From assembly GCF_004375085.3 (NCBI RefSeq), contig NZ_SNAQ03000003.1, positions 186,001 through 250,000 on the forward strand: a stretch of DNA of 64,000 nt, given 5' to 3'. Source of the stretch: Lewinella sp. W8 (lineage in GTDB: Bacteria; Bacteroidota; Bacteroidia; Chitinophagales; Saprospiraceae). Positions 1 to 64,000 of the stretch are shown here, in pieces. A program made the position numbers and the translations under genes. The notes beneath the pieces are model-generated. The model made no database searches, had not been told where the DNA came from, and worked only from the letters and a program-made list of their open reading frames with translations. The number at the start of each line of letters is the position of its first letter. Position 1 is the stretch's first letter.

Positions 1-258
1 AGCACTGGCGGGAAGGACCGAGGTGGCCAACCAGCCGCCAATCACGGCACCGCCGATGAACAGCAGATTCCAACGTTGGGCTTTCCAATCGAAGCGGAAA
101 AACTCCACGTTCTTTCCGGCGCCGGCAATACTGCACATCGTACGCAGGTTGCCCGAGACACCAAATTCCTTGCCGGCGTAGAGCAGGACAAACATCACCG
201 TGGCAATGGCGAATCCGCTTACGGACCAGTGCCAGGGTTCTGAAATTAATTCTAGCAT
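1..258 (-). CDS. YeeE/YedE-family sulfur transporter, partial (C-terminus outside window)
   Basis: Only the first 86 codons are present. Reading from the ATG at 258 the protein starts MLELISEPWHWSVSG, has a hydrophobic helix at about residues 12-28, and then the stretch GVSGNLRTMCSIAGAG with a cysteine that is typical of YeeE/YedE (DUF395) proteins, which move thiosulfate or related sulfur species across the inner membrane. A second membrane segment begins near residue 66. The gene lies 69 bases downstream of the metallo-beta-lactamase/rhodanese gene on the same strand and is probably cotranscribed with it. The pairing of YeeE/YedE with a persulfide-dioxygenase-like protein is common in Bacteroidota. 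The substrate is inferred from the family. Confidence 0.8.
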   Translation of the reverse strand, partial: MLELISEPWHWSVSGFAIATVMFVLLYAGKEFGVSGNLRTMCSIAGAGKNVEFFRFDWKAQRWNLLFIGGAVIGGWLATSVLPASA

Positions 259-327
259 AGTTTCTTTTTTGAGGGAAGGGTGGAGGCCGAGGCCTCCACC
301 CCTATGTTGTTGTGTTGTTGAATATGA

Positions 328-1779
328 TTAAACAACAGCGGCAAGGGCCTCATCGATGACCTCCTGGGACATCTTGCTGGGGCACAAATAGTCGGTTTTT
401 GACAATTCGGTCTCTTTTAGGCCCTTCCAGCCTTCCCGAATGTTGACCAGGTGCTCAAAACCGCGGGCCCGGAGGATGGAGGCGGCGATCACGGACCGGT
501 ATCCACTACCACAGTGCAGGTAGTAGGTTTTGTCCCGGTCCAGTTTATTCATGTTGCTGTTGATGTAGTCCAGAGGGAAGTTGGTGGCATCCGTAAGGTG
601 CTCGGAGAGGAACTCCGTGGGCTTGCGGGTATCGAGGATTTCTCCGTCCAATTCCTGCTGGGCCTTCTCCACGAAGGCTGCGGGATCGATGTTGGCGATG
701 GTGTCGATTTCCTTGCCCGCGGCCCGCCAGGCTTCGATGCCTCCCTTCAGGTACCCGAGGCTGTGGTCGTAGCCCACGCGGCTGAGCCGGGTGACGACCT
801 CTTCGGCACGTCCCTCGGGAGCTACGATCAGAATGGGCTGGCGAATATCAACGATCAGCGCGCCCACCCAGGGAGCGAAGCTACCGTCAATCCCGATGAA
901 AATACTGTTCGGGATGTGGGCCTCGGTGAAGGCCTCGCGGTCGCGGGTGTCCAGAATGAGGGCTTCCTCCGCTTCGGCGATGGTCTCGAATTCTTCGGGA
1001 CTCAGGGCACGGTCTCCCCGTTGCAGCACCTCAGTGAAGCTGTCGTAGCCGGCCTTATTCATCATGGCGTTTTCGGCGAAGTACTGAGGGGGAGGTAGCA
1101 GGCCCGCCGTAACCTCCGCGATAAATTCCTCCCGCGTCATGTTCTCGCGGAGCGCGTAGTTGGTTTGCTTTTGTTCTCCGAGCAGGCCGAAGGTTTCCTT
1201 GCTCAGGTTTTTACCGCAGGCAGATCCCGCCCCGTGGGCGGGATAAACGATAACCTCGTCGGCCAGGGGCATGATCTTTTCCCGCAGGCTGTCGAAGAGG
1301 TATCCGGCCAGATCTTCTTTGGTCACCGAACCCTGCTTGATGGCCAGGTCGGGGCGACCAACGTCACCCAGGAACAGGGTGTCACCGGTGAAAATGGCGT
1401 AATCCTTGCCGTTTTCGTCCTGCAGTAAGAAAGTGCTGGACTCCATGGTGTGACCCGGAGTATGCAGTACTTTGAAACTGATGTTGCCTACTTTAAGAAT
1501 TTCTCCATCCTTCGCGGAGTGAATATCATAATTGGTTTCGGCCATGGGGCCATACACGATGGTTGCTCCCGTTGCTTTGGCCAGGTCGAGGTGACCGGAG
1601 ACAAAGTCGGCGTGGAAGTGCGTCTCAAAAATATACTTGAGTTTGGCCCCCGTTTTTTCCAGTTTATCCAGGTAGGGCTTGGTCTCCCGGAGGGGGTCAA
1701 TGATAACGGCTTCTCCCGCACTTTCAATGTAGTAAGCTCCCTGGGCCAGGCAGCCGGTATAAATTTGTTCAACTTTCAT
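328..1779 (-). CDS. MBL-fold metallo-hydrolase with two rhodanese domains (persulfide dioxygenase/CstB-like)
   Basis: 483 aa. Residues 1-225 are an ETHE1-type metallo-beta-lactamase domain: THFHAD (H54, H56, D58), H110 in HTPGHT, D133 in TGDTL and H182 in YPAHG are the expected iron ligands. Residues 262-357 form a rhodanese fold with no catalytic cysteine (the loop reads APEGR). Residues 366-475 form a second rhodanese with the active loop HCGSGYRS, catalytic Cys423. The family oxidises glutathione- or protein-bound persulfide to sulfite and passes sulfane sulfur between thiols in the cytoplasm. It lies upstream of a YeeE/YedE gene in one likely operon. A TAATTTTG -7 element and a Crp/Fnr-like palindrome lie just upstream. 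Sulfide or persulfide detoxification is inferred. Confidence 0.9.
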   Translation of the reverse strand: MKVEQIYTGCLAQGAYYIESAGEAVIIDPLRETKPYLDKLEKTGAKLKYIFETHFHADFVSGHLDLAKATGATIVYGPMAETNYDIHSAKDGEILKVGNISFKVLHTPGHTMESSTFLLQDENGKDYAIFTGDTLFLGDVGRPDLAIKQGSVTKEDLAGYLFDSLREKIMPLADEVIVYPAHGAGSACGKNLSKETFGLLGEQKQTNYALRENMTREEFIAEVTAGLLPPPQYFAENAMMNKAGYDSFTEVLQRGDRALSPEEFETIAEAEEALILDTRDREAFTEAHIPNSIFIGIDGSFAPWVGALIVDIRQPILIVAPEGRAEEVVTRLSRVGYDHSLGYLKGGIEAWRAAGKEIDTIANIDPAAFVEKAQQELDGEILDTRKPTEFLSEHLTDATNFPLDYINSNMNKLDRDKTYYLHCGSGYRSVIAASILRARGFEHLVNIREGWKGLKETELSKTDYLCPSKMSQEVIDEALAAVV

Positions 1780-1806
1780 GGTTAGTCATTATTTGATTGA
1801 ATACTG

Positions 1807-1814
1807 CAAAATTA
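1807..1814 (-). promoter_or_regulatory. -7 promoter element (TAATTTTG) of the MBL/rhodanese operon
   Basis: Perfect match to the Bacteroidota TAnnTTTG element, 27 bases upstream of the ATG. No clear -33 TTG is seen, as expected for an activator-dependent promoter. Confidence 0.55.
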
Positions 1815-1836
1815 TGGGTGACGGAATCCGGGAATC

Positions 1837-1852
1837 GGTGATGCCCGTCACA
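1837..1852. promoter_or_regulatory. Crp/Fnr-like operator GGTGA-N6-TCACA, site 1
   Basis: GGTGATGCCCGTCACA matches the TGTGA-N6-TCACA family consensus in both half sites. Its centre is 37.5 bases upstream of the last base of the -7 element, about -41 to -43 from the expected transcription start, the usual place for a class II activator. Confidence 0.55.
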
Positions 1853-1885
1853 TTAGGCGATCGGATCGGTAATTATTTGATGAAT

Positions 1886-1901
1886 GGGGACTACACTCCC
1901 C
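1886..1901. terminator. Small hairpin downstream of sulP
   Basis: GGGGA-CTACAC-TCCCC follows the stop of the SulP gene by 26 bases on the minus strand. No T-tract follows, so termination is only a possibility. Confidence 0.25.
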
Positions 1902-1926
1902 TTAGAATCACCGAACCGCTACGTGC

Positions 1927-3642
1927 CTAAAGGTTGGCTTGGGTCGCGTATTGGGGGGGCAGACGGGTTTCGGCAACCTTATCCACGGCGGCACCAACAC
2001 TGAGGTAGAAGTTCTCCCGACCGACGATGTCCGTCAGGCCGTCGCGGGCGAACAGGTCCCGCACCGGGCCGATCAGCCCGGCAAAAACTACCCGGAAGCC
2101 CTTAGCCTTTTGGTCGGAAACGAAGTTGTGCAACTCGTGGAGCGCACTGCTGTCGAGGCTGGAGATGCCCTCCCCGTTGATGATGATGGTGTGCAGGTCA
2201 TCCTGGCGTTGTTCCACCAGCGCTTTGAGCTGACTCTGGAAGTAGGCAAGGTTGGCGAAGTAGAGACGACCATCAAAGCGGACGATCAACGTCCCGGGAA
2301 TCTCCCTGGCGTCCGTAAAGCGCGTGACGTTGCGGAAGGCATCCGTTTCTCCGATCCGACCGAGTACGGCCAGGTGAGGACGCATACTGCGGTAGATGTG
2401 GACGGCAATGGACAACGCCACCCCCACACCAATGCCCTGTTCAATACCCAGACTGAGGGTGGCCACAAAGGTTACGGCCAGCATCCAGAAATCGGAGCGG
2501 TGGACGTGCCAGAGGTGTTTGGCCTCCTTCCAGTCGATGAGGCCGAAGACGGCGACCATGATGACCGACGCCAGAATGGCTTTGGGCAGGTAATAGAACA
2601 GGGGAGTGAGGAAGAGCAGGGTCAGTACGATCAGGGCGGCACTGACCAGGCTGGCCAGACCCGTCTTGGCGCCGGCCTGATCGTTGACGGCGGTGCGACT
2701 GAAACCACCCGTGACCGGGTAGGATTGAATTACTGCTCCGGCGAGGTTGGCCGCGCCCAGGGCAATGAGCTCCTGGTTGGGGACGACCTCGTAATCTTTA
2801 TGTTTGTTCTGTACGGCTTTGGCCACGGCAATACTCTCCATGAAGCCCACCAGAGAGATGGTCAGGGCGGTGGGAATGAGGGCCTCGATTTGATCCCAGC
2901 TAAAGGTGGGGAAACTAAAGGAAGGCAACCCGCCCGGTACGGAGCCAACAATTTTGACGCCCTGGTCGTACAACCCAAACCCAAAAACGGCCAGAATCCC
3001 GAATACTACCGCCAGTAGCGGACCGGGAATTGCCTTGTTTACCTTCTTGATGCCGATGATGAGGCCGATACCGACCAGTCCGATCAGTAGGGTCATGGGA
3101 TTGGTTTCGGCGATCCGTTCGCCGGCGGCAATCAGAATTTCGTGAATATGGTGGCTACGGGCCAGATCAATACCCAGCAAATGCTTGAGCTGACTCAAGC
3201 CGATGATGAGGGCGGCCGCCGAGGTGAAACCACTGATTACGGGGTGGGAAAGTAAATTGACCAAAAAGCCCAGACGCAGCAATCCCAGTAAGAACTGAAT
3301 GACGCCCACCATGAGGGAAAGGACAATTGCCAGAGTGAGAAAAGCTTCGGTGCCCACCTCGGCAATGGCGCCAACTCCGGTAGCGGTCAGGAGGGAAACC
3401 ATGGCCACGGGACCAACGGCCAGTTGCCGACTGGTGCCCAAAATGGCATAAATGGCCAGGGGAAGGGTGACCGCATACAAACCGTGGATCGGGGGAAGGC
3501 CCGCCAGCATGGCGTAGGCCATGCCCTGTGGAATCAGCATCACACCCACGGTGAGGCCGGCAGAAATGTCTCCCTTTAACCAGGAACGTTGGTAATTTTT
3601 GATCCATTCAAGGGCGGGGATCCATCGCGCAACACTATTCAT
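1927..3642 (-). CDS. SulP-family anion/sulfate transporter with STAS domain
   Basis: 571 aa, the normal length for SulP (SLC26-like) transporters. The N-terminal 420 residues hold the multi-helix transport domain, with the family signatures LTVGVMLIPQGMAYAMLAGL near residue 32 and GLYAVTLP. The C-terminal part, about 440-555, is a STAS domain (VRFDGRLYFANLAYF; SLDSSALHELH). It moves sulfate or another small anion through the inner membrane. The gene stands alone between the sulfur operon and the Mla-like operon, all on the minus strand. Its upstream region carries Crp/Fnr-like site 2 with a near-consensus -7 element, so it may be co-regulated with the sulfur genes. Bicarbonate or another anion is an alternative substrate. 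Confidence 0.9.
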   Translation of the reverse strand: MNSVARWIPALEWIKNYQRSWLKGDISAGLTVGVMLIPQGMAYAMLAGLPPIHGLYAVTLPLAIYAILGTSRQLAVGPVAMVSLLTATGVGAIAEVGTEAFLTLAIVLSLMVGVIQFLLGLLRLGFLVNLLSHPVISGFTSAAALIIGLSQLKHLLGIDLARSHHIHEILIAAGERIAETNPMTLLIGLVGIGLIIGIKKVNKAIPGPLLAVVFGILAVFGFGLYDQGVKIVGSVPGGLPSFSFPTFSWDQIEALIPTALTISLVGFMESIAVAKAVQNKHKDYEVVPNQELIALGAANLAGAVIQSYPVTGGFSRTAVNDQAGAKTGLASLVSAALIVLTLLFLTPLFYYLPKAILASVIMVAVFGLIDWKEAKHLWHVHRSDFWMLAVTFVATLSLGIEQGIGVGVALSIAVHIYRSMRPHLAVLGRIGETDAFRNVTRFTDAREIPGTLIVRFDGRLYFANLAYFQSQLKALVEQRQDDLHTIIINGEGISSLDSSALHELHNFVSDQKAKGFRVVFAGLIGPVRDLFARDGLTDIVGRENFYLSVGAAVDKVAETRLPPQYATQANL

Positions 3643-3659
3643 TATTTCTAAGCTTTGCG

Positions 3660-3667
3660 CAAAGATC
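3660..3667 (-). promoter_or_regulatory. -7 promoter element (GATCTTTG) of sulP
   Basis: Seven of eight positions match TAnnTTTG. It lies 17 bases upstream of the ATG and 36.5 bases from the centre of Crp/Fnr-like site 2. Confidence 0.4.
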
Positions 3668-3688
3668 AGGCGCCAAACTTCCGCAAAT

Positions 3689-3704
3689 GGTGATCGTAGT
3701 CACA
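3689..3704. promoter_or_regulatory. Crp/Fnr-like operator GGTGA-N6-TCACA, site 2
   Basis: GGTGATCGTAGTCACA. Read on the minus strand it is TGTGACTACGATCACC, a near-perfect Crp-family half-site pair. Same spacing to the -7 element as sites 1 and 3. Confidence 0.6.
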
Positions 3705-3793
3705 CTGTAGGACGCGCGTAATTGGGCCAGCCTTGGGAATGATTCCGGATTGCGGTTTGTACCACGGCAACAACAAATGAGGTTAGAATTTTT

Positions 3794-3814
3794 TTACTCA
3801 TCCAAAGATTTCTT
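3794..3814 (+). repeat. 21-bp dispersed repeat, copy A
   Basis: TTACTCATCC followed by AAAGATTTCTT. Copies B and C differ from it at only two positions. Intergenic. Confidence 0.6.
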
Positions 3815-3961
3815 ACTTTGTCAACATTCAAGTAATGTTCGGACACCATTGCACTTGGCTACGCCTTCGCGAAACGGGCTTCCGATCACGGCTTTGCCCT
3901 GGTCAGGACAGTGGATTTTTATCACCCTGGTTCAGATGAGCACCGGAGATAACGACTGCCT

Positions 3962-4984
3962 TCATTCCCGACGAGCTTCCTTGCGAGCGCGTTTTTCCTG
4001 CTTCTTAAAGTATCCGCGGAAGAACCAGTTCGATTTGAGCGCTTCCATATTGGTGACAAACTTTTCGGTGCCGACATCCAGGTTAGCGAGGGTGGCGCTG
4101 AGGTGGTTGGCGGCGGTAGAGTCACGGAGTAGGGTAGTGATGACCCCTTCCCCGGTATTGATTTCCATCAGTAGGCTTTCCACCTCCTTGCTGGAGGCCA
4201 GCAGGGAACGGGAAGTGTGTTCCAGCTCTTCAAGAATGGGTGCCGTGCGTACGCTCACAAGGGTGTCAAGGTTGTTGCTCAACTGGTTTATTTCTGCCTC
4301 CAGGGTGTTGCCTTTCAGCAAATACCCCAAATTTCCCCGTCCGTCATTGATGCCGCTAACCAGGGAGGCAAAGTCCCGGGAAACCTGGTTTACCTGCTGC
4401 GTACTCTGGCGTAAATTGAGGGTGGTAGTGCTCAATTCCCGAGCCAGCTGACCATCATTCAGAAGAAGGGAAAGCGTGCCCTCCCCTTCGTTCATTTTCT
4501 GGGTGATGGCCAGTAGATTTTCGGTGATGGCGGCAATTTTTTCGTTGGTGGCGTCCAACTCGTCCAGCATGCCCGCAATGGCCATCCGGGGTTTATGAAC
4601 CAGAAGGTCTCCGGCCTCAACCGCCGCCGCTTCGCCCTCGGCCGGACTAATGGAAACAATCATGTTCCCCACCAGGCCGTCGGTGGCGATGTCGACCGTG
4701 GCATTTTTGCGCAGGTATTCCTTCACTTTGGCGTCGAGTTCCAGTTGAACCCGAATGGTGCGTTCGTCCCGAATCACAATGTCCTTCACCTCCCCGACAC
4801 CGATGCCGGCGAAGCGGACGTTGTTCCCCACCTGCAAGCCCTTGACGTCCTGAAAGTGAACGTAAACGGGAATGGTTCTGCCAAAAAGGTCAAACCCCTC
4901 GCTGATGCGTAGCAGGCCATAGATGAAGAGTACGGTGGCGATGGTGACGAAGATGCCCAGCTTGACGTTGTTTGCTTTAGCCAT
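3962..4984 (-). CDS. mlaD: MlaD/MCE-domain lipid-binding protein
   Basis: 340 aa from the ATG at 4984 (MAKANNVKLGIFVT). An earlier ATG at 5083 would add 33 residues lying inside the ATPase gene and is not favoured. One N-terminal membrane anchor (about residues 7-25) is followed by an MCE domain (about 36-115, with GLQVGNNVRFAGIGVGEVKD), then a long helical tail (about 130-330) with heptad-like LSNNLDTLV and TLANLD segments. The domain forms periplasmic rings that pass phospholipids between membranes. Its start overlaps the end of the ATPase gene by 8 bases. Third gene of a permease-ATPase-MCE operon that would maintain outer-membrane lipid asymmetry. Symbol by homology only. Confidence 0.88.
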   Translation of the reverse strand: MAKANNVKLGIFVTIATVLFIYGLLRISEGFDLFGRTIPVYVHFQDVKGLQVGNNVRFAGIGVGEVKDIVIRDERTIRVQLELDAKVKEYLRKNATVDIATDGLVGNMIVSISPAEGEAAAVEAGDLLVHKPRMAIAGMLDELDATNEKIAAITENLLAITQKMNEGEGTLSLLLNDGQLARELSTTTLNLRQSTQQVNQVSRDFASLVSGINDGRGNLGYLLKGNTLEAEINQLSNNLDTLVSVRTAPILEELEHTSRSLLASSKEVESLLMEINTGEGVITTLLRDSTAANHLSATLANLDVGTEKFVTNMEALKSNWFFRGYFKKQEKRARKEARRE

Positions 4985-5759
4985 GTAGTCGTTCGTTGAT
5001 GTCTTTGAAAAATGCCCGGACCTTCGGGTCCTGCGACCGGGAAAGTTCATCGTAGGTGCCCTCGGCGTAGTTGATGCCATCAAAGAGAATGATGACCCGG
5101 TTGGAGATTACCCGGGCGCAGTCCATGTCGTGGGTGATGATCAGGGAAGTAGTACCCAATTCCTTCTGCAATTGCAGGATGAGTTGGATGATTTCGTTGG
5201 AGGTGATGGGGTCCAAACCGGTGGTGGGCTCATCGTAAAGAATGATTTTAGGGCGAAGAATCAGCGTCCTGGCCAGGGCCACCCGGCGCTTCATGCCCCC
5301 CGATAATTCGGCGGGCATCAGGTCGATGGCGTCCTCCAGTCCTACACTGCGCAGGGTTTGGTGGATCAGTTCTTCCTCCTCCTGTCCCCGCTTCCGTTCC
5401 GGGTGCCGTCGCAGGGGGAAGCGTAGATTTTCTCGTACCGTCATCGAATCGTAAAGGGCACTTCCCTGGAAGAGGAAACCCACCTCGGTACGCACCTGGT
5501 CGAGGGTTTTCTGATCCAGGTGGATGACGGACTTGCCCAGGATGGTAATTTCTCCACTATCCGGCTCCATGAGGCGGATCAGGCACTTGATTAAGACGGA
5601 TTTGCCCGACCCGGACTTCCCGAGAATTACGACGTTTTCACCCGGAAAAAGCTGCAGGTTGAATCCGCACAACACCTGATTATTACCGAAGGACTTGGTG
5701 AGTTCCCGGATCTCAATCAGGGGTTTCTGGCCGGAGCTATGTTCGTTGGCTTCCATCAT
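4977..5759 (-). CDS. mlaF: ABC transporter ATPase of the Mla/MCE type
   Basis: 260 aa from the ATG at 5759, which overlaps the permease stop as ATGA. Walker A is GKSGSGKS, the signature is LSGGMKRR, Walker B is IILYDEPTTGLDP, and the H-loop is ITHDM. The variant signature and the motif EPTTGLDPITSNEI are characteristic of MlaF/Mkl ATPases. It hydrolyses ATP in the cytoplasm to drive lipid movement through MlaE. A longer reading with 46 extra residues would run inside mlaE and is rejected because the ATGA overlap gives the better start. Confidence 0.92.
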   Translation of the reverse strand: MMEANEHSSGQKPLIEIRELTKSFGNNQVLCGFNLQLFPGENVVILGKSGSGKSVLIKCLIRLMEPDSGEITILGKSVIHLDQKTLDQVRTEVGFLFQGSALYDSMTVRENLRFPLRRHPERKRGQEEEELIHQTLRSVGLEDAIDLMPAELSGGMKRRVALARTLILRPKIILYDEPTTGLDPITSNEIIQLILQLQKELGTTSLIITHDMDCARVISNRVIILFDGINYAEGTYDELSRSQDPKVRAFFKDINERLHG

Positions 5760-6529
5760 ATGGCGTAGAAAATGTCCGCGGCAAGTACGGCGATGAAATC
5801 CACCAGGAAGAGCAGCAGGCTGGAAATGACTACGGCGGAGTTGGCGGCCGAACCGACGCCGGCGGTTCCCTTGCTGGAAAAGTACCCCTTGTAGCAACCG
5901 ACGATTCCGATCACCAGTCCGAAGAAGAAAGTTTTTATCGTGGCGGGAACCAGGTCCCCGACGGCCATCGCGTGGAAAGCCCGGTTGAAGTAGAGGGCCA
6001 GGGTGACTTCTCCCCGGGTGGATTCAATGAAGTAGGAGCCCAGCATGCCGACGGCATCGGCGGCAATGACCAGCAACGGAATCATGATGATGCAGGCCCA
6101 CACCCGGGTGACGACGAGGAACTTGAAGGGGTTGGTCCCCGATACCTCCATCGCGTCGATTTGTTCGGTCACCTTCATGGACCCCAGTTCGGCGCCGATG
6201 CCCGAGCCGATTTTACCGGCACAGATCAGTGCCGTAACTACCGGACCGATCTCCCGCACAAAAGCAATGCTTACCATGTCCGGCATGTAGGCCGAGGCCC
6301 CGAAGTCAATCATGGTTGGTCGGAGCTGGAGGGTGAGCACCAGTCCCATGATGAAGCCGGTAGCCAGTACCAGGAAGAGGGATTTGTAACCGATCTCGTA
6401 GCACTGCCGGATCAGCTCCTTCCACTCGAAGGGGCGGCTGAAGGCCGCCCCAAAGAACCTTCCCGTAAAGGAGGATAACTTTCCTACTTCCTCAAAAATC
6501 CCCAACAAGGAATACCGAATCTTCTCCAT
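5756..6529 (-). CDS. mlaE: MlaE-family lipid ABC permease
   Basis: 257 aa, the usual length. About five to six membrane segments. The family pattern is strong: LFLVLATGFIMGLVLTLQ, then FVREIGPVVTALICAGKIGSGI and the coupling helix region ELGSMKVTEQIDAMEVSG (about residues 115-132), then NSAVVISSLLLFLVDF near the C-terminus. It is the membrane part of the MlaEFD-like complex in the inner membrane. First gene of the operon. A Crp/Fnr-like palindrome (site 3) lies 50-65 bases upstream of its start, with a weak -7 element at the same spacing as in the two sulfur transcription units. Confidence 0.93.
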   Translation of the reverse strand: MEKIRYSLLGIFEEVGKLSSFTGRFFGAAFSRPFEWKELIRQCYEIGYKSLFLVLATGFIMGLVLTLQLRPTMIDFGASAYMPDMVSIAFVREIGPVVTALICAGKIGSGIGAELGSMKVTEQIDAMEVSGTNPFKFLVVTRVWACIIMIPLLVIAADAVGMLGSYFIESTRGEVTLALYFNRAFHAMAVGDLVPATIKTFFFGLVIGIVGCYKGYFSSKGTAGVGSAANSAVVISSLLLFLVDFIAVLAADIFYAI

Positions 6530-6549
6530 ATGGTGGTATGCTAACGCTA

Positions 6550-6557
6550 CAATAATG
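6550..6557 (-). promoter_or_regulatory. Weak -7 element (CATTATTG) of the mlaEFD operon
   Basis: Only six of eight positions fit TAnnTTTG. It is listed because its distance to site 3 (36.5 bases) repeats the spacing at sites 1 and 2. Confidence 0.25.
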
Positions 6558-6578
6558 GGTGGGAAAAGGAAAAGGAAG

Positions 6579-6594
6579 GGTGATGATTGTCACC
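6579..6594. promoter_or_regulatory. Crp/Fnr-like operator GGTGA-N6-TCACC, site 3
   Basis: GGTGATGATTGTCACC, perfectly symmetrical half sites, between divergent mlaE and the lipoprotein at 6719. It could serve either gene; spacing favours mlaE. Confidence 0.5.
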
Positions 6595-6718
6595 GCTACG
6601 GCTGATCTGTCTCCGCCCGGCGGCCGAAAGTCTGGCATTGGGACTACTATTTTGGCGGATGGTGGAAGGGAGATGCCTCCCTCCATGCGTTATCTGCATA
6701 TCCAACCTACCGACGCTT

Positions 6719-8836
6719 ATGACCAGATTCTCATTCGCTCTTTCCCTGTTCCTCCTGGCGGGATGTACGGCTTCCCCCGATGAAGTTCCCACGGTTGCTC
6801 CGCAGACTGCGGAGGTCTACCCCCGCTACTCCCTGGGGCAATGGTCCTTCCACCGGGAACTCTTCTCCGGGGAAATGACCAGCATCGATTTTGTGGAAGC
6901 GGCGGCGGAATTGGGCTTCGACGGCGTAGAGTACGTCAATCAATTCTTTCTGGACCGGGTGGAAGACCATGCTTTCCTGGACAGCCTGGCGGCCGCCGCC
7001 GCGGCGGCGGATATTGCGGGCGTGATGCTGCTGGTGGACAATGCCGGCAACCTGGGCGCCTCCGATCCGGGAGAACGACAACGGGCCATCGAGCAACACC
7101 TGGCCTGGGTGGGCGCAGCCCGCCAGCTTGGTTGTCCGATCATGCGCGTCAACGCCCACGGAGACGGAACGCCCGACGAAATTATGGCGGCCTGCGAAGC
7201 CGCCATCCGCCCCCTGGCGGTGGCCGCCGGTAGGGAAGGAGTGCAGATCGTGATCGAGAATCACGGTGGAATATCGAACGATGGGGAGTGGTTGGCGGAA
7301 CTCGTCGGCCGCCTGGCGGACGTTGGTGTGGGAAGCCTGGCCGATTTTGACAACTGGTGCGTAGAACGGGAAAACGGACAGCTGTGGGGAGCTCCCTGTA
7401 CCAATCGCTACGATCGGTATCGGGGAATGATGGACCTCATGCCAACCGCCGTTGGCGTGAGCGTGAAGGCCTTCAATTTTGATGCGGCGGGAGAGGAGCC
7501 CGACATCGATTTTGGCACCATGTTCGACATCATTCACGCCCACGACTACCGGGGATTCCTCGGCATCGAATACGAAGGAGACGCCTTACCGGCCAGGGAG
7601 GGCATCGCGGCCACCCTGGCACTGGCGAAGCAATCGTGGAAGCGGCGACCGGTAGTGGACGCTGCGGCCGTTTCACGTCTGGACAGCACCCTGGCGCGAT
7701 TTGTCGAAACGGGCGGCGTGGCCGGGGTCTCTTCCCTAATCTACGAGAAGGGAGAGGAGGTGTACTTCAAGGCCGTGGGAATGGCCGACCGCGAACGGTC
7801 GGTACCGATGGATCGCAACACCATCGTGCAGATATATTCCATGACCAAACCGATTGCCGGAGTGGCCCTGATGCAACTCTACGAAGCGGGAAAGTTTAGT
7901 TTGGACGACCCGGTGGATAAATACGTACCCGAACTGGCGGACGTCCGGGTGTTTGACGGACTTGACGCCTCCGGAAAGGTGAAGACGGTGGCTCCGGCCC
8001 GGCCGATGACGATCCGGGACCTGACCCGGCACACGGCGGGTTTCTACAACGGCAGTGACGTTCCGGGCTTACGGGAAGTTTGGGCGGCGGCGGACGTCCG
8101 CAACCCGGACGTTACCCTCACCGGACTGGCCGAGAAACTGGGAAAAATTCCCCTCTTGTTCCATCCGGGGGAGCAATGGGAATACGGCATCAGTGTGGAT
8201 ATGCAGGCTCTGGTCGTGGAACGTATTTCGGGTCAACCCTTTGGAGAATACCTGCGGGAGCACGTGCTCGATCCCCTGGGGCTTGAGGACACCCGGTACT
8301 TCGTTCCCGAGGAAGATCGGGGGCGGATGTCGGGAGCATACCGTCGGCAGGAGGATGGCTCCCTGGTGCAGTTGCCGTCGGCGGAAGCTCACGCCTTCAA
8401 CGTCAACCCACAGACCTATACGCCGGGAGGATTCGGGCTAACGTCGACGCTGGGCGATTACGCCCGTTTCGGACGGATGTTGGCCGCCGGCGGAAAACTG
8501 GAGGGCGTACGAATCCTCGAACCGGAAACCGTTCGACGGATGGCGACGAATCACCTCAGCAGCGAGGTGACGGAGCGCTTGTGGCTCCCCTCCAAGGGAC
8601 AGGTGGGCTTTGGGGTTGACTTCGCCGTGCGCCTGCGGCCCCCCGTTTCGGCGGAGGAAAACCCTGGCACCGTAGGTGAATTCTTCTGGGATGGGGCGGC
8701 CAGCACCCTCTTCTGGGTCGATCCCGCCAATGATCTCGTGGCCGTGTTTTTTGTACAGCTTTTCCCCTACGACCCCATCGGCTTGCACCACGGTTTCCGA
8801 CGGGCGGTGTACGGGCCGTTTAAACCGATCGAATAA
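6719..8836 (+). CDS. Lipoprotein fusing a sugar-isomerase-like TIM barrel to a serine beta-lactamase-like domain
   Basis: 705 aa from the ATG at 6719 (MTRFSFALSLFLLAGCTAS), a lipoprotein signal with lipobox LLAGC at about residues 12-16. Upstream in-frame starts lack a signal peptide. Residues about 30-310 resemble AP-endonuclease-2/xylose-isomerase-like barrels of the sugar phosphate isomerase/epimerase family (YSLGQWSFHRELFSG; ELGFDGVEYV; RVNAHGDG; IVIENHGG; FLGIEYEGD). Residues about 320-705 form a class C beta-lactamase/esterase-type domain with the nucleophile motif SMTK (S374, K377), Y489 in the YxN-like position (YGIS), and HTAGF. No stop or frameshift separates the parts. Probably anchored in the outer membrane or periplasm. 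The combined function is unknown; a sugar-ester hydrolase plus epimerase is a guess. Confidence 0.8.
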   Translation: MTRFSFALSLFLLAGCTASPDEVPTVAPQTAEVYPRYSLGQWSFHRELFSGEMTSIDFVEAAAELGFDGVEYVNQFFLDRVEDHAFLDSLAAAAAAADIAGVMLLVDNAGNLGASDPGERQRAIEQHLAWVGAARQLGCPIMRVNAHGDGTPDEIMAACEAAIRPLAVAAGREGVQIVIENHGGISNDGEWLAELVGRLADVGVGSLADFDNWCVERENGQLWGAPCTNRYDRYRGMMDLMPTAVGVSVKAFNFDAAGEEPDIDFGTMFDIIHAHDYRGFLGIEYEGDALPAREGIAATLALAKQSWKRRPVVDAAAVSRLDSTLARFVETGGVAGVSSLIYEKGEEVYFKAVGMADRERSVPMDRNTIVQIYSMTKPIAGVALMQLYEAGKFSLDDPVDKYVPELADVRVFDGLDASGKVKTVAPARPMTIRDLTRHTAGFYNGSDVPGLREVWAAADVRNPDVTLTGLAEKLGKIPLLFHPGEQWEYGISVDMQALVVERISGQPFGEYLREHVLDPLGLEDTRYFVPEEDRGRMSGAYRRQEDGSLVQLPSAEAHAFNVNPQTYTPGGFGLTSTLGDYARFGRMLAAGGKLEGVRILEPETVRRMATNHLSSEVTERLWLPSKGQVGFGVDFAVRLRPPVSAEENPGTVGEFFWDGAASTLFWVDPANDLVAVFFVQLFPYDPIGLHHGFRRAVYGPFKPIE

Positions 8837-8867
8837 CTAAGAGCTTGTTTGGCCACACCCGGGGCAA

Positions 8868-8887
8868 GGCACCTGCGCTTTTGCGCC
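8868..8887 (+). repeat. Dispersed motif copy 1 (GCACCTGCGC-TTTT-GCGCC)
   Basis: GGCACCTGCGCTTTTGCGCC, intergenic, 32 bases after the stop of the fusion lipoprotein. It faces variant copy 2 at 8911-8928. Confidence 0.75.
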
Positions 8888-8910
8888 CTCCTGATCGGCT
8901 TCCTTCTGAT

Positions 8911-8928
8911 GGCGTGACCGCAGGTGCC
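8911..8928 (-). repeat. Dispersed motif copy 2 (variant)
   Basis: On the minus strand it reads GGCACCTGCGGTCACGCC. With copy 1 it forms a perfect 10-bp inverted repeat (GGCACCTGCG against CGCAGGTGCC, 41-base loop) that could fold at the 3' end of the upstream transcript. Confidence 0.6.
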
Positions 8929-8959
8929 GAGAATGACCCAGGACGGCCGTGGTCTTCAG

Positions 8960-10369
8960 ATGCTTAAGGATACTTATCTTGTTGGCAACAAAGCGTCTCA
9001 GGTGTTTAGAAAAATTTTTCTGTTTGCGGCCATCATCTTTTGTCCTGGTTGGTCTCTGCTGGTGGCCCAGAACGTGCTGCGGGTTCCGGCCGGCGAAACC
9101 CACAACCTGAAGGGGGAATATCATGCGATTGACACGCTTTATCTGGGAGCTGGGGCTACCCTGGCACTTGATCAACCGACAGTGAGGCTGCTCATTGAAG
9201 TTGCCTATCTGGAAGGAGATGCTACCATCGACGGTCGGGGGGAACCCGGAGTAGACGGAAAGGATGGTCAACGCGGCAGGGATGGCACCGCTGAAACGCC
9301 GGCGACGAACGGTGAAAAAGGGGAAAGTGGTGGATCGGGTGGTCGAGGAACCAACCTGGATCTTTACGTCTCCTTTGCTTCCGTGGCGGGTCAATTAACG
9401 ATTGACCTCAGCGGCGGATCGGCTGGCAGCGGCGGCAATGGTGGTGACGGCGGTGATGCCTACGTTTTCTGCGGGCAATATATCCGGGGGACTTCTGGAG
9501 GAGATGCCGGAGCGGCCGGATCGTCTGGAGTTCCCGGAAATCTGCGATTAATCGTCACCAGTGAGCTGGGGCGTGACAGTATCGTCCACCAAAAAAGGTA
9601 TGGATGGCTGGGAGAGGAGGGGGAAGCCGGCCAGCCCGGCGGTTTCCTGCCGTACAACTGCAATAAGGATGACGGTCAACCGGATCTCGTGTACGGCCAA
9701 CCGGGAGAGGTTTCGGGTAGCTTCCCCTCTATTGGGCCAGAATCAAATCTCCCCGACGATCATCTGAATTTCGGCACCTTTCCGGAAAACCCACCGGCCG
9801 CTTCCGACCGATTGGCCAATTTGCCCATGGGGTTGCCCCGCGGGGCAACTTTTGGTGACGTCTACCGCAGGATTATGTCGGCTCTCGAGTACGGGCGGTA
9901 TCGCCCACCCAGCGTTCAGCGCTGGCGGGATGGTTTTGCGCTCATCACCCAACTGGAGCAAATTTATCCCGACGGCCGGCCGCTGGATGGCCGGGAGCGG
10001 TGGAGCCAAAGTATCAAAGTGGCCCATTCGCCCTCCATTCTCAGTTACCTGAAGTCGCTCATTTTTGCCCGCCGGGGATACTTTCGGGTCATGGTCTTCC
10101 TCGTGGGAAAACGGGACGGACTGCTGACTACCTCCCGACCGGTGAGCAGGGAGGAGGCCCTGGCGTGGTTCAAGACGAGTGTTGGAGAATTGCCTTCGGA
10201 TCTGCAGAGTAAAAGCTTTGGCCCGGATCATCGCGTATCCGTCCTGGTTTACGAGTTTGTCAAGCGGGAAAACTACGAAGAAGCCTATATTACCGAGCCG
10301 GTGCGCCTGCCGGTAACGGATCACCTGGAACGGTCTTACTTACTGGAACGACTCCGAAAATCAGAATAG
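8960..10369 (+). CDS. Secreted protein with collagen-like glycine-rich segment, function unknown
   Basis: 469 aa from the ATG at 8960 (MLKDTYLVGNK); an ATG 36 bases earlier is possible. A hydrophobic signal segment (KIFLFAAIIFCPGWSLLVAQN, split here by its Ala-Gln end) ends near residue 38. Residues about 80-190 are rich in Gly-x-x-Gly repeats such as GEPGVDGKDGQRGRDG and GGSGGNGGDGGD, resembling bacterial collagen-like or pectate-lyase-like surface proteins. From about residue 290 a folded C-terminal domain contains YFRVMVFLVGKRDG, SREEALAWF and HRVSVLVYEF. I do not recognise this domain, although the alternation of hydrophobic strands suggests an alpha/beta fold. There is no T9SS tail. The next gene begins 2 bases after the stop, so the two are surely cotranscribed. 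Confidence 0.75.
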   Translation: MLKDTYLVGNKASQVFRKIFLFAAIIFCPGWSLLVAQNVLRVPAGETHNLKGEYHAIDTLYLGAGATLALDQPTVRLLIEVAYLEGDATIDGRGEPGVDGKDGQRGRDGTAETPATNGEKGESGGSGGRGTNLDLYVSFASVAGQLTIDLSGGSAGSGGNGGDGGDAYVFCGQYIRGTSGGDAGAAGSSGVPGNLRLIVTSELGRDSIVHQKRYGWLGEEGEAGQPGGFLPYNCNKDDGQPDLVYGQPGEVSGSFPSIGPESNLPDDHLNFGTFPENPPAASDRLANLPMGLPRGATFGDVYRRIMSALEYGRYRPPSVQRWRDGFALITQLEQIYPDGRPLDGRERWSQSIKVAHSPSILSYLKSLIFARRGYFRVMVFLVGKRDGLLTTSRPVSREEALAWFKTSVGELPSDLQSKSFGPDHRVSVLVYEFVKRENYEEAYITEPVRLPVTDHLERSYLLERLRKSE

Positions 10370-10371
10370 GA

Positions 10372-10989
10372 ATGGCCAGAAACATTAGCCTGGGTATCTT
10401 GGGATTGTTGCTGATTTTTCTGCTCCTGCAACTTATCGGAAGCAAATATAATCCGCAACCCTTCTGGGGCGTGGCGTGGATTGTGCTGGCCATTGCTCCC
10501 GTTTTCCTTTCGGTGCTGTTGGAGCGACGGTATTTTTCGGCCCGCTACCTGTTGTTCTACGCTTTGTTGCTGCTCGTAACCATGATCGCTCAGGGACCCC
10601 TTTACCAGTTGCAGGGCCTGGATGCGCTGCCGTACCTCAAGATGTCCTTCGCCTGGGTGCTTCCCGCCCAGGGGCTGCTCTGGTTTGCCGGAAGGGACCT
10701 TGGACGTAAGCGGCCGGCCACGGCCCGGCCGGCTCCCCTGGACCCGGAGGTGGTCCGCACCATCCACGAAGAATTGCTTCCGCAGGATTTGACCGAGGAA
10801 GCCCTTAAACTCCTGGCCGCAGAGGATGGCCTGTTCCCGGACGAACGGAAGACCCTGAAACTCATCCAGGCCCGGAACTCGGCCCTGCAGCAAAAGATCA
10901 TCAAGAACCTGATTGAGCCCTCCGAAGCGGGAAGGGAACGGGCCAAGATCAATGACGCCCTGCTCACCTTGATTGAGCACATGGGGTAG
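10372..10989 (+). CDS. Four-helix membrane protein with effector-associated-domain-like tail
   Basis: 205 aa. Four hydrophobic helices lie at about residues 5-23, 31-50, 58-76 and 88-105, followed by a basic linker (GRKRPATARPAP) and an all-helical C-terminal domain (about 124-205). The tail pattern, ELLPQDLTEEALKLL, then LKLIQARNSALQQ, then GRERAKINDALLTLIEHM, closely follows effector-associated domain 11 (EAD11), a small adaptor module found in bacterial NTP-dependent conflict systems. That assignment is from memory of the family pattern, not a search. The gene follows the collagen-like gene by 2 bases and no protease, caspase or NTPase gene lies beside it. It would sit in the inner membrane with the EAD-like domain in the cytoplasm. 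Confidence 0.75.
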   Translation: MARNISLGILGLLLIFLLLQLIGSKYNPQPFWGVAWIVLAIAPVFLSVLLERRYFSARYLLFYALLLLVTMIAQGPLYQLQGLDALPYLKMSFAWVLPAQGLLWFAGRDLGRKRPATARPAPLDPEVVRTIHEELLPQDLTEEALKLLAAEDGLFPDERKTLKLIQARNSALQQKIIKNLIEPSEAGRERAKINDALLTLIEHMG

Positions 10990-11114
10990 GGAGTGGGCGC
11001 GGGGGTTCCCTAGAAGCGTCAGGTCCTGGCCCTGCACTACCAATGAAATAAAGAACCTGAAGGGTGGAGAGACCGTACGTAATCCACATCACAGGAAGGG
11101 GAGGTTCATGGCGG

Positions 11115-11122
11115 TAGTTTTG
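11115..11122 (+). promoter_or_regulatory. -7 promoter element (TAGTTTTG) of the peroxiredoxin gene
   Basis: Perfect TAnnTTTG match 36 bases upstream of the ATG. No good -33 TTG. Confidence 0.45.
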
Positions 11123-11158
11123 CACTTGAAAATGATTTCATCATACAATTCAAGTAAT

Positions 11159-11815
11159 ATGCAAACGACCATTGAAACCGCCATCACTATGCCCCGCATT
11201 GGGGACCAGGCGCCGGACTTTACCGCGGTAACCACCACGGGTAAGTTGACCTTCTCGGATTACGCCAAGGATAGCTGGGTGGTGATGTTCTCTCACCCCG
11301 CAGATTTCACGCCGGTGTGCACCACCGAAATGAGTGCCTTTGCGAAGGAAGCCGATTGGTTTGCCGAACGGGGGACGAAGCTGATGGGCCTGAGTATCGA
11401 TAGCGTACACTCTCACCTGGCCTGGGTGAACAACGTCCGGGAGAAAACCGGCGTATATATGGAGTTCCCGATCATTGCCGATATTGACATGAAGGTGTCG
11501 AAGCTCTACGGTATGCTCCATCCCGGAGAAAGTGCTACGGCGGCCGTACGGGCGGTGTTCTTTATCGACCCCAAGGGCGTTATTCGCCTGATCATGTACT
11601 ACCCCATGAACGTCGGCCGCAATATGCACGAAATCAAGCGCGCGCTGGTGGCCCTGCAGACGTCCGATGAATCCAAGTGTGCCATGCCGATCGATTGGCG
11701 CCCCGGTGACAAGGCCATCGTTCCTCCCCCCAAGACCCTCCGGGAAATGGACGAACGCATCGCCAATACGGAATACGAGAAGATCGACTTTTACCTGGCG
11801 AAGAAGGATATCTAA
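11159..11815 (+). CDS. Prx6-type peroxiredoxin
   Basis: 218 aa from the ATG at 11159 (MQTTIETAITMPRIGDQAPDF). The frame is open upstream to 10973 inside the previous gene, but that extension lacks homology. The peroxidatic site SHPADFTPVCTTE gives Cys54. The C-terminal half has the Prx6-family arm: AMPIDWRPGDKAIVPPP at about 177-193. The family reduces peroxides in the cytoplasm with a thiol donor. A second cysteine (SKCAMP) could act as resolving residue. A promoter element upstream and a strong terminator at 11864-11912 make this a single-gene transcript. Its position beside sulfur genes fits thiol redox protection. Confidence 0.93.
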   Translation: MQTTIETAITMPRIGDQAPDFTAVTTTGKLTFSDYAKDSWVVMFSHPADFTPVCTTEMSAFAKEADWFAERGTKLMGLSIDSVHSHLAWVNNVREKTGVYMEFPIIADIDMKVSKLYGMLHPGESATAAVRAVFFIDPKGVIRLIMYYPMNVGRNMHEIKRALVALQTSDESKCAMPIDWRPGDKAIVPPPKTLREMDERIANTEYEKIDFYLAKKDI

Positions 11816-11863
11816 TCGCCGCAATCACACTCCCCTCTACGGAGTGGAGCCAATAACAATCGT

Positions 11864-11912
11864 GTCCTGATCGGCGTGAGCCACCAGGTTCCGTGCCGAT
11901 CAGGACCTTTTT
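11864..11912 (+). terminator. Rho-independent terminator after the peroxiredoxin gene
   Basis: Perfect 12-bp stem GTCCTGATCGGC / GCCGATCAGGAC with a 19-base loop, followed directly by CTTTTT. Confidence 0.85.
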
Positions 11913-11919
11913 CCGGTGA

Positions 11920-11936
11920 CGTTGGGTATACCAACG
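11920..11936. promoter_or_regulatory. Palindrome upstream of the small rhodanese gene (possible operator)
   Basis: CGTTGG-GTATA-CCAACG, 34 bases before the rhodanese ATG and just after the terminator. A regulator site is inferred only from symmetry and position. Confidence 0.35.
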
Positions 11937-11970
11937 CACCTTTCATCAAGCCATTCAATCAACATTTATC

Positions 11971-12300
11971 ATGATCGATTACATCAATAAATTACTCGGA
12001 TTTTCTGGCCCGGACATCACCGCCGAGCAAGTAGCCCAGGGCACCATCGTGGACGTAAGAACCCGCGGGGAATACGCTCAGGGACACGTGGCGGGTAGCA
12101 TCAATATTCCGCTGCAGGAGCTGGACCGATCCGTTGGTAAGTATCGTAAAATGAGTCAACCCATCATCACCTGTTGTGCCTCCGGCAATCGGAGCGGAGT
12201 CGTGGCGGGTAAGCTGAACTCCCTCGGGATGGAAGCCATCAATGGCGGGGGCTGGCAAGGATTAAATCGAAAGCTACGGGAACTGGAAAGGAAAGGATAA
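11971..12300 (+). CDS. Single-domain rhodanese (sulfurtransferase)
   Basis: 109 aa, the full length of a single-domain rhodanese. It has the family pattern IVDVRTRGEYAQGHVAGSINIP (residues about 26-47, abbreviated as DVRTRGEYAQGHVAGS) and the active loop CCASGNRSG with the catalytic cysteine at 69. It accepts sulfane sulfur and passes it to a thiol or cyanide acceptor in the cytoplasm. It lies between two terminators and so is its own transcript, with a palindrome 34 bases upstream. It probably belongs functionally with the persulfide-handling genes at the left end of the window. Confidence 0.92.
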   Translation: MIDYINKLLGFSGPDITAEQVAQGTIVDVRTRGEYAQGHVAGSINIPLQELDRSVGKYRKMSQPIITCCASGNRSGVVAGKLNSLGMEAINGGGWQGLNRKLRELERKG

Positions 12301-12338
12301 GTGAAGAGGTGAATTTATCATTGAAGAAAGCTTTTTCG

Positions 12339-12371
12339 TGGGCTGCGAGACCTGGTCTCGTAGCCCATTTT
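12339..12371. terminator. Bidirectional terminator between rhodanese and GntR-type regulator
   Basis: Stem GGGCTGCGAGAC / GTCTCGTAGCCC with one G-T mismatch and a 3-base loop. It is followed by TTTT on the plus strand and, on the minus strand, by an A/T-rich run, serving the two convergent genes. Confidence 0.75.
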
Positions 12372-12402
12372 GGTGGTGGGGGTAAGATGATGCTGCTTCC
12401 CG

Positions 12403-13449
12403 CTACAACGAATCCCGATACAATATCGAAAAGGGGTTCTTGACCCGTTCCAACCGCTTCTCCCCGAGGAGCTCGGCAGTTTTGCGGCCCATTTCCACGA
12501 AATCAGTGGATACGGTGGTGATGCCCAGTAAGTCCTTCAGGGGCGTTTCGTTGTAGGAAATGATGCCGATGTCTTTGCCCGGTTGGAGGCCCTGGTCGCG
12601 GGCGCTGCGGACCAGGTTGACGAGGTCCGCTTCGGGGATCGTCAGGTAGAGCGTGCCTTTTTCCAATACCATGTCCTCTCCGAATTCTTCAATGACCTCA
12701 AAGGGAAGTTTGGCCTCAACGCAGAATTTCCGGAAGCCGTGAAGTATCCGTCGGGGATAAGGATAAACGGAGCGCGACGGATAGGCAATGACGAGCTTCC
12801 GGTAGCGGGCAACCCGCTCATGTCCCTCCTTGAGGGCTCCGTAAATGTCTTCCTTGAAGTCCTGGTACACTTCGGCGTACTCGCCGGTCAGGTCGAACAA
12901 TTGATTGTCTAGGATGAGCAACTTGTGCCGGGGGATGGTGTTCAGGGCCAGCATGACCTCCTCCGTGGCACTGCTGTGACGGAGTGAAGACGTTTTGAAG
13001 TGAGGCATGATGACGTAGTAATCGTACGCTTTACCACCCTCATCGAGAAAACTCAGAAACAGGGATTCATCACAGTGATAGACCTGAAGATTGGTGTGGG
13101 CGCGCTCCCCAATGGTATTCAGAAAGGAATTGTAGATTCTCATCTTGTAGGCACTCAGCTTATTGATGAGGAAGAGAATCTTTAGTCGGGAGCTGGTGGG
13201 CGTTTTGGTCACGTAATAGCCCTTTCCCTTCACCGAAGTGATGATCCCCCGTTCTTTAAGGATGTTGTAGGCTTTTTCGATGGTGTCCCGGGAAAGATCG
13301 AGCTCTTCGCTGAGCAAGTTGATCGAGGGAACGCGGTCGTTGAGCTTGAGCTTGCCGGCCAGGATGATGTCAATTATTCCATCAGCTACCTGGCGATACT
13401 TGGGGTTCCGGGAACCTTCGTCAACGTCGATGTGGGCCGATAATTTCAT
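12403..13449 (-). CDS. GntR-type HTH regulator with LacI-like sensor domain (probable rhamnose regulator)
   Basis: 348 aa. Residues about 10-80 are a GntR winged helix (YRQVADGIIDIILAGKLKLND, RVPSINLLSEELDLSRDTIEKAY, GKGYYV, quoted in parts). Residues about 88-345 resemble the periplasmic-binding-protein-like sugar sensor of LacI regulators (LKILFLINKLSAYK; DIGIISYNETPLKDLLGITTVSTD). This architecture is common in Bacteroidota sugar operons, for example AraR-like proteins. It is divergent from the rhamnose operon across a 413-base gap with several palindromes, so control by rhamnose or a pathway intermediate is likely but inferred. Confidence 0.85.
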   Translation of the reverse strand: MKLSAHIDVDEGSRNPKYRQVADGIIDIILAGKLKLNDRVPSINLLSEELDLSRDTIEKAYNILKERGIITSVKGKGYYVTKTPTSSRLKILFLINKLSAYKMRIYNSFLNTIGERAHTNLQVYHCDESLFLSFLDEGGKAYDYYVIMPHFKTSSLRHSSATEEVMLALNTIPRHKLLILDNQLFDLTGEYAEVYQDFKEDIYGALKEGHERVARYRKLVIAYPSRSVYPYPRRILHGFRKFCVEAKLPFEVIEEFGEDMVLEKGTLYLTIPEADLVNLVRSARDQGLQPGKDIGIISYNETPLKDLLGITTVSTDFVEMGRKTAELLGEKRLERVKNPFSILYRDSL

Positions 13450-13654
13450 CTGAGGGGGAAAAGCTTGCGTGATTAACCGGGATGAGCATAAGCTTCCGGC
13501 GGATAAATGTAGGGAAGCAGCCGGGAAAACGGTCCCGCCAAAATTACAACCCCGGCCAGATAAGTTTCCGCCAAAACGAGGAAATGGTTCCTGCGGTTCG
13601 GACCGCTCCGGAGCTAAGCACCGCCGTGAAGAAGAAATTGAAGGTAGTACGGAT

Positions 13655-13662
13655 TAAATTTG
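13655..13662 (+). promoter_or_regulatory. -7 promoter element (TAAATTTG) of the rhamnose operon
   Basis: Perfect TAnnTTTG match about 200 bases upstream of the first structural gene. A TTG lies only 14 bases upstream of it, shorter than the usual 19. Confidence 0.45.
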
Positions 13663-13777
13663 GCATATGCGGGATGGTGCAGGACACCAACGCTCGACAG
13701 TCTCCCTAACTTAGGGGCCACAATAGCACGAATACCACTTGAGCTTGCGGTCAGGCGATCTTATCGGCATTCCAGGA

Positions 13778-13799
13778 CAATCGATTTCCCAAACGATTG
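13778..13799. promoter_or_regulatory. Inverted repeat CAATCG-N10-CGATTG, candidate operator
   Basis: Perfect 6-bp arms about 65 bases before the aldolase start and about 115 bases after the -7 element. Candidate binding site of the neighbouring GntR-type regulator; not demonstrated. Confidence 0.35.
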
Positions 13800-13862
13800 G
13801 CTAACGAATATCGCTACGGGATCCTGCAACCTTACCATCCATCAAATTTTCCAGCATCAATC

Positions 13863-15968
13863 ATGACCCCCGCAACCACCTTCCAACACGTAGACTACCT
13901 CTGGGACACTGATCACGCCGCTACCCTGGGCGACGATCAGGTCGCCCTGTTTTTGTATCGATCCAATATTCTGGGGGCCGACCTCCGCATCACCAATTAC
14001 GGAGGGGGGAATACCAGCTGTAAAACCGTAGAGCGTGACCCCATCACCGGAGAGGATACGGAGGTTATGTGGATCAAGGGCTCGGGCGGAGACATTGGTA
14101 CCCTCACCCGCAAGGGGATTGCGGGCCTCTACACGGAGCGCCTCCGCAACCTCAAGCAGGTATATCGCGGACTGGAGGACGAAGACCGGATGGTCGGGCT
14201 GTTTAACCACTGTATTTTCGACCTGGATTCGCGCGCGCCTTCCATCGATACGCCCCTACACGGACTGTTGCCCTTCGCCCACATCGATCACCTGCACCCC
14301 GATGCGTTGATTGCCGTGGCCGCAGCGAAGGACAGTGAAAAAATCACCCGGGAAATCTGGGGGGATACGATGGGGTGGGTACCCTGGCAGCGTCCGGGCT
14401 TTGACCTGGGGCTCCAGCTCAGGAAGTGTCTTGCCGAAAATCCCGGTATCCGGGGTATCGTGCTGGGTAGCCACGGACTTTTCACCTGGGGAGACACCAG
14501 CTATGAATGTTACATGAACAGCCTGGAGGTGATCGAAATGGCCAGCGCCTACATCGAAGAGCGGGTAAAGGCGCAGGGAGATCAGGTGTTTGGTGGCCAG
14601 CGGGTCGCCAGCCTCCCTCCGGCTGAACGCCGGCAGCGGGCCGCCCAACTGATGCCCATTTTGCGCGGGCTGACCAGCTCCGAAATTCCCCAGGTGGGCA
14701 CCTTTCAGGACACGGAGGTGGTCATGCAGTTCATCAACTCCCACGATCTTGATCGCCTTGCGCCGATGGGTACCTCCTGTCCCGACCACTTCCTGCGGAC
14801 CAAAATTCAGCCCCTGGTATTGGATCTGGCCCCCGATGAGGACCTGTCCGACTCCGCTGCGGTGCGGGAGAAACTTGACGGCGCCTTTGCTGATTACCGG
14901 GCGGCCTACCACCAGTATTACGAAGCGCACAAGCACCCCAACAGTCCGGCGGTGCGGGACCCTAATCCGGTGATCATTCTTTATCCGGGCGTAGGGCTTT
15001 TCAGCTTCGCCAAGAACAAACAGACCAGCCGGGTAGCTTCGGAATTTTACATCAACGCCATCAACGTGATGCGTGGGGCGGAGGCCATTTCGGAATATAC
15101 CGCCCTTCCCCGGCAGGAAGCCTTCGACATTGAGTACTGGTTGCTCGAAGAGGCCAAGCTGCAGCGGATGCCGAAGGAGAAAACCCTGAGCCGCAAGGTG
15201 GCGCTGGTCACCGGAGCGGCGGGCGGCATCGGCAAGGCCATCGCCGATAAACTGGTGGCTGAAGGTGCGGTGGTGGTGCTCACGGACCTGAGCGAGGACA
15301 ACCTCCGCGAAGCTCATGGTACCTTCAAACGAGATGAATCAACCTACGTGGTCTGCGACGTCACCGATCCGGCTTCCATCAGTCAGGCATTTGATCACGC
15401 CGCCCTCACTTTTGGTGGTGTGGACATCGTCGTGCACAGCGCCGGACTGGCCATCTCCAAGCCCCTCGATCAGCACACCGAGCAGGACTGGGACCTGCTC
15501 CAGAATGTCCTCGTCAAGGGGCAATTTATGCTCGCCCAGCGCGCCGTGGCCACCATGCGTGACCAGGGAATGGGGGGAGATTTTGTCGCCATCGCCTCCA
15601 AAAACGGCCTGGTTTCTGGTCCCAACAACGTCGGCTACGGCACGGCCAAGGCGGCCCAGCAGCACATGACGCGCCTCCTGGCCGCCGAACTCGGTGGGGA
15701 CCGCATTCGGGTCAACACCGTCAACCCGGACGGGGTCATCATTGGCTCCAAAATCTGGGAAGGGAAGTGGGCGGAAGGCCGCGCCAAAGCCTACGGCATC
15801 TCCGTGGAAGAACTGCCGGCGCACTACGCCAAACGCAACCTGCTGCAGGAAATCATCCGCCCCGAAGACATTGCCGACGGGGTCTTTGCCTGCGTTGGCG
15901 TATTGTCCAAAACGACGGGCAACATCATCAACGTGGACGGCGGTATGGCCAATGCCTTCGTCCGATAG
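13863..15968 (+). CDS. rhaEW: Bifunctional rhamnulose-1-phosphate aldolase / lactaldehyde dehydrogenase
   Basis: 701 aa from the ATG at 13863 (MTPATTFQHVDYLWD). Residues 1-420 are a class II aldolase domain (ITNYGGGNTSCK; HIDHLHPDALIAVAAA with metal-binding histidines; GSHGLFTWG). Residues about 435-701 are a short-chain dehydrogenase with the NAD motif TGAAGGIG (about 450-457), Y592 and K596 in YGTAK, and the C-terminal NIINVDGG. The first part splits L-rhamnulose-1-phosphate to DHAP and L-lactaldehyde, and the second oxidises lactaldehyde to L-lactate. This is the RhaEW fusion known from many aerobic rhamnose users. First gene of the operon. A hairpin with T-tract follows it. Confidence 0.9.
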   Translation: MTPATTFQHVDYLWDTDHAATLGDDQVALFLYRSNILGADLRITNYGGGNTSCKTVERDPITGEDTEVMWIKGSGGDIGTLTRKGIAGLYTERLRNLKQVYRGLEDEDRMVGLFNHCIFDLDSRAPSIDTPLHGLLPFAHIDHLHPDALIAVAAAKDSEKITREIWGDTMGWVPWQRPGFDLGLQLRKCLAENPGIRGIVLGSHGLFTWGDTSYECYMNSLEVIEMASAYIEERVKAQGDQVFGGQRVASLPPAERRQRAAQLMPILRGLTSSEIPQVGTFQDTEVVMQFINSHDLDRLAPMGTSCPDHFLRTKIQPLVLDLAPDEDLSDSAAVREKLDGAFADYRAAYHQYYEAHKHPNSPAVRDPNPVIILYPGVGLFSFAKNKQTSRVASEFYINAINVMRGAEAISEYTALPRQEAFDIEYWLLEEAKLQRMPKEKTLSRKVALVTGAAGGIGKAIADKLVAEGAVVVLTDLSEDNLREAHGTFKRDESTYVVCDVTDPASISQAFDHAALTFGGVDIVVHSAGLAISKPLDQHTEQDWDLLQNVLVKGQFMLAQRAVATMRDQGMGGDFVAIASKNGLVSGPNNVGYGTAKAAQQHMTRLLAAELGGDRIRVNTVNPDGVIIGSKIWEGKWAEGRAKAYGISVEELPAHYAKRNLLQEIIRPEDIADGVFACVGVLSKTTGNIINVDGGMANAFVR

Positions 15969-15985
15969 CGGGTGCATCACCCCTG

Positions 15986-16006
15986 GTGCTGGGAAGCACT
16001 TTTTTT
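15986..16006 (+). terminator. Intra-operon terminator-like hairpin after rhaEW
   Basis: GTGCT-GGGA-AGCAC followed by seven T. The stem is short; it may attenuate rather than end transcription into rhaI. Confidence 0.55.
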
Positions 16007-16097
16007 GGCCCCGGCGGGCGGGTGCCGTGCCAATACGGAGGGAGCCAGATGGGTGGGTAATCGTCCATTCAAATCCCTGGCTGGTTAGGAATTACCC

Positions 16098-16115
16098 GGC
16101 ACCTGCGGTGACGCC
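16098..16115 (+). repeat. Dispersed motif copy 3 (variant)
   Basis: GGCACCTGCGGTGACGCC, intergenic, 22 bases before the rhaI ATG. One base differs from copy 2. A weak inverted match (GGCGGGCGGGTGCC) lies about 75 bases upstream. Confidence 0.5.
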
Positions 16116-16136
16116 CAAGTCCTTAATATTTAGATC

Positions 16137-17414
16137 ATGCAACTGAACAAAGAGCAAATAATCGCCGTAAACGGCAGCCTGGAAGAGCACGAAACCGATT
16201 TTGATCACCTGGCGGATAAACTGACGCGTCGGGGCGTTGACGTAGGCGAAGTGGTAGCTCAGCTGGCGGCCTTTCAGGTGGCCATTCCCAGTTGGGCGCT
16301 CGGTGCCGGAGGGACCCGCTTCGGGCGCTTTAGTTTTGAAGGGGAACCCGGAAGCCTGGAACAGAAAATGGAAGACATTGGCGTACTGCACGCCCTGACC
16401 CAAACCGCCGGTGCGGTCTCCCTCCACATTCCCTGGGATACCCCGACGGACTACGCCGCCGTCCGCGACATCGCCAAACAGAACGGCATCGTTTTTGATG
16501 CGGTAAACTCCAATACCTTTCAGGATCAACCCGACAATCAATTCAGCTACAAGCACGGCTCGCTGGCCAACACCGACGAGCGTATCCGCGCCCAGGCCGT
16601 AGCCCATAACCTGGAGGTGGTGCGCATCGGTGAACAACTCGGCTCCAAAAGCCTGACCGTCTGGCTGGCCGATGGCACCAGCTTCCCCGGGCAACGCTCC
16701 TTTCAAAAGGCCCTCAGCCAGACGGAGAAAAGTTGTCTGGAAATCTACCGGGGGCTCCCCGAGGACTGGAGCCTCCTGATTGAATACAAGCCCTACGAAC
16801 CCAATTTCTACAGTACCGTCATCATGGATTGGGGAACCAGCTTCCTGCTGGCTAATGCCTGCGGTAAGCGTGCCTACACCCTCGTTGACCTCGGCCATCA
16901 CCTGCCCAACGCCAACATCGAACAGGTCGTGGCTACCCTCATGTCCAAGGGGAAACTGGGGGGCTTCCACTTCAACGACAGCAAATACGGAGACGATGAC
17001 CTGACGGTGGGGAGCATCAAACCCTACGCCCTGTTCCTGATTTTCAACGAGCTCGTTTACGGCATGGCCAACAATCCCCAGAACCCCGAGTTGGCCTGGA
17101 TGATTGATGCGAGCCACAACATCAAGGACCCGCTGGAAGATTTGCTTCAGAGCCTCGAAGCCATTCTGGAAGCCTACGCCAAGGCGCTGCTGATTGATCA
17201 GGAGGCGCTCAGTACGGCCCAACTCGAGCACGACGTGGTGCGCTGCCAGGAAATTTTGCAGGGCGCCTTCCGCACCGACGTGCGTCCCCTGCTCCAGCGC
17301 GCCCGCCTGCAGGGCGGGGCGGCCCTGGATCCCCTCAGCGCCTACCGCAAGCTCGGCGTGCGGAAACGACTGGTGGACGAACGCGGCAAGCACACGGTAG
17401 CGACCGGACTTTAA
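16137..17414 (+). CDS. rhaI: L-rhamnose isomerase, RhaI type
   Basis: 425 aa, matching the Pseudomonas/Bacteroidota RhaI type, a xylose-isomerase-like TIM barrel, rather than E. coli RhaA. Recognisable parts are VAIPSWALGAGGTRFGRF near residue 43, HIPWDTP, FDAVNSNTFQDQ, GSLANTD, LIEYKPYEPNFYST with the metal-binding Glu, DLGHHLPNANIEQ, and FHFNDSKYGDDDLT with the metal-binding His and Asp. It converts L-rhamnose to L-rhamnulose in the cytoplasm. It lies 168 bases after rhaEW and 21 bases before the kinase. A motif copy and a terminator-like hairpin lie in the gap upstream, so it may have its own promoter. Confidence 0.92.
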   Translation: MQLNKEQIIAVNGSLEEHETDFDHLADKLTRRGVDVGEVVAQLAAFQVAIPSWALGAGGTRFGRFSFEGEPGSLEQKMEDIGVLHALTQTAGAVSLHIPWDTPTDYAAVRDIAKQNGIVFDAVNSNTFQDQPDNQFSYKHGSLANTDERIRAQAVAHNLEVVRIGEQLGSKSLTVWLADGTSFPGQRSFQKALSQTEKSCLEIYRGLPEDWSLLIEYKPYEPNFYSTVIMDWGTSFLLANACGKRAYTLVDLGHHLPNANIEQVVATLMSKGKLGGFHFNDSKYGDDDLTVGSIKPYALFLIFNELVYGMANNPQNPELAWMIDASHNIKDPLEDLLQSLEAILEAYAKALLIDQEALSTAQLEHDVVRCQEILQGAFRTDVRPLLQRARLQGGAALDPLSAYRKLGVRKRLVDERGKHTVATGL

Positions 17415-17435
17415 GCGCCAAAATGATTGAGTGAA

Positions 17436-18821
17436 ATGCTGCCCGTCACCGCCATATTCGACATCGGACGTACGAACAAAAAGTTCTTCCTCTTTGATGA
17501 CTCCTTCCGGGAAGTACATCGGGAGTACGTCAGCCTGCCCATGATCGAAGACGAGGACGGCTACCCCTGCGAGGACATCGATAACCTCGTGGACTGGATG
17601 CGATCGGTTTTTCATCGGGTGATGACCGAGGGGGAGTATGCCGTCAAGGCGCTGAACTTTTCCAGCTACGGCGCCAGCCTCGTCCACCTTGACGTCCACG
17701 GAAGGGTAGTGGCCCCACTCTACAATTACACCAAGCCACTACCGGCGGGATTGACCGAAGACTTTTTCAATACGTACGGCCCGCGGGAAGACTTCCTAGT
17801 CCGGACGGCTTCGGACGACGCCGGAATGCTGAACTCGGGGATGCAACTCTACTGGCTCAAACACCGTAAGCCGGAGGTCTTCTCCCGCATTCGGTATTCG
17901 CTTCACCTGCCCCAGTTTCTCAGCTATCGCTTTACGGGAATTCCGGTCAGTGAATACACCAGCATCGGCTGTCATACCTTCTTGTGGGATTATCCCAGCC
18001 AGGACTACCACCCCTGGGTATACGCGGAAGGACTGGACAAATTGTTTCCGAAGACTGTCCCGGCGGATACCACCATTACCGGGGAATTTTACGGCAAGCG
18101 GGTGACCGTTGGGGTCGGTATTCACGATAGTTCGGCGGCGCTTTTGCCCTACCTGAAAACGGCCGATGAACCGTTCATGCTCCTCTCCACGGGGACCTGG
18201 AGTGTGGCCCTGAATCCCTTCATCAGCGGGAAACTCGAAGCCCGCGACATGGCCGCCGGATGTATCAACTACCTGCGGCCAGACGGCCAACCGGTCCGGG
18301 CGGCACGACTGTTTCTCGGCGAAGAATACAAGCGACAAACCCGGAAACTGGCCGACCATTTTGGCGACGAGGCGCCCGCTCCGGACCGGGTCTTCTTCAA
18401 TACCCAGGTTTTCCGGAGGCTCAAGAATGATTTTAGTCCCTGGTTTGGGTGGGAAGTCCTTTCCGGCGGCACTTCTCCTTCCCTCAACCTTCCTCCGGAA
18501 ACCAGCTACGTGGAGGCCTACCATCACCTCATGATGGAATTAGCTACCCTGCAGGCGGCGAGCATCCGGGCGGCCATTGGGGAGGAACAAATCGGTAAGC
18601 TCTTCATTGATGGAGGTTTCAGTGATAATGAAGTGTTCGTGAACCTACTGGCCCATGATTTTCGGGGGATGAAAATCCGGACTACGGATGCCTCCTTGGG
18701 GTCCGCCCTGGGGGCGGCCATCAGTATCGCCGAGGGTGACTTGCCCGACGATTTCTTAACCAATAATTATGGGCTTCGAGAGCACCAGCCGTTTCCGTCG
18801 GCCCCGAACCGCCGACCGTAG
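17436..18821 (+). CDS. rhaB: FGGY-family carbohydrate kinase, probable L-rhamnulokinase
   Basis: 461 aa from the ATG at 17436 (MLPVTAIFDIGRTNKKFFLFD); a TTG nine bases earlier would add three residues. The N-terminal phosphate-1 loop DIGRTNKK is typical of Bacteroidota rhamnulokinases. The FGGY fold continues with NFSSYGASLVHLD, the central VGIHDSSAALLPYL and LSTGTWSVALNP, and the C-terminal FIDGGFSDNEVFVNLLA. It phosphorylates L-rhamnulose at O1 with ATP. It sits between the isomerase and the lactate dehydrogenase in the operon. L-fuculose is a possible alternative substrate, but the context favours rhamnulose. Confidence 0.88.
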   Translation: MLPVTAIFDIGRTNKKFFLFDDSFREVHREYVSLPMIEDEDGYPCEDIDNLVDWMRSVFHRVMTEGEYAVKALNFSSYGASLVHLDVHGRVVAPLYNYTKPLPAGLTEDFFNTYGPREDFLVRTASDDAGMLNSGMQLYWLKHRKPEVFSRIRYSLHLPQFLSYRFTGIPVSEYTSIGCHTFLWDYPSQDYHPWVYAEGLDKLFPKTVPADTTITGEFYGKRVTVGVGIHDSSAALLPYLKTADEPFMLLSTGTWSVALNPFISGKLEARDMAAGCINYLRPDGQPVRAARLFLGEEYKRQTRKLADHFGDEAPAPDRVFFNTQVFRRLKNDFSPWFGWEVLSGGTSPSLNLPPETSYVEAYHHLMMELATLQAASIRAAIGEEQIGKLFIDGGFSDNEVFVNLLAHDFRGMKIRTTDASLGSALGAAISIAEGDLPDDFLTNNYGLREHQPFPSAPNRRP

Positions 18822-18863
18822 GTTTCCTTACCTTTCACACCCACAACCTATATCCGCAGCGCT

Positions 18864-20024
18864 ATGGCAAACTATTTTAATGGGCAATATCCTTCCGTGG
18901 AAGACCTCCGATCCCGGGCCCGGAAACGCATTCCGCGTTTTGCCTTCGAGTATTTGGACGGGGGGTGCAACGAAGACGTCAACCTGCACAAAAACACGGC
19001 GGAGCTGCGCGAGGTAGAGCTCATCCCACACTATCTGCGGGACTTCTGGGGATCTTCCACAAAAACCAGCCTCTTCGGGGTAGAATACGACGCCCCGGTC
19101 GGGGTGGCCCCGGTCGGTTTGCAGGGATTGATGTGGCCCAAGGCCCCGGAAATCCTCGCCCGGGCGGCCGTAGAGCACAACCTGCCGTTTTGCCTCAGCA
19201 CGGTTACGACCAGCAGCATCGAAACCATCGGGGAGATCACGGAGGGCCGAGCCTGGTTTCAGCTGTACCACCCAACGGAAGATAGCCTCCGAGACGATAT
19301 CCTGCGCCGGTGCCGGGAGTCGGGGTACCAAACCCTGATCATTCTCTGCGACGTGCCCACCTTCGGCTACCGGCCCCGAGACATTCGCAACGGGCTGGCC
19401 ATGCCCCCGAAAATGACCCTTTCCAATATGATGCAGATCCTCGGTCGACCTAACTGGGCGTTGCGCACGCTGCTACACGGTCAACCTACCTTCAAGACCC
19501 TGACGCCCTACATCCCGAAGGGGCTCGACATGGCCCAACTGGGTAAGTTTATGGACCAGACCTTCAGTGGTCGCCTTAACGCGGAAAAAATCAAGCCCAT
19601 CCGTGACCAGTGGAAGGGGAAGCTGGTCCTGAAGGGCGTAGCCAACGAATCGGACGCGGCGGAAGCCATCCGCCTGGGGCTGGACGGTATCATCGTCAGC
19701 AACCACGGTGGCCGCCAGCTCGACGCGGGGGAGTCCAGTATCAAACCCCTCACCCGGATCGCCAAAAAGTACGGCGAGGAGATTGTGGTGATGCAGGACA
19801 GTGGACTGCGCTCCGGGCCCGACATTGCCCGCTCCATCGCTTCGGGGGCTAAGTTCACCTGGATGGGGCGATCCTTCATGTACGGTACCGCCGCCCTCGG
19901 CGATCGTGGCGGAGACCACACCATGACGATGCTTAAAAAGCAGCTGCAGCAAGTCATGGAGCAACTCTGCTGCGAGCGGGTCGAAGATTTGCCGAAACAC
20001 TTAGTCGAAAAAACGGCCCACTAG
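18864..20024 (+). CDS. lldD: FMN-dependent L-lactate dehydrogenase
   Basis: 386 aa, usual length for LldD and related alpha-hydroxy-acid oxidases. Seen are RIPRFAFEYLDGGCNED at about residue 22, the flavin-binding APVGLQGLMWPKAPEILA, SNHGGRQLD (about 277-285) with the catalytic histidine and substrate arginine, and DSGLRSGPDIARSIASGAKF at about 311-330. It oxidises L-lactate to pyruvate and feeds electrons to the quinone pool. The upstream aldolase/dehydrogenase makes L-lactate from rhamnose, which explains its place in the operon 42 bases after the kinase. Confidence 0.93.
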   Translation: MANYFNGQYPSVEDLRSRARKRIPRFAFEYLDGGCNEDVNLHKNTAELREVELIPHYLRDFWGSSTKTSLFGVEYDAPVGVAPVGLQGLMWPKAPEILARAAVEHNLPFCLSTVTTSSIETIGEITEGRAWFQLYHPTEDSLRDDILRRCRESGYQTLIILCDVPTFGYRPRDIRNGLAMPPKMTLSNMMQILGRPNWALRTLLHGQPTFKTLTPYIPKGLDMAQLGKFMDQTFSGRLNAEKIKPIRDQWKGKLVLKGVANESDAAEAIRLGLDGIIVSNHGGRQLDAGESSIKPLTRIAKKYGEEIVVMQDSGLRSGPDIARSIASGAKFTWMGRSFMYGTAALGDRGGDHTMTMLKKQLQQVMEQLCCERVEDLPKHLVEKTAH

Positions 20025-20045
20025 CGCGCCCTTCAAATTACGCAC

Positions 20046-21458
20046 ATGCTACAGAACGTCACCGAAGAAGAATACATCGAAGACCTCGCCGGAGGTGAAT
20101 TTGAACGAGAACCCGTTCCGCAGTCCCAGCTCAAGGGGTGGCGAAGCTTCCTGGGCATGTACGCCGGTGAACACGCCGCGGGTACGGAATTCATGATTGG
20201 TCCGCTGTTCCTGACGGCCGGCGTAAGCGCCTTTGACCTCATCGTTGGCCTGCTGCTCGGCAACTTGTTGGCGGTGCTGAGTTGGCGTTTTCTGACGGCG
20301 GAAATCGCGGTAAAGAACCGACTGACGCTCTACTTTCAGTTGGAAAAAATCAGTGGTCCGACCCTGGTCAAATTTTACAACGTGGCCAACGGGGTGCTCT
20401 TTTGTTTTCTGGCGGGTTCCATGATTACCGTTTCCGCTACGGCCATCGGGGTGCCGCTGAACATGGAAATGCCGACGCTGGAAGACACCCTGCCTAACGG
20501 ACCTACCTACATCGCCGTGGTGCTGGTGGTGGGGGCCGTCATCGCCCTGGTGGCCTCCCGGGGCTACGACATGGTTTCCCGGGCCGCCAACTGGATGTCT
20601 CCCGTCATTGTCCTGGCCTTTCTGGCCTGTGGCGTGGTGGCCCTGAATCAGTTGGGCGTGAGTAGCTTCGGCGAGTTCTGGGAGCTGTGGGGCTCGGGCA
20701 GCGAGCCCTTCCCCGGGCAAATCAAATATACCTTCTGGCACGTGGTGATCTGGAGCTGGTTCGCCAACGCGGCCATGCACATCGGGATGTCCGATCTTTC
20801 CGTTTTCCGGTTCGCCAAGCGGGCCAGTTCGGGCTGGACGACCGCCGCCGGGATGTACGTGGGTCACTATATGGCCTGGATTGCGGCGGCCCTGCTCTAT
20901 GCCGTTTTCCTCGAAACGCCCGCGGCCCAGGCGATGCTGGCCGGAGGGGAAGCTCCCCCCGTTGCTCCCGGCCCCCTGGCCTACAACGCCATCGGGTGGT
21001 TCGGGATCATTGCCGTGGTATTGGCGGGTTGGACGACCGCCAACCCAACGATATACCGCGCCGGACTGGCCTTCCAGACCCTGATGCCAAAGGTGTCTAC
21101 CTTCTGGGTGACCATCCTGGCGGGTAGCCTGGCCACCGTGGCCGGTTTGTTCCCCGCTTTTGCCATGAAACTGCTTGGCTTCGTAGCCTTTTACGGCTTC
21201 GTCCTGGCCCCCTTCGGTGCCGTAATCGTCTTCGAACATTTCTATCACCGGCAGACCGGTATCCGGAAAAACTACGCCGAGTTCGCGGGCATTCAGTTCA
21301 ATCCCGCCGTGTTCTGGGCCTGGGTCGTCAGCTTCGGCCTGTTCTACTTCCTCTCCTGGCAATTCGACATCTTCCTGAGCTTCGTCACGCTGCCCGCCTG
21401 GTTGCTTTGTGGTGTTCTATTCCTGGCCTTCAGCCGGCGCTGGCAGAAGGAAGCCTGA
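20046..21458 (+). CDS. NCS1-like (purine-cytosine permease-type) transporter
   Basis: 470 aa, about 12 membrane helices. The N-terminal AGEHAAGTEFMIGPLFLTAG and the helices around NVANGVLFCFLAGSMITVSA, AANWMSPVIVLAFLACGVVA, WFANAAMHIGMSDLSVFRFA and GWTTANPTIYRAGLAFQT (each abbreviated) fit the nucleobase-cation symporter-1 fold. It is the last gene of the rhamnose operon, 21 bases after the lactate dehydrogenase, and there is no RhaT or sugar ABC transporter in the window. Rhamnose or lactate uptake is therefore a reasonable inference, although classical NCS1 substrates are nucleobases and hydantoins. The call to family is good; the substrate is uncertain. Confidence 0.78.
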   Translation: MLQNVTEEEYIEDLAGGEFEREPVPQSQLKGWRSFLGMYAGEHAAGTEFMIGPLFLTAGVSAFDLIVGLLLGNLLAVLSWRFLTAEIAVKNRLTLYFQLEKISGPTLVKFYNVANGVLFCFLAGSMITVSATAIGVPLNMEMPTLEDTLPNGPTYIAVVLVVGAVIALVASRGYDMVSRAANWMSPVIVLAFLACGVVALNQLGVSSFGEFWELWGSGSEPFPGQIKYTFWHVVIWSWFANAAMHIGMSDLSVFRFAKRASSGWTTAAGMYVGHYMAWIAAALLYAVFLETPAAQAMLAGGEAPPVAPGPLAYNAIGWFGIIAVVLAGWTTANPTIYRAGLAFQTLMPKVSTFWVTILAGSLATVAGLFPAFAMKLLGFVAFYGFVLAPFGAVIVFEHFYHRQTGIRKNYAEFAGIQFNPAVFWAWVVSFGLFYFLSWQFDIFLSFVTLPAWLLCGVLFLAFSRRWQKEA

Positions 21459-21477
21459 CGGAAGTAACGTATGACTG

Positions 21478-21497
21478 GGGCCCGGGGGGCAGGTGCC
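21478..21497 (-). repeat. Dispersed motif copy 4 (degenerate)
   Basis: Minus strand GGCACCTGCCCCCCGGGCCC. Intergenic between the permease and the convergent T9SS gene. Only the first half matches the consensus. Confidence 0.35.
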
Positions 21498-21521
21498 AGG
21501 ATTTACCCGGCGGCCGTGGAC

Positions 21522-22583
21522 TTAGGGACGGCGACTGACGACCACCCTGGCCGCCCCCCGATAGCTCGCTGAACTGGAACGCACCAGGTAGGTCCCGTCG
21601 GGCAGATTCGTAGTCGGTATCCGGACGGACTGCCGACCCGACGAGAAACTGGTGGGGGCTTGCCGCCAAATGACCTTTCCCTGGAGATCGAGTAACTCCA
21701 ATAATAAGGTTTCCCGCTCCGGCATATCCCAGGTTACCGTGAGGGGGCCCGTGGCCGGGTTGGGGTAAACCGTCAGGGGCAGGGTAGTTACCGCCCGGGG
21801 GGAGGTAGTGCTGATCAGGTAGTCCGGAGACAGCGCGGCGTACGTACGGGCCAGGATCAGGTTGTCATAGTCTACCAACAGTGGGGGAGTACCCTCATTC
21901 TTGAGCTGCACCCCGTCAATTCCGATGTTGAGTCTCAGGGCCGGGGAGGAAGTCCGGGTGATGGTCAGGTCGGCCGACGCATCGGTGGGCTCCCCGTTGG
22001 CGTCGAACTCGTCGGGGTCCACCCACAGCCAGGCTTCCTCGTTGTCGGTATCGCCGCTGAACCGAATCCGGAGCACCAGTCGGCGGAGTCCCTCCGCGTC
22101 CACGTCGGTATTGTAGTTGGTGGCGTTGTGAAAGACGAGACCAATCTTGCGATTCCCGAATTTACGTCCGATGGCGATGGCTTGGCTGCCGGCCCGGGTC
22201 AGGGTCAGGTTGGCTACGTTATTGGCGGCCGAACCCGGGCGGAAATCCATGTCTACGGCGACCCATAGGTCGTTTCCGTCGTCCTGAATCCGGGTAATGG
22301 GCCGGTTGTAACGAATTCCCGCCCGGATGAATTCCAACGTGGCGCGGTTTCCCAGATCCGTAGCTGCTCCCGTTTCCCCCAGGCTTCCCCGCAGGATGAT
22401 GGCGTCATCGCCGATCTCCCGGGTCCAGGGGCCCAGGAATCCATCCGTGGTGTCTCCCAGGCAAAACATGGGGTTTAGGGCTGCGTAATCGAACACCTCC
22501 CGCACGAGTTGCTCGGATTGCCCGGTGAGCACCAGTGTCTGAACTAATAAACCGTAGAGCAATAGAAGACGGGGATAGTACAT
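21522..22583 (-). CDS. T9SS-secreted protein with one LamG-like domain
   Basis: 353 aa from the ATG at 22583 (MYYPRLLLLYGLLVQTLVLTG), a signal peptide. Residues about 25-260 match the repeat unit of the large protein at 29212: FDYAALNPM, IGRKFGNRKIGLVFH, AWLWVDPDEFDANGEP and the ending VDYDNLILARTYAALSPD. Residues about 275-353 are a T9SS type A sorting tail (LTVYPNPATGPLTVTWDMPE; LLDLQGKVIWRQ; LPDGTYLVR). It would be exported and attached to the cell surface. It follows the sulfatase by 31 bases and is probably cotranscribed with it. Glycan binding is inferred from the fold and the context. Confidence 0.82.
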   Translation of the reverse strand: MYYPRLLLLYGLLVQTLVLTGQSEQLVREVFDYAALNPMFCLGDTTDGFLGPWTREIGDDAIILRGSLGETGAATDLGNRATLEFIRAGIRYNRPITRIQDDGNDLWVAVDMDFRPGSAANNVANLTLTRAGSQAIAIGRKFGNRKIGLVFHNATNYNTDVDAEGLRRLVLRIRFSGDTDNEEAWLWVDPDEFDANGEPTDASADLTITRTSSPALRLNIGIDGVQLKNEGTPPLLVDYDNLILARTYAALSPDYLISTTSPRAVTTLPLTVYPNPATGPLTVTWDMPERETLLLELLDLQGKVIWRQAPTSFSSGRQSVRIPTTNLPDGTYLVRSSSASYRGAARVVVSRRP

Positions 22584-22614
22584 AATGCAAATGTTGTGGG
22601 GCGGATGAAAACCT

Positions 22615-24057
22615 CTATTCACAGGCTTCTCCGGAGAAATTGGGGTTGGGTACCATGTAGCGCGCTCCAAGGCTGTCGCGCCAGGCCTGCAATTTGTTGG
22701 CCAGCTCCCTCGTCCGGTCGTTCATGAAGTCACGTTGTTCGATTTCTTCGCTGATGTCTTCGTTGAGCTGGAAATAGTAGGTGGAATCCACGTCCGAATA
22801 CCATTCGATGTACTTGTCGCCGTCCTCAATGATGGCTCCGGCGGGAATACCCCGTTGGGGGCTGTAGTGCGGGAAGTGCCAGTAGAGCGCCCGGTCGGTT
22901 TCGGGGGCGCCGGTCAGACTGGGAATCGGCTGTCCATCCGGAGTGGTTTCGGCCGTACCCGCCAGGGCGGTAATCGTGGGATAGTAATCGGTATTGACGT
23001 TCGGGTAATCCTCGACGCTGGGCGCAAACATGGCCGGACAGTACACGATGAGTGGCACCCGCAGGCCGCCCTCAAAGATCTGGCCCTTCCCGCCCCGCAG
23101 CGGGAAACTGGTGGTGGGTGGGGTGTGGGCATCGAAGCCCGGCACTTCCTTCACGGTCAGGGCACCGTGATCCGAGGTAAACATGATGATGGTGTTTTCC
23201 AGAAGTCCGCGGGCCTCCAGACTATCGACGATCCGGCCCACCATCTGATCGATGCGCTCCACCATGGCGGCGTAATGGGGGCGGGGTAGGGCGTTGGGGT
23301 CATCTCCGATGATGCCTTCGTACTTCTCCACCAGATCGGGAGGCCCGGCGATGGGCACGTGCGGACTGTAGAAATTGACGTCCATGAAAAACGGTTTCCC
23401 GTCCGTGGGCAGGGCATTGATGGCCAGGGTTGCGATGGCGTCGGTCAGGTAGTCGTCTTCTCCGGCGATGGAGTTTAATTCTGGATAGGGATTCCCGTTG
23501 AAAAAAGGTCGGAAGAAGGAGCGCGGAAGACCCTGAGGGCCAGCGGCGTAGCTCTGGTCGTATCCATGATTGGTGGGGCCGTAATTCTGGCCGCCGAGGT
23601 GCCATTTGCCCACGAAGATGGTTTCGTAGTCCTGTTCCTGCAGGGCTTCGCCGATGGTGCGGTAGGAATAGGCGAGACGGCCGGCATTTTTGGGAGCAAT
23701 GAGGGGCTGGCAATCGCGGGGCCGCGGGGTTCCGCGGAGGTGTTCGGTCATGCCGATCCGGACGGGATGCAGGCCCGTTTGGATGGCCGCCCGGCTGGGC
23801 GAGCAAATGGGGGCGGCGCAGTAGGCCGCCGTGTAGCGAATGCCACCCTCCGCCAGGGCGTCAATCCGGGGCGTTTCGATGATTTCATTCCCGTAGCAGC
23901 CAAGATCATTCAGGCCAAGATCGTCGGCCACAACCAGCATGATGTTCGGGGTGGTCAGTGACTTGGTCCGGACTTTTGCCTCTCCCTTTTCGGTGGTTTG
24001 GGAAGTGGTACAAGCGGAAAGTACCACGAGGAGTACCAGCGGCCATAGTTTTTGCAT
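22615..24057 (-). CDS. Sulfatase lipoprotein (type I, formylglycine-dependent)
   Basis: 480 aa from the ATG at 24057 (MQKLWPLVLLVVLSACTTSQ), a lipoprotein signal with lipobox LSAC. The frame is open 69 bases upstream, but that extension has no signal. The sulfatase core starts NIMLVVADDLGLNDLGCYGN (metal-binding DD). The modification motif CSPSR gives C85, to be converted to formylglycine. GKWHLGG and TSDHGAL supply further active-site residues. No maturase gene is in the window. It removes sulfate esters from carbohydrates in the periplasm or at the surface. It is divergent from the SusC/SusD operon, pointing to a sulfated glycan substrate. Confidence 0.93.
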   Translation of the reverse strand: MQKLWPLVLLVVLSACTTSQTTEKGEAKVRTKSLTTPNIMLVVADDLGLNDLGCYGNEIIETPRIDALAEGGIRYTAAYCAAPICSPSRAAIQTGLHPVRIGMTEHLRGTPRPRDCQPLIAPKNAGRLAYSYRTIGEALQEQDYETIFVGKWHLGGQNYGPTNHGYDQSYAAGPQGLPRSFFRPFFNGNPYPELNSIAGEDDYLTDAIATLAINALPTDGKPFFMDVNFYSPHVPIAGPPDLVEKYEGIIGDDPNALPRPHYAAMVERIDQMVGRIVDSLEARGLLENTIIMFTSDHGALTVKEVPGFDAHTPPTTSFPLRGGKGQIFEGGLRVPLIVYCPAMFAPSVEDYPNVNTDYYPTITALAGTAETTPDGQPIPSLTGAPETDRALYWHFPHYSPQRGIPAGAIIEDGDKYIEWYSDVDSTYYFQLNEDISEEIEQRDFMNDRTRELANKLQAWRDSLGARYMVPNPNFSGEACE

Positions 24058-24354
24058 GATTTGTGCTTTGTAATGTCCTGCTAATTTCTTGATGGTTAGA
24101 TGTTTAAGTGGCAATTGACTCTGCATGGCACCTGCGCGCCAGCGCCCGGTTTATTGTCACCATCGATACCTGAAAATGACAGGGGGTCAACGTCATCTGA
24201 ACCGAAGGTAAGTGGAATCTTCCTGCCCGGAAACAGGATACTACAGGACGCTAATGCGCCCCGGTTACCGGTTCCTTTATTAGCAGAATTCAGCAAAACT
24301 CACCTTTGCTCTTCTTTGATTTTTACTCACTACGTGTTAAACGAAATCACGATC
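24058..24354. other. Divergent intergenic region between sulfatase and SusC genes
   Basis: 297 bases with motif copy 5 and presumably both promoters. CACCTTTG at 24301-24308 is one base off the TAnnTTTG consensus and could be the SusC -7 element. No small gene is supported. Confidence 0.4.
24127..24146 (+). repeat. Dispersed motif copy 5 (GCACCTGCGC-GCCA-GCGCC)
   Basis: GGCACCTGCGCGCCAGCGCC, intergenic between the divergent sulfatase and SusC genes. Confidence 0.75.
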
Positions 24355-27300
24355 ATGCAAAAAGTTATACCGATATCCGTGGCCCTGTTTATGTGTCTTC
24401 TTTCGGCCACCGGTTTTGCCCAACGGGTCATCACCGGCAACGTCACGGACACGGACCGAGAGGCCCTCATCGGAGTCAGTATCTACGTCGATGGCAATAC
24501 GACCATTGGTACGGTTTCTGACCTGGACGGTAACTATGAGCTGACCGTCCCCGAGGGTGCCAAACGCCTGGCCTTTTCCTACACCGGATACAAGCGTAAG
24601 GTGGTTACTCTGGGAAATCGTACCCGACTGAACGTGGTCATGGAACCCGACACAGAAATTCTTGATGAAGTGGTCGTGATTGCCTACGGTGAGGAAAAGA
24701 AGGCAGACGTGATCGGTGCCACGGACAACATTACCAGCCGCCAACTGGAGAACCTTCCGGTGCCCAGCTTTGACCAGGCGCTGGCCGGCCAAATTCCCGG
24801 CCTGCAGGTAAGGACCGGATCGGGGCGCCCCGATGCGGGCTCAGAATTACTGATCCGGGGAATCGGAACCACGGGGAACAACGCCCCCCTGATCGTGGTG
24901 GACGGCGTGCCCTACGGGACCTACAACAACTCGGAGCAGGACAACTTCCTGTCACTCTTCAACCCCAACGATATCGAATCCATCTCGGTCGTCCGCGACG
25001 CTTCCGGTAAGGCGCTCTACGGCGCCCGGGCGGGCAACGGCCTGATCCTGATTACGACCAAGAAGGGTAGAGCGGGTAAACCACAAATCAACGTCAACAC
25101 CTACACCGGTGTGTCCTCCATCATGGAGCGGGAAAAGCCGGATATCCTCACGGCCGCCGAGCTCGCCCAGTTCCAGCGGGAACGAATAGAAGACGCCGCC
25201 GCGGCGGCGGGCAACGAGCCCGTAATTCCGGATAACCTGCAGAATCCGGAAAGCTACGGTCGGGGTACCGACTGGTATGACCTGATCACCCAGGATGCGG
25301 CCGCCTTTAACCTGGACCTCAGCATCCGGGGCGGAACCGAAAAAACGAAGTACAACATCTCGGCCGGTTACTTCAACACCGAAGGGGTCATCAAGACTAC
25401 TGGACTGGAGCGCTATACCCTGCGGGCAAATCTGGATAGTGACATTACGGACTGGCTGCGGATCGGCATGATGCTGGCACCCTCCATGACGGTGAATGAG
25501 TCCGGCAACACCGACCCGACGCAGGGACAATTCCAGGCTTACCACGTGCTGCAGGTTGCCCGCTGGGCCGACCCTTCCGCACCGGCCTTCGACGAAAACG
25601 GAAACCTGACCGAAACGACCAAGGGAGATTTGCTGCCCTTCTTCCAGGCTAACCCGCTGTACAAGCTGCAAAATCAGAAAAACCTCTCGGTCAACCGACA
25701 GATTCAGAGCCAGGTTACGCTAACCGCTAAATTCCTGAAGCACTTCACCTTCACCCAAAAGGCAGCCGCTAACCTGATTTTCAACCGGGGAAGAACCTTC
25801 ACGCCAGGGTCCGTAGTCGGTGCCGGGCTTACGCCGGCCAATACCAATCCACCCAGCAACAGTGGCGTCAATACCCGCCGGAGAGAAGAACTCCGGCTGC
25901 TCTCCGAATCTATCTTACGGTTCAACCGGACCTTCGGAAAGCATAAGGTAGAGGTGCTGGCGGGCTACAACGCCGAGTACTACCAGCTGGACCGCTTCAG
26001 CATCGGGAATAACTTCCTGATCAACGAAGATTTTCAGTTGTTCAACACGAATAATGTCTGGCTGATTAACCCCGAAGATCTCCAGAACCCCACCATTGAA
26101 GATCCCATCAACCGGTATTATATCAACGGTAATGAGGAGGTTCGCCAGCGCGCCCTGATTGGCATCATCGGTCGGGTACGCTACGATTTTGACGATCGCT
26201 ACGCCATCACCGGCTCCGTTCGCAGAGACGCTTCCAGCCGGTTTAGCCCCGATCGCCGAAACGCAATTTTCCCGGCAATCGGACTGGGCTGGCGGGCATC
26301 CAACGAACCCTGGTTCCCGAAGTCTGGCATCATCAACAATCTACGCTTTGAACTTTCCGTAGGGCAAACGGGAAGTCAGCAGGTAGACGAATCCTTCTAC
26401 CAGGGGCAGGTCGGACGAAACGACTACGTTTTCGGCGGACAAAACGCCGTCGGCTTCCAGGTCAACCGACTACCGAACGCCCAGCTTCAGTGGGAGACCA
26501 TCAAGCAGATTGACTTCGGCGTGGACATCGGTTTGTTTAACGACCGGATGGACATTGAGGCCACGGTCTACCGCGCCCGGAACACGGACCTACTCTTCGG
26601 TAACCCTCAGCCACAGGTTTCAGGTTTTGGCGTCCAAATTAGTAACCGCGGAGAGATCAAAAACGAGGGCATTGAACTGTCCATTGGCGGAACGCCCATT
26701 CGGAAGTCTGATTTCGTCCTGCAGTTCAAGGTCAACGGAGCGGTTAACCGCAACGAGATCGTGCAGATCGGAACGGCCAACGCGCCGATCTTCCTTACGC
26801 CCGGTGGGAATGGGGTACGGGTCAGCAGAACCTTCGTGGGTGGCCCGGTGGGCCAGTACTACGGTCTTCAGCTACTCGGGCTCTACACACCAGAAATGAT
26901 TGCCGACCCCGAAGTGCCCAAGTACAGTGGTGCTACGGTGGGATCACCCTTCTACCTGGACGGCGACGGTGACGGCCGACTGGAAGTTGGTGAGGACTAC
27001 GTGTTCCTGGGGAACCCCCTTCCGGATCTGACCTACGGTTTCAGCACCTTTGTTACCTACAAAGACTGGAAGCTCCGCATCAACGCCAACGGTGAACTGG
27101 GTGGCCTGATTTACGACCTTCGCCGGGAGATCGAGCTGAACACCGATGGCGTGTTCAACATGCGACGCGAAGTTCTGAACCGCTACCGGTTCGGTTCGGA
27201 GGATTACAGCCTGCGTGCCCCCACCACCACTACGGCGGCCTCCAGCCAGCGCTACCGGACGCCCACGAGTGCGGGGGTGGTGAGTGGCGACTTCCTGAGA

Positions 27301-27525
27301 ATCAGCAACATTACGTTGAGCTATGATTTCCGGGAGTTGCTTAAACGGCAAAATTTGCTCAAAACCCTCACGGTATCCCTTGGGGTCCAGAACGCCCTCA
27401 TCCTGAGTGAATTCCAGGGTAACCCCGAGGTGAAACGTCAGGGTAATCCCTTTGAGCGAAACATCGCCTACAGTTCTTACCCCATCACCCGGACCTTCAC
27501 CTTCGGGCTTAAGACGAGTTTGTAG
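24355..27525 (+). CDS. susC: SusC/RagA-family TonB-dependent outer-membrane transporter
   Basis: 1056 aa from the ATG at 24355 (MQKVIPISVALFMC), which starts a signal peptide ending FAQ; the open frame further upstream is not coding. A carboxypeptidase-regulatory-like domain (about 25-100), TonB box DEVVVIAYG (about 103-111) and plug domain (about 115-240, with LLIRGIGTTGNNAPLIVVDG and the SusC signature ASGKALYGARAGNG) precede the beta barrel, which ends in the aromatic-rich TRTFTFGLKTSL. It imports oligosaccharides bound by its SusD partner, encoded next. It opens the operon SusC-SusD-T9SS protein, beside a sulfatase, a rhamnosidase-like enzyme and the rhamnose operon. Confidence 0.95.
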   Translation: MQKVIPISVALFMCLLSATGFAQRVITGNVTDTDREALIGVSIYVDGNTTIGTVSDLDGNYELTVPEGAKRLAFSYTGYKRKVVTLGNRTRLNVVMEPDTEILDEVVVIAYGEEKKADVIGATDNITSRQLENLPVPSFDQALAGQIPGLQVRTGSGRPDAGSELLIRGIGTTGNNAPLIVVDGVPYGTYNNSEQDNFLSLFNPNDIESISVVRDASGKALYGARAGNGLILITTKKGRAGKPQINVNTYTGVSSIMEREKPDILTAAELAQFQRERIEDAAAAAGNEPVIPDNLQNPESYGRGTDWYDLITQDAAAFNLDLSIRGGTEKTKYNISAGYFNTEGVIKTTGLERYTLRANLDSDITDWLRIGMMLAPSMTVNESGNTDPTQGQFQAYHVLQVARWADPSAPAFDENGNLTETTKGDLLPFFQANPLYKLQNQKNLSVNRQIQSQVTLTAKFLKHFTFTQKAAANLIFNRGRTFTPGSVVGAGLTPANTNPPSNSGVNTRRREELRLLSESILRFNRTFGKHKVEVLAGYNAEYYQLDRFSIGNNFLINEDFQLFNTNNVWLINPEDLQNPTIEDPINRYYINGNEEVRQRALIGIIGRVRYDFDDRYAITGSVRRDASSRFSPDRRNAIFPAIGLGWRASNEPWFPKSGIINNLRFELSVGQTGSQQVDESFYQGQVGRNDYVFGGQNAVGFQVNRLPNAQLQWETIKQIDFGVDIGLFNDRMDIEATVYRARNTDLLFGNPQPQVSGFGVQISNRGEIKNEGIELSIGGTPIRKSDFVLQFKVNGAVNRNEIVQIGTANAPIFLTPGGNGVRVSRTFVGGPVGQYYGLQLLGLYTPEMIADPEVPKYSGATVGSPFYLDGDGDGRLEVGEDYVFLGNPLPDLTYGFSTFVTYKDWKLRINANGELGGLIYDLRREIELNTDGVFNMRREVLNRYRFGSEDYSLRAPTTTTAASSQRYRTPTSAGVVSGDFLRISNITLSYDFRELLKRQNLLKTLTVSLGVQNALILSEFQGNPEVKRQGNPFERNIAYSSYPITRTFTFGLKTSL

Positions 27526-27621
27526 ATGTCCCGGCAGCATTGCCCGAAATCCGGCCCGACGCTTCGTGCGGGCTTGGCCATCGGGACGATTCCACCTTTA
27601 CCAAAAAGAAAATCCGCTTTC

Positions 27622-29160
27622 ATGCGTACCATTAATAAGTTCTTTGTTCTGTTCTCGGCCCTGACCACCTTGCTGACCGTAGGATGCAACGAGGACGAAT
27701 TTCTCAATTACCAGCCGCAGGGCCGGTATTCCGTGGAAAACTTCTTCCAGACCGAAGAACAAGCCCTGGGGGCCGTCAACGGAGCCTACGTTCAGCTGCG
27801 TGAATTATACAACGTGGCCCTGTACCGCACCGTAGAGATGCGGTCCGACAACACCACCTTCATCCCCAATCCCAACGACCGGGGTTCCCTGGCCGTAGAG
27901 GAGATCGACTATTTTGCGTTAACGGCCTCCAGTGGTATTCACGGAAATATCTGGGGGCCCGCCTACCGGGGAATCTCCAAAACAAATTATATCCTGGAGC
28001 TGATTGACCCCATTCCCTTCTCCGACGAAGCGGATAAGGTGGCCATCAAGGGCCAGGCGGCATTTCTTCGTGCCTTTTACTACTACATCCTGACCCAGAC
28101 TTTTGGCGACGTCGTGCCGGTAACGAACATCATCGAAAGTGAAGACCAAGCTGCGGAAATCCTGGCGCTGCGCCGGGCCCCGCGGGAAGAGATCATCAGC
28201 CAGATTATCATTCCGGATCTGGAACTGGCCATCAACTCCCTGCCCGAAGTGTGGGGGAACATTGATCGCGGACGGGCCACCAGGGCGGCGGCCCAGATGC
28301 TCCTGGCCAAGGTGTATTTCGCCGACCGGAATTATACGGCGGCCATCCCCCTGCTGCAGGCCATCATTGACTCAGGCCTGTACAGCATCGAGCCGAATTT
28401 CCGCGACGTCTTCGGTCCGGGCAACCAGGAGAGTACCGAAATCATTTTTGCCAACCAATTCAGCGTGGCGGCCAGCCAGGGAGCTGGGTTCTTCATTAAC
28501 TGGTTACCGTACCAGTCGGGACAAACCCTGACCCAGGGGATTTTTGTCAGTCCCAGCGCCGCCAGTAAGAATATGCCCACCAAGGACTTAATTGCGGCCT
28601 TCGAACCCAATGACCGCCGCTTTGCGGGCAGTATCGGCTATTACGACGAGGATCCTAATGATCCCGACAACGAACTCATTGCCTATTCCACCAAATACTT
28701 TTTCCCACCGGTAACGCAGGGAGGAAGTGATCAGAATTATCCCGTTTTCCGCTACGCTGACGTGATCCTCATGCAGGCCGAGGCCCTGCTGGAAACGGAG
28801 GGTGGAATCCCCAACCAGGTATTTGAATACGTGAACCTTATCCGTACCCGGGCCGGACTTCCGCTCTACTTCCCCGGCAACCCGGTGCCGGAACTTGACA
28901 TCAGCACGGAAGAGGATCTGCGTCAGGCCATTCGTCGGGAAAGACGGGTGGAGCTGGCCTTCGAGAATCACCGCTGGTGGGATTTGCAGCGCTACGGCAA
29001 CCTTTTGGAGGTAATGACGGCCCATGGTGCGGAGCAGCGTGCCTGTCAGGACTACCTCGATCCCTTCGCCGACGCCTACCAGAACATTCGCATCCTCTAC
29101 GCGATCCCCTTCAATGAAGTAGAACGATACGGCTACACCCAAAATCCGGGCTGGGAATAG
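27622..29160 (+). CDS. susD: SusD/RagB-family glycan-binding lipoprotein
   Basis: 512 aa from the ATG at 27622 (MRTINKFFVLFSALTTLLTVG), a lipoprotein signal with lipobox TVGC. The open frame 96 bases upstream has no signal sequence. It has the SusD pattern: FLNYQPQGRYSVENFFQTEE (N-terminal), YRGISKTNYILELI, AKGQ-like AIKGQAAFLRAFYYYIL, and the C-terminal RRERRVELAFENHRWWDLQR and ending with YTQNPGW. It binds glycan at the cell surface and acts as a lid on SusC. It begins 97 bases after susC, in the same operon. Confidence 0.95.
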   Translation: MRTINKFFVLFSALTTLLTVGCNEDEFLNYQPQGRYSVENFFQTEEQALGAVNGAYVQLRELYNVALYRTVEMRSDNTTFIPNPNDRGSLAVEEIDYFALTASSGIHGNIWGPAYRGISKTNYILELIDPIPFSDEADKVAIKGQAAFLRAFYYYILTQTFGDVVPVTNIIESEDQAAEILALRRAPREEIISQIIIPDLELAINSLPEVWGNIDRGRATRAAAQMLLAKVYFADRNYTAAIPLLQAIIDSGLYSIEPNFRDVFGPGNQESTEIIFANQFSVAASQGAGFFINWLPYQSGQTLTQGIFVSPSAASKNMPTKDLIAAFEPNDRRFAGSIGYYDEDPNDPDNELIAYSTKYFFPPVTQGGSDQNYPVFRYADVILMQAEALLETEGGIPNQVFEYVNLIRTRAGLPLYFPGNPVPELDISTEEDLRQAIRRERRVELAFENHRWWDLQRYGNLLEVMTAHGAEQRACQDYLDPFADAYQNIRILYAIPFNEVERYGYTQNPGWE

Positions 29161-29211
29161 TAATTCACTGTCCCGGCCAACAAGCACTCCTCAACCTAAA
29201 AATCACCGATT

Positions 29212-32200
29212 ATGCACAAAAAAATAACCTTTCTTCTTTTGACCCTCCTGACCGGAGCGGGGCTGTGGGCGCAAGCGGCCTCCGACGGTTTCGATTATCC
29301 GGCCTCCGCTACGCTGGCCGGAAACGGAGCCGCCGGCGATGGCTGGTCCTCCGGCTGGGTGGCCACCAGTGATGCGGATACCTCCCTGGTCGCTACCGGT
29401 GGGGTGCTCAACGAAACGCTGCTGGCCCGGACGTCGAATAACCGGGCCGTAATTGTTTCCACGGGGCCGCAGAATCGGTACCAGCGGTACTTTACCGCTC
29501 CGATTACGTCGGCCACGGGTGATTTCTGGTTTAGTGTGCATCTCGCCGTTGAGGGCACCTCCCTGGCGAATGCTGCCACGCTCTCCCTGGTGGATACGAC
29601 GGACAACTCCGAGCGCGTAACCTTTGGTAAGCGCTTCGGTAATCGTAACGTTTTTGCGACGGGCGCGGGCGCAGGTGCCACGAATTCCGGACTACAGTTC
29701 CAGGGCACCGACGCGCGTTGGCTCGTGGGCCACATGACCTTCGATACGGACAACGACCAGTGGCTCCTTGATCTTTGGGTCGATACCGATCCGGCCGCTG
29801 AGCCCCAAGAAGCCGACGCTCAAATCATGAATAAAGCCTACGCCAACCGGCCCTTTCACGCCATCCAGCTGAAAGCAGAAGGGGGCGCCGGCGTAGACCT
29901 AAGCGTGGATGATCTCTACTTCGGCAGCACCTTCGCTGAAGTGGTGCCCTCCGACTTGATCTCCATCGGTGAATTCTCACCGGGAGCCACGGAAAAGTTT
30001 GCCTACGAAGTGGGTGACAGTCTGACGCAAGTTGGCGCTGGCGGCACCGGCTGGGACGGCGACTGGATGCTGCGGGCCGGATTGAGCCCGGTGATGGAAG
30101 CTACCGGCATTACCAGCGACATTCTGCAGCGCCAGACCAGCGGTACCAACGCTACGGTGTCCACGAGCACCCGGGTGGTTCGCCGCCTGGACGGCCAGTA
30201 CGGCGACGTTGGCCGGACCTTCTGGATCGGATATTGGTTTCAGACGGTAAACGCCGGAGGTAATGTCTCTCACTTTGTCCTCGCCGATGAGGCCGCCCTG
30301 GCGGACTCCGGTGGCGGTGGCCGACTGGCCCAGATCGGTAGTGGGTTTAATAACCCTAATATTGCCATCGTCCAGGGGGGACCCCAATCCGGCACGGGCA
30401 TCAGCTCGGCGGAAGCACGCTTCGTGGTGCTGGAGGTCGTAACCAACGGCACGGCCGCCAACGACGAAATTTACGTATACATTGATCCCGATCTGGACGC
30501 TCCCCCGAGTCGGGAAGACGCCAACGCCGTTGGCCTGCGCAACCTTTCCGACTGGAACGCCATTGCCCTGCTCCAGGAAGGTGGCCCCGGCGTAACCTCC
30601 CGCTGGGATGACATTTTGGTCGGCGATGCCTTCGCTGACGTCGTCCCCGACGACCTGATCGATACGTCCATTCCCCAGACGGCCATTGCCTTCGAGCAGT
30701 TTAACTACGCCACCGGTGATGAAGTTGTCGGTTCCGGTGAAGCGGAAGATGGCTGGGCCGGTGCCTGGGATACCATTGCGACCGATACCACCTTTGCGGT
30801 AATCAATTCCGGAGGACTGGTCAACGAAAACCTGTTGGCCCGCACCAGTTCCAACTCCTACGCTGCCACCTCCGCCGGGGAACCCAATCGCGTGATTCGA
30901 TACCTGGAAACGCCGATAACGCAGGAGAACAACGGCACCGTTTGGTTTTCCACGCACATGGCCGTCTCGGGCAACGTGGGTAATAACGTGGGAACCCTGG
31001 TATTTGCGGATACCACCCAGGACAACTACGAACGCATCATTATCGGTAAGCGCTTTGGCAACCGCAACCTCTTCGCCACGGGCGGTGGCGTCGGGGCCAA
31101 TAATTCCGGTGCCCTGTTTGAGGGGAATTCCGCCCGCTGGGTGGTAGGCCGCCTGGTGGCCAGCGATACTTCCGATCAATGGATACTTAACGTTTGGGTT
31201 GATCCGTCTCCGGCAGAAATGCCCGCGGACACCAACGCCAACATCGCCAATAAGCTGTATCCTACCGCCACCATTCATGGGGTATCCCTGAAGGCGGAAG
31301 GCGCTGCCGGACTGATCTTCACGGCGGACGATATCTTCATCGGCCAGACCTTTGCCGACGTCGTGCCGGCAGATTTTGAAGTTGTACCCGAAGCTCCCGC
31401 GGGAGCGATGGAAACCTTTGATTACGCCATGGTGGACAGCATCAACGGTCAAACCGGCGGCTCCGGCTGGGACGGTGCCTGGACCCTGGTGGCCGACGGC
31501 AACCAACCGATCACCGAGGGTGGGGTAGAGAACTTCAACCTGCTCAAACAAACCAGCGGCAACAAAGTAAGCTTTACCGCCAACGGAGTGGTGGCCAGAA
31601 GGCTCGCCGGAACCTACGGCGACCAGGGACGGACCACCTGGGTCGGCTTCTGGTTCGATTCCGAAAACGGCGGCCCCAACGTAACCAACCTCGTCCTGGC
31701 CGATTTCGACCAGCTGCCGGTAGGTGCTCCCGGAGAACTGCTGCAGGTGGGCCGCTCCTTCAATGGTTCCAACCTGCGGATCATCGGGCAGGGTACCAGC
31801 GACGCCAGTGCTTCCGAAGGCCACTTCGTGGTCCTCGAACTGGATACCGACGGTACTTCGGCCAATGATGCCGTTTACATGTGGGTGGATCCCGACCTCA
31901 ACGCCGCCCCCAGCCGGGACACGGCTGACGTAGTGGGCTCCGCCAACCTCACCAATTGGGATGCCATTGCCCTGAAGGTGGCCGGGAACCCCGGCGTAAC
32001 CGCCGTATGGGACGACATTTACCTGGGGGCTTCCTTCGCGGACATCGTTCCCAATGACCTCCTGGACATTCAGAACCCCACGGAACCCGTGGTGGCCACC
32101 GAGCCCTTCGATTATCCCGCCGGGGAAGACCTCAACGAACAGAATGGCGGCACCGGATGGCTCTCTGGATGGGAGCAAATCGACGGCAGCATAACGCTGG

Positions 32201-33780
32201 CCGAAGGATCGATTGCTTCGGACCGGGTAGACGCCACCGGCAATAAGGCGTCCGTTTCCCAGGTGGGCGACGCAGTAACCTACGAGCGTCCCTACTTTGC
32301 TCGCTTTGCCGAAGATTCTCCCGCAAAATCCACCGTTTGGATGACCTTCCTTACCGACGTCACCGAAAGTGGCATTGGTAACAACGGCGGCATCAGCCTG
32401 GTGGACGGAGATACTCCCGTGCTGACCATCGGACGGACCGGAGGGACCACAAACCTGGCGGTGACCTATAACGGTGCCTCCCAGGCTTCCCCCGTACAGA
32501 CCTTCAACGGAACGAACTGGGTCGTGGTGCAGTTGGACATCTACGGCGCGGGCGTTGCCGATACCGCCCGGATCTGGGTTAATCCGCTTTCGGACGTCCT
32601 TCCCGACCCCGAGGAAGCGGTATTCACCCTCACCGATCTGGCCATCGAAAATGGCTTTGATCGCCTGCGGATCTCCGCGGCCGGGGCCACGCAACTGGAC
32701 TTCTTTGCCGACGAGATTTACACCGGCTTCAGTTTCCGGGACGTTTCCCCCAACTTCGGGTCCGATGATCCGGCCCTGCTGGCCTACGAGCCCTTCAACT
32801 ACGATGCGGGCCTGAGCCTGTTTGGCACGGGAGGGATCAATGCCTTCTGGGATGGTGTTTGGACCGACGCGTCCGGCGCCGGAGAAGTTAACGAAGTGAC
32901 CATCACCGAAGGAAGCATCGACCTGCCCGATCTCGAAGAGGTAGGCAATAAGGTAGAGTTTGGCTTCTTCGAATCGGGACGGAACATTCGTGCGGACCGC
33001 AAACTGGCCTTCCCGCTGCTGAGCGACGGCCGGACCTACTGGATGACCTTCCTGATGAACACCCTGGAGCCGGACGCGCTGGATAACGTAGCCAACGTGA
33101 CCTTCCGCAGCTCGGGCATTGCGGCCAACGGCGGCCAACGCCTCTCGGTGGGTCGGCAGTTTGGTGATGGCCTACTGGGCTTCGTGACGCCTCCCTCCGG
33201 CAACTCCCGTCGTTCTGAAGTAATGGACGAAGGCCTGCACTGGCTGGTGTTCCGCGTACAGACGGCCGCCGATGGTGCTCCCGATAGCGTGGCCATGTGG
33301 ATTGATCCGCCCCTCAACGTGGAGCCCGATACGTCTACGGCCTTCAACTACGGCCTGACGACGGTTTTCGACGGTGCGCCCATCGATATCATCCGTATTC
33401 GGGTCGACGGTGATGGAGCCAATCAGACGCCCTACGTCACCACCTTCGACGAGCTGCGAATCGCCACCGAATGGCAATCCGCCCGCCTGACGACCAACGT
33501 GATTGAACCGGAAGAGGATGACGTATTCTACCTCGGGGCTTATCCCAACCCCTTCGGTGAAGAACTTAACGTCACCTTCCAGGCGCCCCGGTCCGGCCGC
33601 TACGATCTGCAATTGTTTGACCTGAATGGCCGCGAGGTCTCCCGGATTTTCTCCGGGGAACTCCCGGTGGGAGAGCAACAGCTCCGGTGGAACAATACCG
33701 GCCTGGCCAACGGTGTCTACTTCCTGCGAATTGTACACGGTAACCAGTCGACCGTCAGAAAATTGATTCTGTATCGTTAA
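29212..33780 (+). CDS. Large six-repeat T9SS-secreted surface protein (LamG-like repeats)
   Basis: 1522 aa with signal peptide (ending LWAQA). Six repeats of about 230 residues each start with a phrase like DGFDYPASATL, FAYEVGDSL, FNYATGDEV, FDYAMVDSI, FDYPAGEDL or FNYDAGLSL and end with WDDI-type phrases such as DDIYLGASFADIVPNDL. Repeats 1 and 3 share GKRFGNRN and LLARTSxN, and repeats 2 and 4 share GWDGxW, QTSG and RRL, showing duplication of a two-repeat unit. The end is a T9SS tail (YPNPFGEELNVTF; LFDLNGREVSRIF; NGVYFLRI). Probably a glycan-binding surface protein of this SusC/SusD operon. A terminator follows at 33843. The paralogue at 21522 has one copy of the unit. Confidence 0.85.
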   Translation: MHKKITFLLLTLLTGAGLWAQAASDGFDYPASATLAGNGAAGDGWSSGWVATSDADTSLVATGGVLNETLLARTSNNRAVIVSTGPQNRYQRYFTAPITSATGDFWFSVHLAVEGTSLANAATLSLVDTTDNSERVTFGKRFGNRNVFATGAGAGATNSGLQFQGTDARWLVGHMTFDTDNDQWLLDLWVDTDPAAEPQEADAQIMNKAYANRPFHAIQLKAEGGAGVDLSVDDLYFGSTFAEVVPSDLISIGEFSPGATEKFAYEVGDSLTQVGAGGTGWDGDWMLRAGLSPVMEATGITSDILQRQTSGTNATVSTSTRVVRRLDGQYGDVGRTFWIGYWFQTVNAGGNVSHFVLADEAALADSGGGGRLAQIGSGFNNPNIAIVQGGPQSGTGISSAEARFVVLEVVTNGTAANDEIYVYIDPDLDAPPSREDANAVGLRNLSDWNAIALLQEGGPGVTSRWDDILVGDAFADVVPDDLIDTSIPQTAIAFEQFNYATGDEVVGSGEAEDGWAGAWDTIATDTTFAVINSGGLVNENLLARTSSNSYAATSAGEPNRVIRYLETPITQENNGTVWFSTHMAVSGNVGNNVGTLVFADTTQDNYERIIIGKRFGNRNLFATGGGVGANNSGALFEGNSARWVVGRLVASDTSDQWILNVWVDPSPAEMPADTNANIANKLYPTATIHGVSLKAEGAAGLIFTADDIFIGQTFADVVPADFEVVPEAPAGAMETFDYAMVDSINGQTGGSGWDGAWTLVADGNQPITEGGVENFNLLKQTSGNKVSFTANGVVARRLAGTYGDQGRTTWVGFWFDSENGGPNVTNLVLADFDQLPVGAPGELLQVGRSFNGSNLRIIGQGTSDASASEGHFVVLELDTDGTSANDAVYMWVDPDLNAAPSRDTADVVGSANLTNWDAIALKVAGNPGVTAVWDDIYLGASFADIVPNDLLDIQNPTEPVVATEPFDYPAGEDLNEQNGGTGWLSGWEQIDGSITLAEGSIASDRVDATGNKASVSQVGDAVTYERPYFARFAEDSPAKSTVWMTFLTDVTESGIGNNGGISLVDGDTPVLTIGRTGGTTNLAVTYNGASQASPVQTFNGTNWVVVQLDIYGAGVADTARIWVNPLSDVLPDPEEAVFTLTDLAIENGFDRLRISAAGATQLDFFADEIYTGFSFRDVSPNFGSDDPALLAYEPFNYDAGLSLFGTGGINAFWDGVWTDASGAGEVNEVTITEGSIDLPDLEEVGNKVEFGFFESGRNIRADRKLAFPLLSDGRTYWMTFLMNTLEPDALDNVANVTFRSSGIAANGGQRLSVGRQFGDGLLGFVTPPSGNSRRSEVMDEGLHWLVFRVQTAADGAPDSVAMWIDPPLNVEPDTSTAFNYGLTTVFDGAPIDIIRIRVDGDGANQTPYVTTFDELRIATEWQSARLTTNVIEPEEDDVFYLGAYPNPFGEELNVTFQAPRSGRYDLQLFDLNGREVSRIFSGELPVGEQQLRWNNTGLANGVYFLRIVHGNQSTVRKLILYR
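29662..29679 (-). repeat. Dispersed motif copy 6 (GCACCTGCGC-CC-GCGCC)
   Basis: Minus strand GGCACCTGCGCCCGCGCC, inside the gene at 29212, where the plus strand encodes GAGAGA. Confidence 0.7.
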
Positions 33781-33842
33781 GATGTGCATGATCAATGCGC
33801 TGCGGAATGCCTGATGAGCGCCGCTACGCAATTGAATTGATG

Positions 33843-33882
33843 GAGGGCCCGGTTGGCAAGTGTCGGCCGGGTCCTCATTTTT
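33843..33882 (+). terminator. Terminator of the SusC/SusD/T9SS operon
   Basis: Ten-bp stem GAGGGCCCGG / CCGGGTCCTC with one G-U pair and a 14-base loop, followed by ATTTTT. Confidence 0.8.
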
Positions 33883-33940
33883 GGTTTGTTTCCCTCCGGC
33901 TTCAGGTGGATGGTCCACCTTAGACCTAATTTGTCTTACT

Positions 33941-36151
33941 ATGCGTTTTTTGCTTTACTTAATCCTCGTCGGTTACTTGCTATCCTGCTCGGTGGGGGAG
34001 CAAATCACTCGGGAACCCAATACCCCTTCGGCGCAGTGGATCACGGTGCCAGCATTTCGGGACAGTTCCCTGGCCAACAGCTGGCTAGTCTTCGAGAAAA
34101 ACTTTGATTGGTCGGGCGCCGACGCGCAGGTGCCCGGTAATCGGTCGGAGCAGCGGAGGCCCGTGATGGCGCAAATTGCCGCAGATTCAAAATACTGGCT
34201 CTGGGTGAACGACTCCCTGGTCATTCGGGAAGGAGGACTGAAGTGGGGGCCGGTGCCGGGAGGGTATTACGTGGATTCAGTGGACCTCAGCGAGCACCTC
34301 CGACCGGGACGAAACCGCGTGTCCGTCCTGGTGTGGTACTTTGGCAAAGACGGCTTTTCTCACCAGAACAGTGGCCGGGCCGGGTTATGGTTTCAAGCCC
34401 CACGGTTAGGGCTCGTATCGGATACCTCCTGGATGGCGGGGCTTCACGAGGCCTTCTCAAGAAATTCGGGGCCTCCCTACCCAAACTACCGTTTGCCCGA
34501 GTCCAACGTGGCCTTTTCGGCCCAAAACGCCAGTCCGCTGTATCGGGCAGATCAAACCCTCTACGGCTATGCGGGAGACCTGAAGCCGGCCATCAGCTTT
34601 TCCCGCGACGGCCGGGCCGTCGCACGGCCCATCCCCCAGTGGAAAGATTTTGGCCTCCAGGCTTACGCCAACGCGCCGACCTTCCCCTTCACCAGTGACG
34701 GCACTCCGCTGGAGCTCCAGCTTCCCTACAACGCTCAGGTAACGGCCATGATGACCATTACTCCTCCGGCGAATGCTGCGGTGGATACCCTTGACGTGCG
34801 CACGGACAATTACCGGGGGGGTGGCCCGCCCAACGTCCGCACTATTTACTTGCCCAGACCCGGCATTAAGCAGACTTTTGAAAGTCCCGGATGGTTTAAC
34901 GGCCACCACGTGATCTACACCATTCCGGCCGGTACGGTCGTACACGATCTGCGGTTCCGGGAAACGGGTTACGCCACCGAATTTACCGGGGCCTTTTCCG
35001 CCGACGATCCCTTCTACAACCGCTTGTGGGACAAGGCTCGCCGAACGCTTTACGTAACCATGCGGGATAATTACATGGATTGCCCCGACCGCGAACGGGC
35101 CCAGTGGTGGGGTGACGTCGTGCTGGAAAGCGGCGAAACCTTCTACGCCCTGGACCGGAGCAGCGATGCCCTGACCCGAAAGGCCATCCGAGAACTCATG
35201 GACTGGCAGCGGCCGGACAGCACCATCTACAGTCCGGTGCCGGCGGGCAACTGGGACGGCGAATTGCCCACCCAGATGTTGGCCAGCGTGGGCCTCTTCG
35301 GCATCTGGAATTATTACCAGCATACCGGTGATGCCGACCTGATCCGGGAGGTATACCCCGCCGTGAAGCGCTATTTGGCCATCTGGCAGCAGGACGAGAC
35401 GGGACTCGTCGTACCCCGCAAGGGAGGCTGGACCTGGGGTGACTGGGGAGACAACAAGGACATGCCCCTGATCTTTAACGGTTGGTATTACCTGGCCCTG
35501 CGGGGCCTGGAGGATATGGCCCAGCTGGTGGGCGATCAGGAAACCCACACCCAAAGCCTTGCCAAAATGAAACGACTGAAAAAGGCCTTCAACGAGCAGT
35601 TTTGGACCGGCGAGGCCTACCGGAGCCCGGCCCACCAGGGCCCGCCGGACGACCGGGGAGCTTCCCTGGCGGTGGTAGCGGGGATCGCTCCGAAGGAGTA
35701 TTTCCCGGCTCTGAGGCGAGTGTTTGCCGAGCAGCGCCACGCCAGCCCCTACTTTGAGAAGTACGTCGAGGAAGCCCTCTTTCAGATGGGGTATCCCGAA
35801 GATGCCCTTACGCGCATGAAGGAACGATTCGGGCCGATGGTCAATGGCCCCGGAACTACTCTGTGGGAAGGCTGGGAGATCGGCTCGGCGAAGTACGGCG
35901 GCGGTACCGATAACCACGCCTGGAGTGGGGGAGGACTGACCCTGCTGTCTCAGTACGTCGCCGGAGTTGCTCCTCTGGAACCGGGATATCGTCGGGTGCG
36001 GATACGCCCACAACTCGGACCGTTGCAACGAGTGGAAGCTACCGTAGATACACCACTTGGGCTCCTACGAGTAGAGGTACAGCGGAAGGGGGAAGAACTA
36101 CTGATCGAATACGACGCTCCGAAAGGGATGGCGGTGGAGGTAGTAGAGTAG
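33941..36151 (+). CDS. Alpha-L-rhamnosidase-like glycoside hydrolase (GH78-type) lipoprotein
   Basis: 736 aa from the ATG at 33941 (MRFLLYLILVGYLLSCSVGEQ), a lipoprotein signal with lipobox LLSC. An N-terminal beta-sandwich (about 60-330; DSKYWLWVNDSLVIREGG) is followed by an (alpha/alpha)6 barrel with the GH78-type acid motif DCPDRERAQWWGD at residues 380-392, GWTWGDWGDNKDMPL, and a C-terminal beta domain (GYRRVRIRPQLG; VEATVDTPLGLLRV). The family cleaves terminal alpha-L-rhamnose. The motif departs from the textbook DCPQRDER, so a related specificity is possible. It ends 70 bases before the GH43-like gene. Its product would feed the rhamnose operon upstream. Confidence 0.85.
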   Translation: MRFLLYLILVGYLLSCSVGEQITREPNTPSAQWITVPAFRDSSLANSWLVFEKNFDWSGADAQVPGNRSEQRRPVMAQIAADSKYWLWVNDSLVIREGGLKWGPVPGGYYVDSVDLSEHLRPGRNRVSVLVWYFGKDGFSHQNSGRAGLWFQAPRLGLVSDTSWMAGLHEAFSRNSGPPYPNYRLPESNVAFSAQNASPLYRADQTLYGYAGDLKPAISFSRDGRAVARPIPQWKDFGLQAYANAPTFPFTSDGTPLELQLPYNAQVTAMMTITPPANAAVDTLDVRTDNYRGGGPPNVRTIYLPRPGIKQTFESPGWFNGHHVIYTIPAGTVVHDLRFRETGYATEFTGAFSADDPFYNRLWDKARRTLYVTMRDNYMDCPDRERAQWWGDVVLESGETFYALDRSSDALTRKAIRELMDWQRPDSTIYSPVPAGNWDGELPTQMLASVGLFGIWNYYQHTGDADLIREVYPAVKRYLAIWQQDETGLVVPRKGGWTWGDWGDNKDMPLIFNGWYYLALRGLEDMAQLVGDQETHTQSLAKMKRLKKAFNEQFWTGEAYRSPAHQGPPDDRGASLAVVAGIAPKEYFPALRRVFAEQRHASPYFEKYVEEALFQMGYPEDALTRMKERFGPMVNGPGTTLWEGWEIGSAKYGGGTDNHAWSGGGLTLLSQYVAGVAPLEPGYRRVRIRPQLGPLQRVEATVDTPLGLLRVEVQRKGEELLIEYDAPKGMAVEVVE
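34115..34134 (-). repeat. Dispersed motif copy 7 (GCACCTGCGC-GTCG-GCGCC)
   Basis: Minus strand GGCACCTGCGCGTCGGCGCC, inside the rhamnosidase-like gene (plus-strand peptide GADAQVP). Confidence 0.7.
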
Positions 36152-36221
36152 CGGCACTCCACCGTAAGTGTCCTGTGGTATCCTGAGCGATTATTGGGCC
36201 GCAGCACTTAGTTTTCGGGTT

Positions 36222-37673
36222 ATGATCCGAACCTTCACTCTGCTCTTTGCTGCACTCCTTGGCACCTGCGCGCTGGCGCCCTCCTGTTCCTCCGGCGAAG
36301 CCACCCAGGGCCCACCGGAAGCGGGTAAAACCGTGACCATCTCCAACCTGGAGCCCCGCCGGACCACCGACGGAAACATCGTCGATGCCCACGATGGTAG
36401 GGTGATCGAATTTGGGGGGACTTACTACTGGTACGGCACCCAGTACGGGAAGACGAATGGCTTCACCAAGGCCAATGAATACCACGTGTACCGCAGTGAC
36501 GACCTGGTGACCTGGGAGCACCTGGGACCGGCGCTGATTGACCCTCCTTCGGGGGTGTATTACCGGCCGCACGTGATTTTTCACGAGGCCAGCGGACAGT
36601 ACGTTTTCTGGTACAACTGGTATCCGGAACTCTGGGATGGACACTTTGGCGTAGCTGTTTCGGATTCGCCCGGCGGACCGTTCACCATCCAGAACCCCGA
36701 CGTCAAGGTGGCGCACTCCGAGCTGGGGGTGGGGGATTTCGGTCTGTTCGTCGACGACGACCAGACGGCCTACATCAGCTACAATACCATCCAGGGGCAC
36801 CGGGTATCCGTAGAAAAGCTTAATCCGGATTATACCTCTTCCAGTCTGGAGAACGGCGGCTACATTGCCCAGTACTGTGAGGCGGGCTCCATGTTTAAGC
36901 GCAAGGATATTTATTATTTACTCACCGACTACACCTGTTGTTTTTGCAACCAGGGAGCCGGGGCCCGCGTGTACGTGGCCGACGATCCCCTGGGGGAATG
37001 GACCCTGACGAATAACATCAACCGCCTTCCCGGCCGGCGGGCCCACAAGCTTACGGACGGCACGTATTTCACCACCGACTACACCGCTCTGAACCGGATC
37101 GATTCTACCTTTGAATCCCTGATCCTGGATGTTCCCGATGAGGGAGACCGACTGACGCTCCATCACTTCACCGGGGACCGTTCGGGGCAGTGTGGACAGG
37201 TAGACAACCCCCAGGTCCATCAGCTCATTGAGCTACCGGGCTTCAGCGTGGAGTTCTACGACCACGGTTGGCGGCCCGCCGGGGAGCTGGCCCCGGAGGT
37301 GACCCAAAAGAATATGCTGCAGGTGCTGGAGTTTGACGTTTCATCACTCGCCGGAAAGCGGATCCGGATGCGACCCCGGTCGGACTTTCCGTACGCCGTG
37401 CGGCTCACGGAAATTATTGGAAGTGAAGGGGAGATTTATGTTTCCAATGACCGTCCCGGCCCCGTCATCATTCCCGCCCAGCAGACTTACGTGATGTCGC
37501 TGCAAACGGAGGGGAAGACCGAATTTATCTGGATGGGGGACCTGTGGGGCTCGGCGTCCGATAACGTGAAGGGCCACGATTTTCAGTACTGGAGCAGTCC
37601 CCTGCAGTTTGATTCGCTGGGTTGGATTGCTCCGCTGTCGTTGGAGGAGGAATGGCGGACAACTTTGCCATAA
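36222..37673 (+). CDS. GH43-like glycoside hydrolase lipoprotein
   Basis: 483 aa from the ATG at 36222 (MIRTFTLLFAALLGTCALAPS). The signal is of lipoprotein type, with LLGTC or APSC as possible lipobox. A five-bladed propeller of GH43 type follows: the base D55 in DAHDG with YYWYGTQYG, the pKa modulator in GDFGLFVDDDQTAYISY, and the acid E220 in YCEAGSMFKR. The C-terminal 130 residues form a beta-sandwich-like region. GH43 enzymes release xylose, arabinose or galactose from side chains. It is cotranscribed with the rhamnosidase-like gene. Dispersed motif copy 8 lies inside its signal-peptide codons. Exact subfamily uncertain. Confidence 0.8.
   Translation: MIRTFTLLFAALLGTCALAPSCSSGEATQGPPEAGKTVTISNLEPRRTTDGNIVDAHDGRVIEFGGTYYWYGTQYGKTNGFTKANEYHVYRSDDLVTWEHLGPALIDPPSGVYYRPHVIFHEASGQYVFWYNWYPELWDGHFGVAVSDSPGGPFTIQNPDVKVAHSELGVGDFGLFVDDDQTAYISYNTIQGHRVSVEKLNPDYTSSSLENGGYIAQYCEAGSMFKRKDIYYLLTDYTCCFCNQGAGARVYVADDPLGEWTLTNNINRLPGRRAHKLTDGTYFTTDYTALNRIDSTFESLILDVPDEGDRLTLHHFTGDRSGQCGQVDNPQVHQLIELPGFSVEFYDHGWRPAGELAPEVTQKNMLQVLEFDVSSLAGKRIRMRPRSDFPYAVRLTEIIGSEGEIYVSNDRPGPVIIPAQQTYVMSLQTEGKTEFIWMGDLWGSASDNVKGHDFQYWSSPLQFDSLGWIAPLSLEEEWRTTLP
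36261..36280 (+). repeat. Dispersed motif copy 8 (GCACCTGCGC-GCTG-GCGCC)
   Basis: GGCACCTGCGCGCTGGCGCC encodes GTCALAP in the signal peptide of the GH43-like protein. Confidence 0.75.
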
Positions 37674-37675
37674 TT

Positions 37676-37696
37676 TTACTCATCCAAAATTTTCTT
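37676..37696 (+). repeat. 21-bp dispersed repeat, copy B
   Basis: TTACTCATCC followed by AAAATTTTCTT, in the 66-base gap between the convergent GH43-like and Gcr-type genes. Identical to copy C. Confidence 0.65.
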
Positions 37697-37739
37697 CTTT
37701 CCAGTTGTCTGGCTAATCGCTGTTCTAAGACATCCAGAA

Positions 37740-39641
37740 TTACCCCTTCTCCGGGGCCTGGCTACGGGGAAACAACAGGAACGTCCAGGGGCGAACACTA
37801 ATTTCCAGTAATAGGCGGCCCAGCAGGCTAAAGGTTCTGCCGAAAGTGATGCTGCGGGAGCGCAGGGCGATGTAGAGGGTGATGCCGAAGCTGACGACGA
37901 AGTTGGTTGCTCCGATGATGAGGATACTCAGGGATGCGAGCAGCAGGGTAGGGAGGGTAAGATCGATGGTGGCCAGGGCAAAGCCAAAGTTGGCCGAGCT
38001 GAAGGCAATATGTCGGATGTCAATGGGCAGGCCAGTGAGGTAGCCCAGGTAGCCGGCCATGCCGAGGAAGAAACCCAGGCTGACGTTGCCACTCAAGCCT
38101 CCCAGGTTTTTACAGAGGTAGGCCGCAAAATTTTTCCGGGTCTCTTCGGGAAGCAGCCACCGTAGGAGCGGGTGGTGATTGAGTCGGGTTTCCATTTCAC
38201 TGGCCACCACTTTGTTGTCGAGGTAGCCGGAGATCAGGCCAGCGAAGGCCAGGAAAACGCCGGCGATGGCCGCGAATCCTAGTCCGTTTCCGGCGAAGGG
38301 CCAGAGGTCGTGGACCAATTTTTCTGCCTTTTCCGTAGTGACAAAACTGATGCCGTTGACGTAGAAGGATGCCCTGGCAATCAGGACCGCCAGCGGAAGT
38401 GCCGCGAAGATATTACCCACAAAAGAGATAAACTGACTCCGACTGGCCTGTTTGATCAAAGAAACAATTTCTTCGATTGCGCCCAATTTCAGGTCATTAT
38501 TCTGATCAATTTTTTTGATGATCGTCGAGGCGACCATGGCGGGCTGCTTGGTGGCAATGGTGCCCCCAAAGACTTTGACCAGCACGAAACACATGGCGTA
38601 ATTGATGCTGAAGAGCAGCGATTGTGGTAGCTTATCCGTGGGTAACTCGTACAGGCCAACCTTTACTGCCGCGAAAATGGCAATCAGCAAGCCCCCCAAA
38701 AGGCTACCCCGTAACATGCCATAATATTCGGACCGATTCTCCGCAATGTACTTCTCGCCGGAACGGGCCGTACGCTTTACAATTTCTAACGCCAGCAGGT
38801 CCAGGTTTTCGTTAATGAAGCGACCGATGTGCATCCGGTGAACTTCCCCGCCCGCAGCCGTTTCAAATACCCGCAGCCAGTTACTTTTTTCATTGGGCGC
38901 GGCGCGCAGGTGCAGGAGCTCTTCGAGAATGGCCAGGCTATCCAGTGCCTTTTTGCTTTCGAAGGTGAGCTTGAGCGTGGTGCCGATCTCGTTCTTCCGC
39001 AGCCGCAAGCTGATGATGTTGGCCCGTACGGCCTTCAGTAGCCGAAATATACTTTCGGTATCCTCCGGGGGCGCTGGATCCGAGACCACTTCCTGAAGCC
39101 GGGCAAACGGCCGGGTGTCTAGGTCGAGCCGCCGGAAGAGCTGCCGCACCCGGTGGTCCAGTCCGAAACCACCAATCTTCACCCCAAGCGACTGAATGGA
39201 TAAATTCAGTTGCTCCTCCACCCGTCGGGTATCCAGTTGCACCTGGTCCGGGCCAAAAAGCCGGTCAAGACCGTCCGCGGGCAGCTGTCTGATCCAGGGG
39301 AGGTCCTCCTTTAGCCGGAATACCGTCAGTAAGAAGTGCTGGATGTCCGTTTCGGGAGGAACCCGGGGAATCACCCGGTTCTTAATCCGCGCCCAGATTC
39401 CGAGGAGGAAGCTACTCTGGTCCAGGAAGGAGTACTGGGTGAAAAAGGAGAAAAAGTCGTAGTGCTGCAGGACGTAATTCATCCACTTCAGCAGCCCTTC
39501 CCGAAATTTCGGTTCGGTCTTCAGGGCCTGTTCCAGCTCCAGGAAGACGCCGTCAATTTTACCCGTTTCCCGGTAATTATTGCGGAATATATCCACCAAT
39601 TCAGTCATTACCTCCAGGCGGCCGGGAGGTGCATCGGACAT
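37740..39641 (-). CDS. Gcr/SpecificRecomb-family membrane protein, function unknown
   Basis: 633 aa from the ATG at 39641 (MSDAPPGRLEVMTELVDIFRN), with AAAGGA 11 bases upstream; a TTG 33 bases earlier is less likely. The N-terminal 330 residues are soluble and helical. The C-terminal 300 hold about six to eight membrane helices with SINYAMCFVLVKVFGGTIAT and KQPAMVAS, the hallmark of proteins named after the gonococcal gcr gene and often labelled site-specific recombinase. No recombinase catalytic motif is visible and the topology is that of an integral membrane protein, so the recombinase name should not be taken as function. It is convergent with the GH43-like gene and divergent from the membrane regulator. 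Confidence 0.75.
   Translation of the reverse strand: MSDAPPGRLEVMTELVDIFRNNYRETGKIDGVFLELEQALKTEPKFREGLLKWMNYVLQHYDFFSFFTQYSFLDQSSFLLGIWARIKNRVIPRVPPETDIQHFLLTVFRLKEDLPWIRQLPADGLDRLFGPDQVQLDTRRVEEQLNLSIQSLGVKIGGFGLDHRVRQLFRRLDLDTRPFARLQEVVSDPAPPEDTESIFRLLKAVRANIISLRLRKNEIGTTLKLTFESKKALDSLAILEELLHLRAAPNEKSNWLRVFETAAGGEVHRMHIGRFINENLDLLALEIVKRTARSGEKYIAENRSEYYGMLRGSLLGGLLIAIFAAVKVGLYELPTDKLPQSLLFSINYAMCFVLVKVFGGTIATKQPAMVASTIIKKIDQNNDLKLGAIEEIVSLIKQASRSQFISFVGNIFAALPLAVLIARASFYVNGISFVTTEKAEKLVHDLWPFAGNGLGFAAIAGVFLAFAGLISGYLDNKVVASEMETRLNHHPLLRWLLPEETRKNFAAYLCKNLGGLSGNVSLGFFLGMAGYLGYLTGLPIDIRHIAFSSANFGFALATIDLTLPTLLLASLSILIIGATNFVVSFGITLYIALRSRSITFGRTFSLLGRLLLEISVRPWTFLLFPRSQAPEKG
38896..38914 (-). 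repeat. Dispersed motif copy 9 (GCACCTGCGC-GCC-GCGCC)
   Basis: Minus strand TGCACCTGCGCGCCGCGCC, inside the Gcr-type gene, where it encodes LHLRAAP. Confidence 0.7.
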
Positions 39642-39706
39642 ACGTAACAAAATCCTTTCGAGGGAGCTGGGCAAAGTTGCTGGGGGGATTTGTGGGCTAA
39701 CAGTTG

Positions 39707-42526
39707 ATGGCCGCGAATGGTTTGTTCGTTCTTATGGATGTCCGGAGTAAAACTATTTGGTTTACTACCTTGCTTCGCCGAAAAAAACAGCCTTTGGTCC
39801 CACGTCAGTTTCTTTTGTGGTTACACGTATTGTGGTGTGCTCCCTACTTCCTGGGGGCCCAGGGCCCCCTGCCTACTCCCCGGATTCACCATTTTGCCGG
39901 AGAGAATTTCGTGGGCGGCGTACAAAACTGGGACGTCACTCAGGATGAGGCGGGCTTCGTATACGTGGCCAATGCCGTCGGCGTTTTGCGCTACGATGGA
40001 GGAGGGTGGCAGACCCTTCCCCTGCCCAACAAGCCCACCGTGCGGGCGGTGGCGGCCTCGGGAACCAAGGTATACGCTGGTGGCTTTGGGGAACTGGGGT
40101 ACTTCGCGGAGGCTGCCGGTCTGAGCCCGCAGTGGCGGTCCTTATCCGGGCAGTTGATGCCGGAAGATAAGGACGAAGAGATCTGGCACATCGAAGTTTT
40201 GCCGGACGGGCGGGTGGTCTTCCAGTCCTTCGGACGACTGTTCATCTACGACGGAGAGAACATGGAAACCGTTCTTCCCCCCGGAGTCATGATGTTTGCT
40301 ACCGTGGTGAACGGCGAGTTGCTCGTGCCGGTTACCGGAAGTGGCGTCTACCGCTGGGAGGGCGGTGATCATTTTGTCTTGCTGCCCGGAACGGAAGGTC
40401 TCGGAGAAGGGGAAGTGATCGGCCTGACCGAAATAGATGGCGTACTCCTCATCGGCACCGCCGATGCGGTTTACCAACTTGATGGCGGCCAGCTGCTCCC
40501 CTGGTGGGAAGCCGTGAATGAATTGCTGGCCGAAACCCAGGCCAACCGCCTGTGCCGCTTGCGCGACGGTCGTCTGGCCATCGGAACCATCAATGGGGGA
40601 GTCTTTTTTGTTGACCCGCAGGAGGGATTGATCACCAGGCTGAACGAACGATCGGGCCTGGCCAATAATACCGTATTGGCGATGCGGGAAAGCCGCTTTG
40701 GTAATCTTTGGCTGGGGCTGGACCGTGGCCTGGACATGGTGGACCGTTCCCGGGCGGTGCGGTACCACCAGGGAGAAGACCGTCCGCCCGGAACGGTTTA
40801 TGCCGCCGCCAATTTCGGGGAACTTACCTACTTCGGAACCAACCAGGGCCTGTACTGGTGGTCGCCCCGACAGAAACAATACCGACTGGTACCGGGTACG
40901 GCTGGTCAGGTCTGGGAACTGCGTCCCCTGGAGGAGGGGTTGCTTTGTGGCCACAACGAAGGAACTTTTCTGGTGCAGGACTCTACGGCCAGGCTGATAT
41001 CCGATCGCTCCGGCGGATGGTGCACCCTGCCCGTCGCGGATAAGCCCGGCCAATTGCTGCAGGCCACCTACACCGGACTCCAGCTCCTCGAAATCGGGGA
41101 AGCCGGAGTTAGTACCCTCAGCATCGATGGATTCTCTCAGCCCATCCGTTACCTGGCCCAAACGGGGAGGCGAGAATACCTGGCGCTGCATGGCTCTCGG
41201 GGAGGCTTTCACTTTTCCCTGAGCGAAGATTGCCGGACGCTGGTCAGTCTTGACACGCTGCCGGCAGCCAAGCTGGTCAAGGCCAGCCTCACTACTTTCG
41301 GGGACACGCTGCTGGTCCAAAATGCGGAAGGGGTATGGCAGTTTTCGGAAGGAGAACTCCGGGAGTTAGAATCGTTTCGTGGCGTCCCGCTGAAACCGGG
41401 AAATTACTGTTTGAACGGTCGTTCGGAAGGCACCTGGTTCCTCTACCAGACCGACCGGATCGGAGTCTACCGGGGAAGCAATAAGATCATAGAGCTACCC
41501 ATTCGCTTGCGGTTCCCCTTCCCGGAAATCATCCCCTGGAATGAGGAGGAATTTCTTTTTCTGCTCACGGACGGCTACGCACAGGTCAGCATTGCGCCGG
41601 AAATCAACGATAACGCCCCGCTGCGGGTGAGCGGCCGTTACGGAACGCCAAAGGCTCGGCGGGAACTACGGGTAACGGAGGAACCCGCTGTGCTCGACTA
41701 CGTAAACAACGATTTGGTCTTCCGTTACAGCTTGCCGGTGTACGACCGGCCGGTAAACTACCGGACCCGACTGGTGGGGTATTCGACCGGGCAGTGGTCT
41801 AGCTGGTCTCCCGTGGGGACCAGATCCTTTACGAGTTTGCCGGCCGGCAAGTATTGCTTTGAGGTGGAGGCCAACTGGTTCGAACGGAGCGCCAGGGTTT
41901 GTTTTGAGATTCTTCCACCCTGGTACCTTTCCGTTTGGGCCTACGCAATTTATACCACCCTCTTTCTTGTCCTGCTGATTCTACTGTATCGGTGGCACCT
42001 GGCGCGCTTGCGGCGGCAGGCCCGGCGGATGGAGGTACAACGACAGCGGGAAGTACAGCGAGAACGGATTCAGGCCCGTAACCGGGAGCTCCGGGCAGAC
42101 GTCCGCCGCAAGAGTGAGGAACTGGCCAATACCACCCTCACGCTGGCGAAGAAAAACGAGATGCTCATCGTGCTGAAGGAAGAAATCGCGAAGGCACGAA
42201 AACGTCCCGAAGGCACGATTGACTACCGCAAAATGGAGCACCTGATCGAGCGCAACCTCAACCACGAGGAAGACTGGGCGATTTTTGAATCCCACTTTAA
42301 TGAAGTACACGAGGCATTCCTGGCGCGCCTGAGGAAGGCCTACCCAAAGCTCACCACCGGTGACCTCCGACTGGCAGCCTATTTGAAGATGGACCTGAGC
42401 TCCAAGGAAATCGCTCCACTCCTCCATATTTCCTTGCGTGGGGTAGAAAATAAGCGGTACCGGTTAAGGAAGAAATTGGCGCTGGACGCTACCGATGACC
42501 TGAATCGATTCCTGCTGGACTTTTAG
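39707..42526 (+). CDS. One-component membrane regulator: beta-propeller sensor, Y_Y_Y domain, TM helix, LuxR-type HTH
   Basis: About 939 aa from the ATG at 39707; an ATG at 39734 (MDVRSKTIWFT) is an alternative. A signal-type segment ends near ALQG-like FLGAQG. Residues about 60-600 form a two-component-regulator-like propeller (repeats such as GNLWLGLDRGLDMVD). A Y_Y_Y sandwich (about 650-725; YRTRLVGYSTGQWSSW) is followed by one membrane helix (about 735-755), a coiled coil (about 760-820) and a C-terminal LuxR/GerE-like helix-turn-helix (LTTGDLRLAAYLKMDLSSKE, then VENKRYRLRKKL). There is no kinase or receiver domain, so an external ligand would be sensed and the gene switched by the same chain. 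It may control a nearby glycan locus. Confidence 0.82.
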   Translation: MAANGLFVLMDVRSKTIWFTTLLRRKKQPLVPRQFLLWLHVLWCAPYFLGAQGPLPTPRIHHFAGENFVGGVQNWDVTQDEAGFVYVANAVGVLRYDGGGWQTLPLPNKPTVRAVAASGTKVYAGGFGELGYFAEAAGLSPQWRSLSGQLMPEDKDEEIWHIEVLPDGRVVFQSFGRLFIYDGENMETVLPPGVMMFATVVNGELLVPVTGSGVYRWEGGDHFVLLPGTEGLGEGEVIGLTEIDGVLLIGTADAVYQLDGGQLLPWWEAVNELLAETQANRLCRLRDGRLAIGTINGGVFFVDPQEGLITRLNERSGLANNTVLAMRESRFGNLWLGLDRGLDMVDRSRAVRYHQGEDRPPGTVYAAANFGELTYFGTNQGLYWWSPRQKQYRLVPGTAGQVWELRPLEEGLLCGHNEGTFLVQDSTARLISDRSGGWCTLPVADKPGQLLQATYTGLQLLEIGEAGVSTLSIDGFSQPIRYLAQTGRREYLALHGSRGGFHFSLSEDCRTLVSLDTLPAAKLVKASLTTFGDTLLVQNAEGVWQFSEGELRELESFRGVPLKPGNYCLNGRSEGTWFLYQTDRIGVYRGSNKIIELPIRLRFPFPEIIPWNEEEFLFLLTDGYAQVSIAPEINDNAPLRVSGRYGTPKARRELRVTEEPAVLDYVNNDLVFRYSLPVYDRPVNYRTRLVGYSTGQWSSWSPVGTRSFTSLPAGKYCFEVEANWFERSARVCFEILPPWYLSVWAYAIYTTLFLVLLILLYRWHLARLRRQARRMEVQRQREVQRERIQARNRELRADVRRKSEELANTTLTLAKKNEMLIVLKEEIAKARKRPEGTIDYRKMEHLIERNLNHEEDWAIFESHFNEVHEAFLARLRKAYPKLTTGDLRLAAYLKMDLSSKEIAPLLHISLRGVENKRYRLRKKLALDATDDLNRFLLDF

Positions 42527-42783
42527 GCTGGAAAAATTGATTGGTGAGGTGCTTTGTGGTAGCTTCCGTTTCGTTTTTCGTGTGCCTTAGTAGATAAATG
42601 GTTGAAATTTAACTATTTGTGATATTGTCTGGACAAGTGTTTTTTGGACTGAAATGCAAAATGGCGTAGTGGTGGTGAGGTGATTTATTAGGAAAATCAT
42701 GGCGTGATTGCCGAAATTGGCCATCAGTTGATCATGGGAATGATTCCCCCGCTTGGGCAATCATTTTGAACGAAGCACAATTG
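42527..42783. other. AT-rich intergenic region upstream of the beta-glucan locus
   Basis: 257 bases, visibly richer in A/T than the surroundings. A TTG at about 42618 lies 19 bases before GTTTTTTG, a weak -33/-7 pair. No gene or RNA recognised. Confidence 0.35.
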
Positions 42784-44670
42784 ATGGATCGCTACGAAAA
42801 AGTATTCTTTCCGGTATTCCTGTTGTTATTCTCGGCCGCGCTGTGGTCTCAACCAGCGGCGGTAACCGGGGTGTCGGCCACGGCCTACGATCACCACATC
42901 GAGGTTTTTTGGAATCCATCCCCTAATCCCTCGGTCAATAATGTGCGCATATTCGGCTCCCATGACGGAGGCCCCTTTGAATTACTGGGCAGCGTCAATA
43001 ACGTCACGGGAAATTACGTGGACTTCGTGGGCGACTTCAACGTCAAGGGGCGCTACTTCATCCGGGCCATAGGCTCGGGCGGACAGTTGGGAGAACCTTC
43101 GGATACCGTATCGGCCACCACTTTCGAAATGACCGATTCCATGTTGTTGGACATGGTGCAGGCCTATACCTTCCGCTATTTCTACGACTTTGGCCACCCC
43201 ACCTCCGGCATGGCCCGGGAACGCAATACCACCGCTACCGTTACCACGGGGGGAAGTGGATTTGGTGTCATGGCCCTCATCGTCGGGGCGGAGCGAGGGT
43301 TTATCACCTACGAGCAGGCGCTGGATCGGACGACGAAAATTGTGAATTTCCTCGGGACGGTTCCTCGCTTTCGGGGAGCTTTTTCTCACTGGATGAACGG
43401 CACTACCGGGGCGGTAATTCCCTTCAGTGCGCTCGATGACGGTGGGGACCTGGTCGAGACGGCTTTTCTCATCCAGGGCTTACTTACGGCCCGGGTGTAT
43501 TATTCCGGGGATAGTCCCGAAGAAATCGCCTTGCGGGAAAACATCACCGAATTATGGGAGGGCGTCGACTGGAGTTGGTACCGCAGAAATAACGAAGATT
43601 TACTCTACTGGCACTGGTCTCCTCAGCATGAGTTTGCCATCAGTTTACCGGTGCGTGGTTTTAACGAAACGCACATCATCTACCTGCTGGCGTTGGGAGC
43701 ACCCAACCCCGACTACGCCATTCCGCCCTCGCTTTACCACACCGGCTGGGCGGGAGGTGCCTACGAAAACTCCCTGAGCTATTACGGCATCCCACTACTG
43801 CTGGGACGCGGGAAGGGAGGCCCGCTTTTCTTTACGCACTACAGCTACCTGGGCTTTGATCCGCGCGGAAAGCGCGATCAGTATGCCAACTACTTTGAGG
43901 TGGGCCGTAACCACAGCCTGATCGATTACGAGCACTGCATCGATAATCCCTACAACCACGAAGGCTACGGTCCGGAATGTTGGGGGCTGACGGCCAGTGA
44001 TGACCCCGATGGCTACCTGGCCCACGCTCCGGATAACCGGAGCACGGACAACGGCACCATTACGCCCACCGCGGCCCTGAGCAGTATGCCCTACACCCCC
44101 GAAGAGAGCATGGCTGCCCTGAAGCACTTTTACCGGGAGATGGGCGATCAGCTCTGGGGTCCCTACGGCTTCTACGATGCCTTCAACGAAAGCCGGAACT
44201 GGTACGCCCGCAGCTACCTGGCCATCGACCAGGGACCGATCATCTGTATGATCGAAAATCACCGGAGCGGATTGCTCTGGGATTTGTTCATGCAAAATCC
44301 GGAGGTGGACGTGATGCTGGAGGCCGCCGGATTCGTGGCGGACACCACGCCCGTCAGCGTACCGGAACTGCCCGGATTCCTGGCCGCCGCGCCCCGGGTT
44401 TTCCCCAATCCCGCCAGCGACGTGACTACTCTGGAACTGCAGTTGGCGCAGTCGGCGACGGTGAGTGTGGAGCTGCTTTCGCTCGATGGCCGTAGCGTCC
44501 ATCAGCTCCAGTCGGCTACCCGGTTCAACCCCGGCCTTAACCAAATAAGTTTGCACCTGCGCTCCGGCGCCCAGCGTACTAACACAGGGCTTCCGGGGGG
44601 ATATTACCTGCTAAAAATTAACGGCCCGGGTGGCGTGACCACCCTGCCAATTTTGCTCGATGAACGATGA
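42784..44670 (+). CDS. Glycoamylase-fold glycoside hydrolase (GH144-like) with Fn3 domain and T9SS tail
   Basis: 628 aa from the ATG at 42784 (MDRYEKVFFPVFLLLFSAAL), a signal peptide; a TTG 18 bases earlier is possible. An Fn3 domain (about 25-110; VEVFWNPSPNPSVNNVRIF-like) precedes an (alpha/alpha)6 catalytic domain (about 120-520) with TFRYFYDFGHPTSGMARERN, GGSGFGVMALIVGAERGF, WHWSPQHEF, NPYNHEGYGPECWGLTASDD and YGFYDAFNESRNWYARSYL (each abbreviated). This pattern belongs to Pfam Glycoamylase, whose studied members include GH144 endo-beta-1,2-glucanases. A T9SS tail (VFPNPASDVTTLELQL; LPGGYYLLKI) follows. It shares its fold with the lipoprotein at 47398. The substrate is inferred to be a beta-glucan. 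Confidence 0.85.
   Translation: MDRYEKVFFPVFLLLFSAALWSQPAAVTGVSATAYDHHIEVFWNPSPNPSVNNVRIFGSHDGGPFELLGSVNNVTGNYVDFVGDFNVKGRYFIRAIGSGGQLGEPSDTVSATTFEMTDSMLLDMVQAYTFRYFYDFGHPTSGMARERNTTATVTTGGSGFGVMALIVGAERGFITYEQALDRTTKIVNFLGTVPRFRGAFSHWMNGTTGAVIPFSALDDGGDLVETAFLIQGLLTARVYYSGDSPEEIALRENITELWEGVDWSWYRRNNEDLLYWHWSPQHEFAISLPVRGFNETHIIYLLALGAPNPDYAIPPSLYHTGWAGGAYENSLSYYGIPLLLGRGKGGPLFFTHYSYLGFDPRGKRDQYANYFEVGRNHSLIDYEHCIDNPYNHEGYGPECWGLTASDDPDGYLAHAPDNRSTDNGTITPTAALSSMPYTPEESMAALKHFYREMGDQLWGPYGFYDAFNESRNWYARSYLAIDQGPIICMIENHRSGLLWDLFMQNPEVDVMLEAAGFVADTTPVSVPELPGFLAAAPRVFPNPASDVTTLELQLAQSATVSVELLSLDGRSVHQLQSATRFNPGLNQISLHLRSGAQRTNTGLPGGYYLLKINGPGGVTTLPILLDER
44552..44571 (+). repeat. Dispersed motif copy 10 (GCACCTGCGC-TCCG-GCGCC)
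   Basis: TGCACCTGCGCTCCGGCGCC, inside the T9SS tail of the glycoamylase-fold protein, encoding LHLRSGA. Confidence 0.75.
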
Positions 44671-44703
44671 GCACCTATTTCGCTTCAATTAATCAACCGT
44701 ATC

Positions 44704-47391
44704 ATGCAAAGAGTTTTACTTCTACTACTGGCCGCCTTTTGCTGCGGCACCCTAACGGCCCAGGTCCTGCTGGAGGACTTTGAGGGAAACATGGCCGATC
44801 TGCCGTGGAACGCCATTGAGGGATCTTTTGAGATCGTGGCCAACCCCGACGATACCACCAGCAACCCAAGTGCCTTTGTGGGCTCCTACACCAAGCAGGG
44901 CGACCGGGCCTTTAGCCTCTTCCTGGCGGAGGTGGCAACCCCGCTTGACCTGAGCGTCAACAACCAGTTTTCTATCCAAATCAATGCCGGAGCCGCCACC
45001 CAGCTGCTGCTGAAACTGGAAGGCACCGGAGAGGCCATTGAGCGGACCGTCAATATCCCCGTGGCGAACCAGTGGCGCACCTACAACTTTGATTTCAGCG
45101 CTGCCGCCGGCTTTACGACCATCAATAAAATCATCCTGTTCTTCGACCCCGGAGTGGAGACGAGTACGGATACTTACCTGTTCGATAACCTCATCGCCAG
45201 CCCGGCGGGGGTCTGTGCCGGTACCGTTCCCGATCCCACGATTTTGGACGACTTTGAGTGCCAGCGCAATGCTTCCTACAGCGTAGGTTTCTCCGACATT
45301 GAGGTGATCGCGAACCCGGACATGGACGGCAACCCCAGCGATTCCGTCGGGCAATACACCGACCGCGACGGAGCTTTCTACCCCCTCATCATCGACTACA
45401 ACGGTACCGTCGATCTTTCCGTCAATAACCAGCTTTGTCTCAAGGTGTGGACGGAAGTAGCCGGCAACCTACTCATGAAACTGGAAGGTGGTGTATCTGC
45501 TCCCTTTGAGGTGCCCGTAGCCCTGGATGGCTCCGGAAGCTGGGTGGAAGTCTGCGCCGATTTCAGCAGCCAGTCGGCCGCCAATCACGGACAAATCGTA
45601 CTCTTTTTCAATGCCGGGGTAGACGCCGCCGCGGGCGACATCTACTACATCGACGATCTCAGCCTGACGCCCGCACCACCGGCCGAGGCCCTGGAAGACT
45701 TTGAAGACGGCGCCAACCTGGCGTGGATGCCTCTGAACGGTGACAACACCCTGCACGGCACCTTTACCGGTCCGATCGCGAACCCCGACATGACGGGTAA
45801 TGAATCCGACAATATCGGTCAGTACGTTCGGGGTAACTCGAGCTTCTCCACTCTGACGGCCACCCTGCTGGAGGGCATTGACCTGAGCACCAACCCGCAG
45901 TTGAACCTCGACGTCTGGGCTCCGGACGGCGCTACGTCGGTAACCATGCAGCTGGTCAGTCCCATCGACGGTGCCCGCAGCGTCGAGGCGGATATTCCGG
46001 CCACAATGAGCTGGCAGACCCTGAACTTTAACTTTGAAGAGTTTTCCGGCGTAACCGACTTCGATCAGATCAACCTCCTCTTTGATCCCGAAACCAGCGG
46101 TAACGGCACCTACTTCTTCGACAACCTGATTCAGGGAGAAAGTACCGTGGACCCCTGTGCCGACGTGGTCGCCGACCCCGACATCATTGATGACTTTGAG
46201 TGCCAGCGGAACGCTAACTACACGATCGGCACCATCACGGCGGTGGATAACCCCGACGTTTCCGCGGGTAACCCCAGTACGCGGGTAGGGGAGTTCGTCG
46301 ATCCTCCCGGAGCCTTCAACGTGCTGTTGATTTCCTTCGACGAGCCCCTGGACCTGAGCGTAAAGAACCGTCTGCAGGCGAAAATCTGGTCACCCGTCGC
46401 CGGGCAGATTTTGTTCAAACTGGAGCAGGGAACCGGTCCGGATACCGAAGTCTTTGTGGACATCCCCGCCACCAACGAGTGGGTGGACTATGAGGTCGAC
46501 TTCAGCGCGGTGGCCGACGGTGGTTACCAGGCGTTGGGCATTTTCTTCGGCGCGGGAACCGATAACCCCGAAAACAATACCTACTACGTTGACGACCTGC
46601 AGTTCGCCCGGGCTCCCTACACCAGCGACTGCGTGGTGACCTTTGAATCCGAAGATCTGACGCTGAGTTCCTGGCGCTACTTTGCCAACGGTGCCTTCGA
46701 GGGCAACGAGTTCATCATTTCCGATAACCCGAACGTCAGTGACGGCAACCCCAGTGCCAAGGTGGGTACCTTCGAGGAGGCGTCCGACGGACTGGAATTT
46801 GCCGGTATGTTCGCCGATCCCGACGCACCGATCATCCTGCCCGTGGATAACAAGATTGTGACCATGAAGGTCCTCATGGACGTGGCCGGGGAGATCGTCC
46901 TGAAGTTGGAGGGTGGCCCCGATGAGGCTCCCCAATCCGGAGACGTTTTTGCCACCTACGACACGCCGGGGGAATGGCAGGAGTTGACCTTTGACATGAG
47001 TGTGCTGCCGGATAATGCGGCCTACACCCGCATCACCCTCATCCCGAACTTCGGGGTGATTCCGATGGAGAACCTGACGCATTACTTCGACGACATCGCC
47101 GTGGGCGGTGGTAACTGTGCCTCGACGAGCATCTTCAATCCCGTGAGCATCAACTCCCTGCGGGTGTACCCGAACCCCGTGAGTGAGCTGCTGACCATCG
47201 AGAATAACGACGGTGCGGTGTTTTTTGAACTGACGAACATGCTGGGCCAGCGCGTCAAGCATTTGAGCGTGAATCGGGCGCAAGCGCAGGTGCAGTGGCC
47301 ACTCGAAGGCATTGCCCGGGGAACGTACGTGCTGACCGCCCGTGACGCCAACGGTATTCCGGTAGCCCGCACCATGATCATCCGCGAATAG
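44704..47391 (+). CDS. Five-repeat carbohydrate-binding-like T9SS protein
   Basis: 895 aa with signal peptide (ending LTAQ). Five repeats of about 150 residues, each opening with a phrase like LLEDFEGN, ILDDFECQRN, ALEDFEDG, IIDDFECQRN or VTFESEDL and continuing with IANPDxxxNPS, LDLSVNNQ, LLKLEG and YYxDDL. Repeats 2 and 4 both carry DDFECQRN, suggesting internal duplication. The fold is probably a beta-sandwich resembling carbohydrate-binding modules. A T9SS tail (RVYPNPVSELLTIEN; ELTNMLGQRVKHL) ends the protein. No catalytic domain is seen. It lies between two glycoamylase-fold genes, 33 bases after one and 6 bases before the next. A surface glycan-binding protein of the locus is inferred. 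Confidence 0.82.
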   Translation: MQRVLLLLLAAFCCGTLTAQVLLEDFEGNMADLPWNAIEGSFEIVANPDDTTSNPSAFVGSYTKQGDRAFSLFLAEVATPLDLSVNNQFSIQINAGAATQLLLKLEGTGEAIERTVNIPVANQWRTYNFDFSAAAGFTTINKIILFFDPGVETSTDTYLFDNLIASPAGVCAGTVPDPTILDDFECQRNASYSVGFSDIEVIANPDMDGNPSDSVGQYTDRDGAFYPLIIDYNGTVDLSVNNQLCLKVWTEVAGNLLMKLEGGVSAPFEVPVALDGSGSWVEVCADFSSQSAANHGQIVLFFNAGVDAAAGDIYYIDDLSLTPAPPAEALEDFEDGANLAWMPLNGDNTLHGTFTGPIANPDMTGNESDNIGQYVRGNSSFSTLTATLLEGIDLSTNPQLNLDVWAPDGATSVTMQLVSPIDGARSVEADIPATMSWQTLNFNFEEFSGVTDFDQINLLFDPETSGNGTYFFDNLIQGESTVDPCADVVADPDIIDDFECQRNANYTIGTITAVDNPDVSAGNPSTRVGEFVDPPGAFNVLLISFDEPLDLSVKNRLQAKIWSPVAGQILFKLEQGTGPDTEVFVDIPATNEWVDYEVDFSAVADGGYQALGIFFGAGTDNPENNTYYVDDLQFARAPYTSDCVVTFESEDLTLSSWRYFANGAFEGNEFIISDNPNVSDGNPSAKVGTFEEASDGLEFAGMFADPDAPIILPVDNKIVTMKVLMDVAGEIVLKLEGGPDEAPQSGDVFATYDTPGEWQELTFDMSVLPDNAAYTRITLIPNFGVIPMENLTHYFDDIAVGGGNCASTSIFNPVSINSLRVYPNPVSELLTIENNDGAVFFELTNMLGQRVKHLSVNRAQAQVQWPLEGIARGTYVLTARDANGIPVARTMIIRE
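47277..47294 (-). repeat. Dispersed motif copy 11 (GCACCTGCGC-TT-GCGCC)
   Basis: Minus strand TGCACCTGCGCTTGCGCC, inside the T9SS tail of the five-repeat protein (plus-strand peptide AQAQVQ). Confidence 0.7.
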
Positions 47392-47397
47392 ATAAGC

Positions 47398-48801
47398 GTG
47401 AAATACCTGTTTTTACCCCTCCTGCTTTGGGGGGTGATCGCCTGCCAGGGGCCTTCCGCCGGAGTTGCCGAAACTCCGGGGGAGGCCCCCCGGGAGGAGG
47501 CCGATCGTGCCTTCTCCGTGGATGAACTGCAGCGTCGGACCTTCAACTACTTCTGGGAAACGGCCCTGCCCGGTAATCATCAGATTCCCGACCGCTGGCC
47601 CACCGAGCGTTTCAGTTCCATTGCCGCAACGGGCTTCGGACTTACGGCCTACCTCGTCGGGGTGGAGCGTGGATTCGTCACTCGGGAGGAGGCCGCCGTA
47701 CGTACCCGACAAACCCTTGAGCAGCTGTGGTCCCTGCCGCAGGGAAAACACGCTGCCGGAGTTGCCGGACACCGAGGGTTCTTCTACCATTTTCTGACCA
47801 ACGACAATGCCCTTCGTTACCGGCAGGTAGAATTGTCCACCATCGACAGTGGCCTGCTACTGGCCGGGGTGCTTTCCAGTCAGAGTTACTTTGACCGGGA
47901 CAACGAAGAAGAACGCCGCATCCGGGCCCTGGCCGACAGCCTCTACCTGCGGGTAGAGTGGGACTGGATGCTCAACGAGCAGGGACGCATCAGCATGGGG
48001 TGGCACCCCGAGCGGGGCTACATTCCCGCCGACTGGAATGGCTACAACGAAGCCATGATCCTCCTGGTGCTCGCCATGGGCTCGCCGACGCACCCCGTTC
48101 CCGATAATGCCTGGGAACGGTGGACGGAAGACTATCAGTGGGCCGAATTTCAGGGAAAAGAACACCTGAATTTTAGTCCGCTGTTTGGCCACCAGTACAG
48201 CCACATGTACATCGATTTCCGCGGCATTCAGGACGACTACATGCGCGAAAAGGAGAGTGACTACTTTGAGAACAGCCGGGTGGCGACCCTGACCAACCGG
48301 GCCTACTGCATCGAAAATCCCGGTGGGTTCGTCGGGTACGGACCCAATAACTGGGGCCTGACGGCCTGTGACGGGCCGGGTCGACTGGACACGGTCCGCA
48401 ACGGACGCCCCGTTACCTTCTACGATTACCGTGCACGGGGAGCATCGGCCCGCCACATCATCGATGACGGCACCATTGCGCCCACGGCGGCGGGAGGATC
48501 CGTACCCTTCGCTCCCGAAGAATGTCTGGCGGCCCTGGAGTATATGTGGACGACCCACTACGATAGTCTGGTGGGGCCCTACGGCTTCAAAGACGCCTTC
48601 AACCTCAGCTATCCCGATCCGGATCGCCCCGGGGGATGGTTTGACGTGGACTACCTGGGGATTGACCAGGGACCCATCCTCATTCAGCTGGAGAATCATC
48701 GCAGCGGACTGGTCTGGGAGCTGATGAAGAAGAACCCCTACATCCGTAAAGGCCTACGGCGGGCTGGTTTTGCCGGCGGCTGGCTGAATCGGGAATCCTG
48801 A
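47398..48801 (+). CDS. Glycoamylase-fold (GH144-like) lipoprotein
   Basis: 467 aa, GTG start at 47398 (MKYLFLPLLLWGVIACQGPS), a lipoprotein signal with lipobox VIAC. No ATG fits the signal peptide. The whole mature chain is one (alpha/alpha)6 domain: TFNYFWETALPGNHQIPDRW, IAATGFGLTAYLVGVERGF, GFFYHFLTNDNALRY, ELSTIDSGLLLAGVL, WNGYNEAMILLVLAMGSPTH, CDGPGR and YGFKDAFN (each within 20 residues). These are features of the Glycoamylase/GH144 group also found in beta-1,2-glucan loci of Bacteroidota. It starts 6 bases after the previous stop. As a lipoprotein beside a T9SS-secreted relative it may act at a later step, on oligosaccharides. Confidence 0.87.
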   Translation: MKYLFLPLLLWGVIACQGPSAGVAETPGEAPREEADRAFSVDELQRRTFNYFWETALPGNHQIPDRWPTERFSSIAATGFGLTAYLVGVERGFVTREEAAVRTRQTLEQLWSLPQGKHAAGVAGHRGFFYHFLTNDNALRYRQVELSTIDSGLLLAGVLSSQSYFDRDNEEERRIRALADSLYLRVEWDWMLNEQGRISMGWHPERGYIPADWNGYNEAMILLVLAMGSPTHPVPDNAWERWTEDYQWAEFQGKEHLNFSPLFGHQYSHMYIDFRGIQDDYMREKESDYFENSRVATLTNRAYCIENPGGFVGYGPNNWGLTACDGPGRLDTVRNGRPVTFYDYRARGASARHIIDDGTIAPTAAGGSVPFAPEECLAALEYMWTTHYDSLVGPYGFKDAFNLSYPDPDRPGGWFDVDYLGIDQGPILIQLENHRSGLVWELMKKNPYIRKGLRRAGFAGGWLNRES

Positions 48802-49020
48802 CGCAGGCAAACATCCGAATTTCCCGGCCAGGGTAGGGGAGCGGGCTGCTGACCTGGCTGGCCCACCGCTGGTCCTTGGGGGGAATGACCTCCCTCGCTG
48901 ACCATTACTTTAATTCGTCGCGCTTTTCGTTGCTTTCCGAAGGCCGGCGATCACGAAAACTTATCGGGGTTTTCCGGGCCGAGGAGTCCGTGACCATTAC
49001 CCCTCAATAAACTCCTGAAT
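48802..49020. other. Intergenic region upstream of the second SusC gene
   Basis: 219 bases with the phrase GTGACCATTAC / GACCATTACTTT repeated about 80 bases apart. Presumably holds the susC promoter, but no clear TAnnTTTG element is seen. Confidence 0.35.
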
Positions 49021-52014
49021 ATGAGCTTACGAACGCTATTTTTCTTTGCCCTGCTGGGGGGACTTTGCACCTGCGCTCGCGCCCAAACGGTCGTCACCGG
49101 AACCGTGACGGGAGACGGAGACCCCCTCATTGGCGTTACCGTGCAGGCCGTGAATTCCACCACCGGAACGGTGACGGACCTGGACGGAAGGTATTCCCTG
49201 ACCGTTCCCGCGGGCAGTGACAGCATCCGTTTTTCTTATCTCGGATTCTCGCCCCAGACGCTGGCCATTGGCAACCGCAATCGGATTGACGTTGATCTGG
49301 CCGAGGCCTCCGCAGTGCTCAGCGAGGTGGTCGTGATTGGTTACGGCGTGCAGCAGAAGGAAGACCTGACCGGCGCCGTGGCGGTAATTTCCAACGAGGA
49401 CATCGTTGACATTCCCACCCAGTCCCTGGGGCAATCCCTGCAGGGTAAGGTTGCGGGGCTGCAGATTATTCCCGGCTCTGGTGCTCCCGGCGCGGACGCG
49501 ATCTTCCGTATCCGCGGCGTGGGTACCCTCAACAACGCCGATCCGCTCTTCGTCGTGGACGGGATGATCCTTAACGATATTTCCTTCATCAATCCGCAGG
49601 ACGTGGAAAGTGTCTCGGTGCTCAAGGATGCCTCGGCGACGGCGATTTACGGCGCGCGGGGAGCCAACGGGGTCATCATTGTGACGACGAAGCAGGGCGC
49701 GGACGCAGGTACCGGGCGGGTGACCGTAGGAGCCTACACCGGGGTACAGGAAGTGGTGCGCACCATCAATCTGGCCAACGCCACCCAGTACGCTACCCTC
49801 ATCAACGAAGCGGACGCCAACGAAGGCCGGACGCCCCGATACGCCAACCCCGAGCAATTCGGTGAAGGAACGGACTGGCAGGACGCGGTCTTCCAGCCCG
49901 CTAACATTCAGAACATCCAGGTCGGTTTCGCGGCCGGTAACGACCGATCGTCCATCAACGTGAGCACCAACTTCTTCCGGCAGGAAGGTATCATTCAGGG
50001 GTCCGATTTTGAGCGCTTCACCACGCGGGTGAACACTACGCGATCCATCAAGAACTGGCTGAAAATCGGCACCAACCTCAGTTTGATTCTGGGGAGTTTG
50101 GATAACGTCAACGCCGGAGGCATTTTGCTGAACGCCTACCGGTCGGATCCCATTACCGAGCCAATCGATAGCCTGGGGAATTTCGGGAATACGGCCATCC
50201 GCGGTAACACGGGCAACCCCCTGGCCACCATTGCATTCGCCAATAACCGCAGTCAGGATTACCGTGCGGTCGGCAACGCCTTCCTGCAGGCTACCCTGGC
50301 GGAGGGGCTAAGCTTCCGGACGAGCTTCGGGCTGGACTTCAACTACGCCCGAAACCGAAACTTCACGCCGGTATTCTTCGTCTCGGCCAGTCAGCAGAAC
50401 CAAATCAGCAACATCAGCGTATTCAACGCCTACCGACGGAACTGGCTTTGGGAGAACACCCTGAACTACAACCGCAAGGTCGGGGAACACAATTTTGACG
50501 CCCTGGTGGGGATAACCTCCCAGGACAACTTCGGTGAATTTCTTTCCGGGGCCCGTCAGGATCTGATCGGAGAGGACGAAAGCCTGCGGTACCTGAACGC
50601 CGGCGATCTGACCACGGCGACGAACAGCAACGGTACCTTCGGCGGTAACTGGGGCCTGGTGTCCTACCTCGGACGCATCAACTACACCTACGGCGGGCGT
50701 TACCTGGTGACCTTGTCCGGACGGATTGATGGTTCTTCCCGCTTCGGCGCCAACAATCGCTACGGCTTTTTCCCTTCCGTGGGGCTGGGCTGGAACGTAA
50801 GCCAGGAAGATTTCTGGAACGACGGCGGCGTCATCAGCCGCCTGAAGCTTCGGGCCAGCTGGGGGCAGACCGGCAACGACCGGATCGGGGACTTCGGCTT
50901 TACGCCACTGGTGAACAGCGGCATCAATGCCGTTTTCGGCGTGGATGAAGTCCTGTTGCCGGGAGCGACCCTGACGACGTTGGCTAACCCTGACCTGCGC
51001 TGGGAATCAACTACCCAGACGGACTTTGGCGTCGAAATCGGGCTCTGGGACAACCGGCTGCAGCTGGAGGCGGACGTATACCGCAAGGTGACTAGTGGCG
51101 TGCTCTTCAACGCGCCGATTCCCAACTACATTGGTGCCGGTGCCGCGGTGCGCAACATCGCCGAGGTGCTCAACGAAGGGGTTGACCTGCGGATTGAGTG
51201 GCGGGAAACCCGGGGCAAACTGAGTTATTCCATCGGGGGTAACCTCAGCCTGGTGCGCAACGAAGTACTGAGACTCGACGGTGAGCAGAGCGACTTCTTT
51301 GCCGGAGGCCTTGGGGTCGGCGGACAGCTGGGAACGAACTCCCGGGCCGGCTTTACGGCCGGCTCCTTCTGGGGCTACGAACTGGACGGAGTGTTCCAGA
51401 ACCAGGAAGAAGTGGATCAGTTTCCCACCCTGGGTACCCAGCGGCCGGGCGATCTCCGCTTCCGCGATCAGAACGGTGACGGGGTCATCACCCCCGACGG
51501 AGACCGGGTGGTGCTGGGCAACGCCATCCCGGACGCCATTCTGGGGCTGAACGGTTCGGTTAATTATGCGGGCTTCGACCTCACCTTCGACTTCACGGGG
51601 CAGTTTGGCAACCAGATCGTCAACGCCAAGAAGATGTCGCGTTTCGGGGCCTACAATTACGAAACCAGCTTCCTGGACCGCTGGAACGGTGAAGGGACCA
51701 GTAATGCCGAACCCCGCGTCACGCTGGCCGGACAAAATATTGAAACCCTGTCCTCTCGCTTCGTGGAGGATGGTTCTTACGTCCGGCTGCGCAACGTTAC
51801 GCTGGGATACCGTATTCCAGCGCACCTTGTCCGGAAACTGCGCCTGGAATCCTTCCGTTTGTACGTGAGCGGGACGAACTTGTGGACCTCTCAGGAATAC
51901 TCGGGCTACAATCCCGAAATTTTCAACGGCTCGGTGTTCGACAACGGCATTGATCGCGGAAATATCTACCCGATCTCCAGCATCCTCACCTTTGGTTTAG
52001 ATCTTCAATTTTAG
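49021..52014 (+). CDS. susC: SusC/RagA-family TonB-dependent outer-membrane transporter
   Basis: 997 aa. Signal peptide (LCTCARAQ), carboxypeptidase-regulatory-like domain (about 22-95; VTGTVTGDGDPLIGVTVQAV), TonB box SEVVVIGYGVQQ (about 101-112), plug domain (about 113-235) with IRGVGTLNNADPLFVVDG and the canonical SusC signature SVLKDASATAIYGARGANGV, then a beta barrel ending TFGLDLQF with a terminal aromatic residue. It imports glycan fragments through the outer membrane with the SusD encoded just downstream. Dispersed motif copy 12 lies in its signal-peptide codons and a degenerate copy lies at 49696. The neighbouring GH144-like enzymes suggest a beta-glucan substrate. Confidence 0.96.
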   Translation: MSLRTLFFFALLGGLCTCARAQTVVTGTVTGDGDPLIGVTVQAVNSTTGTVTDLDGRYSLTVPAGSDSIRFSYLGFSPQTLAIGNRNRIDVDLAEASAVLSEVVVIGYGVQQKEDLTGAVAVISNEDIVDIPTQSLGQSLQGKVAGLQIIPGSGAPGADAIFRIRGVGTLNNADPLFVVDGMILNDISFINPQDVESVSVLKDASATAIYGARGANGVIIVTTKQGADAGTGRVTVGAYTGVQEVVRTINLANATQYATLINEADANEGRTPRYANPEQFGEGTDWQDAVFQPANIQNIQVGFAAGNDRSSINVSTNFFRQEGIIQGSDFERFTTRVNTTRSIKNWLKIGTNLSLILGSLDNVNAGGILLNAYRSDPITEPIDSLGNFGNTAIRGNTGNPLATIAFANNRSQDYRAVGNAFLQATLAEGLSFRTSFGLDFNYARNRNFTPVFFVSASQQNQISNISVFNAYRRNWLWENTLNYNRKVGEHNFDALVGITSQDNFGEFLSGARQDLIGEDESLRYLNAGDLTTATNSNGTFGGNWGLVSYLGRINYTYGGRYLVTLSGRIDGSSRFGANNRYGFFPSVGLGWNVSQEDFWNDGGVISRLKLRASWGQTGNDRIGDFGFTPLVNSGINAVFGVDEVLLPGATLTTLANPDLRWESTTQTDFGVEIGLWDNRLQLEADVYRKVTSGVLFNAPIPNYIGAGAAVRNIAEVLNEGVDLRIEWRETRGKLSYSIGGNLSLVRNEVLRLDGEQSDFFAGGLGVGGQLGTNSRAGFTAGSFWGYELDGVFQNQEEVDQFPTLGTQRPGDLRFRDQNGDGVITPDGDRVVLGNAIPDAILGLNGSVNYAGFDLTFDFTGQFGNQIVNAKKMSRFGAYNYETSFLDRWNGEGTSNAEPRVTLAGQNIETLSSRFVEDGSYVRLRNVTLGYRIPAHLVRKLRLESFRLYVSGTNLWTSQEYSGYNPEIFNGSVFDNGIDRGNIYPISSILTFGLDLQF
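49066..49083 (+). repeat. Dispersed motif copy 12 (GCACCTGCGC-TC-GCGCC)
   Basis: TGCACCTGCGCTCGCGCC encodes CTCARA at the signal-peptide end of the second SusC. Confidence 0.75.
49696..49713 (-). repeat. Dispersed motif copy 13 (variant)
   Basis: Minus strand GGTACCTGCGTCCGCGCC, two changes from consensus, inside susC. Confidence 0.35.
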
Positions 52015-52034
52015 TGCATAAAAGTATGGTCATC

Positions 52035-53498
52035 ATGAAATCCTTTCATCACCTCCTCCTCGTTGCGTTCTTCCTGACCCTGGTCTCCTGTACGGAGGTA
52101 CTGGACCGGGTTCCGCAGGGCGAATTCACCCTGGAGAACTACTTCAAAACGGAAGATCATGCGGTGCAATCCGTAAACGCCATTTACAACCAGCTCCGGG
52201 AATGGCAGGTCCACGTGTTCAGTTTCATCGGCATGACGGACATCGTCAGTGATGATTCCGAAAAGGGGAGCTTCCCCTCCGATGCCTTCTTCCTGCAGGA
52301 AGTCGAAGACTTCGAGTTTACGGCCTCCAACATTGCGCCCGCCTCCGTCTGGGCGGGGTATTACGACGGCGTTTTCCGGGCGAACCTGTCCATTGAGCGT
52401 ATCCCTCAGGTGCCGGAAATGGACGAGGCGCTGCGGGAAAGATTACTGGCCGAAGCGCGCACGCTGCGGGCCTACTTTTATTTCAACCTCGTGCGCTGGT
52501 TCGGCGACGTTCCGCTGATCCTGGAGCCCTTTCCCGCCGATTTCGCGATTCCGCGGAGCGACCAGGAAGAAGTCTACGCCCAGATACTGTCCGACCTGGA
52601 GATGGCGGCTACCGTGCTTCCGGAGCGGAGCGAATACGGCAGTGAGGACCTGGGGAGAGTTACCCGCGGCACGGCCATTTCTTTGATGGCGAAAATTCAG
52701 CTGACCCGGGGCAACTATACAGAAGCTGCGGATCACGCGCTGGAGGTCATTAACGGTGGGGAATACAGCCTGGCACCGAGTTACACGAGCATCTTTACCC
52801 AGGGCGGGGAGAACGGTCCCGGCAGCATCTTCGAGGTGCAGGCCGCCGCGTACGCCACCGGCGGCGGTGGAACGCAGTACAACGAAGTACAGGGCGTTCG
52901 GGGAGAGCCTAATCTCGGATGGGGATTCAATCGTCCGAGTGACGACCTCATTCGTGCCTTTGAACCGGGTGATCCGCGCCGCGAAGCTACCATCCTCAAC
53001 GTGGGGGAGGTCTTGCCAGACGGCTCCGCTTTAGTGGTTGGCGACGACAATATCGTCGGGGAGCGCTTCAACCAGAAGGCTTTCGTGGTGGATCATCCCG
53101 GGGGTAACGGAAACGGCCCGGGGAACATCCGGATTTTCCGCTACGCCGACCTGCTCCTGATCGCGGCGGAGGCCCTCAATGAAACCGGAGAACCGGAAGC
53201 TGCCCTGACTTACCTCAACCAGGTAAGGGCGCGCGCCCGCGGCTCGAACGCCAACATCCTTCCGGACGTGACGACCACCGATCAGGCAGCACTACGGACG
53301 GCAATCTGGCGGGAACGCCGGGTAGAATTGGCGCTGGAACAACACCGTTGGTTCGACCTGGTCCGCACCGGCAGGGCGGCGACTGCCATGCAGGCCCTCG
53401 GCAAGGCTTTCGTGGCGGGTAAGCATGAGTTATTCCCCATTCCCCAGGGGGAGGTGGATCTGAGTGAGGGGGCGTTGACGCAGAACCCCGGCTACTAG
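52035..53498 (+). CDS. susD: SusD/RagB-family glycan-binding lipoprotein
   Basis: 487 aa from the ATG at 52035 (MKSFHHLLLVAFFLTLVSCTE), lipobox LVSC; an ATG nine bases earlier is equally possible. SusD features: RVPQGEFTLENYFKTEDHAV near the N-terminus, YYDGVFRANLSIERI, EARTLRAYFYFNLVRWFGDV (about 140-160), and the C-terminal WRERRVELALEQHRWFDLVR with TQNPGY at the very end. It starts 20 bases after susC, is cotranscribed with it, and gives the surface glycan-binding lid for it. A strong hairpin 36 bases after the stop ends the operon. Confidence 0.95.
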   Translation: MKSFHHLLLVAFFLTLVSCTEVLDRVPQGEFTLENYFKTEDHAVQSVNAIYNQLREWQVHVFSFIGMTDIVSDDSEKGSFPSDAFFLQEVEDFEFTASNIAPASVWAGYYDGVFRANLSIERIPQVPEMDEALRERLLAEARTLRAYFYFNLVRWFGDVPLILEPFPADFAIPRSDQEEVYAQILSDLEMAATVLPERSEYGSEDLGRVTRGTAISLMAKIQLTRGNYTEAADHALEVINGGEYSLAPSYTSIFTQGGENGPGSIFEVQAAAYATGGGGTQYNEVQGVRGEPNLGWGFNRPSDDLIRAFEPGDPRREATILNVGEVLPDGSALVVGDDNIVGERFNQKAFVVDHPGGNGNGPGNIRIFRYADLLLIAAEALNETGEPEAALTYLNQVRARARGSNANILPDVTTTDQAALRTAIWRERRVELALEQHRWFDLVRTGRAATAMQALGKAFVAGKHELFPIPQGEVDLSEGALTQNPGY

Positions 53499-53533
53499 AA
53501 TTAGGTAAGGATTGAGGGATTGAATTACGGAAT

Positions 53534-53581
53534 GATTGAATAAGGGGGGAGCAAACACTTTCTTACTTATTCAATCCTTTT
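53534..53581 (+). terminator. Terminator of the second SusC/SusD operon
   Basis: Perfect 11-bp stem GATTGAATAAG / CTTATTCAATC with a 21-base loop, followed by CTTTT. A further GGATTGAAT / ATTCAATCC pair lies outside it. Confidence 0.75.
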
Positions 53582-53708
53582 GTCCTTCTTTCATTCAATC
53601 CTATACCACACTGCACCTGTACCGGCTGAGCCGAGTATTCCGTTGCACTTCACGCTCCGCGCCCCAGGAAGCTTATGCAATCATTTGAGGCTATAGGTCG
53701 GGGCTATA

Positions 53709-53729
53709 TTACTCATCCAAAATTTTCTT
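53709..53729 (+). repeat. 21-bp dispersed repeat, copy C
   Basis: TTACTCATCC followed by AAAATTTTCTT, identical to copy B. Intergenic. Confidence 0.65.
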
Positions 53730-53937
53730 GTTTTGCTTGCCTTGTATTTTCGACCATACCATTTACGACTAAGTTAATGCTACAACGGTTCCTAACAAGG
53801 TGCTAGCGTATCTGGCTGGGAGCCTCATCGCGGGCTGGTGATGCTGTTTATCTTTCCTTTCTGACGACTTACCCATTCAAATGTGCGGTTCCACCCATTA
53901 TCGCCGGAATGGTCGGAGAAAGCCCCCGATAGGGGGT

Positions 53938-53945
53938 TAATTTTG
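53938..53945 (+). promoter_or_regulatory. Possible -7 element (TAATTTTG) of the RND efflux operon
   Basis: Perfect TAnnTTTG match 175 bases upstream of the adaptor gene, directly after the G-C hairpin at 53923-53936. The sequence could also be the T-rich tail of a terminator. Confidence 0.35.
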
Positions 53946-54120
53946 AGCGCACTTAACCAGAAAGGGTAGTGGGGTCAATGCGAAATTTTCGGTGATATGG
54001 TGGTGATTCACTACATCGAATTTTGGCGAACCGGGTATCTGCTCAACCACATCTTTTTTGCGTAACCTGCGTTTCGAGGGGGCAGGCGATCCGGTGGGTT
54101 TGCCGCAATGAAAATCCAGT

Positions 54121-55170
54121 ATGAGAATTACATTCATTTTCCCATTAGTCGTGATGGGGCTTTTTCTGTCGAGTTGCTCCCAAGACCAGGAGCCTGAGCC
54201 CGAAGTTGTCCGGGAGGCCCCGAAGGCGCTGGTGGCGGAAGTGGTACTACCCGGAGTATCGGACTATCGCCAGCAATCCACCGCTACCGGCACCTTTATC
54301 GCTGAAGATCAGGTCCAGATTTCCTCGGAAACCTCCGGCTACCTTCAGGAAGTGTTCTTTCGGGAAGGGTCGTACAAAAAGAAGGGTGATCTGCTGGCCA
54401 AAATCAATGACGTCGAGTTGCAGGCCCGTAAGAAGAGATTGGAAGTCGAACTGGCCTACGCCAAGGTTCAGCTTACGCGGGCCGAGGAACTGGGGGAACT
54501 TCAGGCGATTGCCGCCGAAGAAATAGATCGCCTCAAAAATGCGGTGGACGTCATTGAAGCGGACATCGCCATCCTGGATGCCCAGCTGGCCAAAACCAGG
54601 GTTTATGCGCCCTTTTCCGGAAGGGTAGGGCTAAAGCTGCTGAGTGAAGGAGCATACGTCTCTCCGGGGATGGGGATGGCGGAACTGCTACGGTTGGATC
54701 CCATTAAATTAGAATTTTTCGTGCCGGAAAAACATGCCGGAAGCGTGGCGGCCGGTGATGAAGTATCCTTCACCATCCCGGCAAGTAAGGACACCTTTCG
54801 GGCGGAGATCTATCTGGTCTCGCCTACGCTCGACGAAAACAATCGTTCCCTGCGGATGCGCTGCCGATTGAGGAATCCCCGGGCCATATTTTATCCGGGT
54901 GGGTACGCCGAAGTACGCTATGATTTGAAGCGGCAGGGAAACGTTTTGCAGGTGCCGGCCGAGGCGATCATCCCCGTCCTTAACGGACAAAAGGTAATGG
55001 TCGTAGAAAACGGCAAGGTGGTTTCCCGTCCCGTGGAAGTAGGGATGAGGACACCGAGTTTCGTACAAATACTCAGCGGACTTTCCCCGCAGGATTCCGT
55101 CATGGTGACGGGTATTCTGGGGGCAACGGATGGCATGCAGGTTGAGGCCAAATTAAAAGAAGCGCGCTGA
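54121..55170 (+). CDS. RND efflux periplasmic adaptor lipoprotein (membrane fusion protein)
   Basis: 349 aa. Lipoprotein signal MRITFIFPLVVMGLFLSSCS (lipobox LSSC). The family order is visible: barrel-sandwich half (VQISSETSGYLQEVFFREGS, about 60-80), short helical hairpin (about 98-155; ARKKRLEVELAYAKVQLTRA), second half (TRVYAPFSGRVGLKLLSEGA, about 160-180), beta barrel and membrane-proximal domain (VPAEAIIPVLNGQKVMVVEN). It links the inner-membrane pump to the outer-membrane channel. Its stop overlaps the pump ATG as TGATG. Substrates of the pump cannot be told from the sequence. Confidence 0.94.
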   Translation: MRITFIFPLVVMGLFLSSCSQDQEPEPEVVREAPKALVAEVVLPGVSDYRQQSTATGTFIAEDQVQISSETSGYLQEVFFREGSYKKKGDLLAKINDVELQARKKRLEVELAYAKVQLTRAEELGELQAIAAEEIDRLKNAVDVIEADIAILDAQLAKTRVYAPFSGRVGLKLLSEGAYVSPGMGMAELLRLDPIKLEFFVPEKHAGSVAAGDEVSFTIPASKDTFRAEIYLVSPTLDENNRSLRMRCRLRNPRAIFYPGGYAEVRYDLKRQGNVLQVPAEAIIPVLNGQKVMVVENGKVVSRPVEVGMRTPSFVQILSGLSPQDSVMVTGILGATDGMQVEAKLKEAR

Positions 55171-58100
55171 TGAATCTATCCTCGCTGAATATTGAGCGGC
55201 CGGTATTATCGTCGGTCTTTTCCATCGTGATCGTAGTCTTTGGGGTAATTGGTTTCACCTACCTGGGCGTGCGGGAATATCCGTCCGTGGACCCTCCGAT
55301 CATCTCCGTGGTGGCCAATTATCCCGGGGCGAATGCGGACGTCATGGAATCACAGATTACCGAGCCGCTTGAGGAAAGCATTAACGGTATTTCCGGTATC
55401 CGTACCATCTCTTCCGTCAGCTCTGACGGGCGCTCAACCGTCACGGTAGAATTTGAACTGGACGTCGACCTCGAGGCGGCCGCCAACGACGTGCGGGACC
55501 GCGTATCCCGCTCCATACGGTCCCTCCCTCCGGACGTTGAACCGCCCATCGTAAACAAGGCAGACGCGGATGCGACCACCATCATGGCCCTGACCATTCA
55601 GTCCAACAACCGGTCGTTGCTGGACCTGACGGACATGGCCGATAAGCTCTTTAAGGAACGACTGCAAACGGTGCAGGGCATCGCCAATATTCGGATCTGG
55701 GGTTCTAAAGAGTACTCAATGCGGCTCAATCTCGATCCGGGGAAAATGGCCGCCCTGCAGGTAGCGCCCACCGATATTCGCGATGCGCTGAGTCGGGAGA
55801 ACGTGGAATTACCCACGGGTAAGATTGAGGGCTATCGGCAGGAACTGACCATCCGAACCTTTGGTCGCCTCGAAACCGCAGAGCAGTTCAATGACCTGAT
55901 CATTACTGAGCGGGAGGGGACGATCATCCGACTCAAGGACGTGGGGGAGGCCCGGATCGAGGCCCTCAACAAACGAACGCTCCTGCGGGGAAAGAACATC
56001 ATCCCCATGGTCGGGGTAGCCATCACGCCCCAACCGGGGGCTAACTACATTGAGATTGCCGACGCCATCTACGAAAGGGTAGCGCGGATCGAAAAGGAAC
56101 TCCCGGACGATATCCAGGTGGGATACGCCTTTGACAACACTGAACCCATCCGGGCGGCCATTGATGAGGTACAGAATACCATCTTTATCGCCTTCGGACT
56201 GGTGGTGCTCGTGATCTTCCTTTTTCTGCGGGATTGGCGAACCACCATCATTCCGGTGATTGTGATGCCCATCTCGCTGATTGGTGCATTCTTCATTTTG
56301 TACCTGATGGATTATTCCATCAATATCCTGACTTTGCTGGGCGTAGTGCTTTCCACCGGTTTGGTGGTGGACGACGCCATCGTGATGCTGGAAAACATCT
56401 ACCAGAAGATCGAGGAGGGAATGGAGCCCCGGCAGGCGGCGCACGAAGGAGCTAAAGAGATTTTCTTTGCCATCATCGCTACTTCGGTGACCCTGATTGC
56501 GGTTTTCATGCCCGTGATTTTTCTCTCCGGACTCACCGGGCGTTTGTTCCGGGAGTTTGGCTTCGTGGTGGGGGGAGCCATCGTGATTTCCACCTTCGTT
56601 TCGTTGAGCCTGACCCCCATGCTGTCTTCCCGGATGCTGAAAAAACGGGATAGCCACCACCGCTTCTACGAAGCCACCGAAGGCTTTTTCGTGGGGATGA
56701 CGAACCTCTACCGGAAAAGCCTGAACCGCTACCTCGGCGTTAAATGGCTATCGCCACTGATCATCATTGCGGCCTTTGCGGGAATTTATTACGTAGGGAA
56801 ATCAATTCCCTCGGAGCTGGCGCCGATGGAGGATAAAAGTGCTTTTCGGGTCTTTGCGACGGCACCGGAGGGCACCAGCTACGAGCTGATGGACGAGTAT
56901 ATGCTGGACATTCTCGGCGTATTGGATACGCTTCCGGAGCGGGAAGCTTACATCTCGGTCACCTCTCCGGGCTTCGGATCTTCGACTTCGGTGAACTCAG
57001 GATTCGTCTTCATGAATCTGTTGAACCCCAAAGACCGGGAGCGCTCACAGCAGGAGATCGTCTCGAGTATTACCCCGTTGCTGCGGGAAAAGAATTTCGC
57101 CCGGGCCTTCGCTATCCAACCCCAAACCATCCAGGTGACCCGTTCCCTGGGGGGCCTGCCGGTGCAGTACGTACTTCAGGCGCCAACCCTGGAAAAGCTT
57201 AAGGAGGTACTGCCCGATTTTGTGTCCAAAGCCGAAGACAATCCTGCCTTCAACGTCGTGGACGTCAATCTCAAGTTTACCAAGCCTGAATTAACCGTGA
57301 CCATCGACCGGGAGAAGGCCCGCACGATGGGTGTTTCCGTACGGGACGTGGCCAGTACGCTGCAATTGTTTTTTGCCGGACAGCGCTACGGGTACTTCAT
57401 CCGGGACGGAAAACAGTATGAGGTTATCGGAGAGGCGTCGCGACTGTTCCGGGATGAGCCCCTGGACCTTACGATGTCTAACGTACGGGCCGATAATGGT
57501 CGGCTGGTAAAGCTTTCCGAGGTAGTTACGCTCGAGGAGACTTCCAGTCCTCCGCAGCTATTCCGCTACAATCGTTACGTATCGGCTACGATTAACGCCG
57601 GACTGAACGACGGCTACACCATTGGTATGGGCATCGAGGAAATGAATAAGATTGCCGATGAGTTACTGGATGAGACCTTTTCTACTTCCTTGTCCGGTAG
57701 TTCCAAGGAACTGGAGGAAAGCTCCAGCGGTCTGTTATTTGCCTTTGGATTGGCGCTCCTCCTGGTCTTCCTGACCCTGGCCGCACAATTTGAATCCTAC
57801 GTAGACCCGATCATCATCATGGTAACGGTTCCGTTGGCTATTCTGGGGGCGTTGTTATGTCTTTATTTCTACGGACATACCCTGAATATTTTCTCTCAGA
57901 TTGGCATCATCGTTTTGATCGGTATCGTAACCAAGAACGGCATTCTTATCGTGGAATTTGCGAACCAGAAAATGGCCACGGCGAGTTCCAAACGGGCGGC
58001 CATTTTGGAAGCATCCGCTTCCCGTTTACGTCCGATCCTGATGACTTCCCTGGCCACGGTGCTGGGGACCTTACCGATTGCGCTGGCCCTGGGGTCGGCT

Positions 58101-58235
58101 TCTACGTCGAGAATCCCGATGGGGGTAGCCATCATCGGAGGACTACTCTTTTCCCTACTCCTTACGCTGTACCTGATTCCCTCCATGTACTTACTGATTT
58201 CGCGCAAGCGGGTAGCTTCAACCAAAGAGATATGA
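55170..58235 (+). CDS. RND multidrug efflux permease (HAE1/AcrB-like)
   Basis: 1021 aa, usual length. N-terminal SLNIERPVLSSVFSIVIVVF, the first periplasmic loop with YPSVDPPIISVVANYPGANA, twelve expected membrane helices in two groups (helix 4 carries the proton-relay aspartates in STGLVVDDAIV), the second large periplasmic loop (about 560-850), and the C-terminal ASRLRPILMTSLATVLGTLP. It exports hydrophobic or amphiphilic compounds using proton motive force. It is the middle gene of adaptor-pump-TolC, with overlapping junctions on both sides (TGATG and ATGA), so one transcript is nearly certain. Confidence 0.96.
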   Translation: MNLSSLNIERPVLSSVFSIVIVVFGVIGFTYLGVREYPSVDPPIISVVANYPGANADVMESQITEPLEESINGISGIRTISSVSSDGRSTVTVEFELDVDLEAAANDVRDRVSRSIRSLPPDVEPPIVNKADADATTIMALTIQSNNRSLLDLTDMADKLFKERLQTVQGIANIRIWGSKEYSMRLNLDPGKMAALQVAPTDIRDALSRENVELPTGKIEGYRQELTIRTFGRLETAEQFNDLIITEREGTIIRLKDVGEARIEALNKRTLLRGKNIIPMVGVAITPQPGANYIEIADAIYERVARIEKELPDDIQVGYAFDNTEPIRAAIDEVQNTIFIAFGLVVLVIFLFLRDWRTTIIPVIVMPISLIGAFFILYLMDYSINILTLLGVVLSTGLVVDDAIVMLENIYQKIEEGMEPRQAAHEGAKEIFFAIIATSVTLIAVFMPVIFLSGLTGRLFREFGFVVGGAIVISTFVSLSLTPMLSSRMLKKRDSHHRFYEATEGFFVGMTNLYRKSLNRYLGVKWLSPLIIIAAFAGIYYVGKSIPSELAPMEDKSAFRVFATAPEGTSYELMDEYMLDILGVLDTLPEREAYISVTSPGFGSSTSVNSGFVFMNLLNPKDRERSQQEIVSSITPLLREKNFARAFAIQPQTIQVTRSLGGLPVQYVLQAPTLEKLKEVLPDFVSKAEDNPAFNVVDVNLKFTKPELTVTIDREKARTMGVSVRDVASTLQLFFAGQRYGYFIRDGKQYEVIGEASRLFRDEPLDLTMSNVRADNGRLVKLSEVVTLEETSSPPQLFRYNRYVSATINAGLNDGYTIGMGIEEMNKIADELLDETFSTSLSGSSKELEESSSGLLFAFGLALLLVFLTLAAQFESYVDPIIIMVTVPLAILGALLCLYFYGHTLNIFSQIGIIVLIGIVTKNGILIVEFANQKMATASSKRAAILEASASRLRPILMTSLATVLGTLPIALALGSASTSRIPMGVAIIGGLLFSLLLTLYLIPSMYLLISRKRVASTKEI

Positions 58236-59560
58236 TGATGAATAAGGTAGCTACGGTAAAGGCGATTGGTTTACTTTTCTTCCTTTGGGGAATGGTGTAC
58301 GCTCCACTGCGGGCGCAGTACCTAAGTCTTGAGGAGGCCGTGGAAATTGGACTGCGGGAAAACCTGAACATGGCCCTCGCAACCTCTCAGATTGCATCCC
58401 GGAAGATCAACACGGGGCCGGGGGCGGCCGGGATGCTTCCCTCCGTGACGGCACAGGCCAGCGGGGCCTTTACCCTGGATAATGCTACCCAGACCTTCCT
58501 GGACGGGCGGGAGAACTCCATCGTCGGTGGCATCGATTTGCGCTTTAACGGAAGCGTGAGAATGGACTGGACAATCTACGACGGTAAGGCCATGTACCTC
58601 CGGCGGGACCAACTGCAGGATAGCTACGAACTGGCGACCCTGGAAAAACAGAGACAGGCCCAGGAGCTCAGTGCCACGATCGTACGGGCTTATCAGGAAC
58701 TGGTCTTGCAAAACAAATTGCTGGCCATCCTGGAGGATGAAATCGTCTACCTTGAGGACCTGCTTGAACTCACGGAGGCCCGCCTTTCCATTGGCTCGGC
58801 TTCCCGACTGGACGTTCTTCAGGCTAAAACCGACCTGAACGAACTGATTAACGCCCGGGAACTGGCGCGGATGCAGTACGACCTGGTCGCCGGCGGGCTC
58901 AACCGGGAACTCAACCGGAAGGCGGATACACCCATCATGGTTGATTCCAGCTTTCTGCAATTCTCCGGTCTGATGCCCTATCAACAATGGGCGGAGATGG
59001 CCCTGCGTGGTAACCCCGACATCCAGCTGTCGAACAAAGAACTGGTCATGGCCGAGCGGGAAATTGCCCTGGCGGAGACTGAGCGGCAGCCCCGCCTGGA
59101 CCTAAATACCGGTCTGAGCTTCAGCTACCTCACCTCCAATTCGGGCTTCCTGATCGGAAACCGTGCGTACGGACCCTTCATTGGCCTTACGGCCAGCTAC
59201 AACATCTTTGATGGGAACCGCGTCAACCGGAACGTCGAGCAGGCCAAGCTCAACGTTTCCATCGCCCGGCTGGGCCTGGACCAGGCTTCCATACTAACGA
59301 CGAATGCCCTGTACCTGCAGTACCAGCAACACAACTATTTCGTGGCCCAGGCCAGGCTGGAAAGGGAAAACCTCGACCTTTCTGCGGAAAACTTCGCCCT
59401 GGCGGACGAGCTCTACCGTAAGGGTCGGCTGAATCAGTTTGAACTCCGGCAAGTCCGGCAACAGCGGCTGGCCATTGATCGCCGCCTTGCCCAGGCGGAA
59501 TTTCAACAGGTGGTCACCTACGTTGGGTTGCTGGAGTTGAGTGGACAGCCATTCCTGTAA
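58232..59560 (+). CDS. TolC/OprM-family outer-membrane efflux channel
   Basis: 442 aa from the first of three consecutive ATG codons at 58232 (MMMNKVATVKAIG), which overlaps the pump stop by 4 bases. The frame is open for 375 bases upstream inside the pump gene, but that part is not coding. A signal peptide ends PLRAQ. Two outer-membrane-efflux repeats follow, with long helices (about 60-230 and 260-435) and typical YLSLEEAVEIGLRENLNMAL at the start, ASRLDVLQAKTDL in the middle and LYRKGRLNQFELRQVRQQRL near the end. It forms the exit duct of the tripartite pump. Confidence 0.94.
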   Translation: MMMNKVATVKAIGLLFFLWGMVYAPLRAQYLSLEEAVEIGLRENLNMALATSQIASRKINTGPGAAGMLPSVTAQASGAFTLDNATQTFLDGRENSIVGGIDLRFNGSVRMDWTIYDGKAMYLRRDQLQDSYELATLEKQRQAQELSATIVRAYQELVLQNKLLAILEDEIVYLEDLLELTEARLSIGSASRLDVLQAKTDLNELINARELARMQYDLVAGGLNRELNRKADTPIMVDSSFLQFSGLMPYQQWAEMALRGNPDIQLSNKELVMAEREIALAETERQPRLDLNTGLSFSYLTSNSGFLIGNRAYGPFIGLTASYNIFDGNRVNRNVEQAKLNVSIARLGLDQASILTTNALYLQYQQHNYFVAQARLERENLDLSAENFALADELYRKGRLNQFELRQVRQQRLAIDRRLAQAEFQQVVTYVGLLELSGQPFL

Positions 59561-59569
59561 AAGAATCAA

Positions 59570-59630
59570 CCTCTTCCGGAATCCAGCCTGACCCCTCTGC
59601 GTTGGGGGTAAGGCTGGATTCCGGAAGAGG
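59570..59630. terminator. Long hairpin between convergent efflux and xylanase genes
   Basis: Perfect 20-bp inverted repeat, arm CCTCTTCCGGAATCCAGCCT at 59570-59589 and its complement at 59611-59630, with an inner ACCCC/GGGGT pairing. It lies between the converging stops at 59560 and 59638. No T-tract, but probably a bidirectional terminator. Confidence 0.65.
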
Positions 59631-59637
59631 TCCACCC

Positions 59638-62409
59638 TTACTGCTTGATAAATTTCCGGGCAACATTACCACTCTGGATGATGTACAGACCGGCGGGGAG
59701 ATCATTAAGATGAATCGTTATCAGGTCGCCCCGGACTAGGGAACGATCGACTGATTTCATAAGTTGACCGTTTAGAGTGAAGATACGGATCGGTCCGCTG
59801 CCAGCGGGCAAACCTTCCAGCGTCAGATCACCCGTTGTTGGGGTAGGGTAGATGCGGAAGGTGGACAAGTTGTTGTCTGGGGCCAGAACATTGGTAGGGA
59901 TATCCACCATAGGATCAGAATCTCGAATCACGGAGTTCAGGTAGTCCAAAGCGGGACGAGGCTGACCAGTACAGGGGTCGATCAGGTATGCTTCGGCATC
60001 GTTCTGCCATAAGCCGGGGCGCCATCCCCAAAGGGTAATGCCGATGACGGAGGGATGGTACCAGTAAAGGTCAAAGATTCGCTGAAATTCGGCTAGTTGG
60101 AAGCTGTCCTTTTGCTCCTGAGTTCCTCCATCTTGCGGGAGTCCTTCGCTATCAAAGAACATATTTCCCTCAATGTCCATTTCCGTTACCATAACGGGGA
60201 GGCCGGTACCTGCTAGGGCTTCGAGGTTACGACTAAGCAGGTTATTCAGGTCTTCGTAAGTACCACCGTACAACTTGGTGCTAAAGGTGTGCCCCTGCAT
60301 CCCTACCACATCGATGAGATTATCCTCCTGTAGGCGCTCTACGATAGAAACGTAGTTGTCGGTCAGGGAGGAAGTGTTTGCTAGACCGTACTCGTTAATC
60401 ATCAGCTGTGACTCGGCGGGAAAATACTGACGAGCTAGTTTAAAAGCATTCGTGATCCAGTCGTATTCCCAGGGTTCCGTATCGAGTTCCTCGTTCAAAG
60501 AAGTCAGTGCTTCACGGTAGATCGGAGGTGCGTTGAGTGGCTCGTTGACGACTTCCACGTATTCCGGAGCATTTTCTCCACTGTAGCGGGTCGAGACTGC
60601 TTCAAACCATTCCCGGATTTCCTCTAACTGTTCCGCTGGGGTAAGACTCTCCAGCCAGGCTGGCTGCTGTGACCCCCAGAGCATTACGTGGAAGCGGAAG
60701 GGGAAATTGTTGTCACGGGCGAACTGCCGGGCCTCGTCAAGTTGCGTCCAGTTGAATACGTCGCGCTCACCTTCCACTGATCCCCACTTACCGGAGTTTT
60801 CGGGGGTTACCTGATTGAAGTATTTTTCAAAGTCGGGTAGGGCGTGACCAGCATAAATATTACCCAGGAACTTTTCCTTTCCCGTGGCGATGGGCTCCTG
60901 ATCTTCGGGGGCCGTAAAGTCGGTTCCACAGACGGTTTCCACGCAAACCTCGTCGAGGTAAAAAGTATTGGCCGTTTCACCGCCTAGGTTGAACGTTACG
61001 AGCGTACGGGCGCTGGAAGCGGTAAACTCGTAGGTAACCTGCATCCATTCTACCCCAATGGTGGTGGCGGAAGTGGTATACTGACTTTCGGTATTAAAGG
61101 GGTCAGCAGCTTCGCGGACCGAAAACTGGATGGTGTTAAGATCAGCCTGTGCAGCCTTTACCCATACGTTGAGCCGGTAAGTTCCACCGGCAAGGGTATA
61201 GAAGGAGGGGCTGGCGATTTGAAGATCAAAGGTCTGGCTCCCGGCGGCGTTGTTGGCAACCAGAGCGTTTGCGCCGGCGTACACGTTGCCTACTTCCATT
61301 GTCACGTCGAAAGAACTACCGTTGTTCTGATTATAATACGTCCAGCCGATAAAGGTTCCGCTGCCCGCGTCGTAGGCTTCGAAGCCACTGTTGTCAACGG
61401 CTGCACAGTCGTCAAGGGTTTCGGGAGCAATGACGCATACTTCGTCAATATAGTAGGTGTTTGCCGTAGCATCTCCTAAATTAAAGGTGATGACTGTACT
61501 GTCGTCGATGGCCGTGAAGCTGTATTCCACGAGCACCCATTCGCCACTGATGGTGGTGGCAGAGTTGGTGTACTGCCCCTCGTTTTCCGCGTTGCGGTCG
61601 CGGACAGAAAATTGAATGGAATTAGCGTCGGGTGTCTCGGCTTTGATCCAGAGGTTGAGGGTGTAGGTTTGCGAGGTAACGGTGGGGAAAGCGGGCGTTG
61701 CCAACTGTAGCCCCCAGCGCTCGATACCGCCCAGGTTATTGGCCTGGATGGCATTATCACCGGCATAAGCGTTGTCTGCGGTCGCCAGTGCGAAGCTGCT
61801 ACCTCCCAACTCGTTAATGAAGGTCCAGCCAGCGAAGCTATCCACGGATTCGATGTAGGTTTCAAAACCACCGTTCTCGAGGGGCTGGCAGCTACCAGTG
61901 CCGCCGGGAAGGCCATCGAGCGTCATGTCGTCGAGGTAATAAGTGTTTACTTGTGCTCCGAGGTCCAGGACAACGCGGGTCATTTGTTCGTTGGCAGTAA
62001 AGGTCCATTCGAGTTTCGTCCATTCCGTACTAACCGTATAGTTCGTAGAATAGAGCGCGCTCGGTTGGGTGGAAAAGCGAATCTCCGTACCGGCCGTTGC
62101 GGCCTTTACCCAGACGGAATAAGTGTATTCTTCTCCAATTTGAGTAGGGATGAGGTCGCTGGCTAACTGTAGATGCCACGGCTCACCGACCATGGTAACT
62201 GTACCAACGAGCCCTCTTGCATCACTGCGGAAGTCACCCTCAGCAGTCCCTTCGGAGAAGGTTCCACTGATTTCATTGAAGATATTCCAACCCGTAAAAG
62301 TATTGCCTGTGCCTTCTTCAAAGCCAGGATTCGGGATAAGATTTTGTGCCTGACTGGTCGTGCCCGAAAATAGAATAAGGACCAGTAGAAAGAAGTAATT
62401 TCTTTGCAT
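59638..62409 (-). CDS. GH10 endo-beta-1,4-xylanase with three carbohydrate-binding modules and T9SS tail
   Basis: 923 aa. Signal peptide (ending TTSQAQ). Three CBM4/9/22-like sandwiches of about 155 residues each (about 22-170, 175-335, 338-490), opening NLIPNPGFEEG, LENGGFETY and AVDNSGFEAY and closing TYYLDDMTLDG, TYYIDEVCVI and TFYLDEVCVET. The GH10 barrel (about 495-840) has GNIYAGHALPDFEKYFNQVT, the acid/base E623 in VEVVNEPLN and the nucleophile E743 in VTEMDIEGN. The T9SS tail (RIYPTPTTGDLTLEGLPAG; DLPAGLYIIQSG) ends the chain. It would be secreted or surface-bound and cleave xylan. It forms a minus-strand set with the esterase and GH9 genes. Confidence 0.93.
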   Translation of the reverse strand: MQRNYFFLLVLILFSGTTSQAQNLIPNPGFEEGTGNTFTGWNIFNEISGTFSEGTAEGDFRSDARGLVGTVTMVGEPWHLQLASDLIPTQIGEEYTYSVWVKAATAGTEIRFSTQPSALYSTNYTVSTEWTKLEWTFTANEQMTRVVLDLGAQVNTYYLDDMTLDGLPGGTGSCQPLENGGFETYIESVDSFAGWTFINELGGSSFALATADNAYAGDNAIQANNLGGIERWGLQLATPAFPTVTSQTYTLNLWIKAETPDANSIQFSVRDRNAENEGQYTNSATTISGEWVLVEYSFTAIDDSTVITFNLGDATANTYYIDEVCVIAPETLDDCAAVDNSGFEAYDAGSGTFIGWTYYNQNNGSSFDVTMEVGNVYAGANALVANNAAGSQTFDLQIASPSFYTLAGGTYRLNVWVKAAQADLNTIQFSVREAADPFNTESQYTTSATTIGVEWMQVTYEFTASSARTLVTFNLGGETANTFYLDEVCVETVCGTDFTAPEDQEPIATGKEKFLGNIYAGHALPDFEKYFNQVTPENSGKWGSVEGERDVFNWTQLDEARQFARDNNFPFRFHVMLWGSQQPAWLESLTPAEQLEEIREWFEAVSTRYSGENAPEYVEVVNEPLNAPPIYREALTSLNEELDTEPWEYDWITNAFKLARQYFPAESQLMINEYGLANTSSLTDNYVSIVERLQEDNLIDVVGMQGHTFSTKLYGGTYEDLNNLLSRNLEALAGTGLPVMVTEMDIEGNMFFDSEGLPQDGGTQEQKDSFQLAEFQRIFDLYWYHPSVIGITLWGWRPGLWQNDAEAYLIDPCTGQPRPALDYLNSVIRDSDPMVDIPTNVLAPDNNLSTFRIYPTPTTGDLTLEGLPAGSGPIRIFTLNGQLMKSVDRSLVRGDLITIHLNDLPAGLYIIQSGNVARKFIKQ

Positions 62410-62545
62410 GTGATTTAATTTTTAATGGGAAATTGTAACAGTCAATGGGTCGTTGAAAAGCTTTATCTATAAGTTTAGATTTTAAAGCCAGGGGCAAAAG
62501 AGCCAAACAATCGATTTTGCACCGCTAGTCAAAGACAGAAGTAAC

Positions 62546-63490
62546 TTATTTTCTGGAGTTAGGATCCAAAAAGCCGTTAACTTCCAACCAGTACGTGAAA
62601 GCATCAAACCAGCGATTACTGGTGCGGTCGGGGTTGCCCAACCCGAACCCATGACCGCCGTTTTGGTAAAGGTGGAATTCGACGGGAATACCAGCTTTAT
62701 ACCAGGATTCTATTACACCAAACTGACCCCGGAACAGAAAATCATCGGTAGCAATCACGCTGAACATCGGCGGTGCATTTTCGGGAACCTCTACTGGGCC
62801 CATGCCTCCATAAACTGGTCCAATGAAAGCCAAATCCATAGTTTTGGAATGCAGGGTGGAATGCATCGTGAGACCGGCACCGGCGGAGAAACCAATCATT
62901 CCGATCCGGTCAGTATCCACGCCCCACTCGTCGGCCCGATCTACGATCATCTTGTAGGCCGCCTCAGCGTCGGCCAACTGATTGGATAAATCCCACCGTG
63001 GGCGGGGATCCGGAGTTTCCTCTTTATTTGTGTCAGGTTGAGGTACTCCCCGAGGTCGGTTCATCCAGGCAGTGAAATCTTCTAATTTTTCAGCGGTGGG
63101 GTGCAGCCGGTACTTCAGTACAAAGGCGGCGATACCCTGCTCGGCAAGTGCTTCGGCTACTTCCCAACCCTCGTTGCCCAGGGAGAGCCAGTGGAAACCG
63201 CCCCCCGGAGCGACGATTACTGCCGCACCGTTAGCTTTACCCGGTTTTGGCAGGAAAGGGGTAAGCGTAGCAGTTGTAATGTTACGGGCCATTGGGTCCC
63301 CCCATTGCCTAAACCACGACTCTGAGGCTGGTTGATCTTTAACACCACCGGTGCCAAGGAGAATGGCGTTGGGTTCTTCGGGTGCTTCAAGAGGGTAGAT
63401 AGTCCCGTCCTGCGCCGGCAGAATTAGCGCACAAAACAGCAAACATCCCAGCAGGACGGTTTTAAGTTGAAATGAATTTGGATGAATCAC
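62546..63490 (-). CDS. Alpha/beta-hydrolase, probable acetyl-xylan-type carbohydrate esterase
   Basis: 314 aa, GTG start at 63490 (MIHPNSFQLKTVLLGCLLFC); no ATG fits the signal peptide, which ends ILPAQ. The lipase/esterase fold is shown by the oxyanion region IVAPGGGFHWLSLGNEG, the nucleophile elbow GFSAGAG, the acid in VIATDDFLF and the catalytic His in QNGGHGFG. Similar proteins de-acetylate xylan or xylo-oligosaccharides in the periplasm. It lies 136 bases upstream of the GH10 gene on the same strand, so deacetylation of xylan is likely. The exact CE family cannot be fixed by eye. Confidence 0.85.
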   Translation of the reverse strand: MIHPNSFQLKTVLLGCLLFCALILPAQDGTIYPLEAPEEPNAILLGTGGVKDQPASESWFRQWGDPMARNITTATLTPFLPKPGKANGAAVIVAPGGGFHWLSLGNEGWEVAEALAEQGIAAFVLKYRLHPTAEKLEDFTAWMNRPRGVPQPDTNKEETPDPRPRWDLSNQLADAEAAYKMIVDRADEWGVDTDRIGMIGFSAGAGLTMHSTLHSKTMDLAFIGPVYGGMGPVEVPENAPPMFSVIATDDFLFRGQFGVIESWYKAGIPVEFHLYQNGGHGFGLGNPDRTSNRWFDAFTYWLEVNGFLDPNSRK

Positions 63491-63598
63491 AATATAATGA
63501 TTTTAATAAATATTTAATTTGTTTATGTTAAAGCCAAAAGCCAAAGGGGAGTGCTCGGGTTCATGCTTTGCTACCCAGGGGATCGATGAGGAACCCAA

Positions 63599-64000
63599 CT
63601 ACTTAACGATCGATTTAAATACCGATCCAAAGATCAGATAGCTGGTGTTACCGCCGATGGTTCCCTCGTTCTGGCCCCAGAGGAAAGGCCAGTCGTCGTA
63701 GTTCTCGAAGTGGTCTGGCTGGCGGAAGAGAAGTCCCGGCGCTACGTTACCCGGGATGAAAGAAAAGTCGGCACGATTATTCCCGTAGAATACTTCCTTG
63801 GGCCGGGTAGCCCCCAGGGTAGATACCAGTGAATAATTGTGGTAGGGGTGGCAACCGAAGAGCCAGTTGGTAACCCTGAAGGCGGCTGCTTTGTCGACGA
63901 TGTCGGGGAAGTACTTGTTGGCAAAGCTTACCGTAGTACCAAAGCTGACGATCTGGCCGCTCCCCGCCCAGTTCCTCCGGCTGATCGGTACCCCGTATGG
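63599..64000 (-). CDS. GH9-family endoglucanase, partial (N-terminus outside window)
   Basis: The last 133 codons are present, read in the frame starting at base 64000. They show the C-terminal part of the GH9 (alpha/alpha)6 barrel: WLFGCHPYHNYSLVSTLGA (the conserved His near the active site), NNRADFSFIPGNVAPG, and GQNEGTIGGNTSYLIFGSVF with the catalytic-acid Glu position. GH9 enzymes cleave beta-1,4-glucans or related beta-glucans. It precedes the esterase and GH10 genes on the minus strand, 108 bases upstream of the esterase start, in a probable xylan/beta-glucan cluster. Confidence 0.85.
   Translation of the reverse strand, partial: PYGVPISRRNWAGSGQIVSFGTTVSFANKYFPDIVDKAAAFRVTNWLFGCHPYHNYSLVSTLGATRPKEVFYGNNRADFSFIPGNVAPGLLFRQPDHFENYDDWPFLWGQNEGTIGGNTSYLIFGSVFKSIVK

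Follow-up and report, generated by a model that had tools for sequence, protein, structure and literature searches.

The window analyzed here is a stretch of 64,000 nucleotides from Lewinella sp. W8 that carries thirteen copies of a short, oriented motif, two of them graded as probable. Each copy consists of a recognition word followed by a small loop. The site at 8869..8887 on the plus strand (loop CTTTTG) is intergenic by our gene calls, and 23 bp past it, on the opposite strand, lies a site with the exact core GCACCTGCG (8911..8927, minus strand, loop GTCA). The same core occurs at 16099..16115 (plus strand, loop GTGA), which is also intergenic by our gene calls. The site at 24128..24146 (plus strand, loop CGCCAG) falls at the 5' end of the longest TonB-receptor-like ORF (24100-27525); it is intergenic if that ORF starts later. 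Three minus-strand sites are antisense within genes, at 29662..29678 (loop CCCG, in a gene with a Por secretion tail domain), 34115..34133 (loop CGTCGG) and 47277..47293 (loop CTTG), and two are sense within genes, at 38896..38913 (minus strand, loop CGCCG) and 44553..44571 (plus strand, loop CTCCGG). Two plus-strand sites encode pieces of signal-peptide-like starts: 36262..36280 (loop CGCTGG) codes part of one (LLGTCALAP) and 49067..49083 (loop CTCG) codes the end of another (CTCARAQ). The probable sites, both on the minus strand, are a compensated stem GCC..GGC at 21479..21496 (GCACCTGCC..GGC) and a one-base variant, GTACCTGCG, at 49696..49712 (loop TCCG). One-base variants of GCACCT with a GCG..CGC stem number 24 in 850 kb, compared with 5 at a control offset. 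The strand alternates in 11 of the 12 steps between these thirteen sites, and in 11 of 14 once two chance-like matches (1026 and 41430) are included. The window has no Rfam match at the gathering threshold.

The original prediction described a 9-mer, CACCTGCGC, present nine times where about one is expected, always preceded by G and followed by GCGCC after 2-4 bases. Each of these particulars held. The 9-mer occurs nine times against a shuffle mean of 0.48 and a maximum of 2 (100 shuffles); a G lies directly 5' of it in 9/9 copies, and GCGCC follows 2-4 bases on in 9/9, an arrangement seen in none of the 100 shuffles. The coordinates given were correct to within 2 bases, each being the low coordinate of a site on either strand. 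The four positions listed as variants turned out to be of different kinds: 8911 and 16098 carry the exact core, 21478 has a compensated stem, and 49696 is a one-base variant. In the whole genome (6.18 Mb) the strict form totals 220 copies and its reversed-pattern control 0, far above the background level that had been named beforehand as the outcome speaking against a real signal.

The strict form GCGC-N2-4-GCGCC covers just those sites whose loop has C as its first and G as its last base. The actual unit is GCACCTGCG-N4-6-CGCC, that is, a 6-base recognition word, GCACCT, a tiny stem-loop, GCG-loop-CGC, with a loop of 3-4 nt once closed, and a short tail. The family motif GCACCT-GCG-[4-6 nt]-CGCC has 709 copies in the genome of the window (G000), and the nine strict copies are members of a family that spans the genus at one copy per 4 to 13 thousand bases, as expected of the genome-wide signal originally proposed. 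In 850 kb of G000 the core GCACCTGCG is found 141 times against 12.7 expected, and in 122 cases CGC follows 4-6 nt later. Upstream of the word, a C stands at position -4 in 71-80% of sites in all site classes; positions -6 to -1 are not conserved between the genes of two other species, G017 and G004 (identity 0.54).

We considered whether features of genes could account for these copies. Codon usage in shared protein repeats, the other outcome named beforehand as adverse, did not emerge as the cause: in 850 kb the copies are spread over both strands, five reading frames (three of them sense, two antisense), unrelated genes and intergenic DNA. Sites do lie, in sense orientation, in or just before signal-peptide-like starts (LLGTCGxAQ) in 93 of 394 cases, and tandem intergenic sites are biased 76:42 (nine data sets). 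With signal-peptide-like starts set aside, the tandem intergenic sites number 43 same to 38 opposite (seven data sets) and the alternation of strands persists at 64:10 under 2 kb, which rejects a signal-peptide artefact. The same 43:38 division means that orientation relative to genes is not fixed, contrary to a terminator or promoter, and the upstream TTGCTCC box near -20 largely reflects the signal-peptide effect. Gaps between convergent genes hold 15 sites against 32 expected. Within genes, antisense sites are in excess (102:58); our guess is that amino-acid cost lies behind it.

Orthologue alignments, proposed earlier as a way to tell insertion from point change, favor the latter. Because 18 of the 26 testable gene sites have a gap-free orthologue, the copies arise by base substitution and not by insertion; for 3 of the 26, every orthologue is missing at least 8 residues. 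Between G017 and G004, 32 of 39 sites could be aligned and 25 are kept, and the intergenic core has an identity of 0.84 versus 0.54-0.69 in the flanks. Sites outlast their flanks. The alaS site has its exact core also in G020, G009 and G012 and near forms in others, which is weak evidence because the residues NAGA favor the word through codon choice. None of the 19 other genomes aligned shares the gcvP site of G000. Site-specific recombination between sites was also considered and rejected, as the listed aligned blocks longer than 800 bp between G017 and G004 keep one orientation over about 200 kb, with no inversion seen at sites.

The mobile REP-like unit suggested by the original prediction is unsupported, since sites arise by substitution and, around the Y1/RAYT-like genes inspected, are about as dense as in the genome at large. 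REP/RAYT elements and CGTC palindromes do resemble the motif in combining a word with a hairpin, in their many copies and in lying partly within genes, according to the available portions of two sources (PMC3733652, PMC6006769); the motif differs from REP/RAYT in not being inserted, in its stem of 3-4 bp and in showing no clustering near the Y1 genes examined. A related reading is that sites are nicked or bound by a domesticated HUH (Y1, RAYT-like) protein, with REP-like logic and no transposition. Y1 enzymes recognize a short word on the 5' side of the foot of a hairpin, as the available text of PMC6006769 describes, which resembles the motif, and Y1 proteins are present in 20/21 genomes. However, no Y1 match was obtained in G018, whose fragmented assembly contains 925 sites, the 12 loci of 3.3 kb examined (L188-L199, one of them from G000) hold 10 dialect sites, about the genome density, and the sites originate by substitution. 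Two of the seven Y1 genes of G000 were also inspected, one having an exact copy 0.8 kb off and the other a variant 0.25 kb off. From these sequence comparisons, a domesticated HUH protein as the reader appears very unlikely.

The gap between the two arms behaves, in the sequences of the window's genome, as a hairpin loop. All six-base gaps (42/42) and all five-base gaps (24/24) of G000 have a closing pair (permutation p ≤ 0.0005), with C-G and G-C replacing one another. Complementary stems other than GCG number 42 in 850 kb of G000, where five control offsets average 24.8; this excess is clear in G000 and weak or absent in other species. Strong covariation is likewise confined to G000. The loops of other species are fixed or show none, with two exceptions among five-base gaps, G017 (11/18, p 0.03) and G004 (6/7, p 0.02). 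The dialect of G011 may rely on another pairing. Folding predictions give the hairpin no remarkable energy (z -2.2 to +1.1), and 2 of 6 sequences have their energy minimum in another structure.

Orientation proved to be the central property of the motif, as the earlier remark that it mostly alternates had anticipated. Neighbors less than 2 kb apart are opposite in 99 cases and the same in 12; beyond 8 kb the numbers are 47 and 49. Spacing on the same strand is one site per 7-12 kb with a CV of 0.52-0.77, and the cross-strand CV is 0.68-1.03. Each strand thus bears its own regular ladder and largely ignores the other strand, with cross-strand spacing not fully random, as opposite-strand neighbors closer than 1 kb are in excess (54 vs 36.8, summed over five species). 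The plus-strand shares within stretches of 200-600 kb are 45/96, 19/41, 60/110, 20/39 and 20/38. Strong replichore polarity is therefore disfavored, and with it the strongly polar form of the segregation signal once proposed, while weak polarity is compatible with these stretches, which are not placed relative to origin or terminus. Whole-genome strand totals are equal, but contig orientation is arbitrary and the totals are no test of polarity.

Two readings turn on this arrangement. Single-strand initiation or primosome-assembly hairpins (n'-pas/ssi-like) would start or restart replication on either strand; like the motif, they are small, strand-specific hairpins of single-stranded DNA, and the hairpin-like form, the strand-specific ladder and the presence in phages would all suit them. 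Lagging-strand use, however, predicts a replichore strand bias and the strands are nearly equal within the 200-600 kb stretches, and to our knowledge such hairpins occur singly on plasmids and phages, whereas the motif forms a genome-wide ladder. We consider this quite unlikely. Polar binding sites of a putative nucleoid or loop-forming protein, organizing the chromosome, would be in line with the even, orientation-dependent spacing and with conservation, but neither loop covariation nor presence in phages is predicted, and on sequence grounds we give such a role a very small chance.

All 21 Neolewinella genomes searched carry the motif or a dialect of it, with the words GC[A/T]CC[T/C], [T/C]TACCT and GCTACT. 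The family motif itself has 270 copies in G017 and 0-9 in 98 other genomes of the family that were searched. The form GCWCCYGCG occurs 438-1550 times per genome in 19 of the 21 (reversed control 1-25); G011 has 6 such copies versus 418 of its own dialect, and G001 has 23, with 12 own-dialect sites in the 120 kb read. Sites are also borne by a tailed-phage contig with terminase, head protease, endolysin and tail fiber genes, and in one phage two sites on the same strand are separated by 3.6 kb. Four viral scans gave 25, 62, 3 and 3 stretches with the motif, ten or so of the 62 being inspected; several of the viral matches look like chance in high-GC sequence. Among the best 80 of 111 matches in a wider contig scan many are from Streptomyces, probably chance in high-GC DNA. 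The idea that sites are absent from foreign DNA was dropped, as the largest gap (43 kb, C11:7217-50380) looks, by protein starts only, like ordinary chromosomal genes.

Copies by the hundred to more than a thousand, substitution origin and species dialects are shared with DNA uptake sequences (DUS/USS), and an uptake label, by which competent cells prefer tagged DNA and the bias spreads the site through the genome, has to be weighed. The competence of Riemerella is not known to depend on type IV pili. Neisseriaceae DUS, so far as the available part of PMC3630211 describes them, match the motif in density, in using both strands, in arising by substitution, in being in excess between genes and in having dialects; ComEC is found in 21/21 genomes, and natural competence is known in Bacteroidota from Riemerella (PMC8459023, in the portion available). 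The accessible text of PMC1939737 reports that H. influenzae takes up DNA independently of USS orientation, and also discusses some evenness of spacing for uptake sequences. Orientation-dependent spacing, though a measure of spacing and not of uptake, therefore argues against a classical uptake sequence. Drive by point mutation should moreover leave mismatched forms, as reported for uptake sequences in that same partial source, yet one-base variants are few: all 27 variants of the core pooled give 31 versus 21 at a control offset. Phage contigs bear sites, loop covariation is seen in one genome, and the matches to a pilus motor are unconvincing. The pilus/secretion ATPase family, searched with PF00437 (ATPase family only), matches in 20/21 genomes at E <= 0.001 (best 1.3e-5), with partial cover of the 370-position profile at 19-25 bits, 11 of the 21 just over the cut-off. 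An uptake label is thus unlikely on balance, a classical pilus-dependent one being the less likely form.

We favor, at a probability of about 0.4, an orientation-specific signal of self-DNA that is read on single-stranded DNA and is Chi-like in logic, the motif being a dispersed cis-acting signal of the genus Neolewinella with a putative function. Since the ladders on the two strands are each regular and largely independent of one another, a site would exert its effect on a single strand or in a single direction across several kb, and because the loop covaries, it would be read when its strand is single. An enzyme processing DNA ends or single strands, such as a helicase-nuclease of recombination or end resection or one of its partners, would then most likely alter its action at the site, and DNA with sites on both strands would be treated as self, repaired and not degraded, by analogy with Chi for RecBCD. 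Chi is orientation-specific and read on a single strand. Like Chi and Chi-like sequences of RecBCD and AddAB, the motif is dispersed and over-represented, the E. coli Chi lying at about one per 5 kb (PMC8022716, available text). The motif differs in its length of about 20 bases with a stem-loop, its lack of strong polarity and its even same-strand spacing. In 300 kb of E. coli, Chi has no hairpin and no even spacing, with same-strand CVs of 1.11 and 1.42 and 33/70 alternations. A helicase-motif search for AddA-like ORFs in the minor part of each genome that was read gave one unrelated-looking match. In searches of open-licence papers, neither a Chi or uptake sequence nor any similar genome-wide signal with this form was seen for Bacteroidota.

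More tentatively, the motif could be a genome address signal of a new class: hairpins recognized on single-stranded DNA and set out by selection in two nearly independent, evenly spaced ladders, one on each strand, with species dialects, with copies in phages of the host that would thereby pass as self, and with a dedicated putative reader (a nuclease-helicase, single-strand-binding or HUH protein) that tells own from foreign single strands. The dialects and phage copies make a search for the reader protein tractable. Same-strand exclusion, in turn, gives a way to approach orientation-specific signals by statistics alone, which may be tried with any genome. If the motif is a self mark, it bears on DNA repair, gene exchange and phage encounters of these marine bacteria.

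The nine strict copies of the original prediction (a 9-mer, then GCGCC after 2-4 bases) are genuine and well above chance. The same pattern occurred 220 times (102 + 118) in the whole genome of the window (G000; 6.18 Mb, 91 contigs), and its reversed control did not occur there at all. Among relatives it was present in 19 of 20 further same-genus genomes at 1-106 copies each (G001 had none), in one of four from other genera of the family (5 copies) and in 2 of 15 order relatives, with one copy each. To define the unit, we examined 850 kb of G000 (contigs C11:1-600000 and C33:1-250000). The 9-mer GCACCTGCG had 141 copies there, where a fourth-order Markov model predicts 12.7, and CGC followed after 4-6 nt in 122 of them. 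The 27 one-base core variants with CGC at 4-6 nt totaled 31, as compared with 21 at a control offset, mainly through an excess at the sixth base; the core is therefore nearly all-or-none. The predicted motif stands, but its form, GCGC-N2-4-GCGCC, describes the subset of sites whose loop starts with C and ends with G. All location classes shared preferences for C at -4 (71-80%), T/C at -2, T/G at -1 and, 3' of CGC, C followed by C/A.

Other dispersed words over-represented in the 850 kb were AACAGACTAACAGACTAAC-type repeats, AGAGCTTGTTTGGA/ACAAGCTCT and CCTAAATCCT-like stretches; in the window, AGAGCTTGTTTGG closely precedes the site at 8869. In two other genomes of the genus, the over-represented words were a palindrome around GATAGCTATC and TACCGCCTA repeats (G019 C1:1-140000) and a CTGGAGCTCCAG-like palindrome (G001 C45:1-120000).

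The signal is real, conserved and genus-wide, the genus being most likely Neolewinella. GCACCTGCG-N4-6-CGCC was present 709 times in G000, 270 times in G017 and 0-9 times in each of the other 98 family genomes searched. The pooled form GCWCCYGCG reached 438-1550 copies per genome in 19 of the 21 genus genomes, with reversed controls at 1-25. Species use dialects: GCACC[C/T/A]GCG in G019, GC[A/T]CC[T/C]GCG in G017 and G004, [T/C]TACCTGCG in G001 (12 sites in 120 kb) and GCTACTTTG in G011, where the form with CAAA occurred 418 times and in the others 0-4 times.

In the window's genome the gap length is tied to pairing. Counting C-G, G-C or, in shorter gaps, G.A as a closing pair, we found it in 42/42 six-base, 24/24 five-base and 31/56 four-base gaps, against permutation means of 29.6, 18.7 and 19.4; GCACCTGCA was followed by TGC in 13/27 cases and GCACCTGCC by GGC in 6/15. 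In other species, six-base gaps showed no covariation apart from the fixed closing base, four-base gaps nothing significant, and among five-base gaps only G017 (p 0.03) and G004 (p 0.02) leaned as G000 does. Predicted hairpin energies were ordinary, with an alternative fold in 2 of 6 examples. The hairpin is well supported in the window's genome and plausible in the remaining genomes.

Orientation follows a strand rule. Over all neighbours in nine data sets (the G017b and G004 sets being homologous, hence not independent; the G000 pattern also admitting a GCA..TGC stem, 137 sites), opposite and same orientations numbered 62:4 below 1 kb, 37:8 at 1-2 kb, 68:17 at 2-4 kb, 87:57 at 4-8 kb and 47:49 beyond 8 kb. 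The orientation test was prompted by the G002 listing, which alternates 67 of 91 times; shuffles gave p values of 0.0006 for G000 and G015, <0.0002 for G017, 0.002 for G007 and 0.07-0.39 for the other five sets. Same-strand distances below 2 kb were seen 15 times against about 89 expected (six species). Same-strand spacing had a CV of 0.52-0.77, and the cross-strand CV of 0.68-1.03 was far closer to random, with an excess below 1 kb (54 versus 36.8 expected). Close opposite pairs were mostly outward-facing (45 -+ versus 17 +-). The opposite:same ratio below 2 kb was 19:2 for intergenic sites alone, 21:3 for gene-internal sites alone and 64:10 without signal-peptide sites. Unlike this signal with its orientation-dependent spacing, Chi in 300 kb of E. 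coli displayed none of these features. The simplest meaning is that a second same-strand site within a few kb adds little and that a site on the other strand is no substitute; given such within-strand redundancy, the signal would therefore be read with orientation.

The 394 sites located in seven data sets from six species comprised 141 intergenic sites, 93 in signal-peptide-like starts and 160 within genes (102 antisense, 58 sense). Intergenic DNA makes up about 15% of the total, so the intergenic excess is over two-fold. Convergent gaps were poor in sites (15 versus 32 expected), and intergenic tandem orientation was 43:38. In the window, such starts are encoded by the motif at 36222-37673 (LLGTCALAP) and 49021-52014 (CTCARAQ); here a signal in the DNA moulds the sequences that sort proteins.

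With 110 gene-internal sites as queries, partial data yielded a spanning orthologue for 26, of which 18 had at least one gap-free orthologue and 3 had every orthologue short by at least 8 residues. At the gcvP site, residues were replaced with length unchanged relative to 19 other species. Between insertion and point change, the gap-free orthologues and gcvP point to substitution. Over about 200 kb of G017 and G004 (identity 0.79 in genes, 0.72 between), 32 of 39 sites aligned and 25 of the 32 were kept, dialect exchanges counted as kept; a rough control with other GC-rich 9-mers, of which full identity was demanded, kept 5 of 29. Core identity was 0.84 against 0.54-0.69 in the flanks between genes and 0.94 against 0.71-0.82 within them. 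The gap-free orthologues and this persistence therefore indicate that sites arise by substitution and are then retained. A mobile REP-like unit, as the original prediction had offered, does not agree with such an origin.

Candidate readers of the signal include ComEC, the pilus/secretion ATPase family, HUH Y1 proteins and AddAB/RecBCD. ComEC is encoded in 21/21 genus genomes, in which the pilus/secretion ATPase family gave only partial marginal matches. HUH Y1 proteins occur in 20/21; the site-rich G017 had weak Y1 matches only (best 1.8e-6). A Y...Q..HH signature in 11 of 12 Y1/HUH proteins (L188-L199, the best ones of 12 genomes) resembles that of subclass 1.2 in PMC6006769. We do not class the signal as DUS, Chi or REP because each has at least one defining feature that was tested and found absent; for DUS the role of orientation was judged indirectly, from spacing, and for Chi polarity was judged within stretches of 200-600 kb, so that a weak one is possible. 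In its logic the signal is most like Chi; its function and reader are inferred.

Phages carry the signal as well. GCACCTGCGTCCGCGCC was present in 25 stretches of a viral collection, a sample picked for carrying sites and hence giving no density. Nine of the 25 form one group of about 96% identity, 5 of which have two outward-facing sites separated by 3.2-4.0 kb, and the diverged contigs L339 and L346 have the outward arrangement too. Two pieces of a 38.7-kb contig, covering 22 kb, had six dialect matches, one with a doubtful loop; among the six are two same-strand sites 3.6 kb apart. L337, L340, L348, L351 and L391 belong to a tailed-phage group in IMG/VR; of 10 ORFs scanned in L340, 4 could be assigned a role, as terminase, head protease, endolysin and tail fibre. 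Judged by the shared signal, this group may infect Neolewinella-like hosts. The phage copies are better explained by a cis-acting role from which any DNA inside the host would benefit than by uptake alone.
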